Below, piece by piece: positions 1 to 64,000 of a stretch of 64,000 nucleotides of DNA. Position numbers and translations under genes: made by a program. Source of the DNA: Macrolepiota albuminosa (Eukaryota > Basidiomycota > Agaricomycetes > Agaricales > Agaricaceae). The notes beneath the pieces were generated by a model that made no database searches, had not been told where the DNA came from, and saw only the letters and a list, made by a program, of their open reading frames with translations. Location of the stretch: NCBI GenBank assembly GCA_027475525.1, contig JAMWFC010000091.1, forward strand, positions 248,001 through 312,000, read 5' to 3'. Position 1 is the first letter of the stretch; each line of letters opens with the position of its first letter.

Positions 1-343
1 GCGAATACAACAGGGAACTATGCTATAAGTACTACGGGAACGTGTCTCGGGGTTCCGGGGTGTCTAGGATGAGTTCCGGGGGCCATTGAGTAGCGGGCAG
101 GGACTGTATACCGGGATCGCGCGTGTGGGCCGCGCGATCAATTGGCGCGGGTGGAGCCGTGATGCGTGATGCGTGATGGGATCGTTGATCGGGGCTGGTG
201 GCGGCTGATGGCGGTCCTTGATGCGCGTGATGGCGGTGTCGGCGTTCGTGATGGCGGGGCGTGTCCTGTGGGGTCGGAGGGAGGGTCCCGGAGGGTGTTC
301 CGGGAGTGTCCCGGGGTGGGCCCGGAGGGGAGGGGTCGTGACA
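1..343 (-). repeat. Family A LTR, partial (3' LTR of the Gypsy-A relic)
   Basis: This is the first part, in the minus-strand sense, of a long terminal repeat that also occurs at 5585-7422 and complete at 14545-15317. Read on the minus strand it begins TGTCACGACC at 343 and runs off the window edge. It follows directly after a truncated RT reading frame, so the element lost most of RT, RNase H and integrase between the RT start and this LTR. The repeat boundary is seen directly; the deletion is inferred. Confidence 0.75.
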
Positions 344-1309
344 CCTTCTTCTTGGTGAATAGAACCAGGGCTCTGGCGGCGGAGGTGGAGGGTCGGATGA
401 ATCTCTTACCGAGCATTTCATCGAGGTAGTCCTTGAGGGCCCAGAGTTCGACTTCTGACATGTTGTACACCTTGCCAAAAGGGGGGGCAGCTCCTTCCTT
501 GAGGTCAATAGTGTGGTCATAAGGGTGGTGAGGGGGAATCTCCTTGGCATCTCCTTTGGAGAATACATCAGCAAACTCGTGATACTCCAGGGGAACTACT
601 TCTTGGAGGATCTGCTCCTCAGTTTTCTTTTTCAGAGGGATAGCGTCCCCTCATAGGTGTTCTTCCAGGAGAGATGGCGAGGTGTGTAGCTGAAATGTGG
701 GGGTTCCATCCTTCATGAAGTAGGCGAAGGGGGCGGCTCCAATGATCCTAATGTCAAGTGCTTTCAGGTCAATTGGAGTCGCAGATGCATTGGCCGGAGC
801 GGGTTTGACATGTGTCTGAGACCAGCCCAGGTAGTTCAGCCCTTTGTACCTGTTCCAAGGAATGTTTGGGGGTCGATCAGGGGCCTTGCGGGCTTGGACG
901 GGTGTGGGGGGCATGGCTGTCGTCCCAGAGGTGTCGGGCATCGGGTTGCTCCCTAGGGCCCGGAGGTGCACGGCGGTCAAGGGGTGGTCTTCAGGTCCCA
1001 GGAAGATCATGGTGAGCGTCCTCCAATCGATGTTGGGGTTCGTGTCACACAGCCAGGGTAGTCCCAGCACCATCAGGGTTGATTCGTGAAGTCGCATGAC
1101 CAGGAAGTTGGAGGTGAACTCATAGTCGTTGTCCAGGGTCATGCATCCTGAGTGAGACCTCTGGATGGGGTCGGAGGAGGAGGGGGTGCCATCAAGGTGT
1201 TGCAGGCAGAGGGGCTGGTCAAGGGAGTTGTGGAGAAGGTCGAGGGTGTCACTGATGAAAACTCCGGTGGCTCCGCTGTCAATAAGGGCCGATATTGGTC
1301 CTGGGGCGC

Positions 1310-2456
1310 TGATAGGCTTCTACTCGGACTGAGCGCATCAAGGGACATTATAGGCCAACCAACACTTGACGTATTCAGGACTCTAGCGACCAGTTGAGAA
1401 TATAGAGCAGCTCTAGCTCTTGCAAATTACTACAGGATGTGGAAACTTATCCTAACCCCTAGCTACCAGGCCTACAGCGCACTCCTTTCACCTAGCCCAA
1501 GGACGAAGGAGGCTCATAACGTATAGCGCTAACACAACGGCGGGAGAGGACTATAACTAAACCCCGATCACTTCCAGAAGGAGCCAGCAGCAGGCGCTGC
1601 CATTGGACGAGGCACTTCAATCAGAAGTCTAAAGGGATCAATGACGGCGGCACTGGATATACTTAAATCCGACATCTGGACCTGATAGGAACTAATACAA
1701 TGAGTAGCGCTGACATTAGCGCTCACAGCGTCTGTCGAGGATTTTCCGACCATACCCCGGAACAGCCTGGCCAATCGGAGTTATAGAAAAGTGAGCAGAC
1801 TCGTACAACTCTAAGTCAATATAGAGTCACCGCAGGTCGCCGTGGGTCATAACGCCGTTGGTCGCCGTCAGCCATGTGCACAAGGTCGCCGTTGACAGGT
1901 CGCTGTTAGAGTAAACCACGAGGAGAGGCGCTAGGAGGTAGCGCCGCAGATGGACTTGTATCTTGGCAAACACGGTAGCGCACTGTATATAAAATAGCTA
2001 CTTTTCATGTATATAACAACGAATCGTAACCTCTTGAGCACCCAGTTACACTTAGCGTTCAAATCGCGCTAGCATTGCCTGACTTTGCCACCAAGTTCGG
2101 CGCTAGCTTCGTCTATCTCGTCTTCGTCGTTTACAGTGCCACCTACGGGCACGGCCTGACTTTGCCACCAAGTTCGGCGCTAGCTTCGTCTATCTCGTCT
2201 TCGTCGTTTACAGTGCCACCTACGGGCACGCTACGCTGCACTATTTGTTTATTTCTCTATAACTTCTCCTAAGCTACGACGCTTACCACTTGCTAGGTAG
2301 CACCCGAGGCGCTATCGTCTAGCGCATCGCCCTATCACCTCTGCTCGAGCACACCGGGACCCTGCCGGGACTCCTCACAAACCCGTACGCCAGGCGCTGG
2401 AGACGGCATTGTACTGCGTATACGTCCAGCGCACCCAACCACAGTTGGCGTCATCA
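1310..2456 (+). mobile_element. Solo LTR, family B copy 1 (1147 bp, TSD GCGC)
   Basis: The sequence starts TGATAGGCTTC and ends GCGTCATCA (5'-TG...CA-3') and is flanked by GCGC at 1306-1309 and 2457-2460. It is the inverted counterpart of 5990-7060. A TATA-like TATATAAAAT lies at 1985-1994, so the plus strand is probably the sense strand. No internal retrotransposon sequence accompanies it, as expected for LTR-LTR recombination. It is longer than copy 2 mainly because of a 77-bp duplication at 2077-2230. Confidence 0.85.
2077..2230. repeat. Perfect 77-bp tandem duplication (1 of 10)
   Basis: Units 2077-2153 and 2154-2230 are identical. The related LTR at 5990-7060 has a single copy. This is one of ten duplications with the same 77-bp period in the window and is probably an assembly join. 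Confidence 0.9.
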
Positions 2457-2590
2457 GCGCCATCCAGCCTGGCATTGATGACAAAGGATTGGGACGAGTG
2501 GGACTAGAGTCCGGGGGGTGGTGGGGGCCCATCTGGGGGGTCCTTTGAGGTAGGGTCTGGAGAGCGGAGAATGTCGAAAAGGAGTTGCTG

Positions 2591-3150
2591 GTCATTGGAC
2601 GTCAGGTCCTGGGTCAGGCAAAGGGTAAGATGTCACCAATTGATGCGGGGGTTGGTGTCTCGGAGCCACAGGAGCCCTAAGACCAGGGGTGTGGAAGAGT
2701 GGAGTTTGGTTATCAATATCCGGAGGGTGTGAGTTTGTCTGTTGGCAAAAGTAACGGGCATACATACAAAGTGAGTAATGTCCCCCACCATAGAGGCATC
2801 TCCGTTGAAGAGGCAGAGCCACACCGGGACCGGGAGTCACTGAGCGGGTTCTGGGGCTAAGGTAGACAATGCCTCATTGATGAAGTTGTCTGTGGCGCCA
2901 CTGTCAACGAGGGTGTTAAGGGGAATTCTGGAGGGGGTGAGATGGGTGTTGAGGAGGAGGGAGTGCGAGGAGTGGGAGGGTAGGTAAGCCATGAGGGTGT
3001 CCTGTGCAAGTGTCATGGAGCAAAGATGGGAAACTGGGGCAGAGAAGATGTCAGGGTCGATTCCGCAATTTAGGGCATCTTCTGGGTCTAAATCACTGGG
3101 TCGTTTTCCAAATACTCGTAGGTGGCATGTCCCATAACCTGTTGTTGGGG
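2591..3150 (-). pseudogene. Gypsy-A first aspartic protease segment
   Basis: The minus strand encodes LVDSGATDNF near 2880-2910, the Asp-Ser-Gly active site of retropepsin-like proteases. Further on, in another frame, it encodes GLLWLRDTNPRINW near 2635-2680, the conserved end of the domain. At least one frameshift separates the two motifs, and another separates the segment from the zinc knuckle at 3151-3192. This protease lies upstream of a second, better preserved one (344-2590). The element therefore either carried two protease domains or is a chimera of two related elements. Confidence 0.7.
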
Positions 3151-4641
3151 GCACTCAGAGATGAAATGGTCTTTCTCACTGCAGAGTATGCAAACACCTT
3201 TCCTCCTTCGTCGTTCCTGCACATCCTTCAGAACCTCGATCCAGGGTCACCCCTTTTTCTGAAGCCGGTAGGCCTGGAGAGCCTCTTCATCCCATTCGTT
3301 GGCAAAGTCAGGGTCTTCAGGGTCTTCTGGGGGTTCCTTGAGGCTTGGCACATCGCCTGGGTCGTGGGCAGCCATGGCGGCATTGAGCTGGGCCTGGAGG
3401 CGGGCCGCGACTCACCGGGGGTCAGCCACCAGAGAACGTGGGGGGACCAGGGTTTTGATTTTGAGGGTTGGGGGTTTTGCTGGAGGGCCATGGGGGTCCT
3501 CCCCTAGGGTTCCAGGGGGGTCGGGAGTTCAAATACTTGCTGCAGTCTTTCCAGTAGCGTTGGTCAATCTGCATGACGAGGGCCTTGTCTCCATCATAGG
3601 AGGGTTGTTTCGGGGCGAGTCAGAGGACATCCTTGATACGTTGTGGCAGTGCATGGCGGAGGGCATACTGGAGAGTGCTGTAATTCCAACCTGTCTCGTA
3701 AGCTTCCTTCTCAAAACGTACGATGAAGGTGGTGAAGCGTTCTTCAGAGCGCATCTGGAGGTTGAAGAGATTGTCCTCGGCTTTGGCCACGGTGTCGTAG
3801 ATCCTGAACTTCCTGGAGAACTCATTGACAAAGGCTTGCCAGCAAGAGAGTGCCAGGTTGTTGGGGTCGAACTGGATGAGGGCCGTGTAGTGGTCGAAGG
3901 CGATCCCCTGGAGGTATGAGGTGGCAAAGGCCATCCAGGAGCTGTCAACCTGAAACGTATTAAGACATTGAGTGAGGAATGTACGCCATTTTTGGGGGTC
4001 CCAGCCCGTGAATGCATCGGGCTTTTGAATGTCTAGATGTTCTTTGCAGGTAAGGGCATTGCGAGCGTCGTCTGGTCCGGCAGCATTGTGGGGAGGAGGG
4101 CTGGCATTGTAGTAGTAGTAGTAATGGTTACCCCCCCTCCTTGTGGAGGAATGGCACCAAGGGCAGGACCCCACCTGCCTGGAGGGCCCCCTCCAGGTGG
4201 CTCACCTGGGGGTCCATGCCTGGGAGGTCCGTTGTCCCAGGGGGGTTTGTTCCTGCCGGGGGAAGGCCCAGGTCTCCACGCAGGGGGTGGTGGAGGTGGG
4301 GGGCCTGGGGGTTGTCCTCGAGGTTTGGCTGGGGGTGGCGGAGGCGGTCGGGGAGGGTTCAGTGGTGTTGGGTTGGTCTGAGGGGGGCTGGGTGCTGAGT
4401 CGGGTGCCAGGTTGCGTGGGGGGCGTTCAAGCTGGGAGGGTCGCACTTGCATAGGAGGTTGTGGGGGTTTCTGTAGGTCGAAGTGGGGGGGTGGGTCACG
4501 ATGGAAGCTGGGTTCTGGAGGGGCCAGGGCGGACGTGGGAGGCGGTGCTAGGGTGGTTGCGGGCACGGGGCGTTGTTTGTTGTTGCCGCACATGAGCTTG
4601 TCGATGTAGCACAGTGGGTTGTCCATGCTAGGGGTGTTCAC
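3151..4641 (-). pseudogene. Gypsy-A Gag with CCHC zinc knuckle
   Basis: From the high-coordinate end the minus strand encodes a strongly proline-rich region (about 4140-4600). A retrotransposon capsid domain follows, with motifs such as GWDPQKWRTFL and WQAFVNEFSRKF (about 3620-4070). A zinc knuckle C-x2-C-x4-H-x4-C is exactly encoded at 3151-3192. Capsid and knuckle lie in different frames, so the gene is broken. Gag packages element RNA into virus-like particles; the knuckle is the RNA-binding part. The CT-rich plus strand opposite the proline-rich region opens several spurious frames. The assignment to the Ty3/Gypsy Gag superfamily rests on domain order and neighbours. Confidence 0.8.
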
Positions 4642-4838
4642 CTGGGGTCTACTGGGGTTCGCCGGGGGCAGAGGTCAGGCATCGTCCATTCGTGGGAGCG
4701 GTTCCAGGGGTCTCTGGGGCTGTCATTAAGGGGTCGAGGGGAGGGGGACGCATGGACTTTGTCGAGCAGTTGTTGCAATTCTTTGCGGAGGATTGTGTTG
4801 CGCCTGTACTTTATCATAGTCAGCTCCAGGAGTTCTTC

Positions 4839-5551
4839 TCACATGAGGCAATCCCCAAATTTGACCAAGCAATGGGCCCAGTCCTCTGGAGTGCCTTCAA
4901 AGTCGTCGTGTCCAAATTCTGTGAGCAGCACCCTTGCCTGTTGCATGAAGTCCTCTGGCAAGATCCTGAGTGAGCAGAGCACTTTGTCCCATTGCCGTTT
5001 GTACTCCTCGAGGCGTCGTTGTCCCATTGGTGAGGGAGGGGTCCGAGTGGGTGGGGCAGCAGCTGGGTAGTGACAAGGGGGATAGTCAGGGTGGGGAGGT
5101 CCCCAGGGTTGGGGAACAGGGCACTGGTAGCCATAGTAGGGGGTGGGTGCAAAGGGGCCCTTGCTGAGGGGAATTGGGCGAGGTCCACTGGGAACTGGTG
5201 GGGTCTCCGGCAGGCCCCCAGGGATGCTCCGGTATGAGGGGACCTCCACGGGTCGTGCCATGGCTAAGTTGGGCGGAGGGGCCCAGCTGGCTGAGGGGGG
5301 ATGCTCCGGTATGAGGGGACCTCCACGGGTCGTGCCATGGCTAAGTTGGGCGGAGGGGCCCAGCTGGCTGAGGGTCCCAGATTATAGAGGGATGGGTCAG
5401 GGACCCAGTGGCGGTGGAGATACTGGGGTTCATATGAGAGAGGTGGATAGGCGGGGCGGGGGGTCTGTGCAGAGTAAAGATCGGAGACCGGATGTCCGTA
5501 AGAGTCGGTCTGGTAGCCTGTGGGGTAGTAGGTATGAGTATACGTAGCCAT
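4839..5551 (-). pseudogene. N-terminal part of the Gypsy-A Gag reading frame
   Basis: A minus-strand ATG at about 5551 opens a frame rich in Tyr and Pro (MATYTHTYYPTG at its start). A helical segment follows (RRLEEYKRQWDKVL) and the frame stops after GDCLM at 4839. The codons after this stop read EELLEL and continue in the same frame toward Gag, so the stop looks like an Arg CGA changed to TGA. A 77-bp duplication at 5221-5374 splits the frame. The likely role is the N-terminal domain of Gag just downstream of the 5' LTR. I do not recognise a named domain. Confidence 0.55.
5221..5374. repeat. Perfect 77-bp tandem duplication (2 of 10)
   Basis: Units 5221-5297 and 5298-5374 are identical. The duplication lies inside the Gag N-terminal frame and shifts it. 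It has the same 77-bp period as nine others in the window. Confidence 0.9.
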
Positions 5552-5584
5552 CAAGAACAATGTAAGGAGGGAGTCTTGATATTA

Positions 5585-7422
5585 TGTCAGGTTCCGCTGA
5601 GTCAGGGGCTTTTTGGGAAAGCAACGCCCTTACAATGCGGACTTGATTTACAGATACTCAGATGTCTGAGACTCCAGGGCTAGGACTCCAGGGTTCAAGA
5701 CGCAGACAGGGGTAATCTCGGGAGAGGGGACTTGGTCCGGGGGTTTTGGGTTGTAGGTAGCTGGGGGTTGGGTGGGGGTCGAGTCGTGAACTGGAGGTTC
5801 TAAAATGAGACCGAGTTAGCAAATTACAAGTCGCGAAGTACGTACCAAACTTTAGAGCATGCAGTTATTCAAGCATGCTAGTCAAAGCGTGCCAGTCAGT
5901 GCGTACCAATCAAGCAAAGGGCACGCAACAATTCAAGTTAATATCAAAACTAGCGAATACAATGGGGAACTACACTATAAGTACTACGGTGATGATGCCA
6001 ACTGTGGTTGGGTGCGCTGGACGTATACGCAGTACAACGCCGTCTCCAGCGCTTGGCGTGCGTAGTTGTGAGGAGTCCTGACAGGGTCCCGGTGTGCTCA
6101 AGTGGAGGTAGCAAAACGATGCGCTAGCTTATAGCGCTTTGGGGGCTACCTGGCAGACGGTAAGCGTCGTAGTTTAGGCAAAGATATTGGAGAAAAGACG
6201 AATAGCGCAGCGTATTGTGCCCGTAGGTGGCACCGTAAACGATGAAGACGAGATAGACGAAGCTAGCGCCCGACTTAGTGACAAAGTCGAAGGAAGCTAG
6301 CGCGAGTTGAACGCTAAGTGTAACTGTGTGTTTGAGGGGTTACAATTCGTTGTTATATACATGTAAAGTAGCTATTTTATATACTATGCGCTACCGTGTT
6401 TGTCCAGATACAAGTCCACCTGTGGCACTACCTCCTAGTGCCTCTCCTCGTGGTTTCCTCTAACGGCGACCTGTCAACGGCAACCTTTGGCACATGGATG
6501 ACAGCGACCAACGGCGTTCTGACCCACGGCGACCAGCGGCGACTCTATATTGGCTTAGAATTGCATGAGTCTGCTCACTTTTATTCTAACTCCAATTGGC
6601 CAGGCTGTTTCGGGGTATGGTCAGAAAATCCTCGACAGATGCTGTGAGCGCTAGTGTCAGCGCTACTCATTGTATTAGTTCCTGACAGGTCCAGATGTCG
6701 GATTTAAGTATATCCAGTGCCGCCGTCATTGATCCTTTTAGACTTCTGATTGAAGTGCCTCGTCAAATGGCAGCGCCTGTTGCTGACTCTTTCTGGAAGT
6801 GATCGGGGTTTAGTTAGAGTCCTCTCCCACCGTCGTGTTAGCGCTATACGTTATGGGCCTCCTTCGTCCTTGGGATAGGTGAATGGAGTGTGCTGAAAGC
6901 TGGGTAGCTAGTGGTTAGGATAAATGTCTAGATCCTGTAGTCAGTTGCCAGAGCTAGAGCTGCTCTATATTCCCAACTGGTCGCTAGAGCCTTTAGTACG
7001 TCAAGTGTTGGTTGGCCTATAATGTCCCTTGATGCGCTCAGTCTGAGTAGAAGCCTATCAACGGGGTCGGGTCTCGGGGTTCTGGGGTGTCTGGGATGGG
7101 TTCTGGGAGGCATTGAGTAGCGGTCAGGGACTATATACTTGGATCGCGCATGTGGGGCGCATGATCAATTGGCATGGAGGGTTGTGATGCATGATGCGCG
7201 ATAGCTGGAAGTGAGTTGTGTGATCCAATTATTGATGGCGGCTGGTCCTGGGGTCTGTGATGTGGGGTTCCCAGGGGGTTGGCTGATGGTGGTCCTTGAT
7301 GCATGCAATGGTGGCGTCGGCAGCGGTGGGGGGCGGGGCACGTTGTGGGGTTGATGAAAGAGGCTCCCAGATGGGGCTCTGGGGATGTCCCGAGGAGGTT
7401 CCAGAGGGGAGGGGTTGTGACA
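5585..7422 (-). repeat. Family A LTR (5' LTR of Gypsy-A), interrupted by a solo LTR
   Basis: In plus-strand reading it begins TGTCAGGTTCC at 5585 and ends GGTTGTGACA at 7422, matching the uninterrupted copy at 14545-15317. The terminal inverted motif is TGTCA/TGACA. Positions 5990-7060 are a family B solo LTR flanked by ACGG on both sides. The Gag frame starts just after it on the minus strand, so this is the 5' LTR of the minus-strand element. No clear target duplication flanks it. Confidence 0.8.
5990..7060 (-). mobile_element. Solo LTR, family B copy 2 (1071 bp, TSD ACGG)
   Basis: It reads TGATGATGCC at 5990 to AGCCTATCA at 7060 and is bounded by ACGG at 5986-5989 and 7061-7064. It is the reverse complement of the solo LTR at 1310-2456, with point differences and without the 77-bp duplication. 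The two copies form a long inverted repeat of about 1.1 kb, about 3.5 kb apart. It is nested in a family A LTR, which dates it later than Gypsy-A. Confidence 0.87.
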
Positions 7423-10400
7423 ATACCAACAATACCACACGTACCATGGACCGAGCATAACCGACCCATACCACCAGGCATCAAAGCCAAAGTCTGCCAA
7501 ATTATTCGCTCTAAGATAGCGGCAGGCGTTTACAAGCCTTCCAATTCGGCCTACCGCTTGAGATGGTTTTGCATACTAAAGAAAAACGGGAAGCTACATA
7601 TAGTTCACAGCCTATAACCACTAAACAAAGTCACAATCCATCATTCAGGGATACTGCCATTTCCCAATCACGTCGCTGAATCTTTCGTGGGATGAATATG
7701 TGGCGCTACCCTGGATCTGTATGTTGGCTATGATGAACGCTTAATCCATCCATCCTCTCGCAACTTGACGACATTTCAAACACTGTTTGGGGCGCTACAG
7801 CTAGTCACACTTCCTATGGGATGGACGAACTCGGTACCTATATTCCACGACGATATTACGTTTATCCTACAACCCAAAATACCCCACCATGTGCTAAGCT
7901 TCATAGACGACATTGGAGTTAAAGGCCTGAAAGATTGGCACCTGGTGAATGGCAAGCCCGAGGTGCATCCAGAACATCCCAACATCCACATGGCCCTATG
8001 GGACTTCTTTCAACTGGTTAACTGAGTGCTTCAGTGCATGAAGTATTGTGGCGGGATGTTTTCAGGGCACAAACTTGTTCTATGCACGTCACAATTTAAA
8101 ATTTTGGGGCACATTTGCACACCAGAAGGCAGGATCCCAGAGGAGAGCCGATTAGCGCTGCTGGAGAAATGGGGGGGTCTGTCATAACCTCTTGGAAGTT
8201 CGCGCATTCTTGGGCACCGTAGGGGTGCTGCACATGTTCATACACCATTTTTCACATCACACAAACGCCCTTAATTGCCTAACCCGTTCTGGGGTTTCCT
8301 TCAAATTTGGACCCAACCAAATTAATGCCCAGAAGGACTTAGTAAAGGTGCTACATGAAGCAAAGCCATTGGTGCCCATTGACTATACCACCGCCGATCC
8401 TGTTATACTTGCCATTGACACTTCATATATCACAGTTGGCTTCTTTTTATGTTAGTGTGATGGCACAAACCGGAAAATCAGGTGCTACAATTGCTTTGGA
8501 TCGATTATTCTTAACGACAGAGAATTGCACTACAGTCATAAGGTGTTTGAAATCTGATTGTTGAAGTCAACGCACGCTACATCAAAGGAATGCTTCAGAA
8601 TCCCCTTTGGCCAGTATGAATCACTGGGTAGTAGCAATATTAATGTTTCACTTTGAGCTAGTACACATCAAAAGTGCGTTCCATGAGCCAGACAGATTAT
8701 CTAGGCAGCCCAGACAGCCGGAAGATGAAGCGCTAGACGATAGCGACAATGACGTATTTGATGACTGGATCGATTGACTGCATGGTTTCATGCATATCAT
8801 TCAGTTGCCTATTCCAGTGCTTCACAAAGACCAGCCAGTTTTAACTTGGCTACACCCTATTGTTCTGTACCAGCCTCGACCATATAAGGCATCATTGACT
8901 TTTTACACGGCCATCTAACGATCTAAAGATAGTTGAGGAACCAAGACCCTTGCAAGAAGACAGTCAGAACCTGCCATATTCAGCGGTACCTCAAAGCGCC
9001 AAAGCTAAGTCAGAAGATCAGCGAGTTGACCAGGTTAGGAAGTGGCTACAGGATTTGTGACAACCATCAGACCTTACGGATACGGAGTACACCACCTTCA
9101 TTTGATATGCAATGACTTTCTTTATAGTGGAAAAGTGACTTTGGTGTTGAAACAGAGATGGCACCCACAAGCTAGTAATCAGACAGGACAGTCAAATTAG
9201 GATTCTATGCGCCATGCACAATGACTTGGGACACTGCAGGCTCTATGCAACAAGAGTGAATCTTTTGGAGCGCTTTTGGTGGCCTTAAGTTAGCGCCAAT
9301 ATTGCGTGGTATATTCGCACTTGTCATCTCTGTCAGATCTAGCAGACACATCAGGTTCTTATTCCCCCAACAGTAGCAACTCCAGCGCCGTTATTCGGAA
9401 AAATATATATCGACACCATGCACATGCCCAAGTCAGGGCGCTACAAGTACATCATTCAAGGAAGGTGTTTCTTGGTACATTGGCTGGAGTTTTGTATGCT
9501 CCAACAAGAAAATACAGACGCTATAGCTAAGTGGCTCTTTGAGGACGTTATCTGCAGATCAAGAGCCCTTCACGAGATCGTCACAGACAACGGAGCACCA
9601 ATAGTCAAGGCGCTCACTTATCTGGCCAAGAAATACAACATACAACACATTCGAGTCTCAGGATACAATAAACGTGCCAACAGAATCGTAGAAAGGCCTC
9701 ATTTCGATGTTTGACAGGCGCTATTCAAGGTGGTAGATGGTGACAAAAGGGTGGTAGATGGTGACAAAAGTTGCTGGAGCGAGGCAACTTATTTGGTCTT
9801 CTGGTCGGAGCAGGTTACCGTATGAAAAAGGATGGGTTGTTCATCCTACTATGCAGTGACAGGCACTCATCCACTCCTCCCAGCCAACGTAGTGGAAGCG
9901 ACTTACTTACAGCCGCCCCCAAATTCAATACTATCCTCTACCAACATGATTGCTAGGTGCGCTATAGACTTACAACAATGCATGGAGGATCTTCAGCATT
10001 TACACAATACTGTTTTCTAAGCCAGACAACAGGCTGCACTTTGATTTGAAAGCGAGCATAGCACTACAATTTGAGACTACGACTTTACTACTGGCGCACT
10101 TGTACTGATGCGCAACTCAAAAATCGAAGTTATGCATAATAAGAACATGTGACCTTGGTATCTAGGACCTCTTATAGTGGTTTCCTGCAATAGGGGAGGT
10201 GCCTATGTACTCTGTGAATTGGACGGCTCAGTTTTACATTGACCGGTAGCGAGGTTCCGACTTATTCCCTACCTAGCGTGTGAACACATTTCATTACCTT
10301 TGTTGGCGCTGGACATTGACACAGCCAAACTATGAGAGCTTGAAGAGACTGAGTTAGTGGACAATGACGAGACCACTGCTGATAACGACAACAAGCAGTA
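7423..10400 (+). pseudogene. Ty3/Gypsy pol relic (RT, RNase H, integrase)
   Basis: The plus strand encodes the recognisable remains of a polyprotein. RT begins with PPGIKAKVCQII near 7475 and has the catalytic box FIDD at 7900-7911, followed by the GHICTPEGRIP region near 8110. The RT connection and RNase H-like segment lies around 8190-8560. The integrase core is seen at 9405-9714, with candidate acidic residues in YIDTM, VTDNGAP and RIVERP. A C-terminal tail runs to about 10300. Many stops and shifts make it non-functional. It begins abruptly at the end of the family A LTR and lacks Gag, protease and a right LTR. Its strand is opposite to Gypsy-A, so it belongs to a different element. Confidence 0.8.
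9729..9770. repeat. 21-bp perfect tandem duplication in the pol relic
   Basis: GGTGGTAGATGGTGACAAAAG occurs twice in succession (9729-9749, 9750-9770), between the integrase core and the C-terminal tail. It is probably a slippage event. Confidence 0.85.
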
Positions 10401-10540
10401 AACAAAGACGAAGAACAAGGCACTAGGTGTTAGCACCCTCTCTAAACAAACTTAGGCAATATCAACATCAGGATGGCATTTTGGTTAATATAAATAAGCA
10501 TGGTACAGGCAAGGACACTAAACCGACTATGATTACTACT

Positions 10541-12005
10541 TTATGAGCTATGCTGAAGAGGACCTGCAACGAGGACCTCTGACTCACTCTTTTGGCCACC
10601 TATAAGGGGGAGGAGCGCCTGGAGGAGGTACCAGAGCACTTGGAGGCAGCGCATTGCAAGATGAGGCAGGAGGAGCACCTGGAGGCAGCACATTGCGAGA
10701 TGAGGTGGTAGGAGCACCTGGTGGAGGTACCAAAGTGCTTGGAGGTGGTGCATGAGAAGCGCCAGGAGGAGCAGCAGCGAGTTTGGGGAAAAGATTCCAC
10801 TCCTCATAGGGGAGCGGAGTTGGAGGTGGGAAAGGAAAGGCCGTGCGTTCAAACATTGCCCTACGGGCACAGGAGTTAACCAGAGGCAGAAGGGGAAGCC
10901 ACGAGAGGCTCTTAGCAACGGCATGGAATTAGCAACCTAAGGTCAGGAGAGAAGAGACATTGACTAACCAAACTTGCCATGCTAGATGTAATAGGCAACT
11001 ACAACTACATGAGCAACAGTCAGGACACGCGCTAATGGGAGGCAAACCATGACCAGAGGTTCATCCAGACCAATCATCCACTCAGTGGATGCATCCAACA
11101 GGATTTGGTACCTGTGCACCAGAGTCATCATATTTTCATTCTCATGTGGAAAGCCCCCAGTAGGCATTATAGCCAAGAAATGTTCTATATGATCTAGAAT
11201 TGCAGGACAGTAGAGAAGTTTGGGATCCTCAAGAAGGATGGAGGGTTCTGGCATGATCTAGTACTAACAAACTCAAGGGCAGCAGAACCCATAAAATACC
11301 TCAAGCAACTTGCAGGGTCGCAGTGACTTAGGAATTCTTACATGTGCGAAACAATCATGGGGGGGGCGACAACAACAATGCATTTCATATAACGATGACA
11401 TTGGAAATCAAAAATCAAAAATCTGTTAGTCCTGTGGCGCTACAAAGGAGAGAAGATCACCTTACATAAATGACATGGGAGGCGGAAGCAAGTCAAGGAG
11501 CGGGCAACAGGAGGTGACACATCCCTCTTTGGAGGGACCGTGAAAAAGGCGACCACCGGTAGAAGAGCGAGGAGACTGGTGGAGAGGGCATGGTTAGACA
11601 GGAAAAAGAGGAGTAAAGGGGTAAGGGCAGATGGACCAGATAGTGACTTTCCTCCAGCAGCAGCTCAAGACGCTCTTTTGTTTCGGTGGGAGGAAGTTGC
11701 TTTAATTAGTGACTGTCAGAAAAGAAGAGGGCGAAAAGGCAGGAGCGCACCTGAAAAATGCGGCTCCAGGCCTTCTCCATGCTAAATTGCATCAGAGGTT
11801 TGCTATCCGACCAGATCTCACAGGCCACACGCAGCAATTGGCAGTGACAACCTAACTTGAGAACGCTGTCATCCAGTTCTGGCACGCTGCCAGCAGGATA
11901 GTGGTGAAGAAAAGAGGTGACACGCTCCAGGAAAGTAGGAGGATCCATCATGATGTGAGCATGATCACAGTGGGGAGTCCACACCAGGCCAGTTGGGCTG
12001 GCCAT
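10541..12005 (-). pseudogene. Unknown multi-segment minus-strand gene with repeated domain and Pro-rich tail
   Basis: Three coding-like minus-strand segments lie in a row: 11706-12005 (starts MASPTGLVW), 10982-11254 (starts MPEPSILLED) and 10584-10856 (dense in Pro, Ala and Ser with repeated PPPGAPP). The first two have the same layout: a hydrophobic helix, a P-x-G turn, an acidic patch, then a leucine-rich helix (YPAGSVPEL...LLRVACEIW versus MPTGGFPHE...LLDASTEWM). They may be two copies of one module. No named family is recognised and introns were not resolved. It sits downstream of the zinc-finger gene on the same strand. It may be cargo or a host gene remnant. Confidence 0.4.
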
Positions 12006-12514
12006 TGCAAAGACTGATGAGATCCAGTTGATGTATATTCAATTTATAGAATACGGCCAGCATTTTGACTGGCAACAGCGTGGGAGGACTTTTCACAAGG
12101 AATGAGGACCCTGGCCAATAGGAGGCGCTTGACTCATTGTTGGACCGTGCAAAAAGGCAGTCAACATTCTAGATCTAGCGCTTGTGATCACCATCACCAA
12201 ATAGCCACCAAGCAATCACTGGCACTCTATTACTTTATAGACTAAACTTCTTGCATGGATCCACTTATTATTTACAGACGATACCCTTTTCTTTTTAGGC
12301 TGGTGTGATAATGGCTATTGGGCCATGCTGGCAAAGGGGTTTTTGCGCTATAATGATCTACTGAGTGTTTCCCCTTTTTTTTCTTTTTCTTTTGATTACT
12401 TACAAACTGACAATTTTGGGAACAAGGGGGGAGCATTTAATTTTAGTATCACAAGCTACAAAGTACGTATCAAACAACAAAGTCCATAAAACTCAAAGTG
12501 CTACAGGCCGGCGA
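12006..12514. other. No gene recognised (intergenic)
   Basis: This AT-richer stretch has pyrimidine runs (about 12368-12400) and no coding signal on either strand. It separates the two minus-strand gene relics. Confidence 0.5.
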
Positions 12515-14544
12515 CTACAGATCATACTCGGGAAGAGCGGGATTACTCAAAGGAAGCAAGTCCCCATCCTGAATCGTGTTACTTGCTTGCCACTCAAGTG
12601 CATCAGTAATATTGTCATGGAGCTCGAGCAGGAGGAGCTCATGGCATGCTAAGGTGGAAATACGAGGACGCAGGTTGGTGAGTTCATGACCAACGACATT
12701 GGTCACATCCTTGATATGGTGAAGTTGTTGGCAGAGGTCAGCAGAAGGACGGAGAGGAGTGACAGGATAGGCAAACTAATCTCCGAGCCACAGAAAAGTG
12801 TTGCCAGTAACTCACATAGCAGGAGGGGGCATCCAAAAGGGATTGAACTTGCCAAAAGATTAGAGAGGGGAGAGAAGAAACTAAGGACGGACATGCCTGA
12901 ACGGTTACAGGCGCACGGGGGGTCCATTCATGGCACTCAATGCTGGGGGACATGGCTCTAGCAGAGGAAAGATGGATGCTGTAAGGAGGCAAGTACCTCC
13001 AGTGGTGACGGTGCTCACCCTGTGGTACCAAGGTTCCTTCAGACTCTGGTGCCATAGAAGATTCACGGGTACTAGGAAAAGAGGAGAGGCTGCAGGGAGG
13101 AGTAAGGGACGGAGTGATAGGAAGGACGACAGGAGTGTCGCTAGCCACAACCAGATCGGGAGCAGGTGTAGTGCCAGCAACAGACATGACAACATCTTTG
13201 GCAGGAGGGATATCTATGACAACAGGAACAGGGGTAGGGGACCTACCAATCAAGAAGTTAGCACAAAAGAAAAGAAGTTAAGAAAATCACGCACTGGTTA
13301 CCACTGGGGCCACTCTGGTGAGAGTTAGTGGCGATAGGGGGAGTAAGGCGAAGTAGGACAGCATGTACCACCAACAGCGCATCGGTATCGATAATGGGCT
13401 CAGCCTTATCATCATCCTCTCCCTCGGCATCCCTCTCAGTGTCCTCCCCCTCATCTGTAGACAACTCAGTGGTAGACAAAACCACAGGAGTAGCAGGCGC
13501 TAACTCGCGGCGCTTACCAGGACTCTTGCCAGGAGATGCAACAACAGGCTTACATTTTGAAGGAACAGGATGACAAGGAGAGCAAGCAAAGGGTGCCGCC
13601 ATGGTGGTGCCATCCTAGGTAGTCAGCAGCACCAGGCTGGCAGTGCTAATTGCAGTAGGCTGGTGAGTTGCTGCTAGATCACATTGCTGCATCATGAAGA
13701 CCCAGGCATCATGAACCAATACATGCTTGTAGTTCTTCTGCATAATGGCATCCCTACCCTGTTCACGAGTGTGAATTCCATTCAAAGCGCAGCCCTGTTT
13801 CAACACATTGCACCGATAGCAAGGAAGAGAGGCAGTGGGAAACCAGCAGCCCTCAGGATTGTTCTCAGACCAACACTTGTCACATTAAACAAAGTTAGCG
13901 ACGTCATCAACTCATCAAAGACAGACAAGTACTTACTGTGCCAATCTTTGCCCTAAATGCACGACACTCCAGGGGCATGACAGTAACCTTCTTCTTGGCA
14001 CCCAATACTTGGACACCAGCTGGAAGGCTGGTATCAATGACGGTAGTATCACGGCGAAGGTGCAACAGGTCATGAAGCTCCACATCGGTGAACATGGTCT
14101 GGTTAGGCACCTATAGACATCAAAATTTTAGGCGCTAAGGTCTAGCAACAACTACAGAAGCACTTACGACATATAAAGGAGCAACGCAAGCAGGGAGATT
14201 GATCTAGGATGAAGAAATCAATATCAGGGAATAAGAGAAATAAGTAAGGTACTCACAGTATGCTTGGGAGGGCTAACATGAGCAGGAGGCACTCATTCAA
14301 TAACAACGGCAAAATTGCATGGAGGACCATGGGAAGTTGGATGTGTCAGACCAGCCCATGGTTTGCTACAAGATACGGCAATATGTTTGATGGCTAAATG
14401 AGGTGGGGCAGTACGAACGGAAGAAGCAGCGCTTGGGGCAGCATGAGGGAGAGAAGCAGCGCCACGAAAAGGACTACCAAGAACAGAAGGAGGCTGAACA
14501 GAAGTCAAAGAAGGAGGAACGACAGGAGCAGAAGGGACAGTGGA
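12515..14544 (-). pseudogene. Multi-exon zinc-finger protein gene, 5' end cut by an LTR, two nonsense codons
   Basis: The minus strand gives a consistent exon chain: 14544-14257, 14203-14168 (36 nt), 14110-13937, then 13875 downward. Introns 14256-14204, 14167-14111 and 13936-13876 have GTGAGT or GTAAGT donors and TAG or AAG acceptors, and all junctions are in phase 0. A further intron near 13280-13250 has TGCTAAC and TAG. The protein carries a Cys cluster CYRC-x6-C preceded by CWSENNPEGCW, then CSPC-x5-C, an acidic patch (EGEDTERDAEGEDDDKAE), a Pro/Ser/Thr-rich stretch and a helical end (to 12515). Two in-frame stops, TGA near 14291 and TAG at 13615-13617, are each one C-to-T change from a sense codon. 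Family unknown; the Cys pattern C-x2-C-x6-C is shared with 15445-16743. Confidence 0.6.
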
Positions 14545-15317
14545 TGTCAGGTTCCGCTGAGTCGGGGGCTTTCCGGGAAAGCAACACCCTTACAATGCGG
14601 ACTTGACCTACGAATACTCGGGTGTCTGGAACTCCAGGGCTAGGACTCCAGGGTTCAAGACGGGGACAGGGGTAATCCCGGGAGAGGGGACTAAGTCTGG
14701 GGGTTTTGGGTTGAGAGAAGCTGAGGGTTGGAAGGGGGTCGAGTCGTGAACCAGAGGTTCTAAGACGAGACCAAGTTAGTAACTTAAGAGTCGCGAAGTG
14801 CGTACCAAACTTAGAGCACGTGAATATTCAGGCGTGCCAGTCGAAGCGTACCAATCAGGGTGTACCAGTCAAACAAGAGGGCACGCAATAACCAAAGTGA
14901 ATATCAAGACTATCGAATACAACGGGGAACTACGCTATAAGTACTACGGGATCGGGTCCGGGTTCCTAGGGTTCCGGGGTGTCTGGGATGAGTTCTGGGG
15001 GTCATTGAGTAGCGGGAGGGGGACTGTATACCGGGATCGCGCGTGTGGGGCATGCGATCAATTGGCGTGGAGTGAGCCGTGATGTGTGATGGCCCGGAAG
15101 CGGTCGCCATAATCCGATCGTGACCGGGGTTGATGGCGGTGGACCCTGGATCCGTGATGCGTGATTGCCGGGGTGCCGGGTGATGGCGGTCCTTGATGCG
15201 CGTGATGGCGGTGTTGGTAGTGGTGATGGCGGGACGTGTTCTGCGGGGTCGGAGGGAGGGTCCCGGATGGAGTTCCGGGGGTGACTCGGGGTGGATCCAG
15301 AGGGGGGGGTCATGACA
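14545..15317 (-). repeat. Family A LTR, complete (773 bp)
   Basis: It starts TGTCAGGTTCC at 14545 and ends TCATGACA at 15317. It aligns end to end with the two LTRs of Gypsy-A and shows what the interrupted copy at 5585-7422 looked like. Flanking 5-mers GTGGA and TCACC do not match, so it is not a clean solo LTR. Next to its minus-strand 5' end lies a purine-rich tract (GAGGGGAGGTGA on the minus strand), which could be a polypurine tract of a lost element. It truncates the zinc-finger gene relic on its left. Confidence 0.8.
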
Positions 15318-15444
15318 TCACCTCCCCTCAGCGCCGAGACCCTCTGAGGCGCGCGTGGACGGTGGTCCGGGCCAGGGTCCAGGCGTGGGATCCAGCACAT
15401 GTCTTGACACGTATCGAAAAAAAAATTTACCATCAAACTCAACC

Positions 15445-16743
15445 ATGTCGCGCACCCCGACACATTCCCTGATGCCCCTGCCCACCAACAAAGTTGCATC
15501 TTTAGTCGTGTGGGAGGCCCAGGATGGCCGGTATCGGCGCCGCCTGGATTGGGAGCGTGTCGCGGCGCTCTTTCAGCAATGTAGGTGTATCCACGTGCTT
15601 TTTGCTTGGCACAATCAACCTCCCTTTTTAGAACAACAAAACGCACCTGCCCCGGAGGCGGGACCCAGTCGCCTGCCGGAGACTGCCCCAGAGGCAGGCC
15701 CGGCCAGTCCCCCGCTGTCGGTTCCCGTGGCAGTTCCTCAGGCGGGTCCCAGTCGTCCCGTGCCTACTGTCCGGCCTCCCTGCCCTCCCCCTTCACCTTG
15801 CCCCCGCTTGGTCGCCCCACGTTTTTGTCGGTCGGGGATGGCCTCTGGTACCATATCGGTGGTTCCAGAGGATCTGCGTATCCCGTGGGCCATCGTGTCG
15901 CAGTCGGCGTTTGAGCAGGCCCTTGAGAGGCTCTGGGGGTTGCCCACCCATGTGTGGTGCGTTAGTAACGGGCCGGTAAGTGACCTCGCACCTTGTGGCC
16001 ATCGCTAATGTCAACCCAGTGTGTGCACTGTGCTTGCCAGTTGGTGCCGTGTCTCTTCGAGGCCTCCAGCCCGTCGTCCCAGAGAGACTCATCGGTGTGC
16101 GAGGCATGTCGTGACAATCATGAGCGCTGTTCCGTTTCGGCTTTATGGAGGGCGCGTTGCATGGCACGGGAGCAGGGGTGGCCGTTGGGGGGGGGTGACA
16201 CGCCGGATGGGGGTGGAGGAGAGGGACTGGGTGGTCGAGCCACCAGTGGGAGCGTCGGGGGGTTCTGGGGGAAATGGGGCCCCGACAAGGGGGTCTCGGG
16301 TCAGGAGGGCAGCGGGGGTGGGGAGTTGGAGCCGGCCCGTGGTCCTGGTCACGTGCCAGGCAACCCAGGCTGGGGCAAGCGGGGAGGGTCATGTCGACAA
16401 GGGGAAGCGGCAGGCGTCGCCCAGTCCTTTCTCCGGGCCTTCCAAGCGGCCACAGTCCTCCCAGGAGGCCCCTTCCCCGACCCCTCCTCTGCGTCTGTCC
16501 CCGGCGGCCTTCTCCCCCTTGTTGGGGCGGCCGCTGGGTGCGGACATGACGGCGCTGCAGGAGCGCATGGACCGGGCCGAGCGGGAGAGGCAGGAGCTGG
16601 CTGACCATCATCAGGTCACGGCCAAACATCTACGGGGAGTTCGAGCGACCCTGGCTTGGACTGAGGAGGCGGTGAGGCAGGAGGCAGCAGCTTGGCGGTG
16701 GGTGGAGGAGGACCGGGGGGCAGCAGCTCGGGAGTTACAGGAG
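15445..16743 (+). pseudogene. Zinc-finger/coiled-coil protein gene, frameshifted and cut by a Helitron
   Basis: An ATG at 15445 opens exon 1 (177 codons). A 44-nt GT-AG intron at 15976-16019, with a CTAAT branch-like site, joins in phase 0 to an exon starting CVHC-x6-C. A second Cys cluster (CEACRDNHERC) follows, giving a C-x2-C-x6-C plus C-x2-C zinc-binding pattern. Next come a Pro/Ser-rich stretch and a heptad-like coiled coil (LQERMDRAERERQEL to the end). The zinc finger and coiled coil are in different frames, and the switch falls near the G run at about 16184-16195. The reading ends at ARELQE, where the Helitron array begins. The pattern suggests a nucleic-acid-binding, oligomerising protein of transposon or host origin. 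No named family is recognised. Confidence 0.55.
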
Positions 16744-16785
16744 ACGAGCTACGATTCGTGCCTTCGGCACGAATTTCGTAGCTTG

Positions 16786-16819
<34 letters not shown>

Positions 16820-16893
16820 GACGAGCTACGATTCGTGCCTTCGGCACGAATTTCGTAGCTTGTTGGGGGCTTCGCCCCCAAACCCCCCCCAAC
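16740..16893. repeat. 77-bp-offset repeat with 31-G homopolymer (3 of 10)
   Basis: The 53 bp starting at 16740 recur exactly 77 bp later at 16817. The rest of the first unit is a run of 31 G at 16788-16818. The offset equals the nine other duplications. The G run looks like a sequencing or gap artefact rather than genomic sequence. Confidence 0.8.
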
Positions 16894-16987
16894 TAAGCCT
16901 CCACCCTAACCGTGCCTTCGGCACGAATTTCGTAGCTTGTTGGGGGCTTCGCCCCCAAACCCCCCCCAACTAAGCCTCCACCCTAAC
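16834..16987. repeat. Perfect 77-bp tandem duplication (4 of 10)
   Basis: Units 16834-16910 and 16911-16987 are identical. They duplicate half of the Helitron 3' hairpin and the GGGGCTTCGCCCC palindrome. Helitron-2 has one copy at the equivalent place. Confidence 0.9.
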
Positions 16988-17457
16988 CGAACGAAGTGAG
17001 GTTAGGGCTCCAAGTATGTATAAGTAACTTACCCTCCACCCCAACCTCACTTCGTTCGGTTAGGGCTCCAAGTATGTATATAAGTAACTCAGCCTTCACC
17101 CCAACCTCACTTCGTTCGGTTAGGGGTTCCAAATATGTATATTCATAACTCAACTTCTATCATGACTTACTTTCATTATGTCTTACTGATTCAAGCATAT
17201 GTTGTTAAAGAATAGAAAGTTCACATTTATCAAGAAATGATGTTACAATTCCAAGTTATATATATTCTATTAGTACAGTATCAACAAATATCAAGTTAGA
17301 TGCTAAAATATAAAAGTCAGTAATAAGTAGGTAATTAACAATCATACTCACATTTGTAAACCCAAAAAATAATGCTACAATTCCAAGTTATATGTACAGT
17401 ATCAAGTTAGATGCTAAAATATAAAGTTAGTAATAAGTATATAATTAACAATCACAC

Positions 17458-19008
17458 TTACATTTGTAAACCATTAAGAACTTCTTGATACACAATATTT
17501 GCAGTCGCTCTTGATGTATTTTCTTCTGACAAAATCACCTTGATACGATCTCCTGATGTGCATCGAGAAAGTGCAACATAGAGTTGGCCATGTGTAAAAA
17601 CTGGTGATCGAAGGTCCAATCCAACATGCTTGACTGATTGCCCTTGAGACTTGTTGATAGTCATAGCAAAGGCCAATCGAATTGGAAACTGTCTCCTGCG
17701 TAATGGTATGGGCAAATCCTCTTCAGAGGCATCTAGATTGATCCTTGGAATCAAAACAGTTGAACCTGCAAACTTGGCATCTCCACTGATAATATGACAT
17801 CTGAGGACTCTAGTGCTGATATGAGTGACAATCATTCTTGTTTCATTGCAAAGTCCTTTGGTTGTGTCCAGATTCCTGAGGAGCATGACAGGAACTCCAA
17901 TCTTCAAAGCCAGTTTAGCCAAAGGCAAACTACTGGCTTTCAAAGAGTTGAGATATTCCACAGGATATAAGGCAAGGCCATCAGGATTCCTGTTATCAGA
18001 GAGAACAGAATCTGCACTCTGTAAGATCCTTTCTTCACAGGATATAAGGCAAGGCCATCAGGATTCCTGTTATCAGAGAGAACAGAATCTGCACTCTGTA
18101 AGATCCTTTCTTCCCTGGATACCTCTCTAGAACTTCTGCATTGATCTCCTCTATATCCGAGTTCTTGCCAGAGAGAATAGTCCGGTCCAGATAATACTGA
18201 TCATTTTGAGGATGACCAATATCAGGATATGTGGAAGAAATCAATCCAGTGATAGAATTGTCATCACAGATCATCCTTTCAGGCAGTTTGACTGTTTCTC
18301 CAGGTCCTAGATTTTTCCCTGCACCAACATCCAACAACCAAGCTGCATGAGCAATATTGTCTACAGTCTGCTCCAACCGCATATTTTGGACCAAGTAATG
18401 GACTTGAATATTATCCCAAAGTCGGCCCCTTTTGAGTGAAGCAGCAATCATCTGCTGTCTGAGTCCATGTGGAACCACTGGAAGAGTTTGCCTAAAGTCC
18501 CCTCCAAAAACCACAGTGACTCCACCAAAGGAAATGTCATTATCGAAGATGTCTCTGAAGCCACGATCGACAGAGTCAATGGCATTTTTGTGTTGCATTG
18601 GAACTTCATCCCAAATAACAACTTTGGTGCGAAGTATGAGCTGTGATAACTGAGTTCCTCTCTTGATATTGGCAATGGATGTGTCAAGAGCAGGAATGGG
18701 AATTTTGAATCTTGAATGAGCTGTCCTACCCCCTTCCAACAATAAGGCAGCAATGCCAGATGATGCTACACATAATGCCACATCTCCATGGGAACAAACT
18801 GCAGCAGCCAGAGTATTGCAGACAAAGGTTTTGCCACATCCTCCAGCACTGTGAATGAATAGCATCCTGCCCAAATTGTTGTTCACTGAGTTTATGACAG
18901 CATTGAAAGTCTCCAGTTGTTCCACATTGAACTTGGCCTTGTTTTCCTCCACTCTTTGCTTGAGGTCCTCAACATCATAATTAGTTTCATCTTCCAAAAG
19001 TCTATTGC
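17458..19008 (-). pseudogene. Helitron-1 Pif1-like helicase exon, interrupted as assembled
   Basis: This last exon of the Rep-helicase gene encodes a superfamily 1B Pif1-type helicase. It has Walker A AGGCGKTF, Walker B VIWDEVPM, the GGDFRQTLPVV motif, and the C-terminal block NKSQGQSVKHVGLDL with VALSRCTS. It is joined to Rep by a 51-nt intron (19059-19009). The homologous exon at 25695-27169 is intact. Here the frame breaks at the 77-bp duplication 17959-18112, which is followed by one missing C relative to copy 2. In the family this domain unwinds DNA during rolling-circle transposition. If the duplication is an assembly join, the real gene may be intact. Confidence 0.85.
17959..18112. repeat. 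Perfect 77-bp tandem duplication (5 of 10)
   Basis: Units 17959-18035 and 18036-18112 are identical and lie in the helicase exon. Helitron-2 has a single copy (about 26195-26271). Confidence 0.92.
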
Positions 19009-19059
19009 CTAGAAGATTGATCAGTATTCAAGTCAATCTCTTATGCAAATGCCAATTAC

Positions 19060-20306
19060 CTGGAACTATATTCCAATTCTGTTGAGCCTCTGGCATGTTG
19101 GGAAAGTCTTTCAGAGTTTTCCCAAAATTCATCAAAGTGTCATTGATGAGATAAAGGCCATAGTCATAGACATCCTCATTGGTAAAGACTCGGTCCCTGT
19201 ATTGCCTAGTATGTTCCAATCTGTGTCGAAGATCATCACAGATAGAATGTTTGAATTCATCCCATAGAGCCTCAGGAGTGGCAGGAGCACAGTGGAATAG
19301 AATAGTGCAAAACAGCTGCCTGAGAGCTGATCCTAGTTGGATTGGAGCAGCTTCAGTGAGACACTGCCTCCATTCTGCATCATCCTCCAAAAGACCTAGA
19401 GCCTTGCATGCTTCTTGATAAGTGGGATAGATATGGCCATTGACTGTCCTGAGATCAGCCCATGAAGTTGCATTGGTTACAACAGTCAAGAGCATCCTGA
19501 GATAGAACCTTTCTCCCTGTCTTGGTGAAGCAAAATACATCCTTCCAATTGCTGTCCCTCTCTGCCTCTCCTTCCAACTCCGTTTAGATGCCCCTGTCTT
19601 GGTGAAGCAAAATACATCCTTCCAATTGCTGTCCCTCTCTGCCTCTCCTTCCAACTCCGTTTAGATGCTCATAAACAAACTTGGTTGGAAAGTTCTGATA
19701 AGTGGTGTTATTATTGGGAAACCTGGTATTGGCTTCAAACCAAGCTGTGAGTGCAGTCTTGTCTGCATTAGGTCTAGCAGCCACCACCTGTATTGGTTCA
19801 TCATCTGGGAAATAGACTTCATGCTGGTTTTCCAAGTGCACAGGCAATCTGTACACTGAAGGATATTCAGCATGCATGTTGAATTCAAAGATGTGCCAGC
19901 AAGCCTCAGGAGCAGAAATGTATCTGGCATCCAAGTGTTCCTTGATTTCATCCCTCTCCTCCCTAGCAATCTCCAAAGTTGTCCTATCATGGCCCTTGTA
20001 GATGTACTTGTGAATGTATTTGATTGCATCCACTGAAGCACAGACTTTCACATTGATATGACATTGAAATTTGGCTGAGAGATATGGATTGTATGGGACA
20101 ACATTACGATTGTCATAACGACGACCATGCTTTTCAAAAAAGCGGCCATTGTTAGGTCTGGCATATTGGGGATAGCCATCATCACCATACTGTGTAGCTT
20201 CCTGAAATTCCTTGGGATATCTCTTGGAACATTTGCCATCTACCATGCACTTGGCATTGGGAAAATCTGCTCCACATGGACCATGAACCATATTGGTAGT
20301 AACAAC
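19060..20306 (-). pseudogene. Helitron-1 Rep C-terminal exon with the two-tyrosine motif, interrupted as assembled
   Basis: The exon lies between introns 19009-19059 and 20307-20356. It begins VVTTNMVHGPCGADF and contains the Helitron tyrosine motif KYIHKYIYKGHD, with two Tyr separated by three residues; these form the covalent DNA link in the family. The frame is lost at the 77-bp duplication 19515-19668, which is followed by one missing T compared with copy 2. Copy 2 (27221-28391) is otherwise nearly identical and open throughout. Confidence 0.85.
19515..19668. repeat. Perfect 77-bp tandem duplication (6 of 10)
   Basis: Units 19515-19591 and 19592-19668 are identical and lie in the Rep C-terminal exon. 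A single copy occurs in Helitron-2. Confidence 0.92.
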
Positions 20307-20356
20307 CTAATAACAAAGGTCAGTTACTGCATTGATAATTCAAGCAAAGCCAATAC

Positions 20357-22345
20357 CTGATACAATTGAGGCTGAGTCACTGGATCAGGAATTTGAGCAG
20401 AAACAATAGTGTCCACATGAGCTGCATCTTTGATCTTGTCATGATGATGGAAAAAGATCAAGATATGTATATGTGGAAGTCCCCTCTTTTGAAATTCAAT
20501 GGTATGGACAGATGCCATACATTTTCCAAATAGACCATCTTTTATGTCCTTCAAAAGAGCATTCTTCTTGAGTTCAAATACTCTGGCAACAATATCTGGA
20601 CGGTCAGAAGCTGTTTGCCTCTTTCCATTAACCATAGGTTCTTTCAACAGAGCCTCTTCAATTTCTGGCCACTTTGGATTGGCAGTCATGGTGATGAAGA
20701 GATCTGGTTTATGGAAATGTCTGCAAATAGCCATAGAGTCCTGGAATAGTTGCTGCATATGTCGTTCACTTCCAACATGAGAAGAGGGGAGGACCACACG
20801 TCGGCTTTGCCTGCGTAAATCTTCATCTCCAGTAGCCGCATCGACCACTCCTTGATAGACTTCAGCCCTAATCTTCTTTTGATTCTGCCTGACCCAGTTG
20901 AGCTTTGATTGTTCTATTGATGCCCATGCATCCACAACATATTGCTGGAACAGTCTGCTACTCCAAAGCAATGCAGCATTGGCTTCCAAAGCCCTCTGCT
21001 GCAGCCTATATGCATAATATGCAGTTTGGCTAACCTTTTTGGCTCTTTGTTCTCCTGCTGGTCCAAATTGAGATTGAATATCGGTGTGAAATCCAGGTTC
21101 TCCAGTTGGAAATATGACAGTATAGTGCAAGGGAGTATAATAGGGATGCAAATGGCTGATTCGCTTCAATTGACCTCCATGCAGATGCAGGACTATGTCA
21201 CGGTGATCTGATCGTTCTTCAGAACCATCTCCTGGTATAATTGCAGCAACTCCTTCCTGTTCATTAGGGTTGTTATAGCGTCGATGGTCTCCAAAGTCAG
21301 CCCTCAGTTGAACAGAAAGCCTTTGTGGTTGGCCTTCAGGTACTTCTGTCATAATCTGCTTTGCAAGCTTGTATAAGCCAATAAAGGGATTGACTCTATG
21401 AAGCATATCCTGCAAAGAGGCCATTATCTGAGGATCCAATCTAGGATTGCTTCTCTGACGAAAAGCCAATTGTTGATTGTGATCGTAGAAGTAGAGTTGT
21501 GCATATACAGGATGATCACCTTCAGTTGGAAGCAAAGCACCTGTCAGATGATGGAGCTCTCCATTGATCCTAAAGCTGTATGGTCCAGGAGCATTCGTAA
21601 TCGCATGGTCAATCTTGACTCCCAGAGATGTAAATGCAAAGGCTGCATTGTATTGGCGAATAGATGCTTTAAAAGCATCAGAAAGAGGATGGTGACCTTG
21701 GAGTAAGCCAAGCAGTTCTGGTGGAGCATCTTCAAGTCTAGGCAAATCAATCTGCCCTTGTAAACAGCACATGCCAAACTTTGGATTACGTCTAGTAGAC
21801 TTGGAGAGCTTTTCAGCATCAAAATGTAGAGCATGACAGTGTGGACATGCAACATCCATAGAACCAAGATAATGTGAAGGGGATCCATCCAGATAATGCT
21901 GTCTTCCTGTTGGAAGAGCATTTCTAGGCTGAACATCATCAGGTTGTTGTATCCTCTGTAAGACAGGAGGTGCTGGTACATTTTGCTGCATGACATCCCC
22001 AGGTGGATCCACATACTCCAAGTCAGGAGGTGCTGGTAGATATTGCTGTCTATTATCTCCAGGTGGATCCACATACTCCAAGTCCTCCTCTATATTCTCA
22101 GCAGGATTATTCCTAGGATCATCCAGTAGATTTGGATCAATCTCATTGTCTATGGGATGCTCCAAATACTCCAAAGGATTTTGAAGCATTTCATCAAAAG
22201 CTGCATGGATATTTTGTAATCCATGAGGATCCAAATCATTGAAATCCTCTTCAAGATCAGCTAAATGTTGCTGTTGCCAGTTTTGTAAGATCCTTTCAGC
22301 CCTAGCCTGATTCAAAGGCCTATGTTCAGGATTGAGATCAACAAA
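20357..22345 (-). CDS. Helitron-1 Rep core exon (HUH nuclease)
   Basis: This open exon lies between introns 20307-20356 and 22346-22396. It encodes the helitron-like N-terminal domain and the HUH motif as LPHIHIL, preceded by TIEFQKRG. It also has a CPHCHALHFDAEKL zinc-binding segment near its N-terminus, typical of Helitron Rep proteins. The exon ends PQLYQ at the donor GTATTG. It differs from copy 2 mainly in the first 150 residues. The Rep nuclease nicks and joins one strand during rolling-circle transposition. The start of the protein lies in the upstream exon 22397-23482. Confidence 0.9.
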
Positions 22346-22931
22346 CTGTCAAATTTTGTCAATTAAGATAGGCTTTTAAAGTTGGCTTTGCCTTACCTCT
22401 AGTCTCAGTTCCTGTTGTTCCTGTTGCCTCAATCCTTCCTCCTCCCTCAGCCTTTCTTGGTGCAAAGTAGCCAATGCTTCATGTTGTCTTTGTTCCCTCT
22501 CTTGCTCCTCATGTCTGACCCTTTGTTGCTCCTCTACTATTGCTTGTGCCAATTCCTGTTGTCTGTCTTGTTCTTGAATCATAGCCATATGTCTCAGCCT
22601 TTGCTGCTCTTGTAAATCTGCTAGTCTGGCAGGAGGTAGAGGTGGCATAGAATTCTGTACAGATACATTTCTGACTCTTCTAAATGCCAGAGCAGGTAGG
22701 GGTGGCACTATAGGCATAGGATTCTGTAAAGGAGTATCCCATCCTTCAGGCAGAACAGTTTCAGGAATGTCCACAGAAAGTGGAGCAATAGTAGGCAGGT
22801 TGTCTCTTCTATGTATAGGAAGAGGTAGAGCAGGTAGAAGTGGTACCATTCTAGGCCTATTGTTTCTTCTGGATGTAGAAACAGGTAGAGGTGGCACCAT
22901 TCTAGGTATGGGATTCTGTAAAGGTGCATCC

Positions 22932-23085
22932 CATCCTTCAGGCAAATGAGTTTGAGGAATGACAATAGCAAATGGATCCTGAGCAATAGGCATATCTCCA
23001 GACCCTCTCATCCTTCAGGCAAATGAGTTTGAGGAATGACAATAGCAAATGGATCCTGAGCAATAGGCATATCTCCAGACCCTCT
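22932..23085. repeat. Perfect 77-bp tandem duplication (7 of 10)
   Basis: Units 22932-23008 and 23009-23085 are identical. The duplication shifts the N-terminal exon of Helitron-1. Confidence 0.92.
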
Positions 23086-23300
23086 ACCCCCAGTTTGCAT
23101 TCCCCCAGTTTGTATACCCCCAGTTTGTATTCCCCCAGTTTGTATTCCCCCAGTTTGTATACCTCCATTTTGTATTCCTCCAGTTTGCATTCCCTCAGTT
23201 TGCATTCCCTCAGTTTGTATTCCCCCAGTTTGTATTCTCCCAGTTTGTATTCCCCCAGTTTGTATTCCCCCAGTTTGTATTCCCCCAGTTTGTATACTCC
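23085..23300 (-). repeat. 15-bp coding minisatellite (GIQTG pentapeptides)
   Basis: About fourteen copies of a 15-bp unit (plus-strand CCCCCAGTTTGTATT with variants) run without a frame break and encode GIQTG, GMQTG, GIQTE and similar. The unit length keeps the frame, so expansion or contraction is tolerated. Confidence 0.9.
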
Positions 23301-23482
23301 CAGATCCCATACCCTCAGTTCCAAAATCAAGTGGTATAACTACTGAAGTAGATCTTCTACTTCTATGTGCACGATGATCATCAGGATCAGTCATTTGCAA
23401 CTGTTGAAGCCTGCTTTCAATCCTAGCCTGCTGTCTTTGACCTTCAGGAGTCCTGGGTTCAGAATGAGTAGTTGAAGATTGC

Positions 23483-24324
23483 CTAGATTATTGATTTTTT
23501 AAGCATTTCAATAGTCCAAACTCTTTAAAAGTTACTTACATGATGATATATCTAGTATATCAATAGCTAAATGTTGTCAAGCTTTCACTAATAAGCTGAA
23601 TTCACTGTTTATTAGCATTGATCAATAATAAATGAACTGATACTAACTGTTTGTAGTGTCAAATAAGCTGAATTGAATATGTATTAGCATTGATCAATAA
23701 TAAATAAACCAACACTTACTTTGTTGTAATGATTTCGGATTTGTTTGTAGTGTCAAATACTGTTTGTAGTGTCAAATAAGCTGAATTAGCATTGATCAAT
23801 AATAAACAAACCAATACTTACTTTGTTGTAACGATTTCGGAATTGTTTGTAGCTGAATTGAATGTTTATTAATTGATCAATAATAAATAAGCCAATACTT
23901 ACTTTGTTGTAACTTTGTTTGTAGTGTCAAATATGCTGAATTCAACGTTTGTAAACATTTGATCAATCAATCAACAAATTGACACTTACTTTGTTTGTAG
24001 TGTCTTCTCACTACAACGGTGAATTTTGAGTTTGTTTGGTCATGTGTGGTCAAAGAACACGCAAGGCATGAAAACTGGTGTCCACTAAATCGCATTTGGC
24101 CTCTTCTCATCTGGACACAATCCAAAAATGTCCAAATATGGTATTTATATTAATATTGAAGTTTACAATATACATATTTTATTTTTTATACTCTAAGTAC
24201 AAAATTGAGACTCTCAGTACGAAAAATGAGATGTCGTTACCCAAAAAGGAAGGTTCTTGGTCAGCCTTGGTCAGCCTTACTAATCAGATAGTTCTCACGA
24301 AACGGTTGTCCCATTCTATATAGA
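23483..24324 (-). promoter_or_regulatory. Helitron-1 5' leader with repeated splice-signal units and 5' terminus
   Basis: AT-rich and without an ORF. Between about 23580 and 24010 the minus strand repeats a unit containing a donor-like GTAAGTATTGG or GTAAGTGTTGG after TTACAACAAA, and an AATTCAG acceptor-like site before CTACAAACA or CTTATTTGA. This looks like serially duplicated short introns and micro-exons. The 5' terminus TCTATATAGAATGGG ends at 24324. Confidence 0.55.
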
Positions 24325-24436
24325 CGAGCTACGATTCGTGCCTTCGGCACGAATTTCGTAGCTCGTTGGCCCCCAACTAAGCCTCCACCCTAACCTCACT
24401 TCGTTCGGTTAGGGCTTCAAGTATGTATAGAGAACT

Positions 24437-24772
24437 CAGTGCTTAATCCCAGCCTCAACCTCACTTTGTTCGGTTAAGGCCTCGGTAATCGCAACTCAAT
24501 GCTTAATCCCAGCCTCTGCTTAATCCCAGCCTCAACCTCACTTTGTTCGGTTAAGGCCTCGGTAATCGCAACTCAATGCTTAATCCCAGCCTCAACCTCA
24601 CTTTGTTCGGTTAAGGCCTCGGTAATCGCAACTCAATGCTTAATCCCAGCCTCAACCTCACTTTGTTCGGTTAAGGCCTCGGTAATCGCAACTCAATGCT
24701 TAATCCCAGCCTCAACCTCACTTTGTTCGGTTAAGGCCTCGGTAATCGCAACTCAATGCTTAATCCCCAGTT
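24437..24772. repeat. 60-bp tandem repeat in the non-autonomous Helitron
   Basis: About five copies of a 60-bp unit beginning CTCAATGCTTAATCCCAG and containing CCTCACTTTGTTCGGTTAAGG, with an irregular first junction near 24517. The same TCACTTCGTTCGG-type motif occurs two or three times near the 3' ends of Helitron-1 and -2, so the array is an expansion of a subterminal motif. Confidence 0.88.
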
Positions 24773-24809
24773 TGCCTCAACTCTCAGAGCATTATTGTAA
24801 GCTAAATTG

Positions 24810-24963
24810 AATTTTTCTTGAATTTTTCAGATTTCTTTAAGCATTTATAAATCTCAGAAAAACTCAAGTCAGTGTATCAGTAGGGCAATTTTTCTTGAAT
24901 TTTTCAGATTTCTTTAAGCATTTATAAATCTCAGAAAAACTCAAGTCAGTGTATCAGTAGGGC
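24810..24963. repeat. Perfect 77-bp tandem duplication (8 of 10)
   Basis: Units 24810-24886 and 24887-24963 are identical and lie in non-coding Helitron sequence. Confidence 0.9.
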
Positions 24964-25135
24964 CTCGAATTTTTTCTGATATTTTTGGTGATTTTATCTG
25001 AATTTTCTAAGCATTTCTAATGCTGAAATGAGCCAACTCTTATGTTATTACCCTAAAAGGAAGGTTCTTGGTCAGCCTTGGTCAGCCTTACTAATCAGAT
25101 AGTTCCCACGAAACGGTTGTCCCATTCTATATAGA

Positions 25136-25178
25136 CGAGCTACGATTCGTGCCTTCGGCACGAATTTCGTAGCTCGTT
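25136..25178 (-). terminator. Helitron 3'-terminal hairpin
   Basis: CGAGCTACGATTCGTGCC is followed by loop TTC and GGCACGAATTTCGTAGCTCG, a near-perfect stem of about 20 bp directly at the element end. Equivalent hairpins occur at 24325-24367 and 16745-16787. In Helitrons such a hairpin signals the end of strand transfer. Here it reaches the very terminus, whereas classical Helitrons place it several bases inside a CTRR end. Confidence 0.8.
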
Positions 25179-25694
25179 GGGGGCTTCGCCCCCAAACCCC
25201 CCCCAACTAAGCCTCCACCCCAACCTCACTTCGTTCGGTTAGGGCTCCAAGTATGTATAAGTAACTTAGCCTCCACCCCAACCTCACTTCGTTCGGTTAG
25301 GGCTCCAAGTATGTATATAAGTAACTCAGCCTTCACCCCAACCTCACTTCGTTCGGTTAGGGGTTCCAAATATGTATATTCATAACTCAACTTCTATCAT
25401 GACTTACTTTCATTATGTCTTACTGGTTCAAGCATATGTTGTTAAAGAATAGAAAGTTCACATTTATCAAGAAATGATGTTACAATTCCAAGTTATATAT
25501 ATTCTATTAGTACAGTATCAACAAATATCAAGTTAGATGCTAAAATATAAAAGTCAGTAATAAGTAGGTAATTAACAATCATACTCACATTTGTAAACCC
25601 AAAAAATAATGCTACAATTCCAAGTTATATGTACAGTATCAAGTTAGATGCTAAAATATAAAGTTAGTAATAAGTATATAATTAACAATCACAC

Positions 25695-28600
25695 TTACAT
25701 TTGTAAACCATTAAGAACTTCTTGATACACAATATTTGCAGTTGCTCTTGATGTATTTTCTTCTGACAAAATCACCTTGATACGATCTCCTGATGTGCAT
25801 CGAGAAAGTGCAACATAGAGTTGGCCATGTGTAAAAACTGGTGATCGAAGGTCCAATCCAACATGCTTGACTGATTGCCCTTGAGACTTGTTGATAGTCA
25901 TAGCAAAGGCCAATCGAATTGGAAACTGTCTCCTGCGTAATGGTATGGGCAAATCCTCTTCAGAGGCATCTAGATTGATCCTTGGAATCAAAACAGTTGA
26001 ACCTGCAAACTTGGCATCTCCACTGATAATATGACATCTGAGGACTCTAGTGCTGATGTGAGTGACAATCATTCTTGTTCCATTGCAAAGTCCTTTGGTT
26101 GTGTCCAGATTCCTGAGAAGCATGACAGGAACTCCAATCTTCAAAGCCAGTTTAGCCAAAGGCAAACTACTGGCTTTCAAAGAGTTGAGATATTCCACAG
26201 GATATAATGCAAGGCCATCAGGATTCCTGTTATCAGAGAGAACAGAATCTGCACTCTGTAAGATCCTTTCTTCCCCTGGATACCTCTCTAGAACTTCTGC
26301 ATTGATCTCCTCTATATCTGAGTTCTTGCCAGAGAGAATAGTCCGGTCCAGGTAATACTGATCATTTTGAGGATGACCAATATCAGGATATGTGGAAGAA
26401 ATCAATCCAGTGATAGAATTGTCATCACAGATCATCCTTTCAGGCAATTTGACTGTTTCTCCAGGTCCTAGATTTTTCCCTGCACCAACATCCAACAACC
26501 AAGCTGCATGAGCAATATTCTCTGCAGTCTGATCCAATCTCATATTTTGGACCAAGTAGTGGACTTGGATATGATCCCAAAGTCGGCCCCTTTTGAGTGA
26601 AGCAGCAATCATCTGCTGCCTGAGTCCATGTGGAACCACTGGAAGAGTTTGCCTAAAGTCTCCTCCAAAAACCACAGTAACTCCACCAAAGAAAATGTCG
26701 TTATCGAAGATGTCCCTGAAGCCACGATCTACAGATTCAATGGCATTTTTGTGTTGCATTGGAACTTCATCCCAAATAACAACTTTGGTGCGAAGTATGA
26801 GCTGTGATAACTGGGTTCCTCTCTTGATATTGGCAATGGATGTGTCAAGAGCAGGAATGGGAATTTTAAATCTTGAATGAGCTGTCCTACCCCCTTCCAA
26901 CAATAAGGCAGCAATGCCAGATGATGCTACACATAATGCCACATCTCCATGGGAACGAACTGCAGCAGCCAGAGTATTGCAGACAAAGGTTTTGCCACAT
27001 CCTCCAGCACTGTGAATGAATAGCATCCTGCCCAAATTGTTGTTCACTGAGTTTATGACAGCATTGAAAGTCTCCAGTTGTTCCACATTGAACTTGGCCT
27101 TGTTACTCTCCACTCTTTGCTTGAGGTCCTCAACATCATAATTGGTTTCATCTTCTAAAAGCCTGTTGCCTAGAAGAATGATCAGTGTTCAAGTCAATCT
27201 TTTATGCAAATGCCAATTACCTGGAACTATATTCCAATTCTGTTGAGCCTCTGGCATGTTGGGAAAGTCTTTCAGAGTTTTCCCAAAATTCATCAAAGTG
27301 TCATTGATGAGATAAAGGCCATAGTCATAGACATCCTCATTGGTAAAGACTCGGTCCCTGTATTGCCTAGTATGTTCCAATCTGTGTTGAAGATCATCAC
27401 AGATAGAATGTTTGAATTCGTCCCATAGGGCCTCAGGAGTGGCAGGAGCACAGTGGAATAGAATAGTGCAAAACAGCTGCCTGAGAGCTGATCCTAGTTG
27501 GATTGGAGCAGCTTCAGTGAGACACTGTCTCCATTCTGCATCATCCTCCAAAAGACCTAGAGCCTTGCAAGCTTCCTGATAAGTTGGATAGGTATGGCCA
27601 TTGACTGTCCTGAGATCAGCCCATGAAGTTGCATTGGTTACAACAGTCAAGAGCATCCTGAGATAGAACCTTTCTCCCTGTCTTGGTGAAGCAAAATACA
27701 TCCTTCCAATTGCTGTCCCTCTCTGCCTCTCCTTCCAACTCCGTTTAGATGCTTCATAAACAAACTTGGTTGGAAAGTTCTGATAAGTGGTGTTATTATT
27801 GGGAAACCTGGTATTGGCTTCAAACCAAGCTGTGAGTGCAGTCTTGTCTGCATTAGGTCTAGCAGCCACCACCTGTATTGGTTCATCATCTGGGAAATAG
27901 ACTTCATGCTGGTTTTCCAAGTGCACAGGCAATCTGTACACTGAAGGATATTCAGCATGCATGTTGAATTCAAAGATGTGCCAGCAAGCCTCAGGAGCAG
28001 AAATGTATCTGGCATCCAAGTGTTCTTTGATTTCATCCCTCTCCTCCCTAGCAATCTCCAAAGTTGTCCTATCATGGCCCTTGTAGATGTACTTGTGAAT
28101 GTATTTGATTGCATCCACTGAAGCACAGACTTCCACATTGATATGACATTGGAATTTGGCTGAGAGATATGGATTGTATGGGACAACATTACGATTGTCA
28201 TAACGACGACCATGCTTTTCAAAAAAGCGGCCATTGTTAGGTCTGGCATATTGGGGATAGCCATCATCACCATACTGTGTAGCTTCCTGAAATTCCTTGG
28301 GATATCTCTTGGAACATTTGCCATCTACCATGCACTTGGCATTGGGAAAATCTGCTCCACATGGACCATGAACCATATTGGTAGTAACAACCTAATAACA
28401 AAGGTCAGTTACTGCATTGATAATTCAAGCAAAGCCAATACCTGATACAATTGAGGCTGAGTCACTGGATCAGGAATTTGAGCAGAAACAATAGTGTCCA
28501 CATGAGCTGCATCTTTGATCTTGTCATGATGATGGAAAAAGATCAAGATATGTATATGTGGAAGTCCCCTCTTTTGAAATTCAATGGTATGGACAGATGC

Positions 28601-31484
28601 CACACATTTTCCAAATAGACCATCTTTTATGTCCTTCAAAAGAGCATTCTTCTTGAGTTCAAATACTCTGGCAACAATATCTGGACGGTCAGAAGCTGTT
28701 TGCCTCTTTCCATTAACCATAGGTTCTTTCAACAGAGCCTCTTCAATTTCTGGCCACTTTGGATTGGCAGTCATGGTGATGAAGAGATCTGGTTTATGGA
28801 AATGTCTGCAAATAGCCATAGAGTCCTGGAATAGTTGCTGCATATGTCGTTCACTTCCAACATGAGAAGAGGGGAGGACCACACGTCGGCTTTGCCTGCG
28901 TAAATCTTCATCTCCAGTAGCCGCATCGACCACTCCTTGATAGACTTCAGCCCTAATCTTCTTTTGATTCTGCCTGACCCAGTTGAGCTTTGATTGTTCT
29001 ATTGATGCCCATGCATCCACAACATATTGCTGGAACAGTCTGCTACTCCAAAGCAATGCAGCATTGGCTTCCAAAGCCCTCTGCTGCAGCCTATATGCAT
29101 AATATGCAGTTTGGCTAACCTTTTTGGCTCTTTGTTCTCCTGCTGGTCCAAATTGAGATTGAATATCGGTGTGAAATCCAGGTTCTCCAGTTGGAAATAT
29201 GACAGTATAGTGCAAGGGAGTATAATAGGGATGCAAATGGCTGATTCGCTTCAATTGACCTCCATGCAGATGCAGGACTATGTCACGGTGATCTGATCGT
29301 TCTTCAGAACCATCTCCTGGTATAATTGCAGCAACTCCTTCCTGTTCATTAGGGTTGTTATAGCGTCGATGGTCTCCAAAGTCAGCCCTCAGTTGAACAG
29401 AAAGCCTTTGTGGTTGGCCTTCAGGTACTTCTGTCATAATCTGCTTTGCAAGCTTGTATAAGCCAATAAAGGGATTGACTCTATGAAGCATATCCTGCAA
29501 AGAGGCCATTATCTGAGGATCCAATCTAGGATTGCTTCTCTGACGAAAAGCCAATTGTTGATTGTGATCGTAGAAGTAGAGTTGTGCATACACAGGATGA
29601 TCACCTTCAGTTGGAAGCAAAGCACCTGTCAGATGATGGAGCTCTCCATTAATCCTAAAGCTGTATGGTCCAGGAGCATTGGTAATTGCCTGGTCAATTT
29701 TGACTCCCAGAGATGTAAATGCAAAGGCTGCATTGTATTGGCGAATAGATGCTTTAAAAGCATCAGAAAGAGGATGGTGACCTTGGAGTAAGCCAAGCAG
29801 TTCTGGTGGAGCGTCTGCAAGTCTGGGCAAATCAATCTGGCCTTGTAGACAGCACATGCCAAATTTTGTATGATGTCTAGTAGAACTGGTGAGCTTTTCA
29901 GCATCCCAGTGTAGAGCCTGACAGTGTGGACATATGACATCCATAAGACCAAGATAATGTGCTGAGAGTTCATCTATATAAGGCTGTCTTCCTCTTGGAA
30001 GAGCATTGATGCCTTGAATATGATCAACCCTTTGTAGGATGGGAGGTGCTGGTAGATTTTGCACAGGTGGATCCACATATTCTAAGTCCTCCTCTATATT
30101 CTCAGCAGGATCATTATTAGGCTGTCTTCCTCTTGGAAGAGCATTTATAGGTTGTTGTAGAATGGGAGGATGAAGAGGAGGTTCCAGTTGCTCTGCTGCT
30201 AGATTTGGCTGTCTCCTATTGTCAACAGGATCATCCAGATCTTGAGCATCTAGATTGTTAAAGTCCTCCTGCAAATCAGCTACATGTTCTTGTTCCCAGC
30301 CTTCTAAAATCCTTTGAGCCCTAGCCTCATTCAAAGGCCTATGTTCAGGATTGAGATCTATATCCTGTTAATCTTTCTTAGTCAATGCAACTTTTAAAAG
30401 TTGTCTTTGTCTCACCTCTAGCTGGTGTAATATCTGTAGTTGTCTTTCCTGCTCTCTGAGCCGTTGTTGCTCATGCAATACTGCTAATGCCTGTTGTTGC
30501 CTTTGTTGCTCTTGTTGCCTCTCCTCTTCTTCAGCCATAGCAATATGTCTGAGCCGTTGCTGCTCTTGCAATACTGCTAGTGCCTGCTGTTGTCTATTCT
30601 GCTCCTCAGCTGCAGCAATATGCCTTAATCTTTGCTGATCTTGCAATGCTGCTAATGTCTGTGCCTGTACAGGAGCAACCTGCTGATTGATCGGTCTTGC
30701 TCTATTATTTCTTCCAAGTGCAGGTAGAGGCAATGGTGGCATTATGAAGTTTGGTAAAGGAGGTCCATGTAAAGCAGGCATTCTAGGTATAGGATTCCGT
30801 AAAGGAGCATCCCATCCTTCAGGCAAATGAGTTTCAGGTATACTCATAGCAGTCTCACCAACTACAGGCTGATTGACTGATTCCACTCTATTATCTCTTC
30901 CATGCACAGCAGCTGATAGAGGTGCTACTATTGAAGGCACATAAGGAGCTCTATGTGCAGGAAGAGGTAGAGGTGGTATCATTCTAGGAATTGGATTTTG
31001 CAAAGGAGCATTCCATCCTTCAGGTAAATGAGTTTCAGGAATAGCCCTAGCAAATAGATCCTCAGCAACAGTTGGTGGTCTAAGAGGCCTCCTCAAAGAG
31101 CTAGAAGTATTTCCTCCAGATCCTACATCAGAGCTTGAAGCAATCTGATTATTTCCCCCAGTTCTTCTATCCCTCAAGTCTGTAGTTCCAAGTTGTACAT
31201 CTTCAGATGCAAATAAATCCACAGCAACAGTTGGTCCAATAGGCCTCTCTAAAGAGCTAGAGGCAATTTGATTATTTCTTCCAATTCTCATATCCCCAGA
31301 TCCCATAGCCCCAGTTCCATAATGAAGTGGTATAACCACTGAAGTAGATCTTCTACTTCTATTTGCACGGCGCTCATCAGGATCAGTCATTTGTAACTGT
31401 TGTAGCCTGCTTTGAATCCTAGCCTGCTGTCTTTCACCTTCAGGAGTACTGGGTTCATTATTAGAATGAGTAGTTGAAGATTGC
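25695..31484 (-). CDS. Helitron-2 Rep-helicase polyprotein (four exons)
   Basis: Exons are 31484-30416, 30364-28442, 28391-27221 and 27169-25695. The introns are 50-51 nt with GTGAGA, GTATTG and GTAATT donors and CAG or TAG acceptors, and the phases agree. In order the protein has an N-terminal Arg/Ser-rich segment (MTDPDERRANRSRRS), repeated LPEGWDAPLRNPIPRM-like units, a Gln-rich coiled coil, the Helitron Rep domain with zinc-binding CPHCQALH, the HUH motif LPHIHIL, the two-Tyr motif YIHKYIYKGHD, and a Pif1-type helicase (AGGCGKTF, VIWDEVPM, GGDFRQTLPVV, NKSQGQSVKH). Catalytic motifs are present and no stop interrupts the exons. The true start may lie in leader exons above 31484, since coding potential continues upstream of the first Met at 31390. 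Confidence 0.9.
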
Positions 31485-32423
31485 CTGAAAGAATAGTTTT
31501 TTAAGCATTTTCATAGCTTAAAACTATTGAAAGACACTTACATGATGAGTATATCAATAGCCCAAAGTTGTCCAAGTGTTACTGTAAGCTGAATAGAATT
31601 TTTCTTGATTTTTTTGAATTTTATAAGCATTTATAAAGCTCAAAAACAATAAAAGTCACTTACTACAATAGCCCAAACTTTTACTATTAGCTGAATTGAA
31701 TTTTTCCTGATTTTTCTGTGATTTTTTCGAATTTTTTAAGCATTTTCTAAGCTCAAATACATTAAAAATCACTTACAATGATCAATCAATAGCTGAAAGT
31801 TGTCGAGCTATTGAATGTTTGTTAAGGATCATTGATCAATCAATCAATCATTACTTACTTTGTAGTTGAGTTTGAAAATTTCGCTATAAGAATGTTTGTT
31901 AATGGTCATCAATCAATTAATCAGTCAATACTTACTTTGTAATCAAATTTCGAAGTTGTAGCTAGATCAATCATTTATTAATATCTATCAATCAATCAAT
32001 CAATCAATACTTACTTTGTAATCGAGTTTCGAAGCGTTGCTATAAGAATGGTTATTAATATTTGTAAATCAATCAATCAATCAACACTTACTTTGTAGTG
32101 TAGTTTACTCACTACAACGTTGAAACCGTGGAAAAATTGATGCTGTTTGGTTTAAGAACACGCGAGGCGTGAAAACTGGTGTCCACTAAATCGCGTTTCG
32201 GCCTCGGCCACATCCACAGACTCCGGACACCTTCCACATGTGTCCGAGAGGTAGCATACAATGAAATATTTAATTTATTATCTAAATAATAATTTTAATC
32301 TTTTTCTTTTTCTACCTGACCAAAAAAAACAGACAAAAAAGGAAGTATGTGTCAGCCTTAGTCAGAAACTGTCAAACCTGACTAATCAGATCAATTCCCA
32401 GGCCTTGTCGCATTCTATATAGA
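31485..32423 (-). promoter_or_regulatory. Helitron-2 5' leader with serial donor/acceptor units
   Basis: The AT-rich leader on the minus strand contains at least four units between 31780 and 32110. Each ends in ACTACAAA or GATTACAAA followed by GTAAGTATTGATTGATTG, and then, about 55-60 nt later, an acceptor-like CTTATAG or GATCTAG. The 25-26 nt between acceptor and next donor are similar across units (for example CTTCGAAACTCGATTACAAA). This suggests tandem micro-exons in the 5' UTR. Splicing is inferred, not shown. Confidence 0.5.
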
Positions 32424-32453
32424 TGTAAATGTCACCCCTGTCTCTCATACTGC

Positions 32454-35380
32454 ATGTTTCAATCAACTGCTCCGGGTTTTGTTCAGAAGCGTCAGGATTC
32501 TGCTCCATCCGTAAAGAAACAGAGATTGGCCGATGAAATTCATGTTAAGAGTGACCAACGCATGAATTCGAATACTGACATGGAAGATTCGAGCATCGCC
32601 CAGATAATCAATATGCTTTGGTCTTCAGTCACACATGCGGAAATATCAGCTGGACAATCGCAGTATATCTCTGTGTACCAAGACTTGCAAAAGGCAAACT
32701 ATCTTGAGCAGCCCGAGTTACGAGATCTAATCGATCAATGTATTGAAAACGAGACGTGGAAAGAATTACGAGAACATGGTCCGTCCATTCTGTAATATCA
32801 GTATTGATCTTGCAGCCTCAGATCTTCCTAGGCTTGAAGTTTTTAGAAGAAGGTCCTTTGCCTGTAACAGGTGTCGAAGGTACGTATCTTAACCAAGGTA
32901 ACAAATTTAGTCTGAGATCGTCCAAGCAACGGAACGTTCTTGGGGTGTTGAATATAAAGGCTTAGCATCCAAGGCCTTGGAAAAAATTATCCTATTATAT
33001 GCACGGTCCCAAAATCCCCCCTTCTATGCACAAGCCATCCCTATTGTCCAGTCGTCGGGAACCGGAAAATCTCGCATGATTGATGAACTGGCCAAAAAGT
33101 TGGTTGTGATTCCTCTCAATCTCCGACCTCTTGGACGTACAGGCAAGGCAGTCGTATCTTTTCATCTTGATCTATGTTGTTCACCATGGTTCTCGGTTTT
33201 CAGGGTTTCCCCCACGTGACAGACAAGTTCAATCTTACTTGTCTGTAGGAGGCACGTCCAGCGTGTTGAGATGTCTTTTGTTCTTGTCAGCAGTCTTCAC
33301 ATGCACCAAAGAAATTCTCGAAAACATCGACAATGAAATACGCAAAATTCCCGAGCACGATTCCTCACACGTGAACAGTTCAGCAGCAGCAAAGTTTAGA
33401 TTTCTTATGACCGCTGGTTTATCCTATGAATCGCAAGGTAGTTACCGCGTCGAGTTCTATAACAAAATCTTGGACATGGCTGAAAGTCAAAAAAATGAGA
33501 TCGATTCTTCTGCAAGTACTCCGCTTGTCACATCCATCGCTACCTGCTCACTGAATGATGCAGGAACAACTACTTACGACCAAAGCTGAAGAGTTGACCT
33601 CCTGCGCTAAAGATATGGGATACGAAGCTGTTGTCTTTGCATTTGACGAAGTTCAGCTAACAGATGAGAAAGGAGAAAATGTCTTCCATTGCCTTCGAAG
33701 GGCGTTAAATTGCATCACCGGAGTGAAAGCTCTGGTTTCGGTGTTTCTTTATACTGCCGGCGAGCGCGAGAAGCCTAATTATGCCCCGCCTTCATACACG
33801 GATCCTGGTCGACGTGTCTTGAACGAGAGCTTCAAACTCATCCCTCCTTTTACAGACATCGGTTTCGACCAACTAGTAGTCGGAAAAGTGAGAAATGGCG
33901 AACATTTTCTTCGAGATATGGTTTCTACTGAATGGATGTGCCAGTTTGGCCGGCCACTGTATGTCAAGAGTCATCCCCTCTTTTGACAATTTTTGACGTG
34001 ATGCACAGGTTTGGAACACGCTATAATGAAGGAGGGGAGAGCGAAAGGAATAGCATCGTGGAATTTGCCGCCATGAAGCTTCTGGGTGGCCGCGAAGTTA
34101 ACCAAAAGACTAAACCCCTTCTAAACGTCTCACATTGGATCGGTAGGTTCCTCCCCGTCATTTCTATGTTTTGAGAGGATATTTATCTTACTTTTAAAGC
34201 AATCTTGTCCGCCCGGATTCCCTTATGCTTTAATCGCACGACGTTAGCATCACAAACGCTGGAAGTCAACCAGGTAGAGCATCACATGCGCCTTTGCCTT
34301 GCGATAAAAAATAAAAACGAAACGGTCATCACCATCGCAGCCTCGGAACCTATTTTGGCGGAGGGTGCCCGTTACATCGTCCAAAATTTCGACCTTGATC
34401 CAGCCGGTCTTCTAAAAGAAGTGCTTGCAGGTCCCACTCTTGCCAAGGGCGATCGCGGTGAGATGGTAGCTCTCCTGCTGTTCATACTGGCACGTGATGC
34501 AATCGTCGAGGACGGCCTAAACATGAAGTTAACCAGCTTTCTGAACGCTTTGCTGCGGTCGGGCGGTCCAAGCACTAAAGTCGCTGAAGACGAAGAAGAA
34601 CGCTACGTTACTGCAGCTCATCTTTCGAATATTCTTGAAGGGCGCCCAATGTTTCTACATGAATCTGACAATGACGTCTCGCTCGAACGTTGCTTTGAGC
34701 ATTCAGAAGTGCATTTCAACCACTTCATCAGGATCGAGCACGCCTCTGCCATGAATCGCAACACTCTCTACGGACTCATTGCACGTGGTGCTGCAATACT
34801 ATGCTGTGACAACCAACCTGGAGTGGATGTGGTCATCCCGTTCGTCTTCGATGCTCGGAAATCCGTTGGCCCAGACAACGTGTCTGTGATCCTTTGCCAA
34901 GTTCGAAACGCCTTCGAGTACACCACAGAAGTCGTAGGATACCTGTTTGAACCGAATATGGACCCGTTTGAACTAGGGGTTTTCAACCCTCCGGACAAAC
35001 AGCCTCCCATTCCTTTCATAAGGATGGTTATGGCTCTGGGTTCTCCCGAATCAGGTATCTCTATATTGAGTCCACAACGGCGCAACCCTCTTCGAGACAG
35101 CAAGTCGGCCGACAAATACACTGCGTACGATATCTGGTGTGCCGGAGCATGTTCTTCGACTTTCAGAGTGATCGAATCGAATCAAAACAGCACTTACCAA
35201 GACTTGCTACTTTCAGACAAACTCGGAGTATATTCTTCTGAACATGAATCTGTTGAAATACGGGAGATGGTTCGAAAGATCAGGCAATCGGAGAATCCGG
35301 GAGTTAGGGGAGATGACCGAGAACATTTACAATATCTAAACGTGAGTCTTGAGCCTCACCGTCCTTGTGGTCAAGGCTGA
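32454..35380 (+). CDS. Crinkler-type P-loop NTPase with C-terminal nuclease-like domain (eight exons, about 851 aa)
   Basis: Predicted exons are 32454-32778, 32816-32863, 32927-33136, 33204-33437, 33487-33515, 33564-33958, 34009-34142 and 34200-35380; the sum is 2556 nt, divisible by three. Walker A is QSSGTGKSR (about 33045) and Walker B is VVFAFDEVQ (about 33630). A late motif RPLFGTRY forms across an intron. The C-terminal region has GVDVVIPFVF then VILCQVRNAFEY (34815-34920), resembling the D...QxK core of Crinkler restriction-endonuclease-like domains, but with Arg in place of Lys. In the family these NTPase-nuclease proteins are effector- or conflict-type toxins. The ATG lies 30 bp from the Helitron end. 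The first two introns (37 and 63 nt) are less certain. Family assignment is from motifs only. Confidence 0.65.
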
Positions 35381-35965
35381 AACTTTGAGTTTCTCAAGGA
35401 ATTTTGTAACTGACATGTTAGACCTGTAACTCATGCATTTCGTACTCCTCTGTGTTAACACAATATGCATGTATGAATAGTATCACCGCTGTCCGTAACC
35501 ATACTCAATCGTTTGAATTTTCGTTTCATCTGCGAAAAAATCAAGGTCAGTCGATTCCTCATCTCTCACCTCAGCACTTTCAGTTCGTCTCAGACTACTT
35601 GTTCATTAGAAGGCTCATGTTTGATGTACCAGTAGATGCACGCTGTTACGCATGCAAAGATAGCAGATCCGATCCCACTTAAGACTGCCTTGTTAGGTGA
35701 ACCTCTCAACGACCAATCGATGAATCTTTATGGTTCTACCAGATTGGAACAGTCATTTCGACATAACATGATCAAAACATCCAAATTGGGCACACCAGCG
35801 GCTTGATATTCATGAATATATATACAGATCATCAAATGAGCAAACATTCACTCTAACAGCTAGATAGAAGAGAGAAGTATAAAGAAAGGCCCATTTGGCA
35901 ACAGTTGTTAACGGCATCAAAACGAAGGGACGAAGGCTGAAACCTTCTTGAGTCAAACATCCGAA
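35381..35965. other. No gene recognised
   Basis: The stretch between the Crinkler-type gene and the INO1 relic has only short unsupported frames. It presumably includes the 3' UTR of the upstream gene. Confidence 0.5.
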
Positions 35966-36690
35966 AGATATGGGTCTCAAGGAGCAAATCACTGCCCTCC
36001 TCAACGCCAATGACATTGAGGAAGTTCTCAAGCGCGTTACGCTGCTGCTAGGGCTGTTCACGACCTCAGTACCAGGCTACTAGCGGAGCCTTCAACGTGT
36101 ACGAAAGAAGGGAGAGCACCGAGTAGAGAGGCTTGAAGTCCCCAGTGGTCACTGAGCCAACGGCAAGGAGCTCCGTGAGGATGGTCAGATCCAGAATGAG
36201 AGGGGTCGCGAGCGACTCGTTAAAAATATTGATAGATGAGCGACCGCCACAGAAGATCTCGGAATAATATTCGACGATGGCGCGCTAGGAATCTCCAACG
36301 GCGGGGACATACTTGATGACGATGTGATCCAGATGCTCGTTCTTACCCTTCTCACACGCGGCAGGAATCGGTTGGCATCGACCATATCGTCAACCACAGG
36401 GGACTTGGAAATCTCCTGTGTTGAACGGAATTGGCACTCAGAGGACAAGTTGTGTCCGTCGTTGTCGCCAAGATGGTTGTACGACACAATGGATAGCGGC
36501 TTAATACCTGCATTGACGAGGAACTCGGTGAGGACAGACTAGTTTGAACTTGGCTGGCCAGACTTGAGATCATCGCCGCCGATGAAGGACTTGTGACCCT
36601 CAGCGAGGTCAAAAGGCATTCTGGGGGAGCACCGTTGACGAAGGGTTCACCCTCGAGGATAGCAGTGACGGCAAAGGGAAACGAACATGC
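35966..36690 (-). pseudogene. INO1: Inositol-3-phosphate synthase relic (C-terminal two thirds)
   Basis: In three minus-strand frames the order of a myo-inositol-phosphate synthase is preserved: EGEPFVNGAPPE (about 36640), GHKSFIGGDDLKSGQ (about 36570), [18 protein letters not shown] (about 36480), [11 protein letters not shown] (about 36400), [13 protein letters not shown], then YYSEIFCGG and [11 protein letters not shown], ending near ALENFLNVIG. Stops occur after GQPSSN, GDS and in the tail, with frameshifts near 36615 and 36360. The N-terminal NAD-binding part is missing. The functional enzyme converts glucose 6-phosphate to inositol 3-phosphate. No introns are evident in the retained part. 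It is a dead fragment beside transposon sequence. Confidence 0.85.
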
Positions 36691-36952
36691 AAAGATTTGT
36701 TTCTGAGTCTTTTTTTCGCAAACGCGTGATCGGAATCTCATCGACATCACCCCTGCATCCTCCGCTTTCATAGCGCATCTTTTTTGAGTAGCGTTCACAG
36801 TGGGGAGACCGACGCCATGGGCATCTCCTCCGCACCCGCCCTGCTGAGTGCCTGGGTTAGAAACCAGGCTCCTTCAAAACCAGCTCATCATGTTCTCCGC
36901 GAGGAAATGCCTTTACGCACGTCCGTGTGGGACTAAGGCCTTACCGGGTGGG

Positions 36953-37829
36953 TCAGCCCACACCCGCTCTGCATTCAGACCTACTACCCACTAAAACCCC
37001 GCTAGACCTGTCCGTTAGGCCAGGTGAGGATATCTCCTCGAGCCCGGTCCCTGCCCAAGTTTCCTTAACTACGGTAATCTTATGGGAGCCTTTTCCGGGT
37101 CTAAAACGGGCTAACTTCCCGTCCAGAGCCGCCCTATCGTTTATGCCCTTAATCCATCTCCTGGTCACTTCATCCCTGCTTAGTGGAGTATCGTCTTTCT
37201 GTATTACTCTTTCGCATCGTAGCAACCATATCATATATGCAGATTCTATCAAGAGGATCTTGAGCAGGCATGATAGGCCCTTAGCCCCATGGCCGTTTTG
37301 CGTAGGAATCCTTTGTGACGCTTCTCCTAAGATGGAGCATAGTCTCTGCGGGGGGAGCGGGCTCCTGGACTTCTTCTCCCATAGGTCACTGGCCAGCTTC
37401 CATATAGCAGCTTGACCTGGGCTGGAGCAGCGTACTAGAATATGCTCCATCGAGTCCACTTCGCCGTCGTGTCTACACCATGCCCTAGCCTTTAGGTCCG
37501 GACTTATGTCGGGACGATCCCAGAAGGCACCTATGCGGTAGGCATCATGAGTTATCTTCCACAGGAAGACTCTCTGCTGTCGAGAAAAGTCTTTGTTTCT
37601 CAGTCCCTTCCAGATCTGTGCCTTGTCAGACTGTATGTTTGAGGACACCTTTAAGTATCTCATTACGCTCTTGAGAATGGTCTGAGTGTTCCTTCTAGTT
37701 GGGGCATCTACAGTACTCCGTATAGTTTTGTAAGCCAGAGCTCGAGAAACGCATGATAGGCGTGCCCCTGTTAGATGTAGCTCCACTGGAATGAGCACCA
37801 TAACCTCATTATTCTCCAAGGCTCTCTGG
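36953..37829 (-). pseudogene. LINE ORF2 C-terminal domain
   Basis: An open minus-strand frame ends at 36953. It carries the Tad-like LINE tail: FSRQQRVFLWKITHDAYRIG, then a Cys/His cluster WCRHDGEVDSMEHILVRCS, a zinc-binding motif found near the end of many fungal LINE proteins. The frame continues into 38567 onward when the TIR element 37830-38554 and one CTCTGG copy are removed, except for one TGA. Confidence 0.8.
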
Positions 37830-38554
37830 TACGGTGGGCCACCTGTGTCAGCCAGGATTTGAACTTGTACGTTCGAATCCTGCCACTGCCACCTGTTATC
37901 CAGGTTATTTTAAAGTCATTATTTAACCAATATCAAATGTTTTACCCCTTTCCTCACCTCATTTTTGTCAAAGTTCATACAAAAAAGTTGTTTTCTTGCT
38001 ATAGACAGTAGTTGAATTAAATTGTCGTCACTTGACAAGGCTGAAATAGTAATTTAAATATATATTTACTTATTTATTTTAAAATATAGTTAGCATGGGA
38101 AAATGATCACTTTTGACGAGGGCTCCATCAAAGCCCTCACCAAAAGTGATCAAGACCTTAACCCCTCATTTTTGTCACAGTTCATTTTTTTTTGCTATAG
38201 ACAGATGCATAGTTACTGATATGTTAATGTTGTCTCAACTTTGAAAATAATCGGGAATAATCATTACTCAGAATATTCCCATCACTGGATCAAATTCCGA
38301 ATGCATGATTAGAAATAAATAAATATTTAAATTACTATTTCAGCCTTGTTGAGTGACGACAATTTAATTCAACTACTGTCTATAGCAAGAAAACAACTTT
38401 TTTGTATGAACTTTGACAAAAATGAGGTGAGGAAAGGGGCAAAACATTTGATATTGGTTAAATAATGACTTTAAAATAACCTGGATAACAGGTGGCAGTG
38501 GCAGGATTCGAACGTACAAGTTCAAATCCTGGCTGACACAGGTGGCCCACCGTA
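37830..38554. mobile_element. 725-bp TIR element (non-autonomous DNA transposon) with 6-bp TSD CTCTGG
   Basis: The ends are inverted repeats of about 245 bp (37830-38075 and 38310-38554), nearly identical and starting TACGGTGGGCCACC. CTCTGG flanks both sides (37824-37829, 38555-38560). There is no transposase frame. The core contains a palindrome, GATCACTTTTG...CAAAAGTGATC, around 38105-38151. The outer 60 bp of each arm contain tRNA-like B-box sequences (GTTCGAATCC and, inverted, GTTCAAATCC). Excision in silico restores the LINE reading frame. Confidence 0.85.
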
Positions 38555-38566
38555 CTCTGGGCAAGG

Positions 38567-41230
38567 GTTCATGCTTTCCCATCTAAAGCTGTCAATGGCT
38601 CTTCGGATGTGTTGATGATTAATATCCGCTGCCTGTGCATTCTAAGGCATCCGATCACTACCTTAATCAGGCCAGCATCTCTAATACCATAGTAACCTGT
38701 GTTCTTGTTCTCAGTGAGATCCCTTACGAGCATGTCATGCACCGCCTCAGATCTTATGTTCAGCCTCAAGAGGGTATCGAGTCCTACTCTCATTGATGTG
38801 AGCAGTATTGCTAGGAGGATCGGGGAGTTTACGGTGTTCCTCTGGAGATTTGCCCATTTCATCCCGATGTCCAGATCCTCATGTCCATCTACTGCCACCC
38901 TTGCTCCTATATAGTTTAGTCTGTCCCGTCCTTTCTTCTTTGGGCTGGCCCCAGCAAGGGTGATTTTAAGCTCGTCATTCTGACCAATTGGTTCTGTGAC
39001 CTTAAAGAGGCCTTCATTTACAGTGCCAGCTGTGAAGATATGGAACACATCTGCTAGAGACCCTTTTGTGGTTAGATTGGGATCGAAGGCTTTGATAGGG
39101 GTTTCCTGTGGTTTGACCCCAACCTCGGCATCTGGTTGTTCATCTCTCAGGTCTTCATTTTTTCTCAGGTCCCACTTGTCTGGGAGCGTTTCAAGCATAT
39201 ATGTGGCCCTTGTAACACACGAGTTAGGGTGTAGGCACCCAGTCTTGTTTTCAATCTGCACACAGTCCACACACTCACATTCATTGGAATCAAGGTGGAA
39301 CTGGCTAGTCAGGGAGTTTGTCAGCACAACGGTGTCTCTCCAGTTCAAAGTTGATGTTTAGATCTTAGGCAAGCTGCTGCTTTACCACTGTTCATCTGCC
39401 GCAGCTTGCTATTAGCAGCTGTATGGAACCAAATTGACATGTTTAGTAGCACATCATAGTCTATCGAGATATTTTTGAGCCATACCCCAAACTCTTTTGC
39501 AGTTCTAAATAGACCAGTTATATCAGGGCAGATTTCATTCTTACTTGTCTTTCTGGACTTCCAGGTCTGTAGAAAAGGGCTTATGTGAACATGCTTATCA
39601 ACTTTTTCCTCTGATGCTGGTACATTCACTGCCATCAGAGCATCTGCCACTAGGGCCCAGAGTGGGCGGTCATCCCCAAAACTGAGGTATGACTTGAGCC
39701 AGATAATGTCGATCGCCTTATTACAGGACCTTATATCCACAAGAGCGCAGCCTCCTTCTTCTATCTTTTTAAAAAGGGTCTGTTCATTTACTAGGGGTGT
39801 ACCACCTGCCCACATAAATTCTCTTACGTGCTTAGATAGAATCTTTTCAATGTGTGATGGCATACCTTGAACTTGGGTGAGATCTTGGGACATTCCAGCC
39901 ACCACCATTTGAGAAATAAGTCTCCTTCCTTCCATACAGGGGAGTGTCTTGTTCCAGACCTCAAGAGACCTATCAATCTTTTTGACAGTGTTTGTCCATG
40001 GGGAACCTCTATTTATTTCATTTCTGAACCATGCCCTGAGTATTTGGACTGCCTCTCCATCCATTGCTATGTGTATGGATTTGGGGATCTTCCTTTCTGC
40101 AATTAACCTCTGTCTAAATTTTTTCGTCCCTATGAGAATTATTTCCGTCTTGGTTGAGTTGAACTTTGCCCTGGATGCAATACACCAGTCATCTAGGACT
40201 TCTTCAAGGCCAGTGAGGTTGTCATCCTCTGAGAGGAAGGAGGTGGTATTGTCTGCAAAGAAGTTGGCAATCAGTTTTTCACTATGTCCAGGAATGTTGA
40301 AACCTTTTAGGTTTGATTTGCATAGTGCAGCCACCAGTGGCTCTATCATGAGGTCAAATAACAGACAGGAGAGAGGGTCTCCTTGCCTTACACCCCTAGT
40401 GATTTTCCAAGGTTTACTGAGTATACCATTGATCATAATACATGTTTCTGCATAGGTGTAGAGCGATTTAATGGTTGATATGAAATTCTGAGGGATGCCA
40501 AAGGTGGACAGGGTTCTCCACAAGTACTCATGGTCAATTTTGTCATAAGCCTTCTCTTGGACCAGTGCTACAATCATACCATTCTCTTTAGCTGCCTCCA
40601 CATAGTGTATCATCATCCTAATGAGTTTAGTTTGCTCAGTAATGCTTCTGCCAGAGATAAACCCTGCTTGGCTAGGGTAGATTAAATCTGAGATAACTTT
40701 TGCCAGGCGGTTTGCCAGAATCTTGTTCAAAATTTTATAGTCTGTGTTAAGGCAGGTTATTGGTCTGTAGTTTGCTATGTCTGTCCTATCATTCTTTTGT
40801 ACAGGGGGCACATCCAGCCTTCAGCAAAGGATGAGTTCTTGCAAACTCTGAAAACCTGGATGTCCACATAGACATTATGGAGTAAGTCTATTACATCAGA
40901 GGTTGGTTTCAGGTGTCTTGGTAATTTGGAGTCATTCACATATTGGCTGTCAATGGATTTCCAGAAGTCATAGGGTATACCATCAAGTCTGGGGGCAGAG
41001 CAGTTTTTTGCTTTTTTCAGAGCAGCTATGATCTCCTCTCTTGCTATGTTCTCCCCCAGTTTCCCACTCTGGTGTTTGGATAAATGCACTTTAATGTTTG
41101 CTAAGACCTTGGTTATCTTTTTTTCCCTCACCTTGCTTGGCACATCACAGTATTGTGACCGGAGATTATTGTGGTAGTTTCTTGCCATATCCACCCTCCT
41201 AACTGAGTTATGTTCATAGTTGTTCTCAGA
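38567..41230 (-). pseudogene. LINE ORF2 reverse transcriptase region
   Basis: The minus strand encodes a non-[30 protein letters not shown], then the first catalytic block as [15 protein letters not shown] (Val where Asp is expected), [15 protein letters not shown], and the catalytic FADD box changed to FADN at about 40245-40260. A Cys-rich stretch, CECVDCVQIENKTGC, follows near 39240. Frame breaks lie at about 40790 and 39350, and a TGA at 38567-38569 comes from an Arg codon. It is inactive by two catalytic substitutions as well as stops. The RT is continued by 36953-37829. The endonuclease part is at 54131-55039, displaced by inserted elements. Confidence 0.85.
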
Positions 41231-41976
41231 TGGTATCTGTAAGGGTGACCTCTAGAGGCTGTGGCTCAGTCACACAGCTGGCAGAGGGAGATCCAAAGTG
41301 TATTAGAATATATACTGACAATATCATGATAGCTACTCACCTGGCAGAGGGAGATCCAAAGAGAACAAGTCTAGGGATTCCCTATGCCAGGTTGGATGCT
41401 TCTGGGGCCTCTGAAGCATGGGAAACAACTGTACAGTACAACAAAACCTTAAAAACTTGAAAATTGCCTGCACAAACAATTGCACAAATAAGGGACAAAC
41501 TCTGGCAAACTCTGGCTTATGTAAGTGGTCTGGAAGCGGTGCTGAGGGGCCCACACCTGTCTGAATGGTAGCTAAAGAACCAGAGCACCCAAGGGCTGAG
41601 AATAGTACTAACAGATAGTGTTGAAAGAATAAAAACAGTAAAACGGTGTCTCTTCATGCATCACTGAGATTCAGCCTTCTCTTTATGCTGTCAAAAGCTT
41701 CCAGTGCTTCTTCAGCGTTGGTCCTCATTGGTAGACAGTGTAGTACTTGGTGGCAAGTATTACTGTAGTTCTGGGCTTATTGGTAACTCAGAAAGTTCCC
41801 TCTAATCCACACTGTTGCTTGATGATAAACTTGGTGTATTGGGTGCTTCTCAGAATATCAAATACTCTGGTGGGCAGTAGAAGGTTCTCAGTCAACTCCA
41901 GCCTAAGCAGTTCACTCCCTGGGAACTACCAAGCCTTTGTTTTCCAATAGACTTCCAAGAAGAGGTTCAATAAACT
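41231..41976. other. Unassigned relic DNA left of the chromovirus
   Basis: No coding signal is recognised. A short element, GGCAGAGGGAGATCCAAAG, is repeated at 41280 and 41343. The last 80 bp (41895-41940) resemble the sequence right of the chromovirus (53373-53420), which suggests an older repeat into which the chromovirus inserted. It separates the LINE RT from the LINE endonuclease. Confidence 0.4.
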
Positions 41977-42152
41977 TGTAACCTGCGGTTACTAGTTAGA
42001 ACTATCTGTGTATTTCACACAGTGCTAAATCAGACCGCAATATCGGATTTGACTAGTACTTAGTGCGAAAACAAGATGTTATCTTACGTAATACTCTACT
42101 AAAGGATTATAGCGTCGTTGACGCTGATGGTAAGACGGATGACTCCGTTACA
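41977..42152 (-). repeat. Chromovirus 3' LTR (176 bp)
   Basis: It begins TGTAACCTGCGG and ends CTCCGTTACA in plus-strand reading, identical base for base to 53196-53371. The minus-strand polypurine tract TTGGGGGGTA lies directly before its start (42153-42162). Confidence 0.93.
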
Positions 42153-42511
42153 TACCCCCCAATGAGACCGAATACTCGGTCTTGATCACGGGAGGTAGAA
42201 CGAAATGAACGATGCACGGTAGTGCAACAACGACGAAAGATGCACGATAGTGCAATAACGATGAAAGATGCACGGTAGTGCAATAACGGATGGATGCACG
42301 CGTGTTGCGTGGCTGAGAGGCGTTAGTACTCATGCGCAATGAAGATATGTCGGCCGGACACAAGAGACAGCAGTCCTTATCAGACACAGGCGCAGGGGAC
42401 GCCAGCAGTAGGTAGTCAATGGTGTATATAATAAAAGTATAAAAAACAAGAAAAATGACCCCTCCTCTGGGTCCGCTGTATCTACACGCGACTAAAATTG
42501 TATACAAGGGT

Positions 42512-45445
42512 CTAGGACCCGGATGACGATGCTCCCGCGACAGCGCCCGTCTCAGTCACCATTGCCTCCTCCTCCAGTGCGACGTTAATCGCGGGAGGGG
42601 GAGGCGCCGATTCCGTCCTCGGTGGGGTTATAGGCCCCTCGGCTGCAGGCGTGTCTACCACCATAGGCTCTGTTAGTGCGACGTTAATCGCTGAAGCGGT
42701 GGTGGTAAGCGTACCCTGCTCTGCCGTGCGTGACAGGAGATTGACCCGGCCTGGGTCCATGTCTGCTGCTGGCAGGTCATGCGCTGCCGAGCGTTTTAGG
42801 AGATTGACCCGATTCGGGTCCATGCCAATCAAGTAATAGAGGCCGTTGGCCTCAGGATTTTCCGGGAGCTTGCTCTCCTCGTGGTGCTTGAACATCAGAC
42901 GATAGTGATCGTCTTCAGTCATCTCCCGCCATCCATCCCATTGCGGGATTGCGGCGGGGGTGCCATACTTGGAGAGGCGCTCCATACGCTCGTCATCAAC
43001 CTGCTTAAAGATGTCCATAGACATCGTGGGGGAGTGGAACTGCTGTTCCAGGAAGACTACGCCGTACGTGTACGCGTGGTCCACCCATTCCAGCGGAATC
43101 CGGTTGTGTAACAAGACGCGTAACGCGTCGTCGTCGGAGAAGTTCCGTGCATGGTCGTCGGGCACGTGAACTTGATGAATTTCGAGCTGCGGCCCACGTT
43201 GGGGCTCAAATGGCTGCTCGGGAAACATGGCGTCATACGAGGCAATCGCCTCTCGGTAAAGCCCTGGTCGGGCCACGACGAGGGTCATGCGCCGTACGAT
43301 CACCGGCTTGGCTGCGCTGTTAGCGCACAATGCTCGACATAAGGCGAACCCAAAGAGGGTCCGCCAGTGCATGCGGTAGGCATGATCCACGGCGATACCT
43401 TGATAGGTATTCTCCAGCCCAGGTCGACCAAAGACCAGCGCGTACTGCGCCAGTTGGTCCAAGTCGAACGGTGTGGCTGGATCCTGAGCGCGCATTACGC
43501 GCAGCGCCGTGGTGCCATCGTCTTTCGTGCGCAAAAAGCGCCCCGGAATGTGTCGTCGCTCGACAAGAGCGAGGTCGTCAGGGCCCTGCATCGGGTTGAC
43601 GAGGTCTTGGTACCTAGGCTCCTTCATCAGGAGCTGCATGGTTCGGTCGTGCAGAGCCTCCACTGTTCGCTGTGCGAACATCTGGAGCTCTGTGATCAGC
43701 ATATACGCGACGATTCTGTCGCGACGCGGGACGTGTACATTGGCGTAATACTTATAGAGCCGGTCCAGCTCTAGAGGAGTGCGGGGAAGACCGCGTGGGG
43801 CGTGCTTGTAAACAATCGTGCCCGGTATGTGGGCAGGATGGCCAGAGGAATATTCGTATGACGCCGCTCTATTGGCGTCAGCTCCCATCAACACCGTATT
43901 CGTGGCATACGAATAATAGGTGCAATGGCTGAGTGCTCCTCTAAAGCACGAGTTCATTCGCTCGATATCGAGCGGACCCCACACCTTCACCCCCAAGCCA
44001 TCGGGGATCCTCCCCGAACATTCGTCCTCGGCCCTCTCCTTCTGGGCCTTTAGCTCCTTGGCGTGAATCGCCTTCTTCTTTGCGATGCGCTTATTGCGCG
44101 CTACTCGTTGGAATCGGTCTGCGGCCGATTCCCCCTCCTCCCCGTCCTCCTCCTGCTCCGAGCTCGACTCCCCATAGTCGCTCTCGTCGGACAGGGACGG
44201 TACTGGTTTCTTGCCCTTATCGGGCCTAGTCTTTCCCCTCGAGGTCGCCACCAGACCATCATACTGCTCCGGCGTACGGGGGTCTGGGGTCAAGACGACC
44301 ACGGGATACTTTACTGGTGGGGCCGGTACAAACACCGGCAACATGAATAACATCTGGACTTCTCCCGCTCGTGCGGGAATGCCAGCAGGAAAGAGTATAA
44401 CCTCCAATTTGGAGGCATCGAGGGGCGGCTTACGGCCGCGACGCTGACGAGACGGCCCCGACTTGGTCAGGGCGGACGATTCGGGTTGTGGCTGAGCCAC
44501 CGGAGGAGCAGGCGCATTTCGCGCCAGAGTATTCCCTCCAGGCCCAGCGCGAGGAGTAACAGTAACGGGCGCTTTTGGCGCCACAGCAACGGGTTTGGAC
44601 CCCCTAGGTGGGGCCCGAGACGATGCGGCTTCCCGCTGGCCCAAGGACAGACCTGCCAAGGGTTCACTGACGGCAGCCATCGACTCTGAAGAGGCCTGCG
44701 AGCCCGACTCGGGTACCCGCGATGACGAAGCCACGGGCTGAGGAGGCTGCTCATGGCGCGCGAATTGCGCTTCCGACGGCATCCTTGCCTGTGGAGGAGC
44801 GACCGGTCGACTGGGCTGATATCTCGCCCTCTTGACCTCAGCGGTCGATTCCTCGCTCGTGGTGATTTTGCGCTTAGACGCGCGCTCGATCTGCTCCAGC
44901 GCTGAGACGCGCTGCCTCTTCATCAGCTCGATCTGGTCGAGCAATCCCTCCATCACCATCACGGCCAAACTGTCCTGCAGAAAGGACGCAGTTGCAGGGA
45001 CTGGCTGTCCCGCTGCTTCCAGTCTGCCCAACAACCTATCTGACCCAACTACACTCTGCGCTTGTGGCGCAGGCTCCTCATACGACTCTGCTGCGGGCCG
45101 ATGAGCCCATGGAACTGACGGCGGCCCCGTCACCACACCTGCATACGTCGGATACGACGCAGACGAGCGTGAGGGCGGTTCCTGATAGTACCTATCCTCC
45201 GGGCGCCCATAGCGCCCATCATCATCGACCTCCATCTCTTGCGAGTGGAGGGGCGTTTGGTAAGGAAGCGGCTCCTCGCGGCCCGGGTAGGCCACGCCCG
45301 CTGACTGCAACTGACTCGCCGCCGGATATGGCGGCTGCCTCTGAAAATGGGACAACTGAGATGACGACTGTATATTCGGGGGTCTCCCCCCTCCACTAGA
45401 GCCTTGCCGGCTCTGATCAATTTTTTGCGGCCCCCAATAGGCCAT
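42512..45445 (-). CDS. Chromovirus third ORF, unknown function (about 977 aa)
   Basis: The first ATG of the open frame is at 45445 (MAYWGPQKIDQ); codons above it lack an ATG. The first 430 or so residues are disordered (Gln, Pro, Ser-rich) with a helix, LLDQIELMKRQRVSALEQIERASKRK. A Lys/Arg/Glu-rich segment follows (RIAKKKAIHAKELKAQKERAEDE), then a folded region of about 350 residues with LALVERRHIPGRFLR, YALVFGRPGLENT and ERMERLSKYGTPA. No transmembrane segment or enzyme motif is seen. From memory it resembles an uncharacterised protein family common in Agaricomycetes; a search would have to confirm this. A pyrimidine-rich 3' splice-site sequence ends in CAG at 45479, 34 nt before the ATG, so expression from a spliced mRNA is plausible. 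Such a downstream ORF is unusual in Gypsy elements. Confidence 0.75.
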   Translation of the reverse strand: MAYWGPQKIDQSRQGSSGGGRPPNIQSSSQLSHFQRQPPYPAASQLQSAGVAYPGREEPLPYQTPLHSQEMEVDDDGRYGRPEDRYYQEPPSRSSASYPTYAGVVTGPPSVPWAHRPAAESYEEPAPQAQSVVGSDRLLGRLEAAGQPVPATASFLQDSLAVMVMEGLLDQIELMKRQRVSALEQIERASKRKITTSEESTAEVKRARYQPSRPVAPPQARMPSEAQFARHEQPPQPVASSSRVPESGSQASSESMAAVSEPLAGLSLGQREAASSRAPPRGSKPVAVAPKAPVTVTPRAGPGGNTLARNAPAPPVAQPQPESSALTKSGPSRQRRGRKPPLDASKLEVILFPAGIPARAGEVQMLFMLPVFVPAPPVKYPVVVLTPDPRTPEQYDGLVATSRGKTRPDKGKKPVPSLSDESDYGESSSEQEEDGEEGESAADRFQRVARNKRIAKKKAIHAKELKAQKERAEDECSGRIPDGLGVKVWGPLDIERMNSCFRGALSHCTYYSYATNTVLMGADANRAASYEYSSGHPAHIPGTIVYKHAPRGLPRTPLELDRLYKYYANVHVPRRDRIVAYMLITELQMFAQRTVEALHDRTMQLLMKEPRYQDLVNPMQGPDDLALVERRHIPGRFLRTKDDGTTALRVMRAQDPATPFDLDQLAQYALVFGRPGLENTYQGIAVDHAYRMHWRTLFGFALCRALCANSAAKPVIVRRMTLVVARPGLYREAIASYDAMFPEQPFEPQRGPQLEIHQVHVPDDHARNFSDDDALRVLLHNRIPLEWVDHAYTYGVVFLEQQFHSPTMSMDIFKQVDDERMERLSKYGTPAAIPQWDGWREMTEDDHYRLMFKHHEESKLPENPEANGLYYLIGMDPNRVNLLKRSAAHDLPAADMDPGRVNLLSRTAEQGTLTTTASAINVALTEPMVVDTPAAEGPITPPRTESAPPPPAINVALEEEAMVTETGAVAGASSSGS

Positions 45446-45478
45446 TCTAAAGCAACACGTAGACGACGTGTATTGGGA

Positions 45479-45500
45479 CTGAGGAAAGAAAGAAAAAAAC
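45479..45500 (-). promoter_or_regulatory. Candidate 3' splice site for the third ORF
   Basis: The minus strand reads TTTTTTTCTTTCTTTCCTCAG just before the ORF3 start region. A long pyrimidine tract plus CAG is a strong acceptor. The donor is not identified; it would be expected near the 5' LTR or in Gag. Confidence 0.5.
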
Positions 45501-45671
45501 AGTCTCCCAACTCCGCCAGTGGTGTAAACAACCACAAACACACGCCACCCGGCGCCGCGTCGGCGATCATAATCGCCTAAATAGTTACAATCACAGCCAC
45601 ACTTAGTGGCCACCCGGTCATTTACCGGCAATCAAAGTGGACTTCGTCCACATTCCACCACCACACGCGCA

Positions 45672-48600
45672 TTACGCGCGTTTTGCTAGCTGCTGAGGGC
45701 GTTTCACGCCCTGCAGCTCTAGATACCTGTCCATCGCTGCAAGGTCTTTGCAGTTTACTAGCGGTTCCCAGGTAGTATCACCTAAGCTCCACCTTACCTC
45801 GAATTCGAGGCTTCCCCTTGTCCAACGATGACCTATCAGGTCATCTACGAACCACTCCTGGTCATTACCAGTTCCAAAATCATACGGCTCCGGAGTTGCT
45901 CGATTAGGAAAGAGCGCATCACTACTGGCCATATATGGTCGCAATAGCGACACATGAAATTTGGGGACTATCCTACGCGCTTGCAGCGCATGGGGTAGTT
46001 CCAGCACGTAGTTCGACGTACTCGGCTCCGCTTCAAGGACCTTATACGGTCCAATCCACTTTGGACACAACTTACTCGCTCTGCCTTTCGGCAGGTTCAG
46101 GTTCTTCGTAGAAAGGTACACTAGATTCCCTTTCTCGATTTCTGGTTCCTCACGTCTGCGACTATTCGCGTGTTTGGTTTGCCAGACGCGCGATTCTATA
46201 ATCGCATCATGGGCATCTGCCAGATTCCTTAGCGCGTTGCGCGCAAACTGCTTGACTCCCACATGAATAGCTTCGTCCGTACGAAGTTCACGAATCATGG
46301 ATGGCATGTAGCCATTGTTGAGTTCAAAGGGTGAGTACCCTGTAGTCTCTGATATGCTCGCATTTATCGCGAATTCCACGAGTGGGCATCTATCCACCCA
46401 GTCCTTCTGGTCAGGACGTACGAATGCTCGCAAGATCTGTGCGATATTTCTATTCGCACGTTCCGTTTGACCATCCGTTTGCGGATGAAACGATGTCGAC
46501 ATGAGCAACTTTGCTCCTAGCAGTTTGTGCAACTCCTTCCACCATTTGGAAGTAAACTTAGCATCTCGATCGCTCACGATCGAGCTGGGCAGTCCATGGA
46601 GACGTACTATCTCCTTGAGATAGATCCACGACAAGTCTGACGCGGTCATGGTGGTTCTCACCGGAATGAGATGGACCATACTGGTCATTCTGCAGATGAC
46701 TACCCACAGGTAGTTAAAGCCTTTCGACTCGGGGAACGGACCTATAAAGTCCATCCCAATCGAATCCCAGGGTTTGACCGGGATGGGTAGCGAATGCAGC
46801 TTTCCTGGTGGCTTCAAAGTCGACACTTTCGACTGTTGACATAGCTCGCATGTCGAGCAGAATTGGCTCGTCTCTTTGGCCATTTGCGGCCACCAGTACC
46901 AGCGTCGCACGTAGTCCAGCGTTTTCTGAGTTCCGAAGTGGCCCACCACTGTGTGGGCCTGATCCAGGATAGTCGTAATTAACGACCTCTCCCGGGGGAT
47001 GCAGATGACTTTGGACCCCGCGGGTCTGATAAGGTAGATGAGCTGTTGCTCCACCTTGAAGCGCGGGTGCGCTTGGATATTGTTCAGAATCTCTACGCAG
47101 AGATTATCACCCTTGTATCCCTGTTGGATACGTGTGCGGAACTGCTCATTGCCTAGGTCGGCCGGTGCAGGAATATGGTCTTGTGACTCCAATGCTTGCT
47201 GGAGCGTCATCTCAGCACCTCTCGTAGGCACCTCTTGCCTCGTCTCTTCACGAAGCTGAGGGGCCGCATGCTCCAGCAATACCTGGGCTTCGATATCGCG
47301 AATTTCTCGCTGTTCGTGCAGTCGCTTACTGCGACGTGTTTCCTGCGCTCGCATGGCGCGTAGCTCGACCCTATGTTCCTTGATTTCGTGGAACCGATGC
47401 AGGGGCAAGTCTTCGCCTTCGGGGTCAATACGTTTGTCCGCCTGGACATAGTCATGCGCGTCATGGACGTCATCTCGAGTATCACTCTCGAAATATCGAG
47501 ACAGGCAGTCTGCGACTTTGTTCAATTCACCCTTCACATAGGTGATGTCGAACTGATACCGCGACATGTAGTCGATCCAGCGACGTTGCCGCGGAGATAG
47601 GTGCACCTGAGTCTTGAAAAACTCTAGTGCTTTATGATCCGTAATGATATGGATCTTGTATCCCATCAGTTTATCCTCCCATTTTAGGAGGGCTTCCAGG
47701 ATAGCGAGTGTTTCTAACTCGTGTACAGCATAATTCTGCTGGGCAGCAGTGAATTTACGGGACATAAACCCCGCTGGTCGGCAAGTTTGCCATGTTTTAC
47801 CCTGGCCAAACATGGCCCCAACCCCAGTCTTCGACGCATCGCAAATGAGCCAGATGGGCTCGTCGATGCGTGGGTCAATTGGCCGGATGACCGGCGTTTT
47901 CGCGCATATGCGCTTAATCATCTCAAAACACCGCTGATGCAGCGGTCTCCAATGAAACGGTGACCCATTCTGGGTCATGGCCATAAGTGGCCCAGTGTAT
48001 GCAGTGATGTCTGGCAAGAAATTGCCAATATAGTTCACCAGTCCGACAAATCGTTGGATATCGTTATACGTGCGTGGAGTACGCCACTCTCGGATTCGGT
48101 CGAGCTTATCCGTATCAGGATGAATGCCCTTCTCGTCAATGACGTGACCGAGACAATCTATACTCGTTGCGTACAACTCGCACTTCTTCCATTTGAGATA
48201 GAGGCTGGCCTTCCGTAGTCGTTCAAATACGACTCGTAGGTGCTGCTCATGCTCCTCAATGGAGTCAGAAAATATGAATATATCGTCTAAATAGACGTGC
48301 ATGAACTTCCCGATTACATCTCGGAAGATTGAGGTCATTAACCTCTGAAATGTCGCCGGTGCATTACAATCACCAATCTGCATGATGTTACTCACGAACG
48401 TCCCCATCAGGGACGAGAACAGTGTCTTCGGTATATCCTCTTCGCGGATGCGAACCTGTTCGTACGCGTCTGTGAGGTCGATTTTCGACCGATACTTCGC
48501 TGTCGCAACATCTTCTCGTATCACTTCCTGATCTGGAAGAGGTGTTACATCCTTGACGGTATTATCATTGCGCTGTCGCGCGTCCAATGCCGTCCGCAAC

Positions 48601-49583
48601 GTTCCATCCTTCTTGGGGATACAAAGCAATGGTGCAGCTTGCACCGCTGGTCGTGGTTCCCACCACTTCGCGTTTATGTATCTATTCGTCTTTTCACGAA
48701 GTTGATCCTGAAGTGCTCGCGGACAGCGAGGCAAATGATACTTGTACTGCTTGTTATCGTCAATGAGGTTGATCTCATGATTAACCTCCCGCCACGGAGG
48801 AAGCTCCTCCTTCGTTCCATTGACGATATCAGCAAACTCCCGTTGCCATTGCTGGCGCAATCGAGGAATATCCTCCTCTGTAAGGCTCAAAGCCTTGCCT
48901 TTTCCTTTGACTACGCGTGCTACACGCGGCTGAACCTTTGGCTCAAATCGCTCCCGTAAGGCACGTACGTGCTCTTCTATGAGATCTCCCGGGTTCAACC
49001 TTACAACGGGTTGTCTACCCCCCACTCTCGTCGCACTTAACGACGACTGCACGCTTCTCGCTTTCAGCGAAAGCCCATCCAGTACGATATCCACTGTTTC
49101 GGATATCTCATCCTCTCGTGCATGACGGTACACTTCCCCCGTCTGGGTCGCCTGCCCCCGTCCCATGGTCTGCGTCACCATTGACGCCACCAATTTGTTC
49201 CACTCTCGTGGCATACGTGGGTCATACGCCCATTGCACTCCTGGCCGTGGCACTGGTCGATCCATTAGCGACCTAGTGCTACCCACAGTTCCCATCGTAC
49301 TGTATACCTCGTCCTCGACGAGATCCTCCACCTTCACTCGAGAGCTAGTCGGCTGGCATTCCAGCGACTCCACCACGCGTTTACTACGCTCATTCTTGCA
49401 CTGCGCAGCCTGTTTAGGCTTTCCATTGGTACACCCAGTCACATCCGGGTGCTTCCCCGTCTTCAGAGTTCCTTGGAACTCTTCCTCAGTCATCAGTATA
49501 GCCGGCGAATCAGCCGGCAGGCTTTTCGGTGGGGCCTGTTCGTCCTCCACCTCCTGTACAGTCGCTCTCCTGCGACCATCTAG
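45672..49583 (-). CDS. Chromovirus Pol (RT, RNase H, integrase, chromodomain)
   Basis: Numbering from the GTG at 49550, RT spans about residues 280-460 with the catalytic YLDD at 420-423 (48282-48293). RNase H has CDASKTGVGA, HELETLAIL and TDHKAL. Integrase has the zinc-binding H-x3-H...C-x2-C (HTVVGHF, CSTCELC) and acidic residues in DFIGPFP, SDRDAKF and QTERANR. The C-terminus has a chromodomain (EWFVDDLIGHR...FEVRWSLGDTTWEP). The frame is the same as Gag-protease and is separated only by the UGA at 49584-49586. The first ATG is about 20 codons after the GTG, so Pol is most likely made by readthrough. The chromodomain suggests targeting to marked chromatin. It appears complete. Confidence 0.93.
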   Translation of the reverse strand, partial: LDGRRRATVQEVEDEQAPPKSLPADSPAILMTEEEFQGTLKTGKHPDVTGCTNGKPKQAAQCKNERSKRVVESLECQPTSSRVKVEDLVEDEVYSTMGTVGSTRSLMDRPVPRPGVQWAYDPRMPREWNKLVASMVTQTMGRGQATQTGEVYRHAREDEISETVDIVLDGLSLKARSVQSSLSATRVGGRQPVVRLNPGDLIEEHVRALRERFEPKVQPRVARVVKGKGKALSLTEEDIPRLRQQWQREFADIVNGTKEELPPWREVNHEINLIDDNKQYKYHLPRCPRALQDQLREKTNRYINAKWWEPRPAVQAAPLLCIPKKDGTLRTALDARQRNDNTVKDVTPLPDQEVIREDVATAKYRSKIDLTDAYEQVRIREEDIPKTLFSSLMGTFVSNIMQIGDCNAPATFQRLMTSIFRDVIGKFMHVYLDDIFIFSDSIEEHEQHLRVVFERLRKASLYLKWKKCELYATSIDCLGHVIDEKGIHPDTDKLDRIREWRTPRTYNDIQRFVGLVNYIGNFLPDITAYTGPLMAMTQNGSPFHWRPLHQRCFEMIKRICAKTPVIRPIDPRIDEPIWLICDASKTGVGAMFGQGKTWQTCRPAGFMSRKFTAAQQNYAVHELETLAILEALLKWEDKLMGYKIHIITDHKALEFFKTQVHLSPRQRRWIDYMSRYQFDITYVKGELNKVADCLSRYFESDTRDDVHDAHDYVQADKRIDPEGEDLPLHRFHEIKEHRVELRAMRAQETRRSKRLHEQREIRDIEAQVLLEHAAPQLREETRQEVPTRGAEMTLQQALESQDHIPAPADLGNEQFRTRIQQGYKGDNLCVEILNNIQAHPRFKVEQQLIYLIRPAGSKVICIPRERSLITTILDQAHTVVGHFGTQKTLDYVRRWYWWPQMAKETSQFCSTCELCQQSKVSTLKPPGKLHSLPIPVKPWDSIGMDFIGPFPESKGFNYLWVVICRMTSMVHLIPVRTTMTASDLSWIYLKEIVRLHGLPSSIVSDRDAKFTSKWWKELHKLLGAKLLMSTSFHPQTDGQTERANRNIAQILRAFVRPDQKDWVDRCPLVEFAINASISETTGYSPFELNNGYMPSMIRELRTDEAIHVGVKQFARNALRNLADAHDAIIESRVWQTKHANSRRREEPEIEKGNLVYLSTKNLNLPKGRASKLCPKWIGPYKVLEAEPSTSNYVLELPHALQARRIVPKFHVSLLRPYMASSDALFPNRATPEPYDFGTGNDQEWFVDDLIGHRWTRGSLEFEVRWSLGDTTWEPLVNCKDLAAMDRYLELQGVKRPQQLAKRA

Positions 49584-49586
49584 TCA
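49581..49586 (-). promoter_or_regulatory. Leaky stop codon UGA-CUA between Gag-protease and Pol
   Basis: On the minus strand Gag-protease ends AAC TGA CTA and the same frame continues open into Pol. UGA followed by CUA is an established high-readthrough context. The lack of a nearby Pol ATG supports its use here. Confidence 0.7.
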
Positions 49587-52500
49587 GTTGCGCTCATCAC
49601 GCCGCTTTTCAGTTGCGCGATAGCGCCTCAAACGACCATCTGTATCGTTCAACACCACTTTCTCCGCCTTCAGAGGCGTACCATTCACAACGACCATGTC
49701 GTTCACGAAATCCAGCGACACCTTGTTCTTACGCATGAACGGCGTACCGATAATCATGTCATAGCGATCAAAATTCGCTATATCCACATATTCCTTCGTC
49801 GACGTTCCTGACGTCTTTATTCTCACCTCCGCGCCAAACTGCACCATAGCGCGACTCCCCACAGTCCCCAGCTGGAGCATCAAGGGCTCCTCCAGTTCAT
49901 GAACGCGAATCGCGTTGACGTGAGCAAACTGGGGCGTAATGCCCGTAGTGGTACTCCCGGAGTCCCACAACGTCCATGCCGGATGTCCATTGACATCAAC
50001 ATACGTGACCAGGCACTCCTTCTCTTCGGGAGTATAGCGTGGCCTCTGCAATTTATTAGTTGCTTTCTGCAGGGTTACACGTCTCATTCGGACACGCTGA
50101 TCCCCATGGCACTCCGTCAGTGCAAACAGATGTTCTTCCTCGTCATCACGAGCGTAATAGTCGCTGTCGTAGACGTCCACTGCGACGTATTCGTCGCCAT
50201 CAATCTGGACGCTCTCAGCGTCATCCACTTCCGACCCGTCAGCCTCTACTTGCGGCTCCTCCTCGATTTCATCGACGATTTCATCGTCCTCGTCGTCACT
50301 GACGACATCGCTCGGTGCCGCAGCCGTATGGGCCGCTCGGATGTGTGCCTTAGGAGGGGCGGGACACTCCTTAGCAAAGTGCCCGCTCCTGCCACAATTG
50401 TAGCACGCTGAGGGGTCCCCGGCAGGCCTTCTCTGGCCCACTCCTGGAGCTCCAGCGGTTTTACCCGCCATACGTGCTGCAGGCGCCACTACTCCTCTTG
50501 GTGCTACTTGATTCTGACCCGAAACGGGTCGACTGTCCTTCGCTGGCAATTGTCCAGCAGGTTTCGATCGAGGCCGTTGGCCTCCAGGAATTGTCTTGCG
50601 CACCACGAATCGCGGATTGCGATTGTTCTCCATCTCCGTCCGCTTGGCTAGGAAGGTTCCCACCTTCACTGCGTGACGGGTCACTGGTCCTCGGCGTGAA
50701 CTACGCTGCTCATAATGGTTTGCAGTCCGTGTCGACTGCTCATAACGGATGGCATACGCCAAAAATTCAGTCACAGTGTTGACCTCCGGAGACAAGTTAT
50801 CGTCGCGTATCAACGCTCTCCTCATGTCTGCGGGTATTCCGTCCAGGAATGTCTCGCGGATAGTGTATTCGTCTGGATAGACGGCCATATTCTGTGCATG
50901 ACCCACAAGGTCATCATAAAAGGTCTGGACGCCAGTCTTAGCGTCATACACTGCCTTTCTAAAGGCATCGCGAGCTTCCTGCATCGTAGCAGCGTTAACG
51001 AACCGATTATACAGTCCTATCAGGACCTCTTTAAATGTCCAGTGCGATTTGTCGCGATTAATGTGGAGAACATGGCGACGGAACCAATTCCGAGCCTCTC
51101 CTTCCATAAATTCGTGTAGCACGAATATCCTTTCCTGGTCCATGTCGTCTCCACCATAGCAGCAGGCTGCGAGGTGGTAGCACACGTCCATGGCCCAGTC
51201 CTCCAGTTGCGAGAACCTATGTCCTCCAGCGTACGCACGTATGTGCTTACCATCGGATTTACGGGGGCTTACCCCAGCAGGGAACTTAAATCTGACTCCA
51301 AGGGAGTCATCCACCAGACGAGTGAGGCGGTCATGCATATGATCCATATGGATCCTGACCGCTTCATTCATTCCCAGCGTAGTTTCACGCAAATCATGAG
51401 GTGCAGGCATCGAGAATGCCCGAGGACTGCGAAACAGGTGCTCATTGACCACTCTTTCCGGCCGTGCGGGGGGCTGTTGCCTCACTTGTTGCTCCGCTGG
51501 TATTCCACCAGCCTGCCTGCCTCTGTCACGACGATTATTATCGTCCTGATCGTCATTCCTACGATCACGATCTCCACCGTCGTGATTGCGACGATTTGGC
51601 TCCCTACGTTCGTAGTGACCACTACTGTCGTCACTACCACCCGGATCTCTGTCCGGTTCAGCAGTCCGAGCCGCGAATTGTCGCCGCATGTCATCGACAG
51701 GCGTTACGCCCTCACGCCCTTCAAAGACTACCCCCTGGTCGTCAATGAACGACTCACCATGATCGCGCAAATCCTGGTTGCGTATCCTTTGGTAATTGAC
51801 GCGTTCATTCCAGTTGTCCACTAGGTGGACGCGTCGCACTACGCGTTGTGGTCGCGTTCGCTCCTCAAGAATGTGGACTTCGTCCACCTCTTCCTTGATT
51901 GTAACTTGCTTACGAGGTGTTTTAACCTCCTGCACTACAAGTGCTGCCTCTGGCTCTGCCGGAGTCGTCGTTACCGTCTCCACCTCCGACAATGCCTGCT
52001 GAGGCACTCCGCTAACAATGCGTTGACGGTTTGCGGCGTTCTGACGCCGAATGTAGTCTTGCTGAGACTCATTAGCCTGACGAGGCGCATTGAGCAATTC
52101 CATCGCGTCCGCGATTAGTGGCGCTCGTCTGCGCACACTCATCTCACATTCTACGGAGTCGGCTGGAGTAGCCGTTGAGACTGCTGACCCTCGCGCCGCT
52201 TTGCGCTTAAGGTATTCCACTACTTCGAGTTCGAAGATGCGCACAAACAATTCGATATATTCACTCGAATCTGCACGGGGTACATCGTGGCTCCTAGCCG
52301 CCAGCAACTGTAAGTGCTTCACTACATAAAGCTGAAGACGCTTTCGCGTCGATTCCTTCACGACCGCCGGATATCGGTCCAATACTAGCTGCAACTGGAT
52401 AGACAAGGTCGAATGCGACCTTTTGCTTTCCTCATCATCTGAGGACTCCAACTCGGACTCTAAGTCCATAACTCTCCTGAGGCCGTCATGCCTCACTTGC

Positions 52501-53084
52501 GGCTGTTTGCCGGCTCGTCGGTGCAACTCTGGACTTCCAGGCGTTGTTAACGCCTTGTCCAACCTTACGACATTGTCGTCTTCCCTACTGACCACTATTG
52601 CTGGTCCTTGCTTCTGTACTTGTGTCGTCAATGACGACGGTCCCGGTTCAGTGGCAGCATTGGCCACATATTCCAAATGCCGTTCCGTAGGTGCAGTCCG
52701 GAATGGGGTGCTATGCGCAAACGCGCTGCCTTGTACCATTTCCGAGTACTGGGTAACGTCCGGTTGACCCTCCGAGGGAGCTGAAGAGCTCTCGGGCAAT
52801 ACCGGATACATTAGTGAGGGCATTTGGCTCGCTGGCAGCGACACTCCTGAGACCGCGGATCTATCTCCTGGTTTTCCACCAGGTCGTACAATGGACATCA
52901 TCCGTGATACGGATAGCCCACCAGGCATTCCATAGCTCGCGCTGACATCGCGAGGGGTCTTTTCGTCCCGCTTTGGCGGGGGTTGGTATGCTGACGCAGA
53001 TTGCGTCTTCACAGCCTGAAGCACAGGTAAGTCACCTGCGTCTGCAGCTGAGAACGGAGGATCCGGATCAAGAGAGCCAGTCAT
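49584..53084 (-). CDS. Chromovirus Gag-protease (1166 aa)
   Basis: The ATG at 53084 (MTGSLDPDPPF) opens a frame with a long variable N-terminal region. A capsid-type retrotransposon Gag domain occupies about residues 600-830 (LEDWAMDVCYHLAACCYGG, FMEGEARNWFRRHV, YDDLVGHAQNM). A zinc knuckle, CYNCGRSGHFAKEC, is near residue 895 and an aspartic protease with LWDSGST near residue 1040. The protease is therefore in the Gag ORF, upstream of the UGA, so it is made at Gag stoichiometry. An Arg/Asp-rich stretch (about residues 500-570) precedes the capsid. The start is supported by homology to the relic copy at 63105 onward. Confidence 0.92.
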   Translation of the reverse strand: MTGSLDPDPPFSAADAGDLPVLQAVKTQSASAYQPPPKRDEKTPRDVSASYGMPGGLSVSRMMSIVRPGGKPGDRSAVSGVSLPASQMPSLMYPVLPESSSAPSEGQPDVTQYSEMVQGSAFAHSTPFRTAPTERHLEYVANAATEPGPSSLTTQVQKQGPAIVVSREDDNVVRLDKALTTPGSPELHRRAGKQPQVRHDGLRRVMDLESELESSDDEESKRSHSTLSIQLQLVLDRYPAVVKESTRKRLQLYVVKHLQLLAARSHDVPRADSSEYIELFVRIFELEVVEYLKRKAARGSAVSTATPADSVECEMSVRRRAPLIADAMELLNAPRQANESQQDYIRRQNAANRQRIVSGVPQQALSEVETVTTTPAEPEAALVVQEVKTPRKQVTIKEEVDEVHILEERTRPQRVVRRVHLVDNWNERVNYQRIRNQDLRDHGESFIDDQGVVFEGREGVTPVDDMRRQFAARTAEPDRDPGGSDDSSGHYERREPNRRNHDGGDRDRRNDDQDDNNRRDRGRQAGGIPAEQQVRQQPPARPERVVNEHLFRSPRAFSMPAPHDLRETTLGMNEAVRIHMDHMHDRLTRLVDDSLGVRFKFPAGVSPRKSDGKHIRAYAGGHRFSQLEDWAMDVCYHLAACCYGGDDMDQERIFVLHEFMEGEARNWFRRHVLHINRDKSHWTFKEVLIGLYNRFVNAATMQEARDAFRKAVYDAKTGVQTFYDDLVGHAQNMAVYPDEYTIRETFLDGIPADMRRALIRDDNLSPEVNTVTEFLAYAIRYEQSTRTANHYEQRSSRRGPVTRHAVKVGTFLAKRTEMENNRNPRFVVRKTIPGGQRPRSKPAGQLPAKDSRPVSGQNQVAPRGVVAPAARMAGKTAGAPGVGQRRPAGDPSACYNCGRSGHFAKECPAPPKAHIRAAHTAAAPSDVVSDDEDDEIVDEIEEEPQVEADGSEVDDAESVQIDGDEYVAVDVYDSDYYARDDEEEHLFALTECHGDQRVRMRRVTLQKATNKLQRPRYTPEEKECLVTYVDVNGHPAWTLWDSGSTTTGITPQFAHVNAIRVHELEEPLMLQLGTVGSRAMVQFGAEVRIKTSGTSTKEYVDIANFDRYDMIIGTPFMRKNKVSLDFVNDMVVVNGTPLKAEKVVLNDTDGRLRRYRATEKRRDERN

Positions 53085-53195
53085 GGAAGCACGTTTTCAG
53101 CGTGATGCCAACAGAGAATCGAGAAGTTTTGATGATAGTTGCCTAGTCGGTAACAAGCCTAGAGTCTAAAGCCGATAGCAGAAGATTTAAAAAAA

Positions 53196-53371
53196 TGTAA
53201 CCTGCGGTTACTAGTTAGAACTATCTGTGTATTTCACACAGTGCTAAATCAGACCGCAATATCGGATTTGACTAGTACTTAGTGCGAAAACAAGATGTTA
53301 TCTTACGTAATACTCTACTAAAGGATTATAGCGTCGTTGACGCTGATGGTAAGACGGATGACTCCGTTACA
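53196..53371 (-). repeat. Chromovirus 5' LTR (176 bp)
   Basis: Identical to 41977-42152. On the minus strand it is followed directly by TTTTTTTAAATCTTC, which does not look like a tRNA 3'-end complement starting TGG. The same leader start is kept in the relic at 62349. Confidence 0.93.
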
Positions 53372-53376
53372 AAACT

Positions 53377-54130
53377 CTAGCCTAGGTGATTCACTCCTTG
53401 GGAACCACTGAGCCTTTGCCTATCAAATGCCTGTCTATTCTCTGCTAAACTTGGGCTATTTATACTGTTTTCCTGGTGCACAGACCACTATCTACACCTG
53501 ACTCTTTGTTGTCAACTCCCCAGCCTCCAGAACATATTTGATAGTCCAATTTCCCTTTTGGGAGGCATGTTTCGGTGCCACCAGTTCCACCATTCCTCTA
53601 GATGTCTCTGATTGCCGCTTCCCCATTTGCTTCAGCTCCATTTAGCACGATCCCATTCATAGATCCTTTTTTCCCCTTTTAGTGCTTCCCTGCATTCCAT
53701 GCTTCTTTTGACATCCCTCCATGCTTCTTTTCCTTTCCCCTTTCAGTCATGTCAAATTGGGCATTGTCAGATCTGATCTTGATCTAGATCATCACAAATT
53801 GATCCCATTTCATCACTTCTGCCAGCTCCCATGCTTCCCCTTGTCAGATCTGATCTTGATCTAGATCATCACAAATTGATCCCATTTCATCACTTCTGCC
53901 AGCTTCCATGCTTCCCCTCCCCATTACAGTGGTTGGACTATTGTTGAGTGGATAGCTTGAGCTGGTCCCTGCCCTTTGTTCTGTACTGTCTGTGTATTTA
54001 TTGGGGTGTTTTTGGAGATATAATTTGTTGAGACTGCTACCAGGAGGCTTACAGTTTTCAGCCTTATGATTAAATGTTTATTTTGACTTCTGGTGCATGT
54101 TGTGTCTCTGACTGCTGGTACAGCGTCATA
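53377..54130. other. Unassigned relic DNA right of the chromovirus
   Basis: No coding signal is seen. It includes a near-perfect 77-bp duplication at 53764-53918. The sequence is C- and T-rich in the plus sense and poor in CpG. Its first 45 bp resemble 41895-41940. It interrupts the LINE between endonuclease and RT. Confidence 0.4.
53764..53918. repeat. 77-bp tandem duplication with one mismatch (9 of 10)
   Basis: The period is exactly 77 bp (53765 versus 53842). The single difference is CAGCTCCC versus CAGCTTCC near the unit end. Confidence 0.88.
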
Positions 54131-55039
54131 TCAACAGTCCAGAGCATCCTCAACCATGTTCATATTGCCAGCCATGAGGTTGATTTTTATTCTTGGGTTA
54201 TTTCTAAAAAACGCATCTAGTTCCAGCCAAAAACTTCTATTTACCTCACTTTTGCTTGGAAAAACATTTGGGGCATAGATCACCAGTATATTAATGTTTT
54301 CATTCCTGTGCCAGCAAGTTGAGACCATCATTGCTCTGCCTTGAATGATTTCTGTCATTTTTGCATTCTTGGTCTTTACTAACTCTTGATTGAGGACTAT
54401 GGCCACTCCCCCCTTGCCAGAGGGGTTCTGGGAGTCAGCGGAGTAAAATATTTTTAGGTGTCTTCCAAAGATGAACTTGATCTTGCTCTTTCTTACTTCA
54501 GTTAGATAAGATTCTTGTACTAGCAGAATACCTATTTTACAGTTTCTTACAAGTTGGTTTACATGGAACCACTTTGATTCCAACCTAGGAGCACCAGCTA
54601 CTCTGTACCTCCATATGTTCAGGGTTGCAATCCAGACTGCTGCCCTGGTGTTTTTTCTTGATTCAGACTTTCTCCCAATACTAGAGTTTCCAAAGACAGA
54701 GTTCAGCATTTGAGGGTCCTCATCCCCTGTCCTGGAATGTGTTACATCCACATTCAATGCTGTAATTTCACTTATTTGGTAGTTGTATACATTTTGTATT
54801 TTCTGTGTAAGATTTGTCTGGACAGCTGTCAGCTCTGCAAGATCAGGCCCTAGGGTTGACAGTGGAAATAGGCCAACGTGCAGGGACACTGGCCTGTTAA
54901 CCATAGAGGAGTTACCTCTTTCAGGGGAGCCACCTCCATATTCTATGTGGCTAGTGTCTGAGGAAAGGGTGGTGGAGAGCACAACTGACCTCCTAGCCAC
55001 CTGGAGGTTCATGCCAGTACCAGATATAGATAAATCCAA
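54131..55039 (-). pseudogene. LINE ORF2 endonuclease region
   Basis: The open minus-strand frame holds an apurinic-type endonuclease: IATLNIWRYR at the start of the fold, GILLVQESYLTE (catalytic Glu block), SGKGGVAIVLNQ, and the GDFN-type block changed to MAGNMNMVEDALD at the end. Asp in that block is replaced, again compatible with decay. It stops at 54131, before the linker to RT, whose counterpart begins at 41230. The domain cuts the target in active LINEs. Confidence 0.75.
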
Positions 55040-55786
55040 TTGATTGTTTGAAAGATAGATAGTGGTTGATAAGACTTACCAAGCAGCCAACTACACTTAC
55101 TCAGGGTGAGATCATTTCCCAAGAACTCAAGGGGGACATTGCTCTCTGGGTTTCTTCTGACTAACAGTGGGGGAAAGGCAGGGGACCCTCAAGCTTAAGC
55201 AGGACTGCTGCATGGCACCTTCCTTTATTTTTTATAGACTGCCATTTTTTGGTTCAAAAACTGGGCTGATAACTTACATGTACCACATGTACCACATATG
55301 GCCAATAGATTTCAGTTTTCATCCCAAGGATTACCATCCAGTGGCTGAAGTCACCCACTCACAAGCCACAGGTATTGCACATGAAAAAATGTAATTTTTG
55401 CAATCACAGAGAAGTTATTTAGAACATAGACCCTTGTCCACCACATCTAGGGCCATAGTGCTCCCTCTCATTGCCCCTTCTACCTCTTTCTCACCCCCAG
55501 TAGCAGGCAAAGCCCTCTGAGTTATAGCGAGAGTTGTTGTTGTAGGCATTGTTGGTGCTTAATGCTGACTGGGGGGGTTTATAGCCAAGCCAGCCCAGGA
55601 TGTCAGGGAAAAGGCAGTTTGAAGTATCATGATCAATCAACTTACAATTATGCATAGCAGAGTGTCATTGCCTCATAGCAGGATGCCAAAACTGAAAGTC
55701 GCTGATGGGTAGTTGCATGCCTTCAGGAGTTTAATCAGTTTGATATGCCCTTTGTCATTAAGGCTTGAGGAGTGGAGATAGATATT

Positions 55787-56254
55787 CTATCCATGGAAAT
55801 TTTCTCCACTAGCCACACTTCTCTTCACTTCAATGAAGTGTACCAAAATGTTGTTAAGGACATTGGTCATAGCCTTGCTCTGTGGAAAAGGGGAACCTTT
55901 GGAAACATGTGAAATGATTTCCTTCGATTTCTGAATTTGCCTCTTGATCAGATCCAGTACTATTTGCTGGGCATCTTCAAAGTTTTGCAGGGAGAGGCCA
56001 TAGATAGTAGCCACAAACTCAGGGCATGGCTCCTCAAAAGTCCTGAAGAGAAGGGTTATCTCCTGCATTGACACTACTTCCAGGCTTGTGAGGTAGATGG
56101 CTTGTTCATCAGAGAGATCCAATATCAGCATGTGATAGGGGTTGGAAAAGCAGTTGCTATCTATCAGGCACTTCTGGAGGGGGAACAAAACCCCCAGAGA
56201 GACCTCATGTTTTATAGTTACTAGGCTTTTAATTAGCTTCCAGGTTTTGTCCAC
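55787..56254 (-). pseudogene. Probable LINE ORF1 fragment
   Basis: This minus-strand frame of 155 codons has a regular helical composition (VVSMQEITLLFRTFEEPCPEF, ATIYGLSLQNFEDAQQIVLDL). It lies upstream of the endonuclease on the same strand at the spacing expected for ORF1. I recognise it only by general resemblance to fungal LINE first ORFs. Short open segments at 56601-56795, 56960-57229 and 57445-57702 on the same strand may be further remains of it. Confidence 0.45.
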
Positions 56255-56599
56255 TGTGTCTAAGCTGTTCCATTCATATTTTGCTCTAAAAATTCTTGCC
56301 CACCGTTTGGTGGAAGTAACTTTGTTCTAAGCTTTGATTTGGAAGTTATCAACATTTTCAACTAGGGTCATGAGGAAGTGGATTCTAGGCCATCCATTTT
56401 GAGGTATAACAGTGTGACAAAGGCCATTGCTGTTTGTGTGGGCTGGGCTGGAGATCTCCATCCTAAAGAATCATCACCTCTGGGTATGGGGAGGTTTTGA
56501 GACAAGTGTGGCTGAGAGTCTCAGAGGGGCCTGACTATGCCCATGTAGCCTTGATCTACAAAGATAATATCCTTGGGCATGCTCAGTAGAGAGTCCATG

Positions 56600-57702
56600 A
56601 TTATTGAGTCCCACCCCAAAAATCCTCATCCTTAGCCCTATTTACGGTCTTGGCACTACCTATCTGGTCACTATAGGATAGGAGGGAGGTGGGTTGGAAG
56701 CTAGAGGGTGCCACTGTCATAGGAGTTCTCATAGATTCATGTAGGAGGCTGATGCTGGGCCATGAGAATGGGGACATTGTGCTCAGATTAGCCACTGTTA
56801 AAGACCTTGATTCTGGGGTGAAGTAAGGTGGGAAGGATGTGGATGTGTCTCTTCAGGGTTCTGTCCTTCAAGGGAGTGAGGGGCAGTGGGTGTTTTGCCT
56901 TGTCAGAATCCTTCAGAGAAGAGCAAATGGAGGGGGGGGCTGGCTTCCTAAGTTAGTGTCTACTTCCTCAAGATCATAGAGGAGGATTTTGGTTGAGCCA
57001 ACAGCTTCCGATTAATCTGGATGGACAGTTTAGCTGTTTTGGCTGTTAGAGTGCCTCCAGAGTCTTGGAGGGCACCCTCCACCATGGCAAAATCAGTATA
57101 TATTCCAGGTCCCTGTGACATGGGGCTAGCTGAATCTGTCAGAGGAGTCAGCACCTGGGAGGGTGGGGGTGCACAAAGTGGAGTATCCTTATCAGATGGG
57201 GGTGGGCAAGGCATATGTGCATTCAGCATCCATTTCTGTGTTTCTGCACAAGAGGGGAGGTTTAAGAACCCTTAGGTTTTTATGCACATGTTATGCCCTC
57301 CAGGTCTTTGACACTTGTTAATGACTTAGGCGGCTCTTAAATTTTTAATGTGGGTCCTAGTTCAGTATGAGCTCAGGTACTGGCCACTTTGGACTTTCTG
57401 AAGGAATGTACTCTGGCCTTGGTACTATCTTTGTTAGGATCATTCTACTGTAGTGGACTGTTTGTCCCAAGGCTCCCTTTTGTGAAGATGGGAGGCTTGA
57501 GTTGAGTGAGACTCATTGCTTCCATGTAGCATTGCTTATCTTTGATGATTTTAGTAGGATCAGGTTCATGTGTAATTTGTTGAAAATCCTGGCCTGCATT
57601 CCTGTTCACATACTGGGAAATGTAGGAAGATAGGCATTGGGGGAGGGATTCAGATTCCTTCTCATCTAGGGAAGAGAGGTTGGGACTGGGGGGCTCTGAC
57701 AA
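56600..57702 (-). pseudogene. Decayed coding segments, possibly LINE ORF1 N-terminal region
   Basis: Three short minus-strand frames (56601-56795, 56960-57229, 57445-57702) rich in Pro, Ser and Thr lie in a row. None has a recognised domain. CpG is scarce. Confidence 0.3.
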
Positions 57703-57789
57703 ATATCACCTTTTGGTGTAGCTCCTGTTAGGGAGGCATAGGACAGTTGTTACCTGCCTGGTAGAATTAAAAAATTTCAACCACATGGT

Positions 57790-58890
57790 AGTTGTTGATC
57801 AAGAAGCCCCCCTTCATAGCACATCTTTGCACTATCAGACAAACACAATAGGCAACAATGTGTAAGGTGTCCTCCATGGAGATAACAAAAATGCAGCATA
57901 TTCTTCTAGGTTGGGATATGTTCATTTTTGCAATTCACTAAGTGCAAACAAGTCACTGATCTGTGCCCTACAACTACTGCTGGTGAAGCTCCCCAGGACA
58001 TCTAAAGCTTTGTGAGAGCGTACTGAAGAACAAATTTAGAAGCTTGATAGGCTTCAAACTCTTCTAGGTCTAAAAGACCACTTGCTGACAAATTGGCTAT
58101 GAGAATATTGAGGACTCCAGGAATACCTGTTTTTCTGAGGATAGGATGATATTCATTGACATGAGATTGAAAAAGATGAGATTTCAAATAGAACAAAGCT
58201 CTCAATCTGAGATACTGACTACCTTTACCAGACAAAACAAATGCGATCTGAGTGTTTTTTGCTCAGCATAGTTTGAAGACAAGATCCTCTTTATTGCTTG
58301 CAGAAACAGTTAGTTGATGCTTGTAAATCTGTCAGCATGCTGTCATTATGTAAGTGATATCCACAAGACAGATTACTTCTGAGTCCTCAAGATAGTTCAT
58401 ATAAATCAAGTAAAGGTTTTTAAGTGCCAAGTCATCCTTTGCTGAGAACGCAAAAACTAGGTGCCTTCCTTGAGAATCAGAGATGATGACTGACTTGAGA
58501 TGTTCTTCAACTAGCAATGCTGAATCAGACCCTGTGGCTCCAAAATTGTTGAGCATTGCAATCCTCATTGAGCTGCCCAGACCACTATGCCAATAGGCAG
58601 ACACAGAATCAATTATTGTATGGTCAGTTTTGAGGGATACTCTCTGCAGGTTGAACATATGAAGAGAGATTCGATGAGAAATCATTTGGTGTTCAAGCAC
58701 AAAAAGGATCTTCATGAGGCCTGCAGATCCTGAAGCTGCCCCCAGGTGGCCAATGTTTGCCTTGATTGAAGCAATATCAACAGGGGTTATCAGCAGTTTG
58801 TTGGCCCAAAAAGATGTTTCTGATGCTTTCTACTTCATTGGAATCATCTGCTTGAGTGTCTGTGCCATGAGCCTCAATTATGCTGTGATT
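57790..58890 (-). pseudogene. Polyketide synthase relic (end of KS, start of AT)
   Basis: Read on the minus strand the relic gives, in order: the ketosynthase His motif IEAHGTDTQADD (about 58855), IKANIGHLGAASGSAGL (about 58745), MLNNFGATGS (about 58555), then the acyltransferase start SGKGSQYLRLR (about 58225), LEEFEAYQASKFVLQYAL, SWGASPAVVVGH (about 57995) and MEDTLHIVAYCV. Frames change several times and stops are frequent. The GHSxG nucleophile elbow is damaged just after VGH. Active fungal polyketide synthases build secondary metabolites. This is a roughly 1.1-kb dead piece. Most former CpG sites appear as TG or CA. Confidence 0.8.
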
Positions 58891-58979
58891 GAAACTTCTT
58901 CTGTAGATATAATGGTGTGTAGGGTGAGTATATCTCTGATTGAAGTAAAAAAAAAAGCAATGATGTATATTTTCTAGAG

Positions 58980-61900
58980 CAACATCAATTAGCAGCCTAG
59001 CAATGCTGAGATCAGCTCAGCTGGGATACTTTACAACAGTCCTAGTGCATCTATTTTTAGCATGAGGCACCCTATCTTCAAGTATACTTTGCTTGCATTA
59101 TTGACTTTAAATTTCCAGAACATGTTGACTCAAAAGCGCAGAGGTGATGACTCAGATAATAGCCTATCTACTGAACATAAAGACATCAAGGTTGTTGTGA
59201 ATAAGGTATGTATTTGAAACTTAACATACACTCTGGTACTGATAATTTATACTAGAGCTACTGCCAGATATGTGAGGTACTATGCATTAATAACAGTCTA
59301 CAAACTAGTTAGATTTCTTTTTTTTAATTTCTTCATCTTTTCTAGGCTTACAGGCCTTCTTCATCACAAAGACTAATGAACCATCCCCACCTGACACCAT
59401 ATTGATGATGTTTGTAGATAGTGGTGGTGGCCCAGGAGCTGGATCATTGATCATAGAGTCTATAGGCACTGCTGGGCTTGGTGTAGCTGATGTTAATGTG
59501 TCACCAATCTGTGCCAATGCTTGACCATGACTGCTACCACCTTTGTTAGTCAAAGCCTCCACTCATTGAGCCACCTATTCCTCAAACTCATCACACATTG
59601 TCCTGTAGAAGTGGGTGGTGTTGGATTTCCAAGCATTGAGTAAGATGTCCAGTTCAGTTGTGTGAACTGATCTTGCTGAGCATGCAAAATGTTGTCAAGG
59701 GCCAGTTTTTTGCAACCACACCATACTTTGCAGTGATATGTGAATCAAAGTTATAGTAATACATTTGGCTAATCTTTGTATTTGTCACCTCCTCTACATA
59801 GTTATCAGATAATCAAGTAGTAGATTAATAAGAAGAACATACATACTCAGCTTATATAGAATCAATGAAGATATCTCAGAACAAAGGTGTATATTCTGTT
59901 CTGCATAATTCTGCACAACAGCTTAAACCACATCAATTGATCAGAATTTGTGATTGATTATCAGAAATAATAGGCTCATACCTTGCATTCCTGATAACAT
60001 ATATGCCTCCATCCTTTTACTAATATTGAAGATGTTCTCTTTCAAGGTCAGCTCAATGAATGTCTCAACATGTTCACTTGTAGTTAGGATGCATGGGGAA
60101 GAATAATGCTTCTTATTCAATCATACAGTAAGCAGCAAAACTTTGATACCAGTCTGAGCATGCAGTTGTCAGATCTACATACATGGTGAGTGATAATACT
60201 ATCAATTATAAAGACAAATCTGGTTTGATTTCAATGCAGTGCAACAGCCAATATCATGCTTGGCTATACAGTTACACATGAAAATAAAATAACAAGTATG
60301 TGTCAACCAAAAATTAAAGATAAAAATAGAACCATGGTCCATAAATGCACCCAATCTCAATAGGGTCAGAACTGCTGCTGGCATCTGCAAAGTATTGAGT
60401 GGATATTTTAACACAAGATTATCTGCTATGTAGTGATTTTGTCAATGGGATAGAATAATTTGATACCACCAAGTCTACAAAGTTATTCCACTTACTGAAT
60501 AATGGTGCTGTGGGCACATGCAGTGATTCTGTTGATATGGAACAATGTGAGTGAGACATTCCTACATGCAAAACATGCTACATACAAAAAGACACTATAA
60601 ATACCCCTACCCTTGCAAGACAGAGTTGTGAGATTGAATTTGTAAATAGATTGACATGTTATAAACACCTTTACTCTTGCAAGATGGAGTTGTGGAAAGA
60701 GTTTCTCCATGCTGAGAGGATAATGGAGACTAGAGGTGGTGACCCAGTCCTGAACCAATGTAATTGAGGTTTGTCTTGCTGCTCATCATCAGCAGCACAA
60801 ATGATTGTTCTTTGCATGCTCAAGGCTCAGCACAGCTACCTTACTGAGATAATACAAGATCAGCCAACAAAAAGTGAATAATTGAACAGTTGTGTACTAA
60901 GGTACAAATATTCCAATGTTCTTCCCCAGGCTGACTACATAGAAGACAGAAGTGATGGCATTCATGAACTGGTACAAGGTTTGCCACTGGAAATGAAAAA
61001 AAGGTTGTGAAATGAGCACAAATGACCACCATCAACTCATGTGTCACTATGTCACTCACTCTAGAACACAAGTCAAAAAAGAATCTGTCAATAATAACTA
61101 CTTTAGTGACTCTAATTTCTGTAAGACTGTTTTTTTGAAATTCTTCAGCTTTCATACTTTTTGAACAACAGTTGAACAAATCACAAGATTGAAGGCAAAA
61201 AACAATCTTGACATTGTATACAAGTCCACAACCTAATCTATATTCAAAATGAGGTCTACCAAACCTCCAAGATCTCCCAATAACACATCATCAGCTTCAT
61301 TGTTTAAATCAGAGTCTGAGTCATTACCATCACCACAATGTATAGATCCTGAGGCAACTGCAACCATGGGCTGAGATAAAGGTAATCAGAGTCTGAGTCA
61401 TTACCATCACCACAATGTATAGATCCTGAGGCAACTGCAACCATGGGCTGAGATAAAGGTTCAGATGCAGGAGTCTGAGATGATAATTTTGATACATCTG
61501 GAGTAGGGTTGCCTGTAACTCTCTGTAACTCATACATATCTTAAATTTGGTCTGGAAGCATGCCATTAACAGCACAGCATCAATTAATAAGCTCATGCAC
61601 CTCAAAGTTCAAAGGATGGGAAGATGTTTCTGTCATCTTCTTCAAGATCTCATCAAATTTGCAATGTTTGTCAATTATGGATGTGTGCAATCATTGGATT
61701 TCTATGTTACATCAAATAATTTCTTCTTGTGCACACTGCAGATGCTGGTATTTATACATAGTCTCATGAATGACTGGATTGGCCCAGAATCTTTGATTGA
61801 TGTTATGATGTGAATGCAGGAACAAATAGAAGTCATCAAGGAAGCTATAGGCAATACCTTGGTCCAGTCTAGCATAGGTTTGCTGGACTGCAAGATTGTT

Positions 61901-62183
61901 GTAGTGGGTGAAGGCAGCACAAATAGTCTTTGATCAGGTTTGAAGAGGCTTTGCAATATGAGTGCACATCTTATAGCCTGTAAATTAGGTGAAATAACAT
62001 TATAAACAACATGTTGAGGATGTACCTATTTGAGAAAGATTGAGCTTGTGAAGCTCAAACAGATGTTTGACAACAAGAACTTGTAAGTTATCAAGAGCTT
62101 TCTTGTACTTCCTGTTTGCAATATATTCTGCAGTCTACATGTACTCTCTAGTAGTTAGCATCCATTGTATATGTGTAATGGAT
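58980..62183. other. CpG-poor relic DNA without a recognised gene
   Basis: AT-rich sequence on both strands with short frames only. The one structured item is the 77-bp duplication at 61307-61460. A Ser/Pro-rich minus-strand frame at 59305-59562 is not supported by anything else. The composition matches old, deaminated transposon DNA. Confidence 0.45.
61307..61460. repeat. Perfect 77-bp tandem duplication (10 of 10)
   Basis: Units 61307-61383 and 61384-61460 are identical and lie in non-coding relic DNA. Confidence 0.9.
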
Positions 62184-62348
62184 TGTCACACTAGATGTGA
62201 GTGTCATTGATGCTACTACTAGAGAGTAGAGTATTATGTAAGACAACATCTTGTATTTACTCTAGTACTAGTCAAATCCAATACAGCAGTCTGATTTAGC
62301 ACTGTGTGATACACACAAGAAGGTTCTAGCTCATAACTTCTAGTTACA
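62184..62348 (+). repeat. Degenerate chromovirus LTR (relic copy)
   Basis: Starts TGTCACACTAG and ends CTAGTTACA. It aligns with the minus-strand sense of the 176-bp chromovirus LTR (shared TAGAGTATTA, ACTAGTCAAATCC, CTGATTTAGCACTGTGTG). CpG sites of the young LTR are TG or CA here. The leader TTTTTTTAAATCTTCC follows directly. Confidence 0.8.
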
Positions 62349-63104
62349 TTTTTTTAAATCTTCCACTATTGTCTTTAGACTCTAGGCTTTGTTACTGTTG
62401 GACTCCTTCCTGCCTGGTTTCTCCATATCCAATCAGTCATGTGATACTTGCCACATCATTTGTCTGCCACTCGCTTTTACAGTCTCAGTTGTTTCCTCCA
62501 TTGTGACACAACACTGAGACTGTAAGTTTGTTCTCAATCATTGTCAAGTTCACATATATTTATTGTAGAGATACGTAGTAGTCATCAGTCACTCAACAAA
62601 AGGTATGTTTGACTGAGGTTTATTACCTGTAGAGATACGTAGTAGTCTACAGGAACTCATAAGTTATTGAATACGTAGGAGTAAGATAATAAGTGCTCAC
62701 CCTCAGTCACTCAACAAAAGGTATGTTTGACTGAGGGTGGCTTGCGCTATTCCAGGCTATCTGATGTAAAATAAAATAAGGTTTGAGTAAAGTATAGCAA
62801 ATACCAATCACCGCCACCAGAAGTGGCACACTCGATATGCACCAAGTAAAGATAGGTGATAAGTAGAAAAATAATTAAATAAAGGAAAGACATAACTCTA
62901 GGTCCATACAAGTCATCCTTCAACATTTATGACCACCATAACATACAGATCATCTGTGTTTGTACCTATTTAGGTACAATAAATAGTTGTTTCCTCCATT
63001 GTGACACAACACTGAGACTATCATCTGTGTTCATACCTATTTAGATCCAGGATTACAGTTACCAACTAGGCAACTCATTAAAACTCTTGACTTCTGTTGC
63101 TTCT
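62349..63104 (+). repeat. Relic chromovirus leader with inserted repeats
   Basis: It begins like the leader of the young element (AAATCTTC, TTTAGACTCTAGGCTTTGTTAC). Other sequence then intervenes, with several local direct repeats. GTAGAGATACGTAGTAGTC occurs near 62565 and 62633. CAGTCACTCAACAAAAGGTATG occurs near 62587 and 62704. TTTCCTCCATTGTGACACAA occurs near 62490 and 62990. The second repeat can fold with flanking CCTCAGTCA and TGACTGAGG. Confidence 0.55.
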
Positions 63105-63710
63105 ACAACTGGCTCTCTTGATCTGGAGCTTCCTTTTTCAGATACAGGTGATCCACCTGTCTCACAAGCTGTGAAGACACCAGCTGCATCTACATATCAG
63201 CCCCCACCAAAGCAGGATGAAAAGCTACCTCACAATACTAGTGCAAGCTTTGAAATGCCAGGTAGACTATCCATGTCACAGATGATGTCCATAGTGAGGC
63301 CTGGTAATAAACCAGGGAAGAAATCCATGGTCTCAGGAGTGTTGCTGCCAGCAAGCCAGATGCCTTCATTGATGTACCCAGTATTGCCCAAGAGCTCATC
63401 AGCTCAGTTTGAAGGTCAACCAGACCTCACTCAGTATTTGGAGCTGGTACAAGGTGCTTTTGTGCATAGCACCCTGTTCTGGACTGCCCCAACTAAATGG
63501 CACCTGGAGTTTGTGGTGGACAATACCACTGGACCAAGACAGTTGTTGTAAACAATATCTTGGCATAAGTCGTATGGTTGGAGAAGACACCGTTGGCACC
63601 TAAAGACCAGGAGTTGCATAGAAGAGTCAGCAAACAGCCACTGGTGAGGCATGAAGGCCTCAGAAAAGTTCTGGACTTGAAGTCTGAACTAGACTCCTCA
63701 GATGATGAAG
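63105..63710 (+). pseudogene. Relic chromovirus gag (N-terminal part only)
   Basis: It aligns with the first 200 or so residues of the Gag-protease at 53084: TGSLDLELPFS, QAVKTPAASTYQPPPK, MMSIVRPGNKPG, SQMPSLMYPVLP. ACA stands where the start ATG is expected. A frame change occurs after 63540, and homology ends at SSDDE near 63710. CpG sites of the young copy are almost all TG or CA here, the pattern left by cytosine methylation and deamination. Confidence 0.85.
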
Positions 63711-64000
63711 TTTACAGTTTTCAACTCTTTACACTTACAGTTTTCAGTGCTTTTTATGGTATATTGGGACTTTCTATAACTCTTTGTCTGCCTTAAGTGA
63801 GGCAGATGTATCATTGCCACCAAACATACAGAGAATGCTGAAAACAGCAAAAAGACACCAAGACACCTTTTGCCCCATTATGTTAACAAATAATCTCATA
63901 GAGAAAGTACTAATATAGTACCATGCCAACATGGAACACCTGAAAAACATAAAAATAAACTCCGCAACTATGAAATGTATGAGGAAAACACACAATATCT
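63711..64000. other. No feature recognised
   Basis: Sequence after the break in the relic gag has no coding signal or repeat that I can identify. Confidence 0.4.

What the first reader, a model, noticed from the sequence alone, without database searches (positions are those of the whole stretch)
2077..61460. Ten direct duplications with an identical 77-bp period: probable unmerged k=77 assembly overlaps
Direct repeats with a period of exactly 77 bp occur at 2077, 5221, 16740, 16834, 17959, 19515, 22932, 24810, 53764 and 61307. They lie in unrelated contexts (LTR, Gag, helicase, Rep, non-coding). Eight are perfect, one has one mismatch, and one runs into a G homopolymer. Biological tandem duplications would not share one length. 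A de Bruijn assembler with maximum k of 77 leaves 77-base overlaps at contig ends; joining without merging gives exactly this. Apparent frameshifts at these places should not be read as biology.
Basis: partly seen in the sequence, partly recalled or inferred. Interest (0 to 1): 0.75.

Follow-up and report, generated by a model that had tools for sequence, protein, structure and literature searches.

The report
77-base assembly duplications, not biology
Short stretches of exactly 77 bases are written twice in a row at many places in this genome assembly, almost certainly because assembled pieces that overlapped by 77 bases were joined without merging the overlap, so the duplications and the gene frameshifts they cause should not be read as biology.

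Summary
In 20 other 10-kb stretches of the same 100-Mb genome, all 50 two-copy tandems of period 30-300 with at least 95% identity have period 77. Match lengths fit a unit of exactly 77: 30/14/5/2/1 observed against 29.2/14.6/5.5/1.8/0.6 expected.

Contig C79 carries a second, roughly 98% identical allele of at least parts of contig C44, without the duplications tested. Of 20 duplications whose 77-mer is exact in an unduplicated partner, 17 have a sequence difference directly beside it; shifted controls predict 0.62 over all 52 tested. That is where a K=77 de Bruijn graph branches.

Not explained: four of the 17 are one-base homopolymer shortfalls, not substitutions; some pairs carry mismatches (1-3 in six of 50; 8 in one elsewhere); three groups of related loci share a duplication site; one copy ends in poly-G. 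The program responsible is unknown and reads were not available. Interest as biology is low; as a data-quality warning it is useful.

The parts
2077..2230 (.). perfect 77-bp tandem duplication
   Evidence: exact run of 77 at period 77
5221..5374 (.). perfect 77-bp tandem duplication
   Evidence: exact run of 77; the closest fetched relatives L026 and L024 (about 91% on the left side) differ at the base before it, but also inside it
16740..16893 (.). 77-bp duplication whose first copy ends in extra G (31-G run at 16788-16818)
   Evidence: 53 exact bases at period 77, then G in place of the rest of the hairpin GGGGGCTTCGCCCCC
16834..16989 (.). perfect 77-bp tandem duplication (run 79)
17959..18113 (.). 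perfect 77-bp tandem duplication (run 78) at the end of the PIF1-helicase frame of Helitron copy A
   Evidence: 20 of 20 fetched relatives hold one copy (exact in 2, one base different in 18) and one more C directly after it
19515..19668 (.). perfect 77-bp tandem duplication in Helitron copy A
   Evidence: one more T directly after it in L004, L006, L007, L008 and Helitron copy B
22932..23085 (.). perfect 77-bp tandem duplication beside the 15-bp array
24810..24963 (.). perfect 77-bp tandem duplication
53764..53918 (.). 77-bp duplication with one mismatch in a high-copy repeat
   Evidence: of 39 other places scored, 29 match as two pieces that overlap by about 77 bases (one copy); 10 match straight through and were not examined
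61307..61460 (.). perfect 77-bp tandem duplication
   Evidence: single copy on allelic contig C79 with A/G directly before the 77-mer

Best explanation
The duplications are an assembly artefact. Short-read contigs or graph segments built with K=77 overlap their neighbours by exactly 77 bases, and the overlaps end where the de Bruijn graph branches, that is beside a difference between haplotypes or repeat copies. At many joins the two neighbours were concatenated without removing the shared 77 bases, so each such join shows the 77-mer twice and adds 77 bases (77 = 2 mod 3, so any reading frame through it shifts). Shown: exact unit length, spike at one period, position at branch points, single copy in allele and relatives, broken frames. 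Inferred: that the pieces were K=77 contigs (77 is a usual top K of SPAdes for reads of about 150 bases; recalled), which program joined them, and that a later base-correction step made the mismatches.
For: 1) 50 of 50 near-perfect two-copy tandems in 200 kb have period 77, none at periods 30-76 or 78-300. 2) Run lengths 77/78/79/80/81 = 30/14/5/2/1 against 29.2/14.6/5.5/1.8/0.6 expected for a unit of exactly 77 with random flanks; one further run of 75 (runs under 70 and 24440 left out). 3) Of 70 exact duplications in held DNA (24440 and all pairs with a mismatch left out), 52 have an unduplicated partner; in 20 of the 52 the 77-mer is exact in a partner (9.3 expected) and in 17 of those 20 a difference is directly adjacent (0.62 expected over the 52): 5 on the left, 11 on the right, 1 on both sides. 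By type, 13 are substitutions and 4 homopolymer shortfalls. A stricter best-partner version gave 10 of 35 against 0.14. 4) The allele on C79 lacks all 7 C44 duplications tested (6 in L025, 1 at 61307) and has one of its own that C44 lacks. 5) The C79 allele has an open frame of 356 codons where C44 shows 144, 147 and 165, broken at the duplications at L025:1200 and L025:1588. 6) 44 of 50 sample pairs have no mismatch and none has more than 3, so there is little spread of ages. 7) The poly-G end at a GC hairpin looks like a two-colour Illumina read error (recalled).
Against: Four of the 17 adjacent differences (17959, 19515, L025:2808, L035:433) are a missing base at the start of a homopolymer. 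An exact k-mer graph would branch at the end of the homopolymer, so the cut is 1-3 bases off. Three of the 20 informative cases (L007:1411, L026:2200, L066:92) have no adjacent difference, and in 32 of 52 the 77-mer is not exact in any partner held, so these are untested rather than supportive; L025:4920 and L025:5346 are among them although their allele is 97-99% identical. Six of 50 sample pairs have 1-3 mismatches, L003:1597 has 3, and one pair, identical on C73 and C85 (L062 and L063, 460 of 460 bases), has 8. Three groups of related loci carry the duplication at one and the same site: L011:6968 with L066:382 and L067:219; L005:1494 with L006:1494; L002:1597 with L003:1597. A shared graph node would give this, but so would a shared event. 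The poly-G copy is 77 long yet not identical to its neighbour. No reads, no assembly graph and no record of the method were available.
Confidence: 0.88

Rival explanations
1. A different technical cause with the same constant: a polisher, phaser or gap filler that cuts the sequence at called differences (left-aligned indels) and re-inserts 77 bases of anchor or context before or after the difference, leaving the difference in place.
For: The homopolymer cases fit a left-aligned variant position better than an exact graph node. Differences adjacent on the right outnumber those on the left, 11 to 5.
Against: The other 13 of 17 adjacent differences are substitutions, which fit a graph node equally well. 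Both sides occur within one stretch of about 2 kb: L025:1200 and 3340 left, 1588 and 2808 right, so the process is not one-directional. Paper searches turned up no program described with this fault (listings, and passages of three papers).
Confidence: 0.09
2. Real biology: a process that makes tandem duplications of fixed length 77 next to a mutated base, for example replication stalling at a lesion, restart 77 bases back, re-copying, then error-prone bypass that leaves a substitution or a minus-one slip.
For: A mutation directly beside the copy on either side, including minus-one changes in homopolymers, is what such a process would leave. The allele lacks the duplication. A few pairs carry mismatches and three groups of relatives share a site.
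Against: No process known to me measures exactly 77 bases. Copies within a locus are identical in 44 of 50 sample pairs and differ at 1-3 bases in the rest, and none of 7 tested is shared with the other haplotype at about 2% divergence. An estimated 25,000 (12,500-38,600) events genome-wide (non-random sample) would nearly all have to be newer than that. A gene is broken at two of them in one haplotype only.
Confidence: 0.02
3. Ordinary minisatellites or a 77-bp repeat family that happens to be common.
For: The window does hold true minisatellites, including a decayed array of period about 77 at 31835-32097.
Against: The 77-mers listed in the window are unrelated in sequence and in two copies, and single in the alleles and relatives aligned.
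Confidence: 0.005

Closest known systems
[quoted passage not shown] 2021, PMC8081667 (passages seen)
   Same: The same locus is written twice in tandem because branching graph paths share an overlap that was not removed; the length equals a technical overlap length.
   Different: [quoted passage not shown] here it is exactly 77 bases and no gap lies between them.
Contig-end overlaps created by SPAdes, which Unicycler removes before output (PMC5481147, passages seen)
   Same: Neighbouring graph segments share end sequence that must be trimmed before joining.
   Different: Here the trimming seems not to have happened at many joins; that this assembly used SPAdes is inferred only from the number 77.
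False gene gains from duplication errors, Ko et al. 2022, PMC9516828 (passages seen)
   Same: Errors cluster at boundaries of heterozygous and homozygous sequence and disturb gene models.
   Different: Those examples concern whole genes or exons; here very short units that shift reading frames.

Membership tests
False homotype duplication at contig boundaries | sequence duplicated in the assembly but single at the locus | tested here: met
   single in the C79 allele for 7 of 7 tested and in 20 of 20 fetched relatives at 17959; assembly-level proof only, no reads
False homotype duplication at contig boundaries | length set by an overlap length of the assembler | tested here: inconclusive
   one exact length, 77, which suits a K=77 overlap; that the assembler used K=77 could not be checked
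False homotype duplication at contig boundaries | lies where graph paths branch | tested here: met
   17 of 20 informative cases have a difference directly adjacent, 0.62 expected over 52; 4 of the 17 are homopolymer shortfalls offset from an exact node
False homotype duplication at contig boundaries | gap (N) between the copies | tested here: not met
   the copies abut directly; the only N run in the 20 stretches, L028:7283-7382, has no 15-mer shared across it
False homotype duplication at contig boundaries | low read depth or read-depth gap at the duplication | not testable with these tools
   no reads held
Unmerged K=77 SPAdes overlap | assembly made with SPAdes, top K = 77 | not testable with these tools
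Biological tandem duplication | spread of unit lengths and of divergence between copies | tested here: not met
   one length, and 0-3 mismatches in all 50 sample pairs; one pair elsewhere has 8
Biological tandem duplication | some events shared by descent between alleles or relatives | tested here: inconclusive
   0 of 7 C44 duplications present on C79; but three groups of related loci share a site and L062/L063 share an imperfect pair, which shared graph nodes would also give

The most novel reading that the evidence does not exclude
A real mutational process in this organism that stalls at a damaged base, goes back exactly 77 nucleotides, copies that stretch again and then passes the damage with an error, leaving a 77-base tandem duplication directly beside a substitution or a one-base homopolymer loss.
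Probability: 0.01. Interest if true: 0.95.

Novelty: not a real feature. Interest (0 to 1): 0.15.

Why it matters
Anyone using this assembly will find thousands of false frameshifts, false tandem repeats and split genes. The rough estimate is 25,000 sites (12,500-38,600) and about 1.9 Mb of extra sequence (from a non-random sample of 5 contigs). Counts of broken transposons, pseudogenes and minisatellites from this genome should be discarded or redone. The signature (a spike at one tandem period, exact unit length, copies beside heterozygous sites) gives a read-free test that could be run on any assembly.

Tried and rejected
Shared insertion sites as a sign of inheritance: continuous BLAST matches through the duplications at L011:9793 and L011:6968 suggested that some relatives carry the same duplication. 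In register, four relatives of the first (L062-L065) have theirs 34, 34 and 12 bases left and 31 bases right, so not at the same site. For the second, L067 sits in the same register with one mismatch between its copies and L066 holds the same exact 77-mer; L068 lies 85 bases away and L069 was not placed. In L005 and L006, which are 97% identical there, each locus's two copies are identical while the 77-mer differs between the loci, which speaks for separate events at one branch site rather than one old event. The identical imperfect pair of L062 and L063 (8 mismatches) is not explained.

Scaffold gap: the 100-N run in L028 shows no shared 15-mer across it.

Finding a haplotype partner failed for L019 and L020, which have no close second copy, so those 8 duplications stayed untested.

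Identifying the organism and its assembly method: Pfam hits are mostly transposon proteins plus an AIR synthase, an RRM and a weak CCCH finger below its cut-off. That it is a basidiomycete-like fungus is my impression from recall, not a test. Paper searches for the genome gave no match, nor did the first one for the fault.

Early reading of a one-directional polisher: given up once duplications with the difference on the left were found.

Full report
OBSERVATION. A scan of the window for exact tandem runs found period-77 runs at every coordinate given: eight perfect, 53764 with one mismatch and 16740 running into a G homopolymer. An eleventh, at 24440-24593, was missed because it lies inside a 60-bp array whose register it breaks. 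The window is C44:248001-312000 of a 100.1-Mb genome in 129 contigs. I fetched 20 stretches of 10 kb from 5 of the 129 contigs at round coordinates. In them every two-copy tandem of period 30-300 with at least 95% identity has period 77: 50 of 50, spread over 12 of the 20 stretches. The bootstrap over stretches gives about 25,000 for the genome (12,500-38,600), but the stretches were not drawn at random and the counts are clustered (variance/mean 3.6).

UNIT LENGTH. If the repeated unit is exactly 77 and flanks are random, matches extend by chance with probability one quarter per base. The 53 duplications with runs of 70 or more in window plus sample (24440 left out) have lengths 77:30, 78:14, 79:5, 80:2, 81:1 and 75:1, against 29.2, 14.6, 5.5, 1.8 and 0.6 expected for 77 to 81. 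The length is fixed to the base.

SINGLE COPY ELSEWHERE. Around 17959, 20 of 20 fetched relatives of the Helitron (one of them the window's own Helitron copy B) have one copy of the 77-base stretch, exact in 2 and one base different in 18; 19 of the 20 pieces hold no period-77 pair at all and the twentieth, L035, has one at another place. They were 20 of the 39 other places scored. The seven loci that match the duplicated query in full (L002-L008, chosen by that match) carry period-77 pairs at other offsets. Helitron copy B (25.0-31.4 kb) has none of the period-77 duplications that copy A (16.7-25 kb) carries and shows one copy at the sites matching 17959 and 19515. Parts of contig C79 are allelic to C44, in inverted order at about 98%. 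The C79 allele lacks the six duplications of L025 (C44:101-105 kb) and that at window 61307, and has one of its own that C44 lacks. An open frame of 356 codons on C79 (L049:3309-4379) is split on C44 into frames of 144, 147 and 165 codons at the duplications at L025:1200 and L025:1588. In the window, the PIF1 frame of Helitron copy A ends inside the duplication at 17959 (18035-18997, 320 codons), whereas copy B has 472 codons with a further Pif1 domain.

BRANCH-POINT TEST. A K=77 graph breaks at 77-mers that are directly followed or preceded by different bases in different copies. Of 70 exact duplications in all held DNA, 52 have an unduplicated partner there and 18 do not. In 20 of 52 the 77-mer is exact in a partner (9.3 expected from 77-mers shifted along the same alignments), and in 17 of these 20 a difference is directly adjacent. 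The shifted controls predict 0.62 over the 52. Five differences are on the left, eleven on the right, one on both sides. The earlier, stricter version with only the best partner gave 10 of 35 against 0.14. Partners differ in closeness: many are transposon relatives at 81-96% identity, in which an exact 77-mer can hardly be expected. The set includes loci fetched because they matched a duplicated query (L002-L008), which does not bear on adjacency. The edges of the 17 show 13 substitutions and 4 homopolymer shortfalls; the substitution at L004:506 was only seen.

WHAT DOES NOT FIT. At 17959, 19515, L025:2808 and L035:433 the adjacent difference is one missing base in a homopolymer that starts directly after the 77-mer. 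An exact k-mer graph would branch at the end of that homopolymer. Either the missing base is a separate consensus error, or the cut came from an alignment with left-placed gaps; this keeps open a technical rival such as a polisher or phaser with a 77-base context. L025:4920 and L025:5346 have an allele at 97-99% but their 77-mer is not exact in it. Six of 50 sample pairs have 1-3 mismatches; among the other loci L003:1597 has 3 and the pair in L062 and L063, two places with identical sequence over 460 bases, has 8. Three groups of related loci have the duplication at one site: L011:6968 with L066 and L067, L005 with L006, L002 with L003. A branch site used several times explains this without inheritance, since in L005 and L006 the 77-mer differs between loci but not within them; it is not proof. 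At 53764, 10 of 39 other places match straight through and were not examined. The first copy at 16740 is 77 long but ends in G where the second copy has a GC hairpin, which looks like an Illumina poly-G error (recalled).

BIOLOGY CONSIDERED. A real process would have to measure exactly 77 bases, act about 25,000 times, leave almost no aged copies and, in the 7 cases tested, none shared between alleles that differ by about 2%. The best biological story (stall, 77-base step back, error-prone bypass) would explain the adjacent mutations, and I keep it as the novel reading at 1%. The transposon contexts do not explain the pattern either: duplications also occur in stretches with no second copy in the assembly (L020; L019 apart from one short repeat). 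L020 also holds frames with an RRM and an AIR synthase domain.

KNOWN KIND. Rhie et al. 2021 (PMC8081667, passages seen) describe false homotype duplications from overlapping sequences at contig boundaries where graph paths branch. Unicycler (PMC5481147, passages seen) removes contig-end overlaps created by SPAdes. Ko et al. 2022 (PMC9516828, passages seen) find false duplications at boundaries of heterozygous and homozygous sequence. The present case differs by its exact 77-base unit, absence of gaps and density. Searches turned up no report of this particular fault, and 44 and 55 no paper on this genome; that is a statement about those searches only.

VERDICT.

Noticed in passing
   Followed up: yes
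window 16788-16818: Run of 31 G at a GC hairpin, exactly completing a 77-base copy; looks like a two-colour Illumina poly-G error.
   Followed up: partly
L025, L049, L050, L051: C79 carries a second haplotype of at least parts of C44 (about 98%, inverted order), and C54:456290-457822 looks like one of C107:300600-302300 (96-98%), so the 100-Mb assembly holds some regions twice.
   Followed up: partly
window 16700-31400: Two neighbouring Helitron copies (PIF1 helicase and Helitron_like_N); the left one carries the cluster of 77-base duplications, the right one none.
   Followed up: partly
window 17959, 19515; L025:2808; L035:433: One-base homopolymer shortfall directly after the second copy, relative to the partner compared; not explained by a plain unmerged join.
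   Followed up: partly
L062 and L063 (C73:1314541-1315000, C85:107546-108010): Two places identical over 460 bases share an imperfect period-77 pair with 8 mismatches, the only such worn pair found outside the window.
   Followed up: partly
L005:1494 and L006:1494; L002:1597 and L003:1597: Related Helitron loci with the 77-base duplication at one and the same site.
   Followed up: partly
window 31835-32097: Decayed tandem array with period about 77 (78% matches); looks like a true minisatellite, apparently a coincidence of length.
   Followed up: no
window 42512-53084: Gypsy-type LTR element with long open frames (zinc knuckle and protease; reverse transcriptase, RNase H and integrase) and no 77-base duplication inside; a third frame (42512-45631) has no Pfam match.
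   Followed up: no
window 23087-23303: 15-bp minisatellite CCCCCAGTTTGTATT, about 14.5 copies, directly after the duplication at 22932.
   Followed up: no
L028:7283-7382: A gap of exactly 100 N; no 15-mer shared between the 400 bases on either side.
   Followed up: yes
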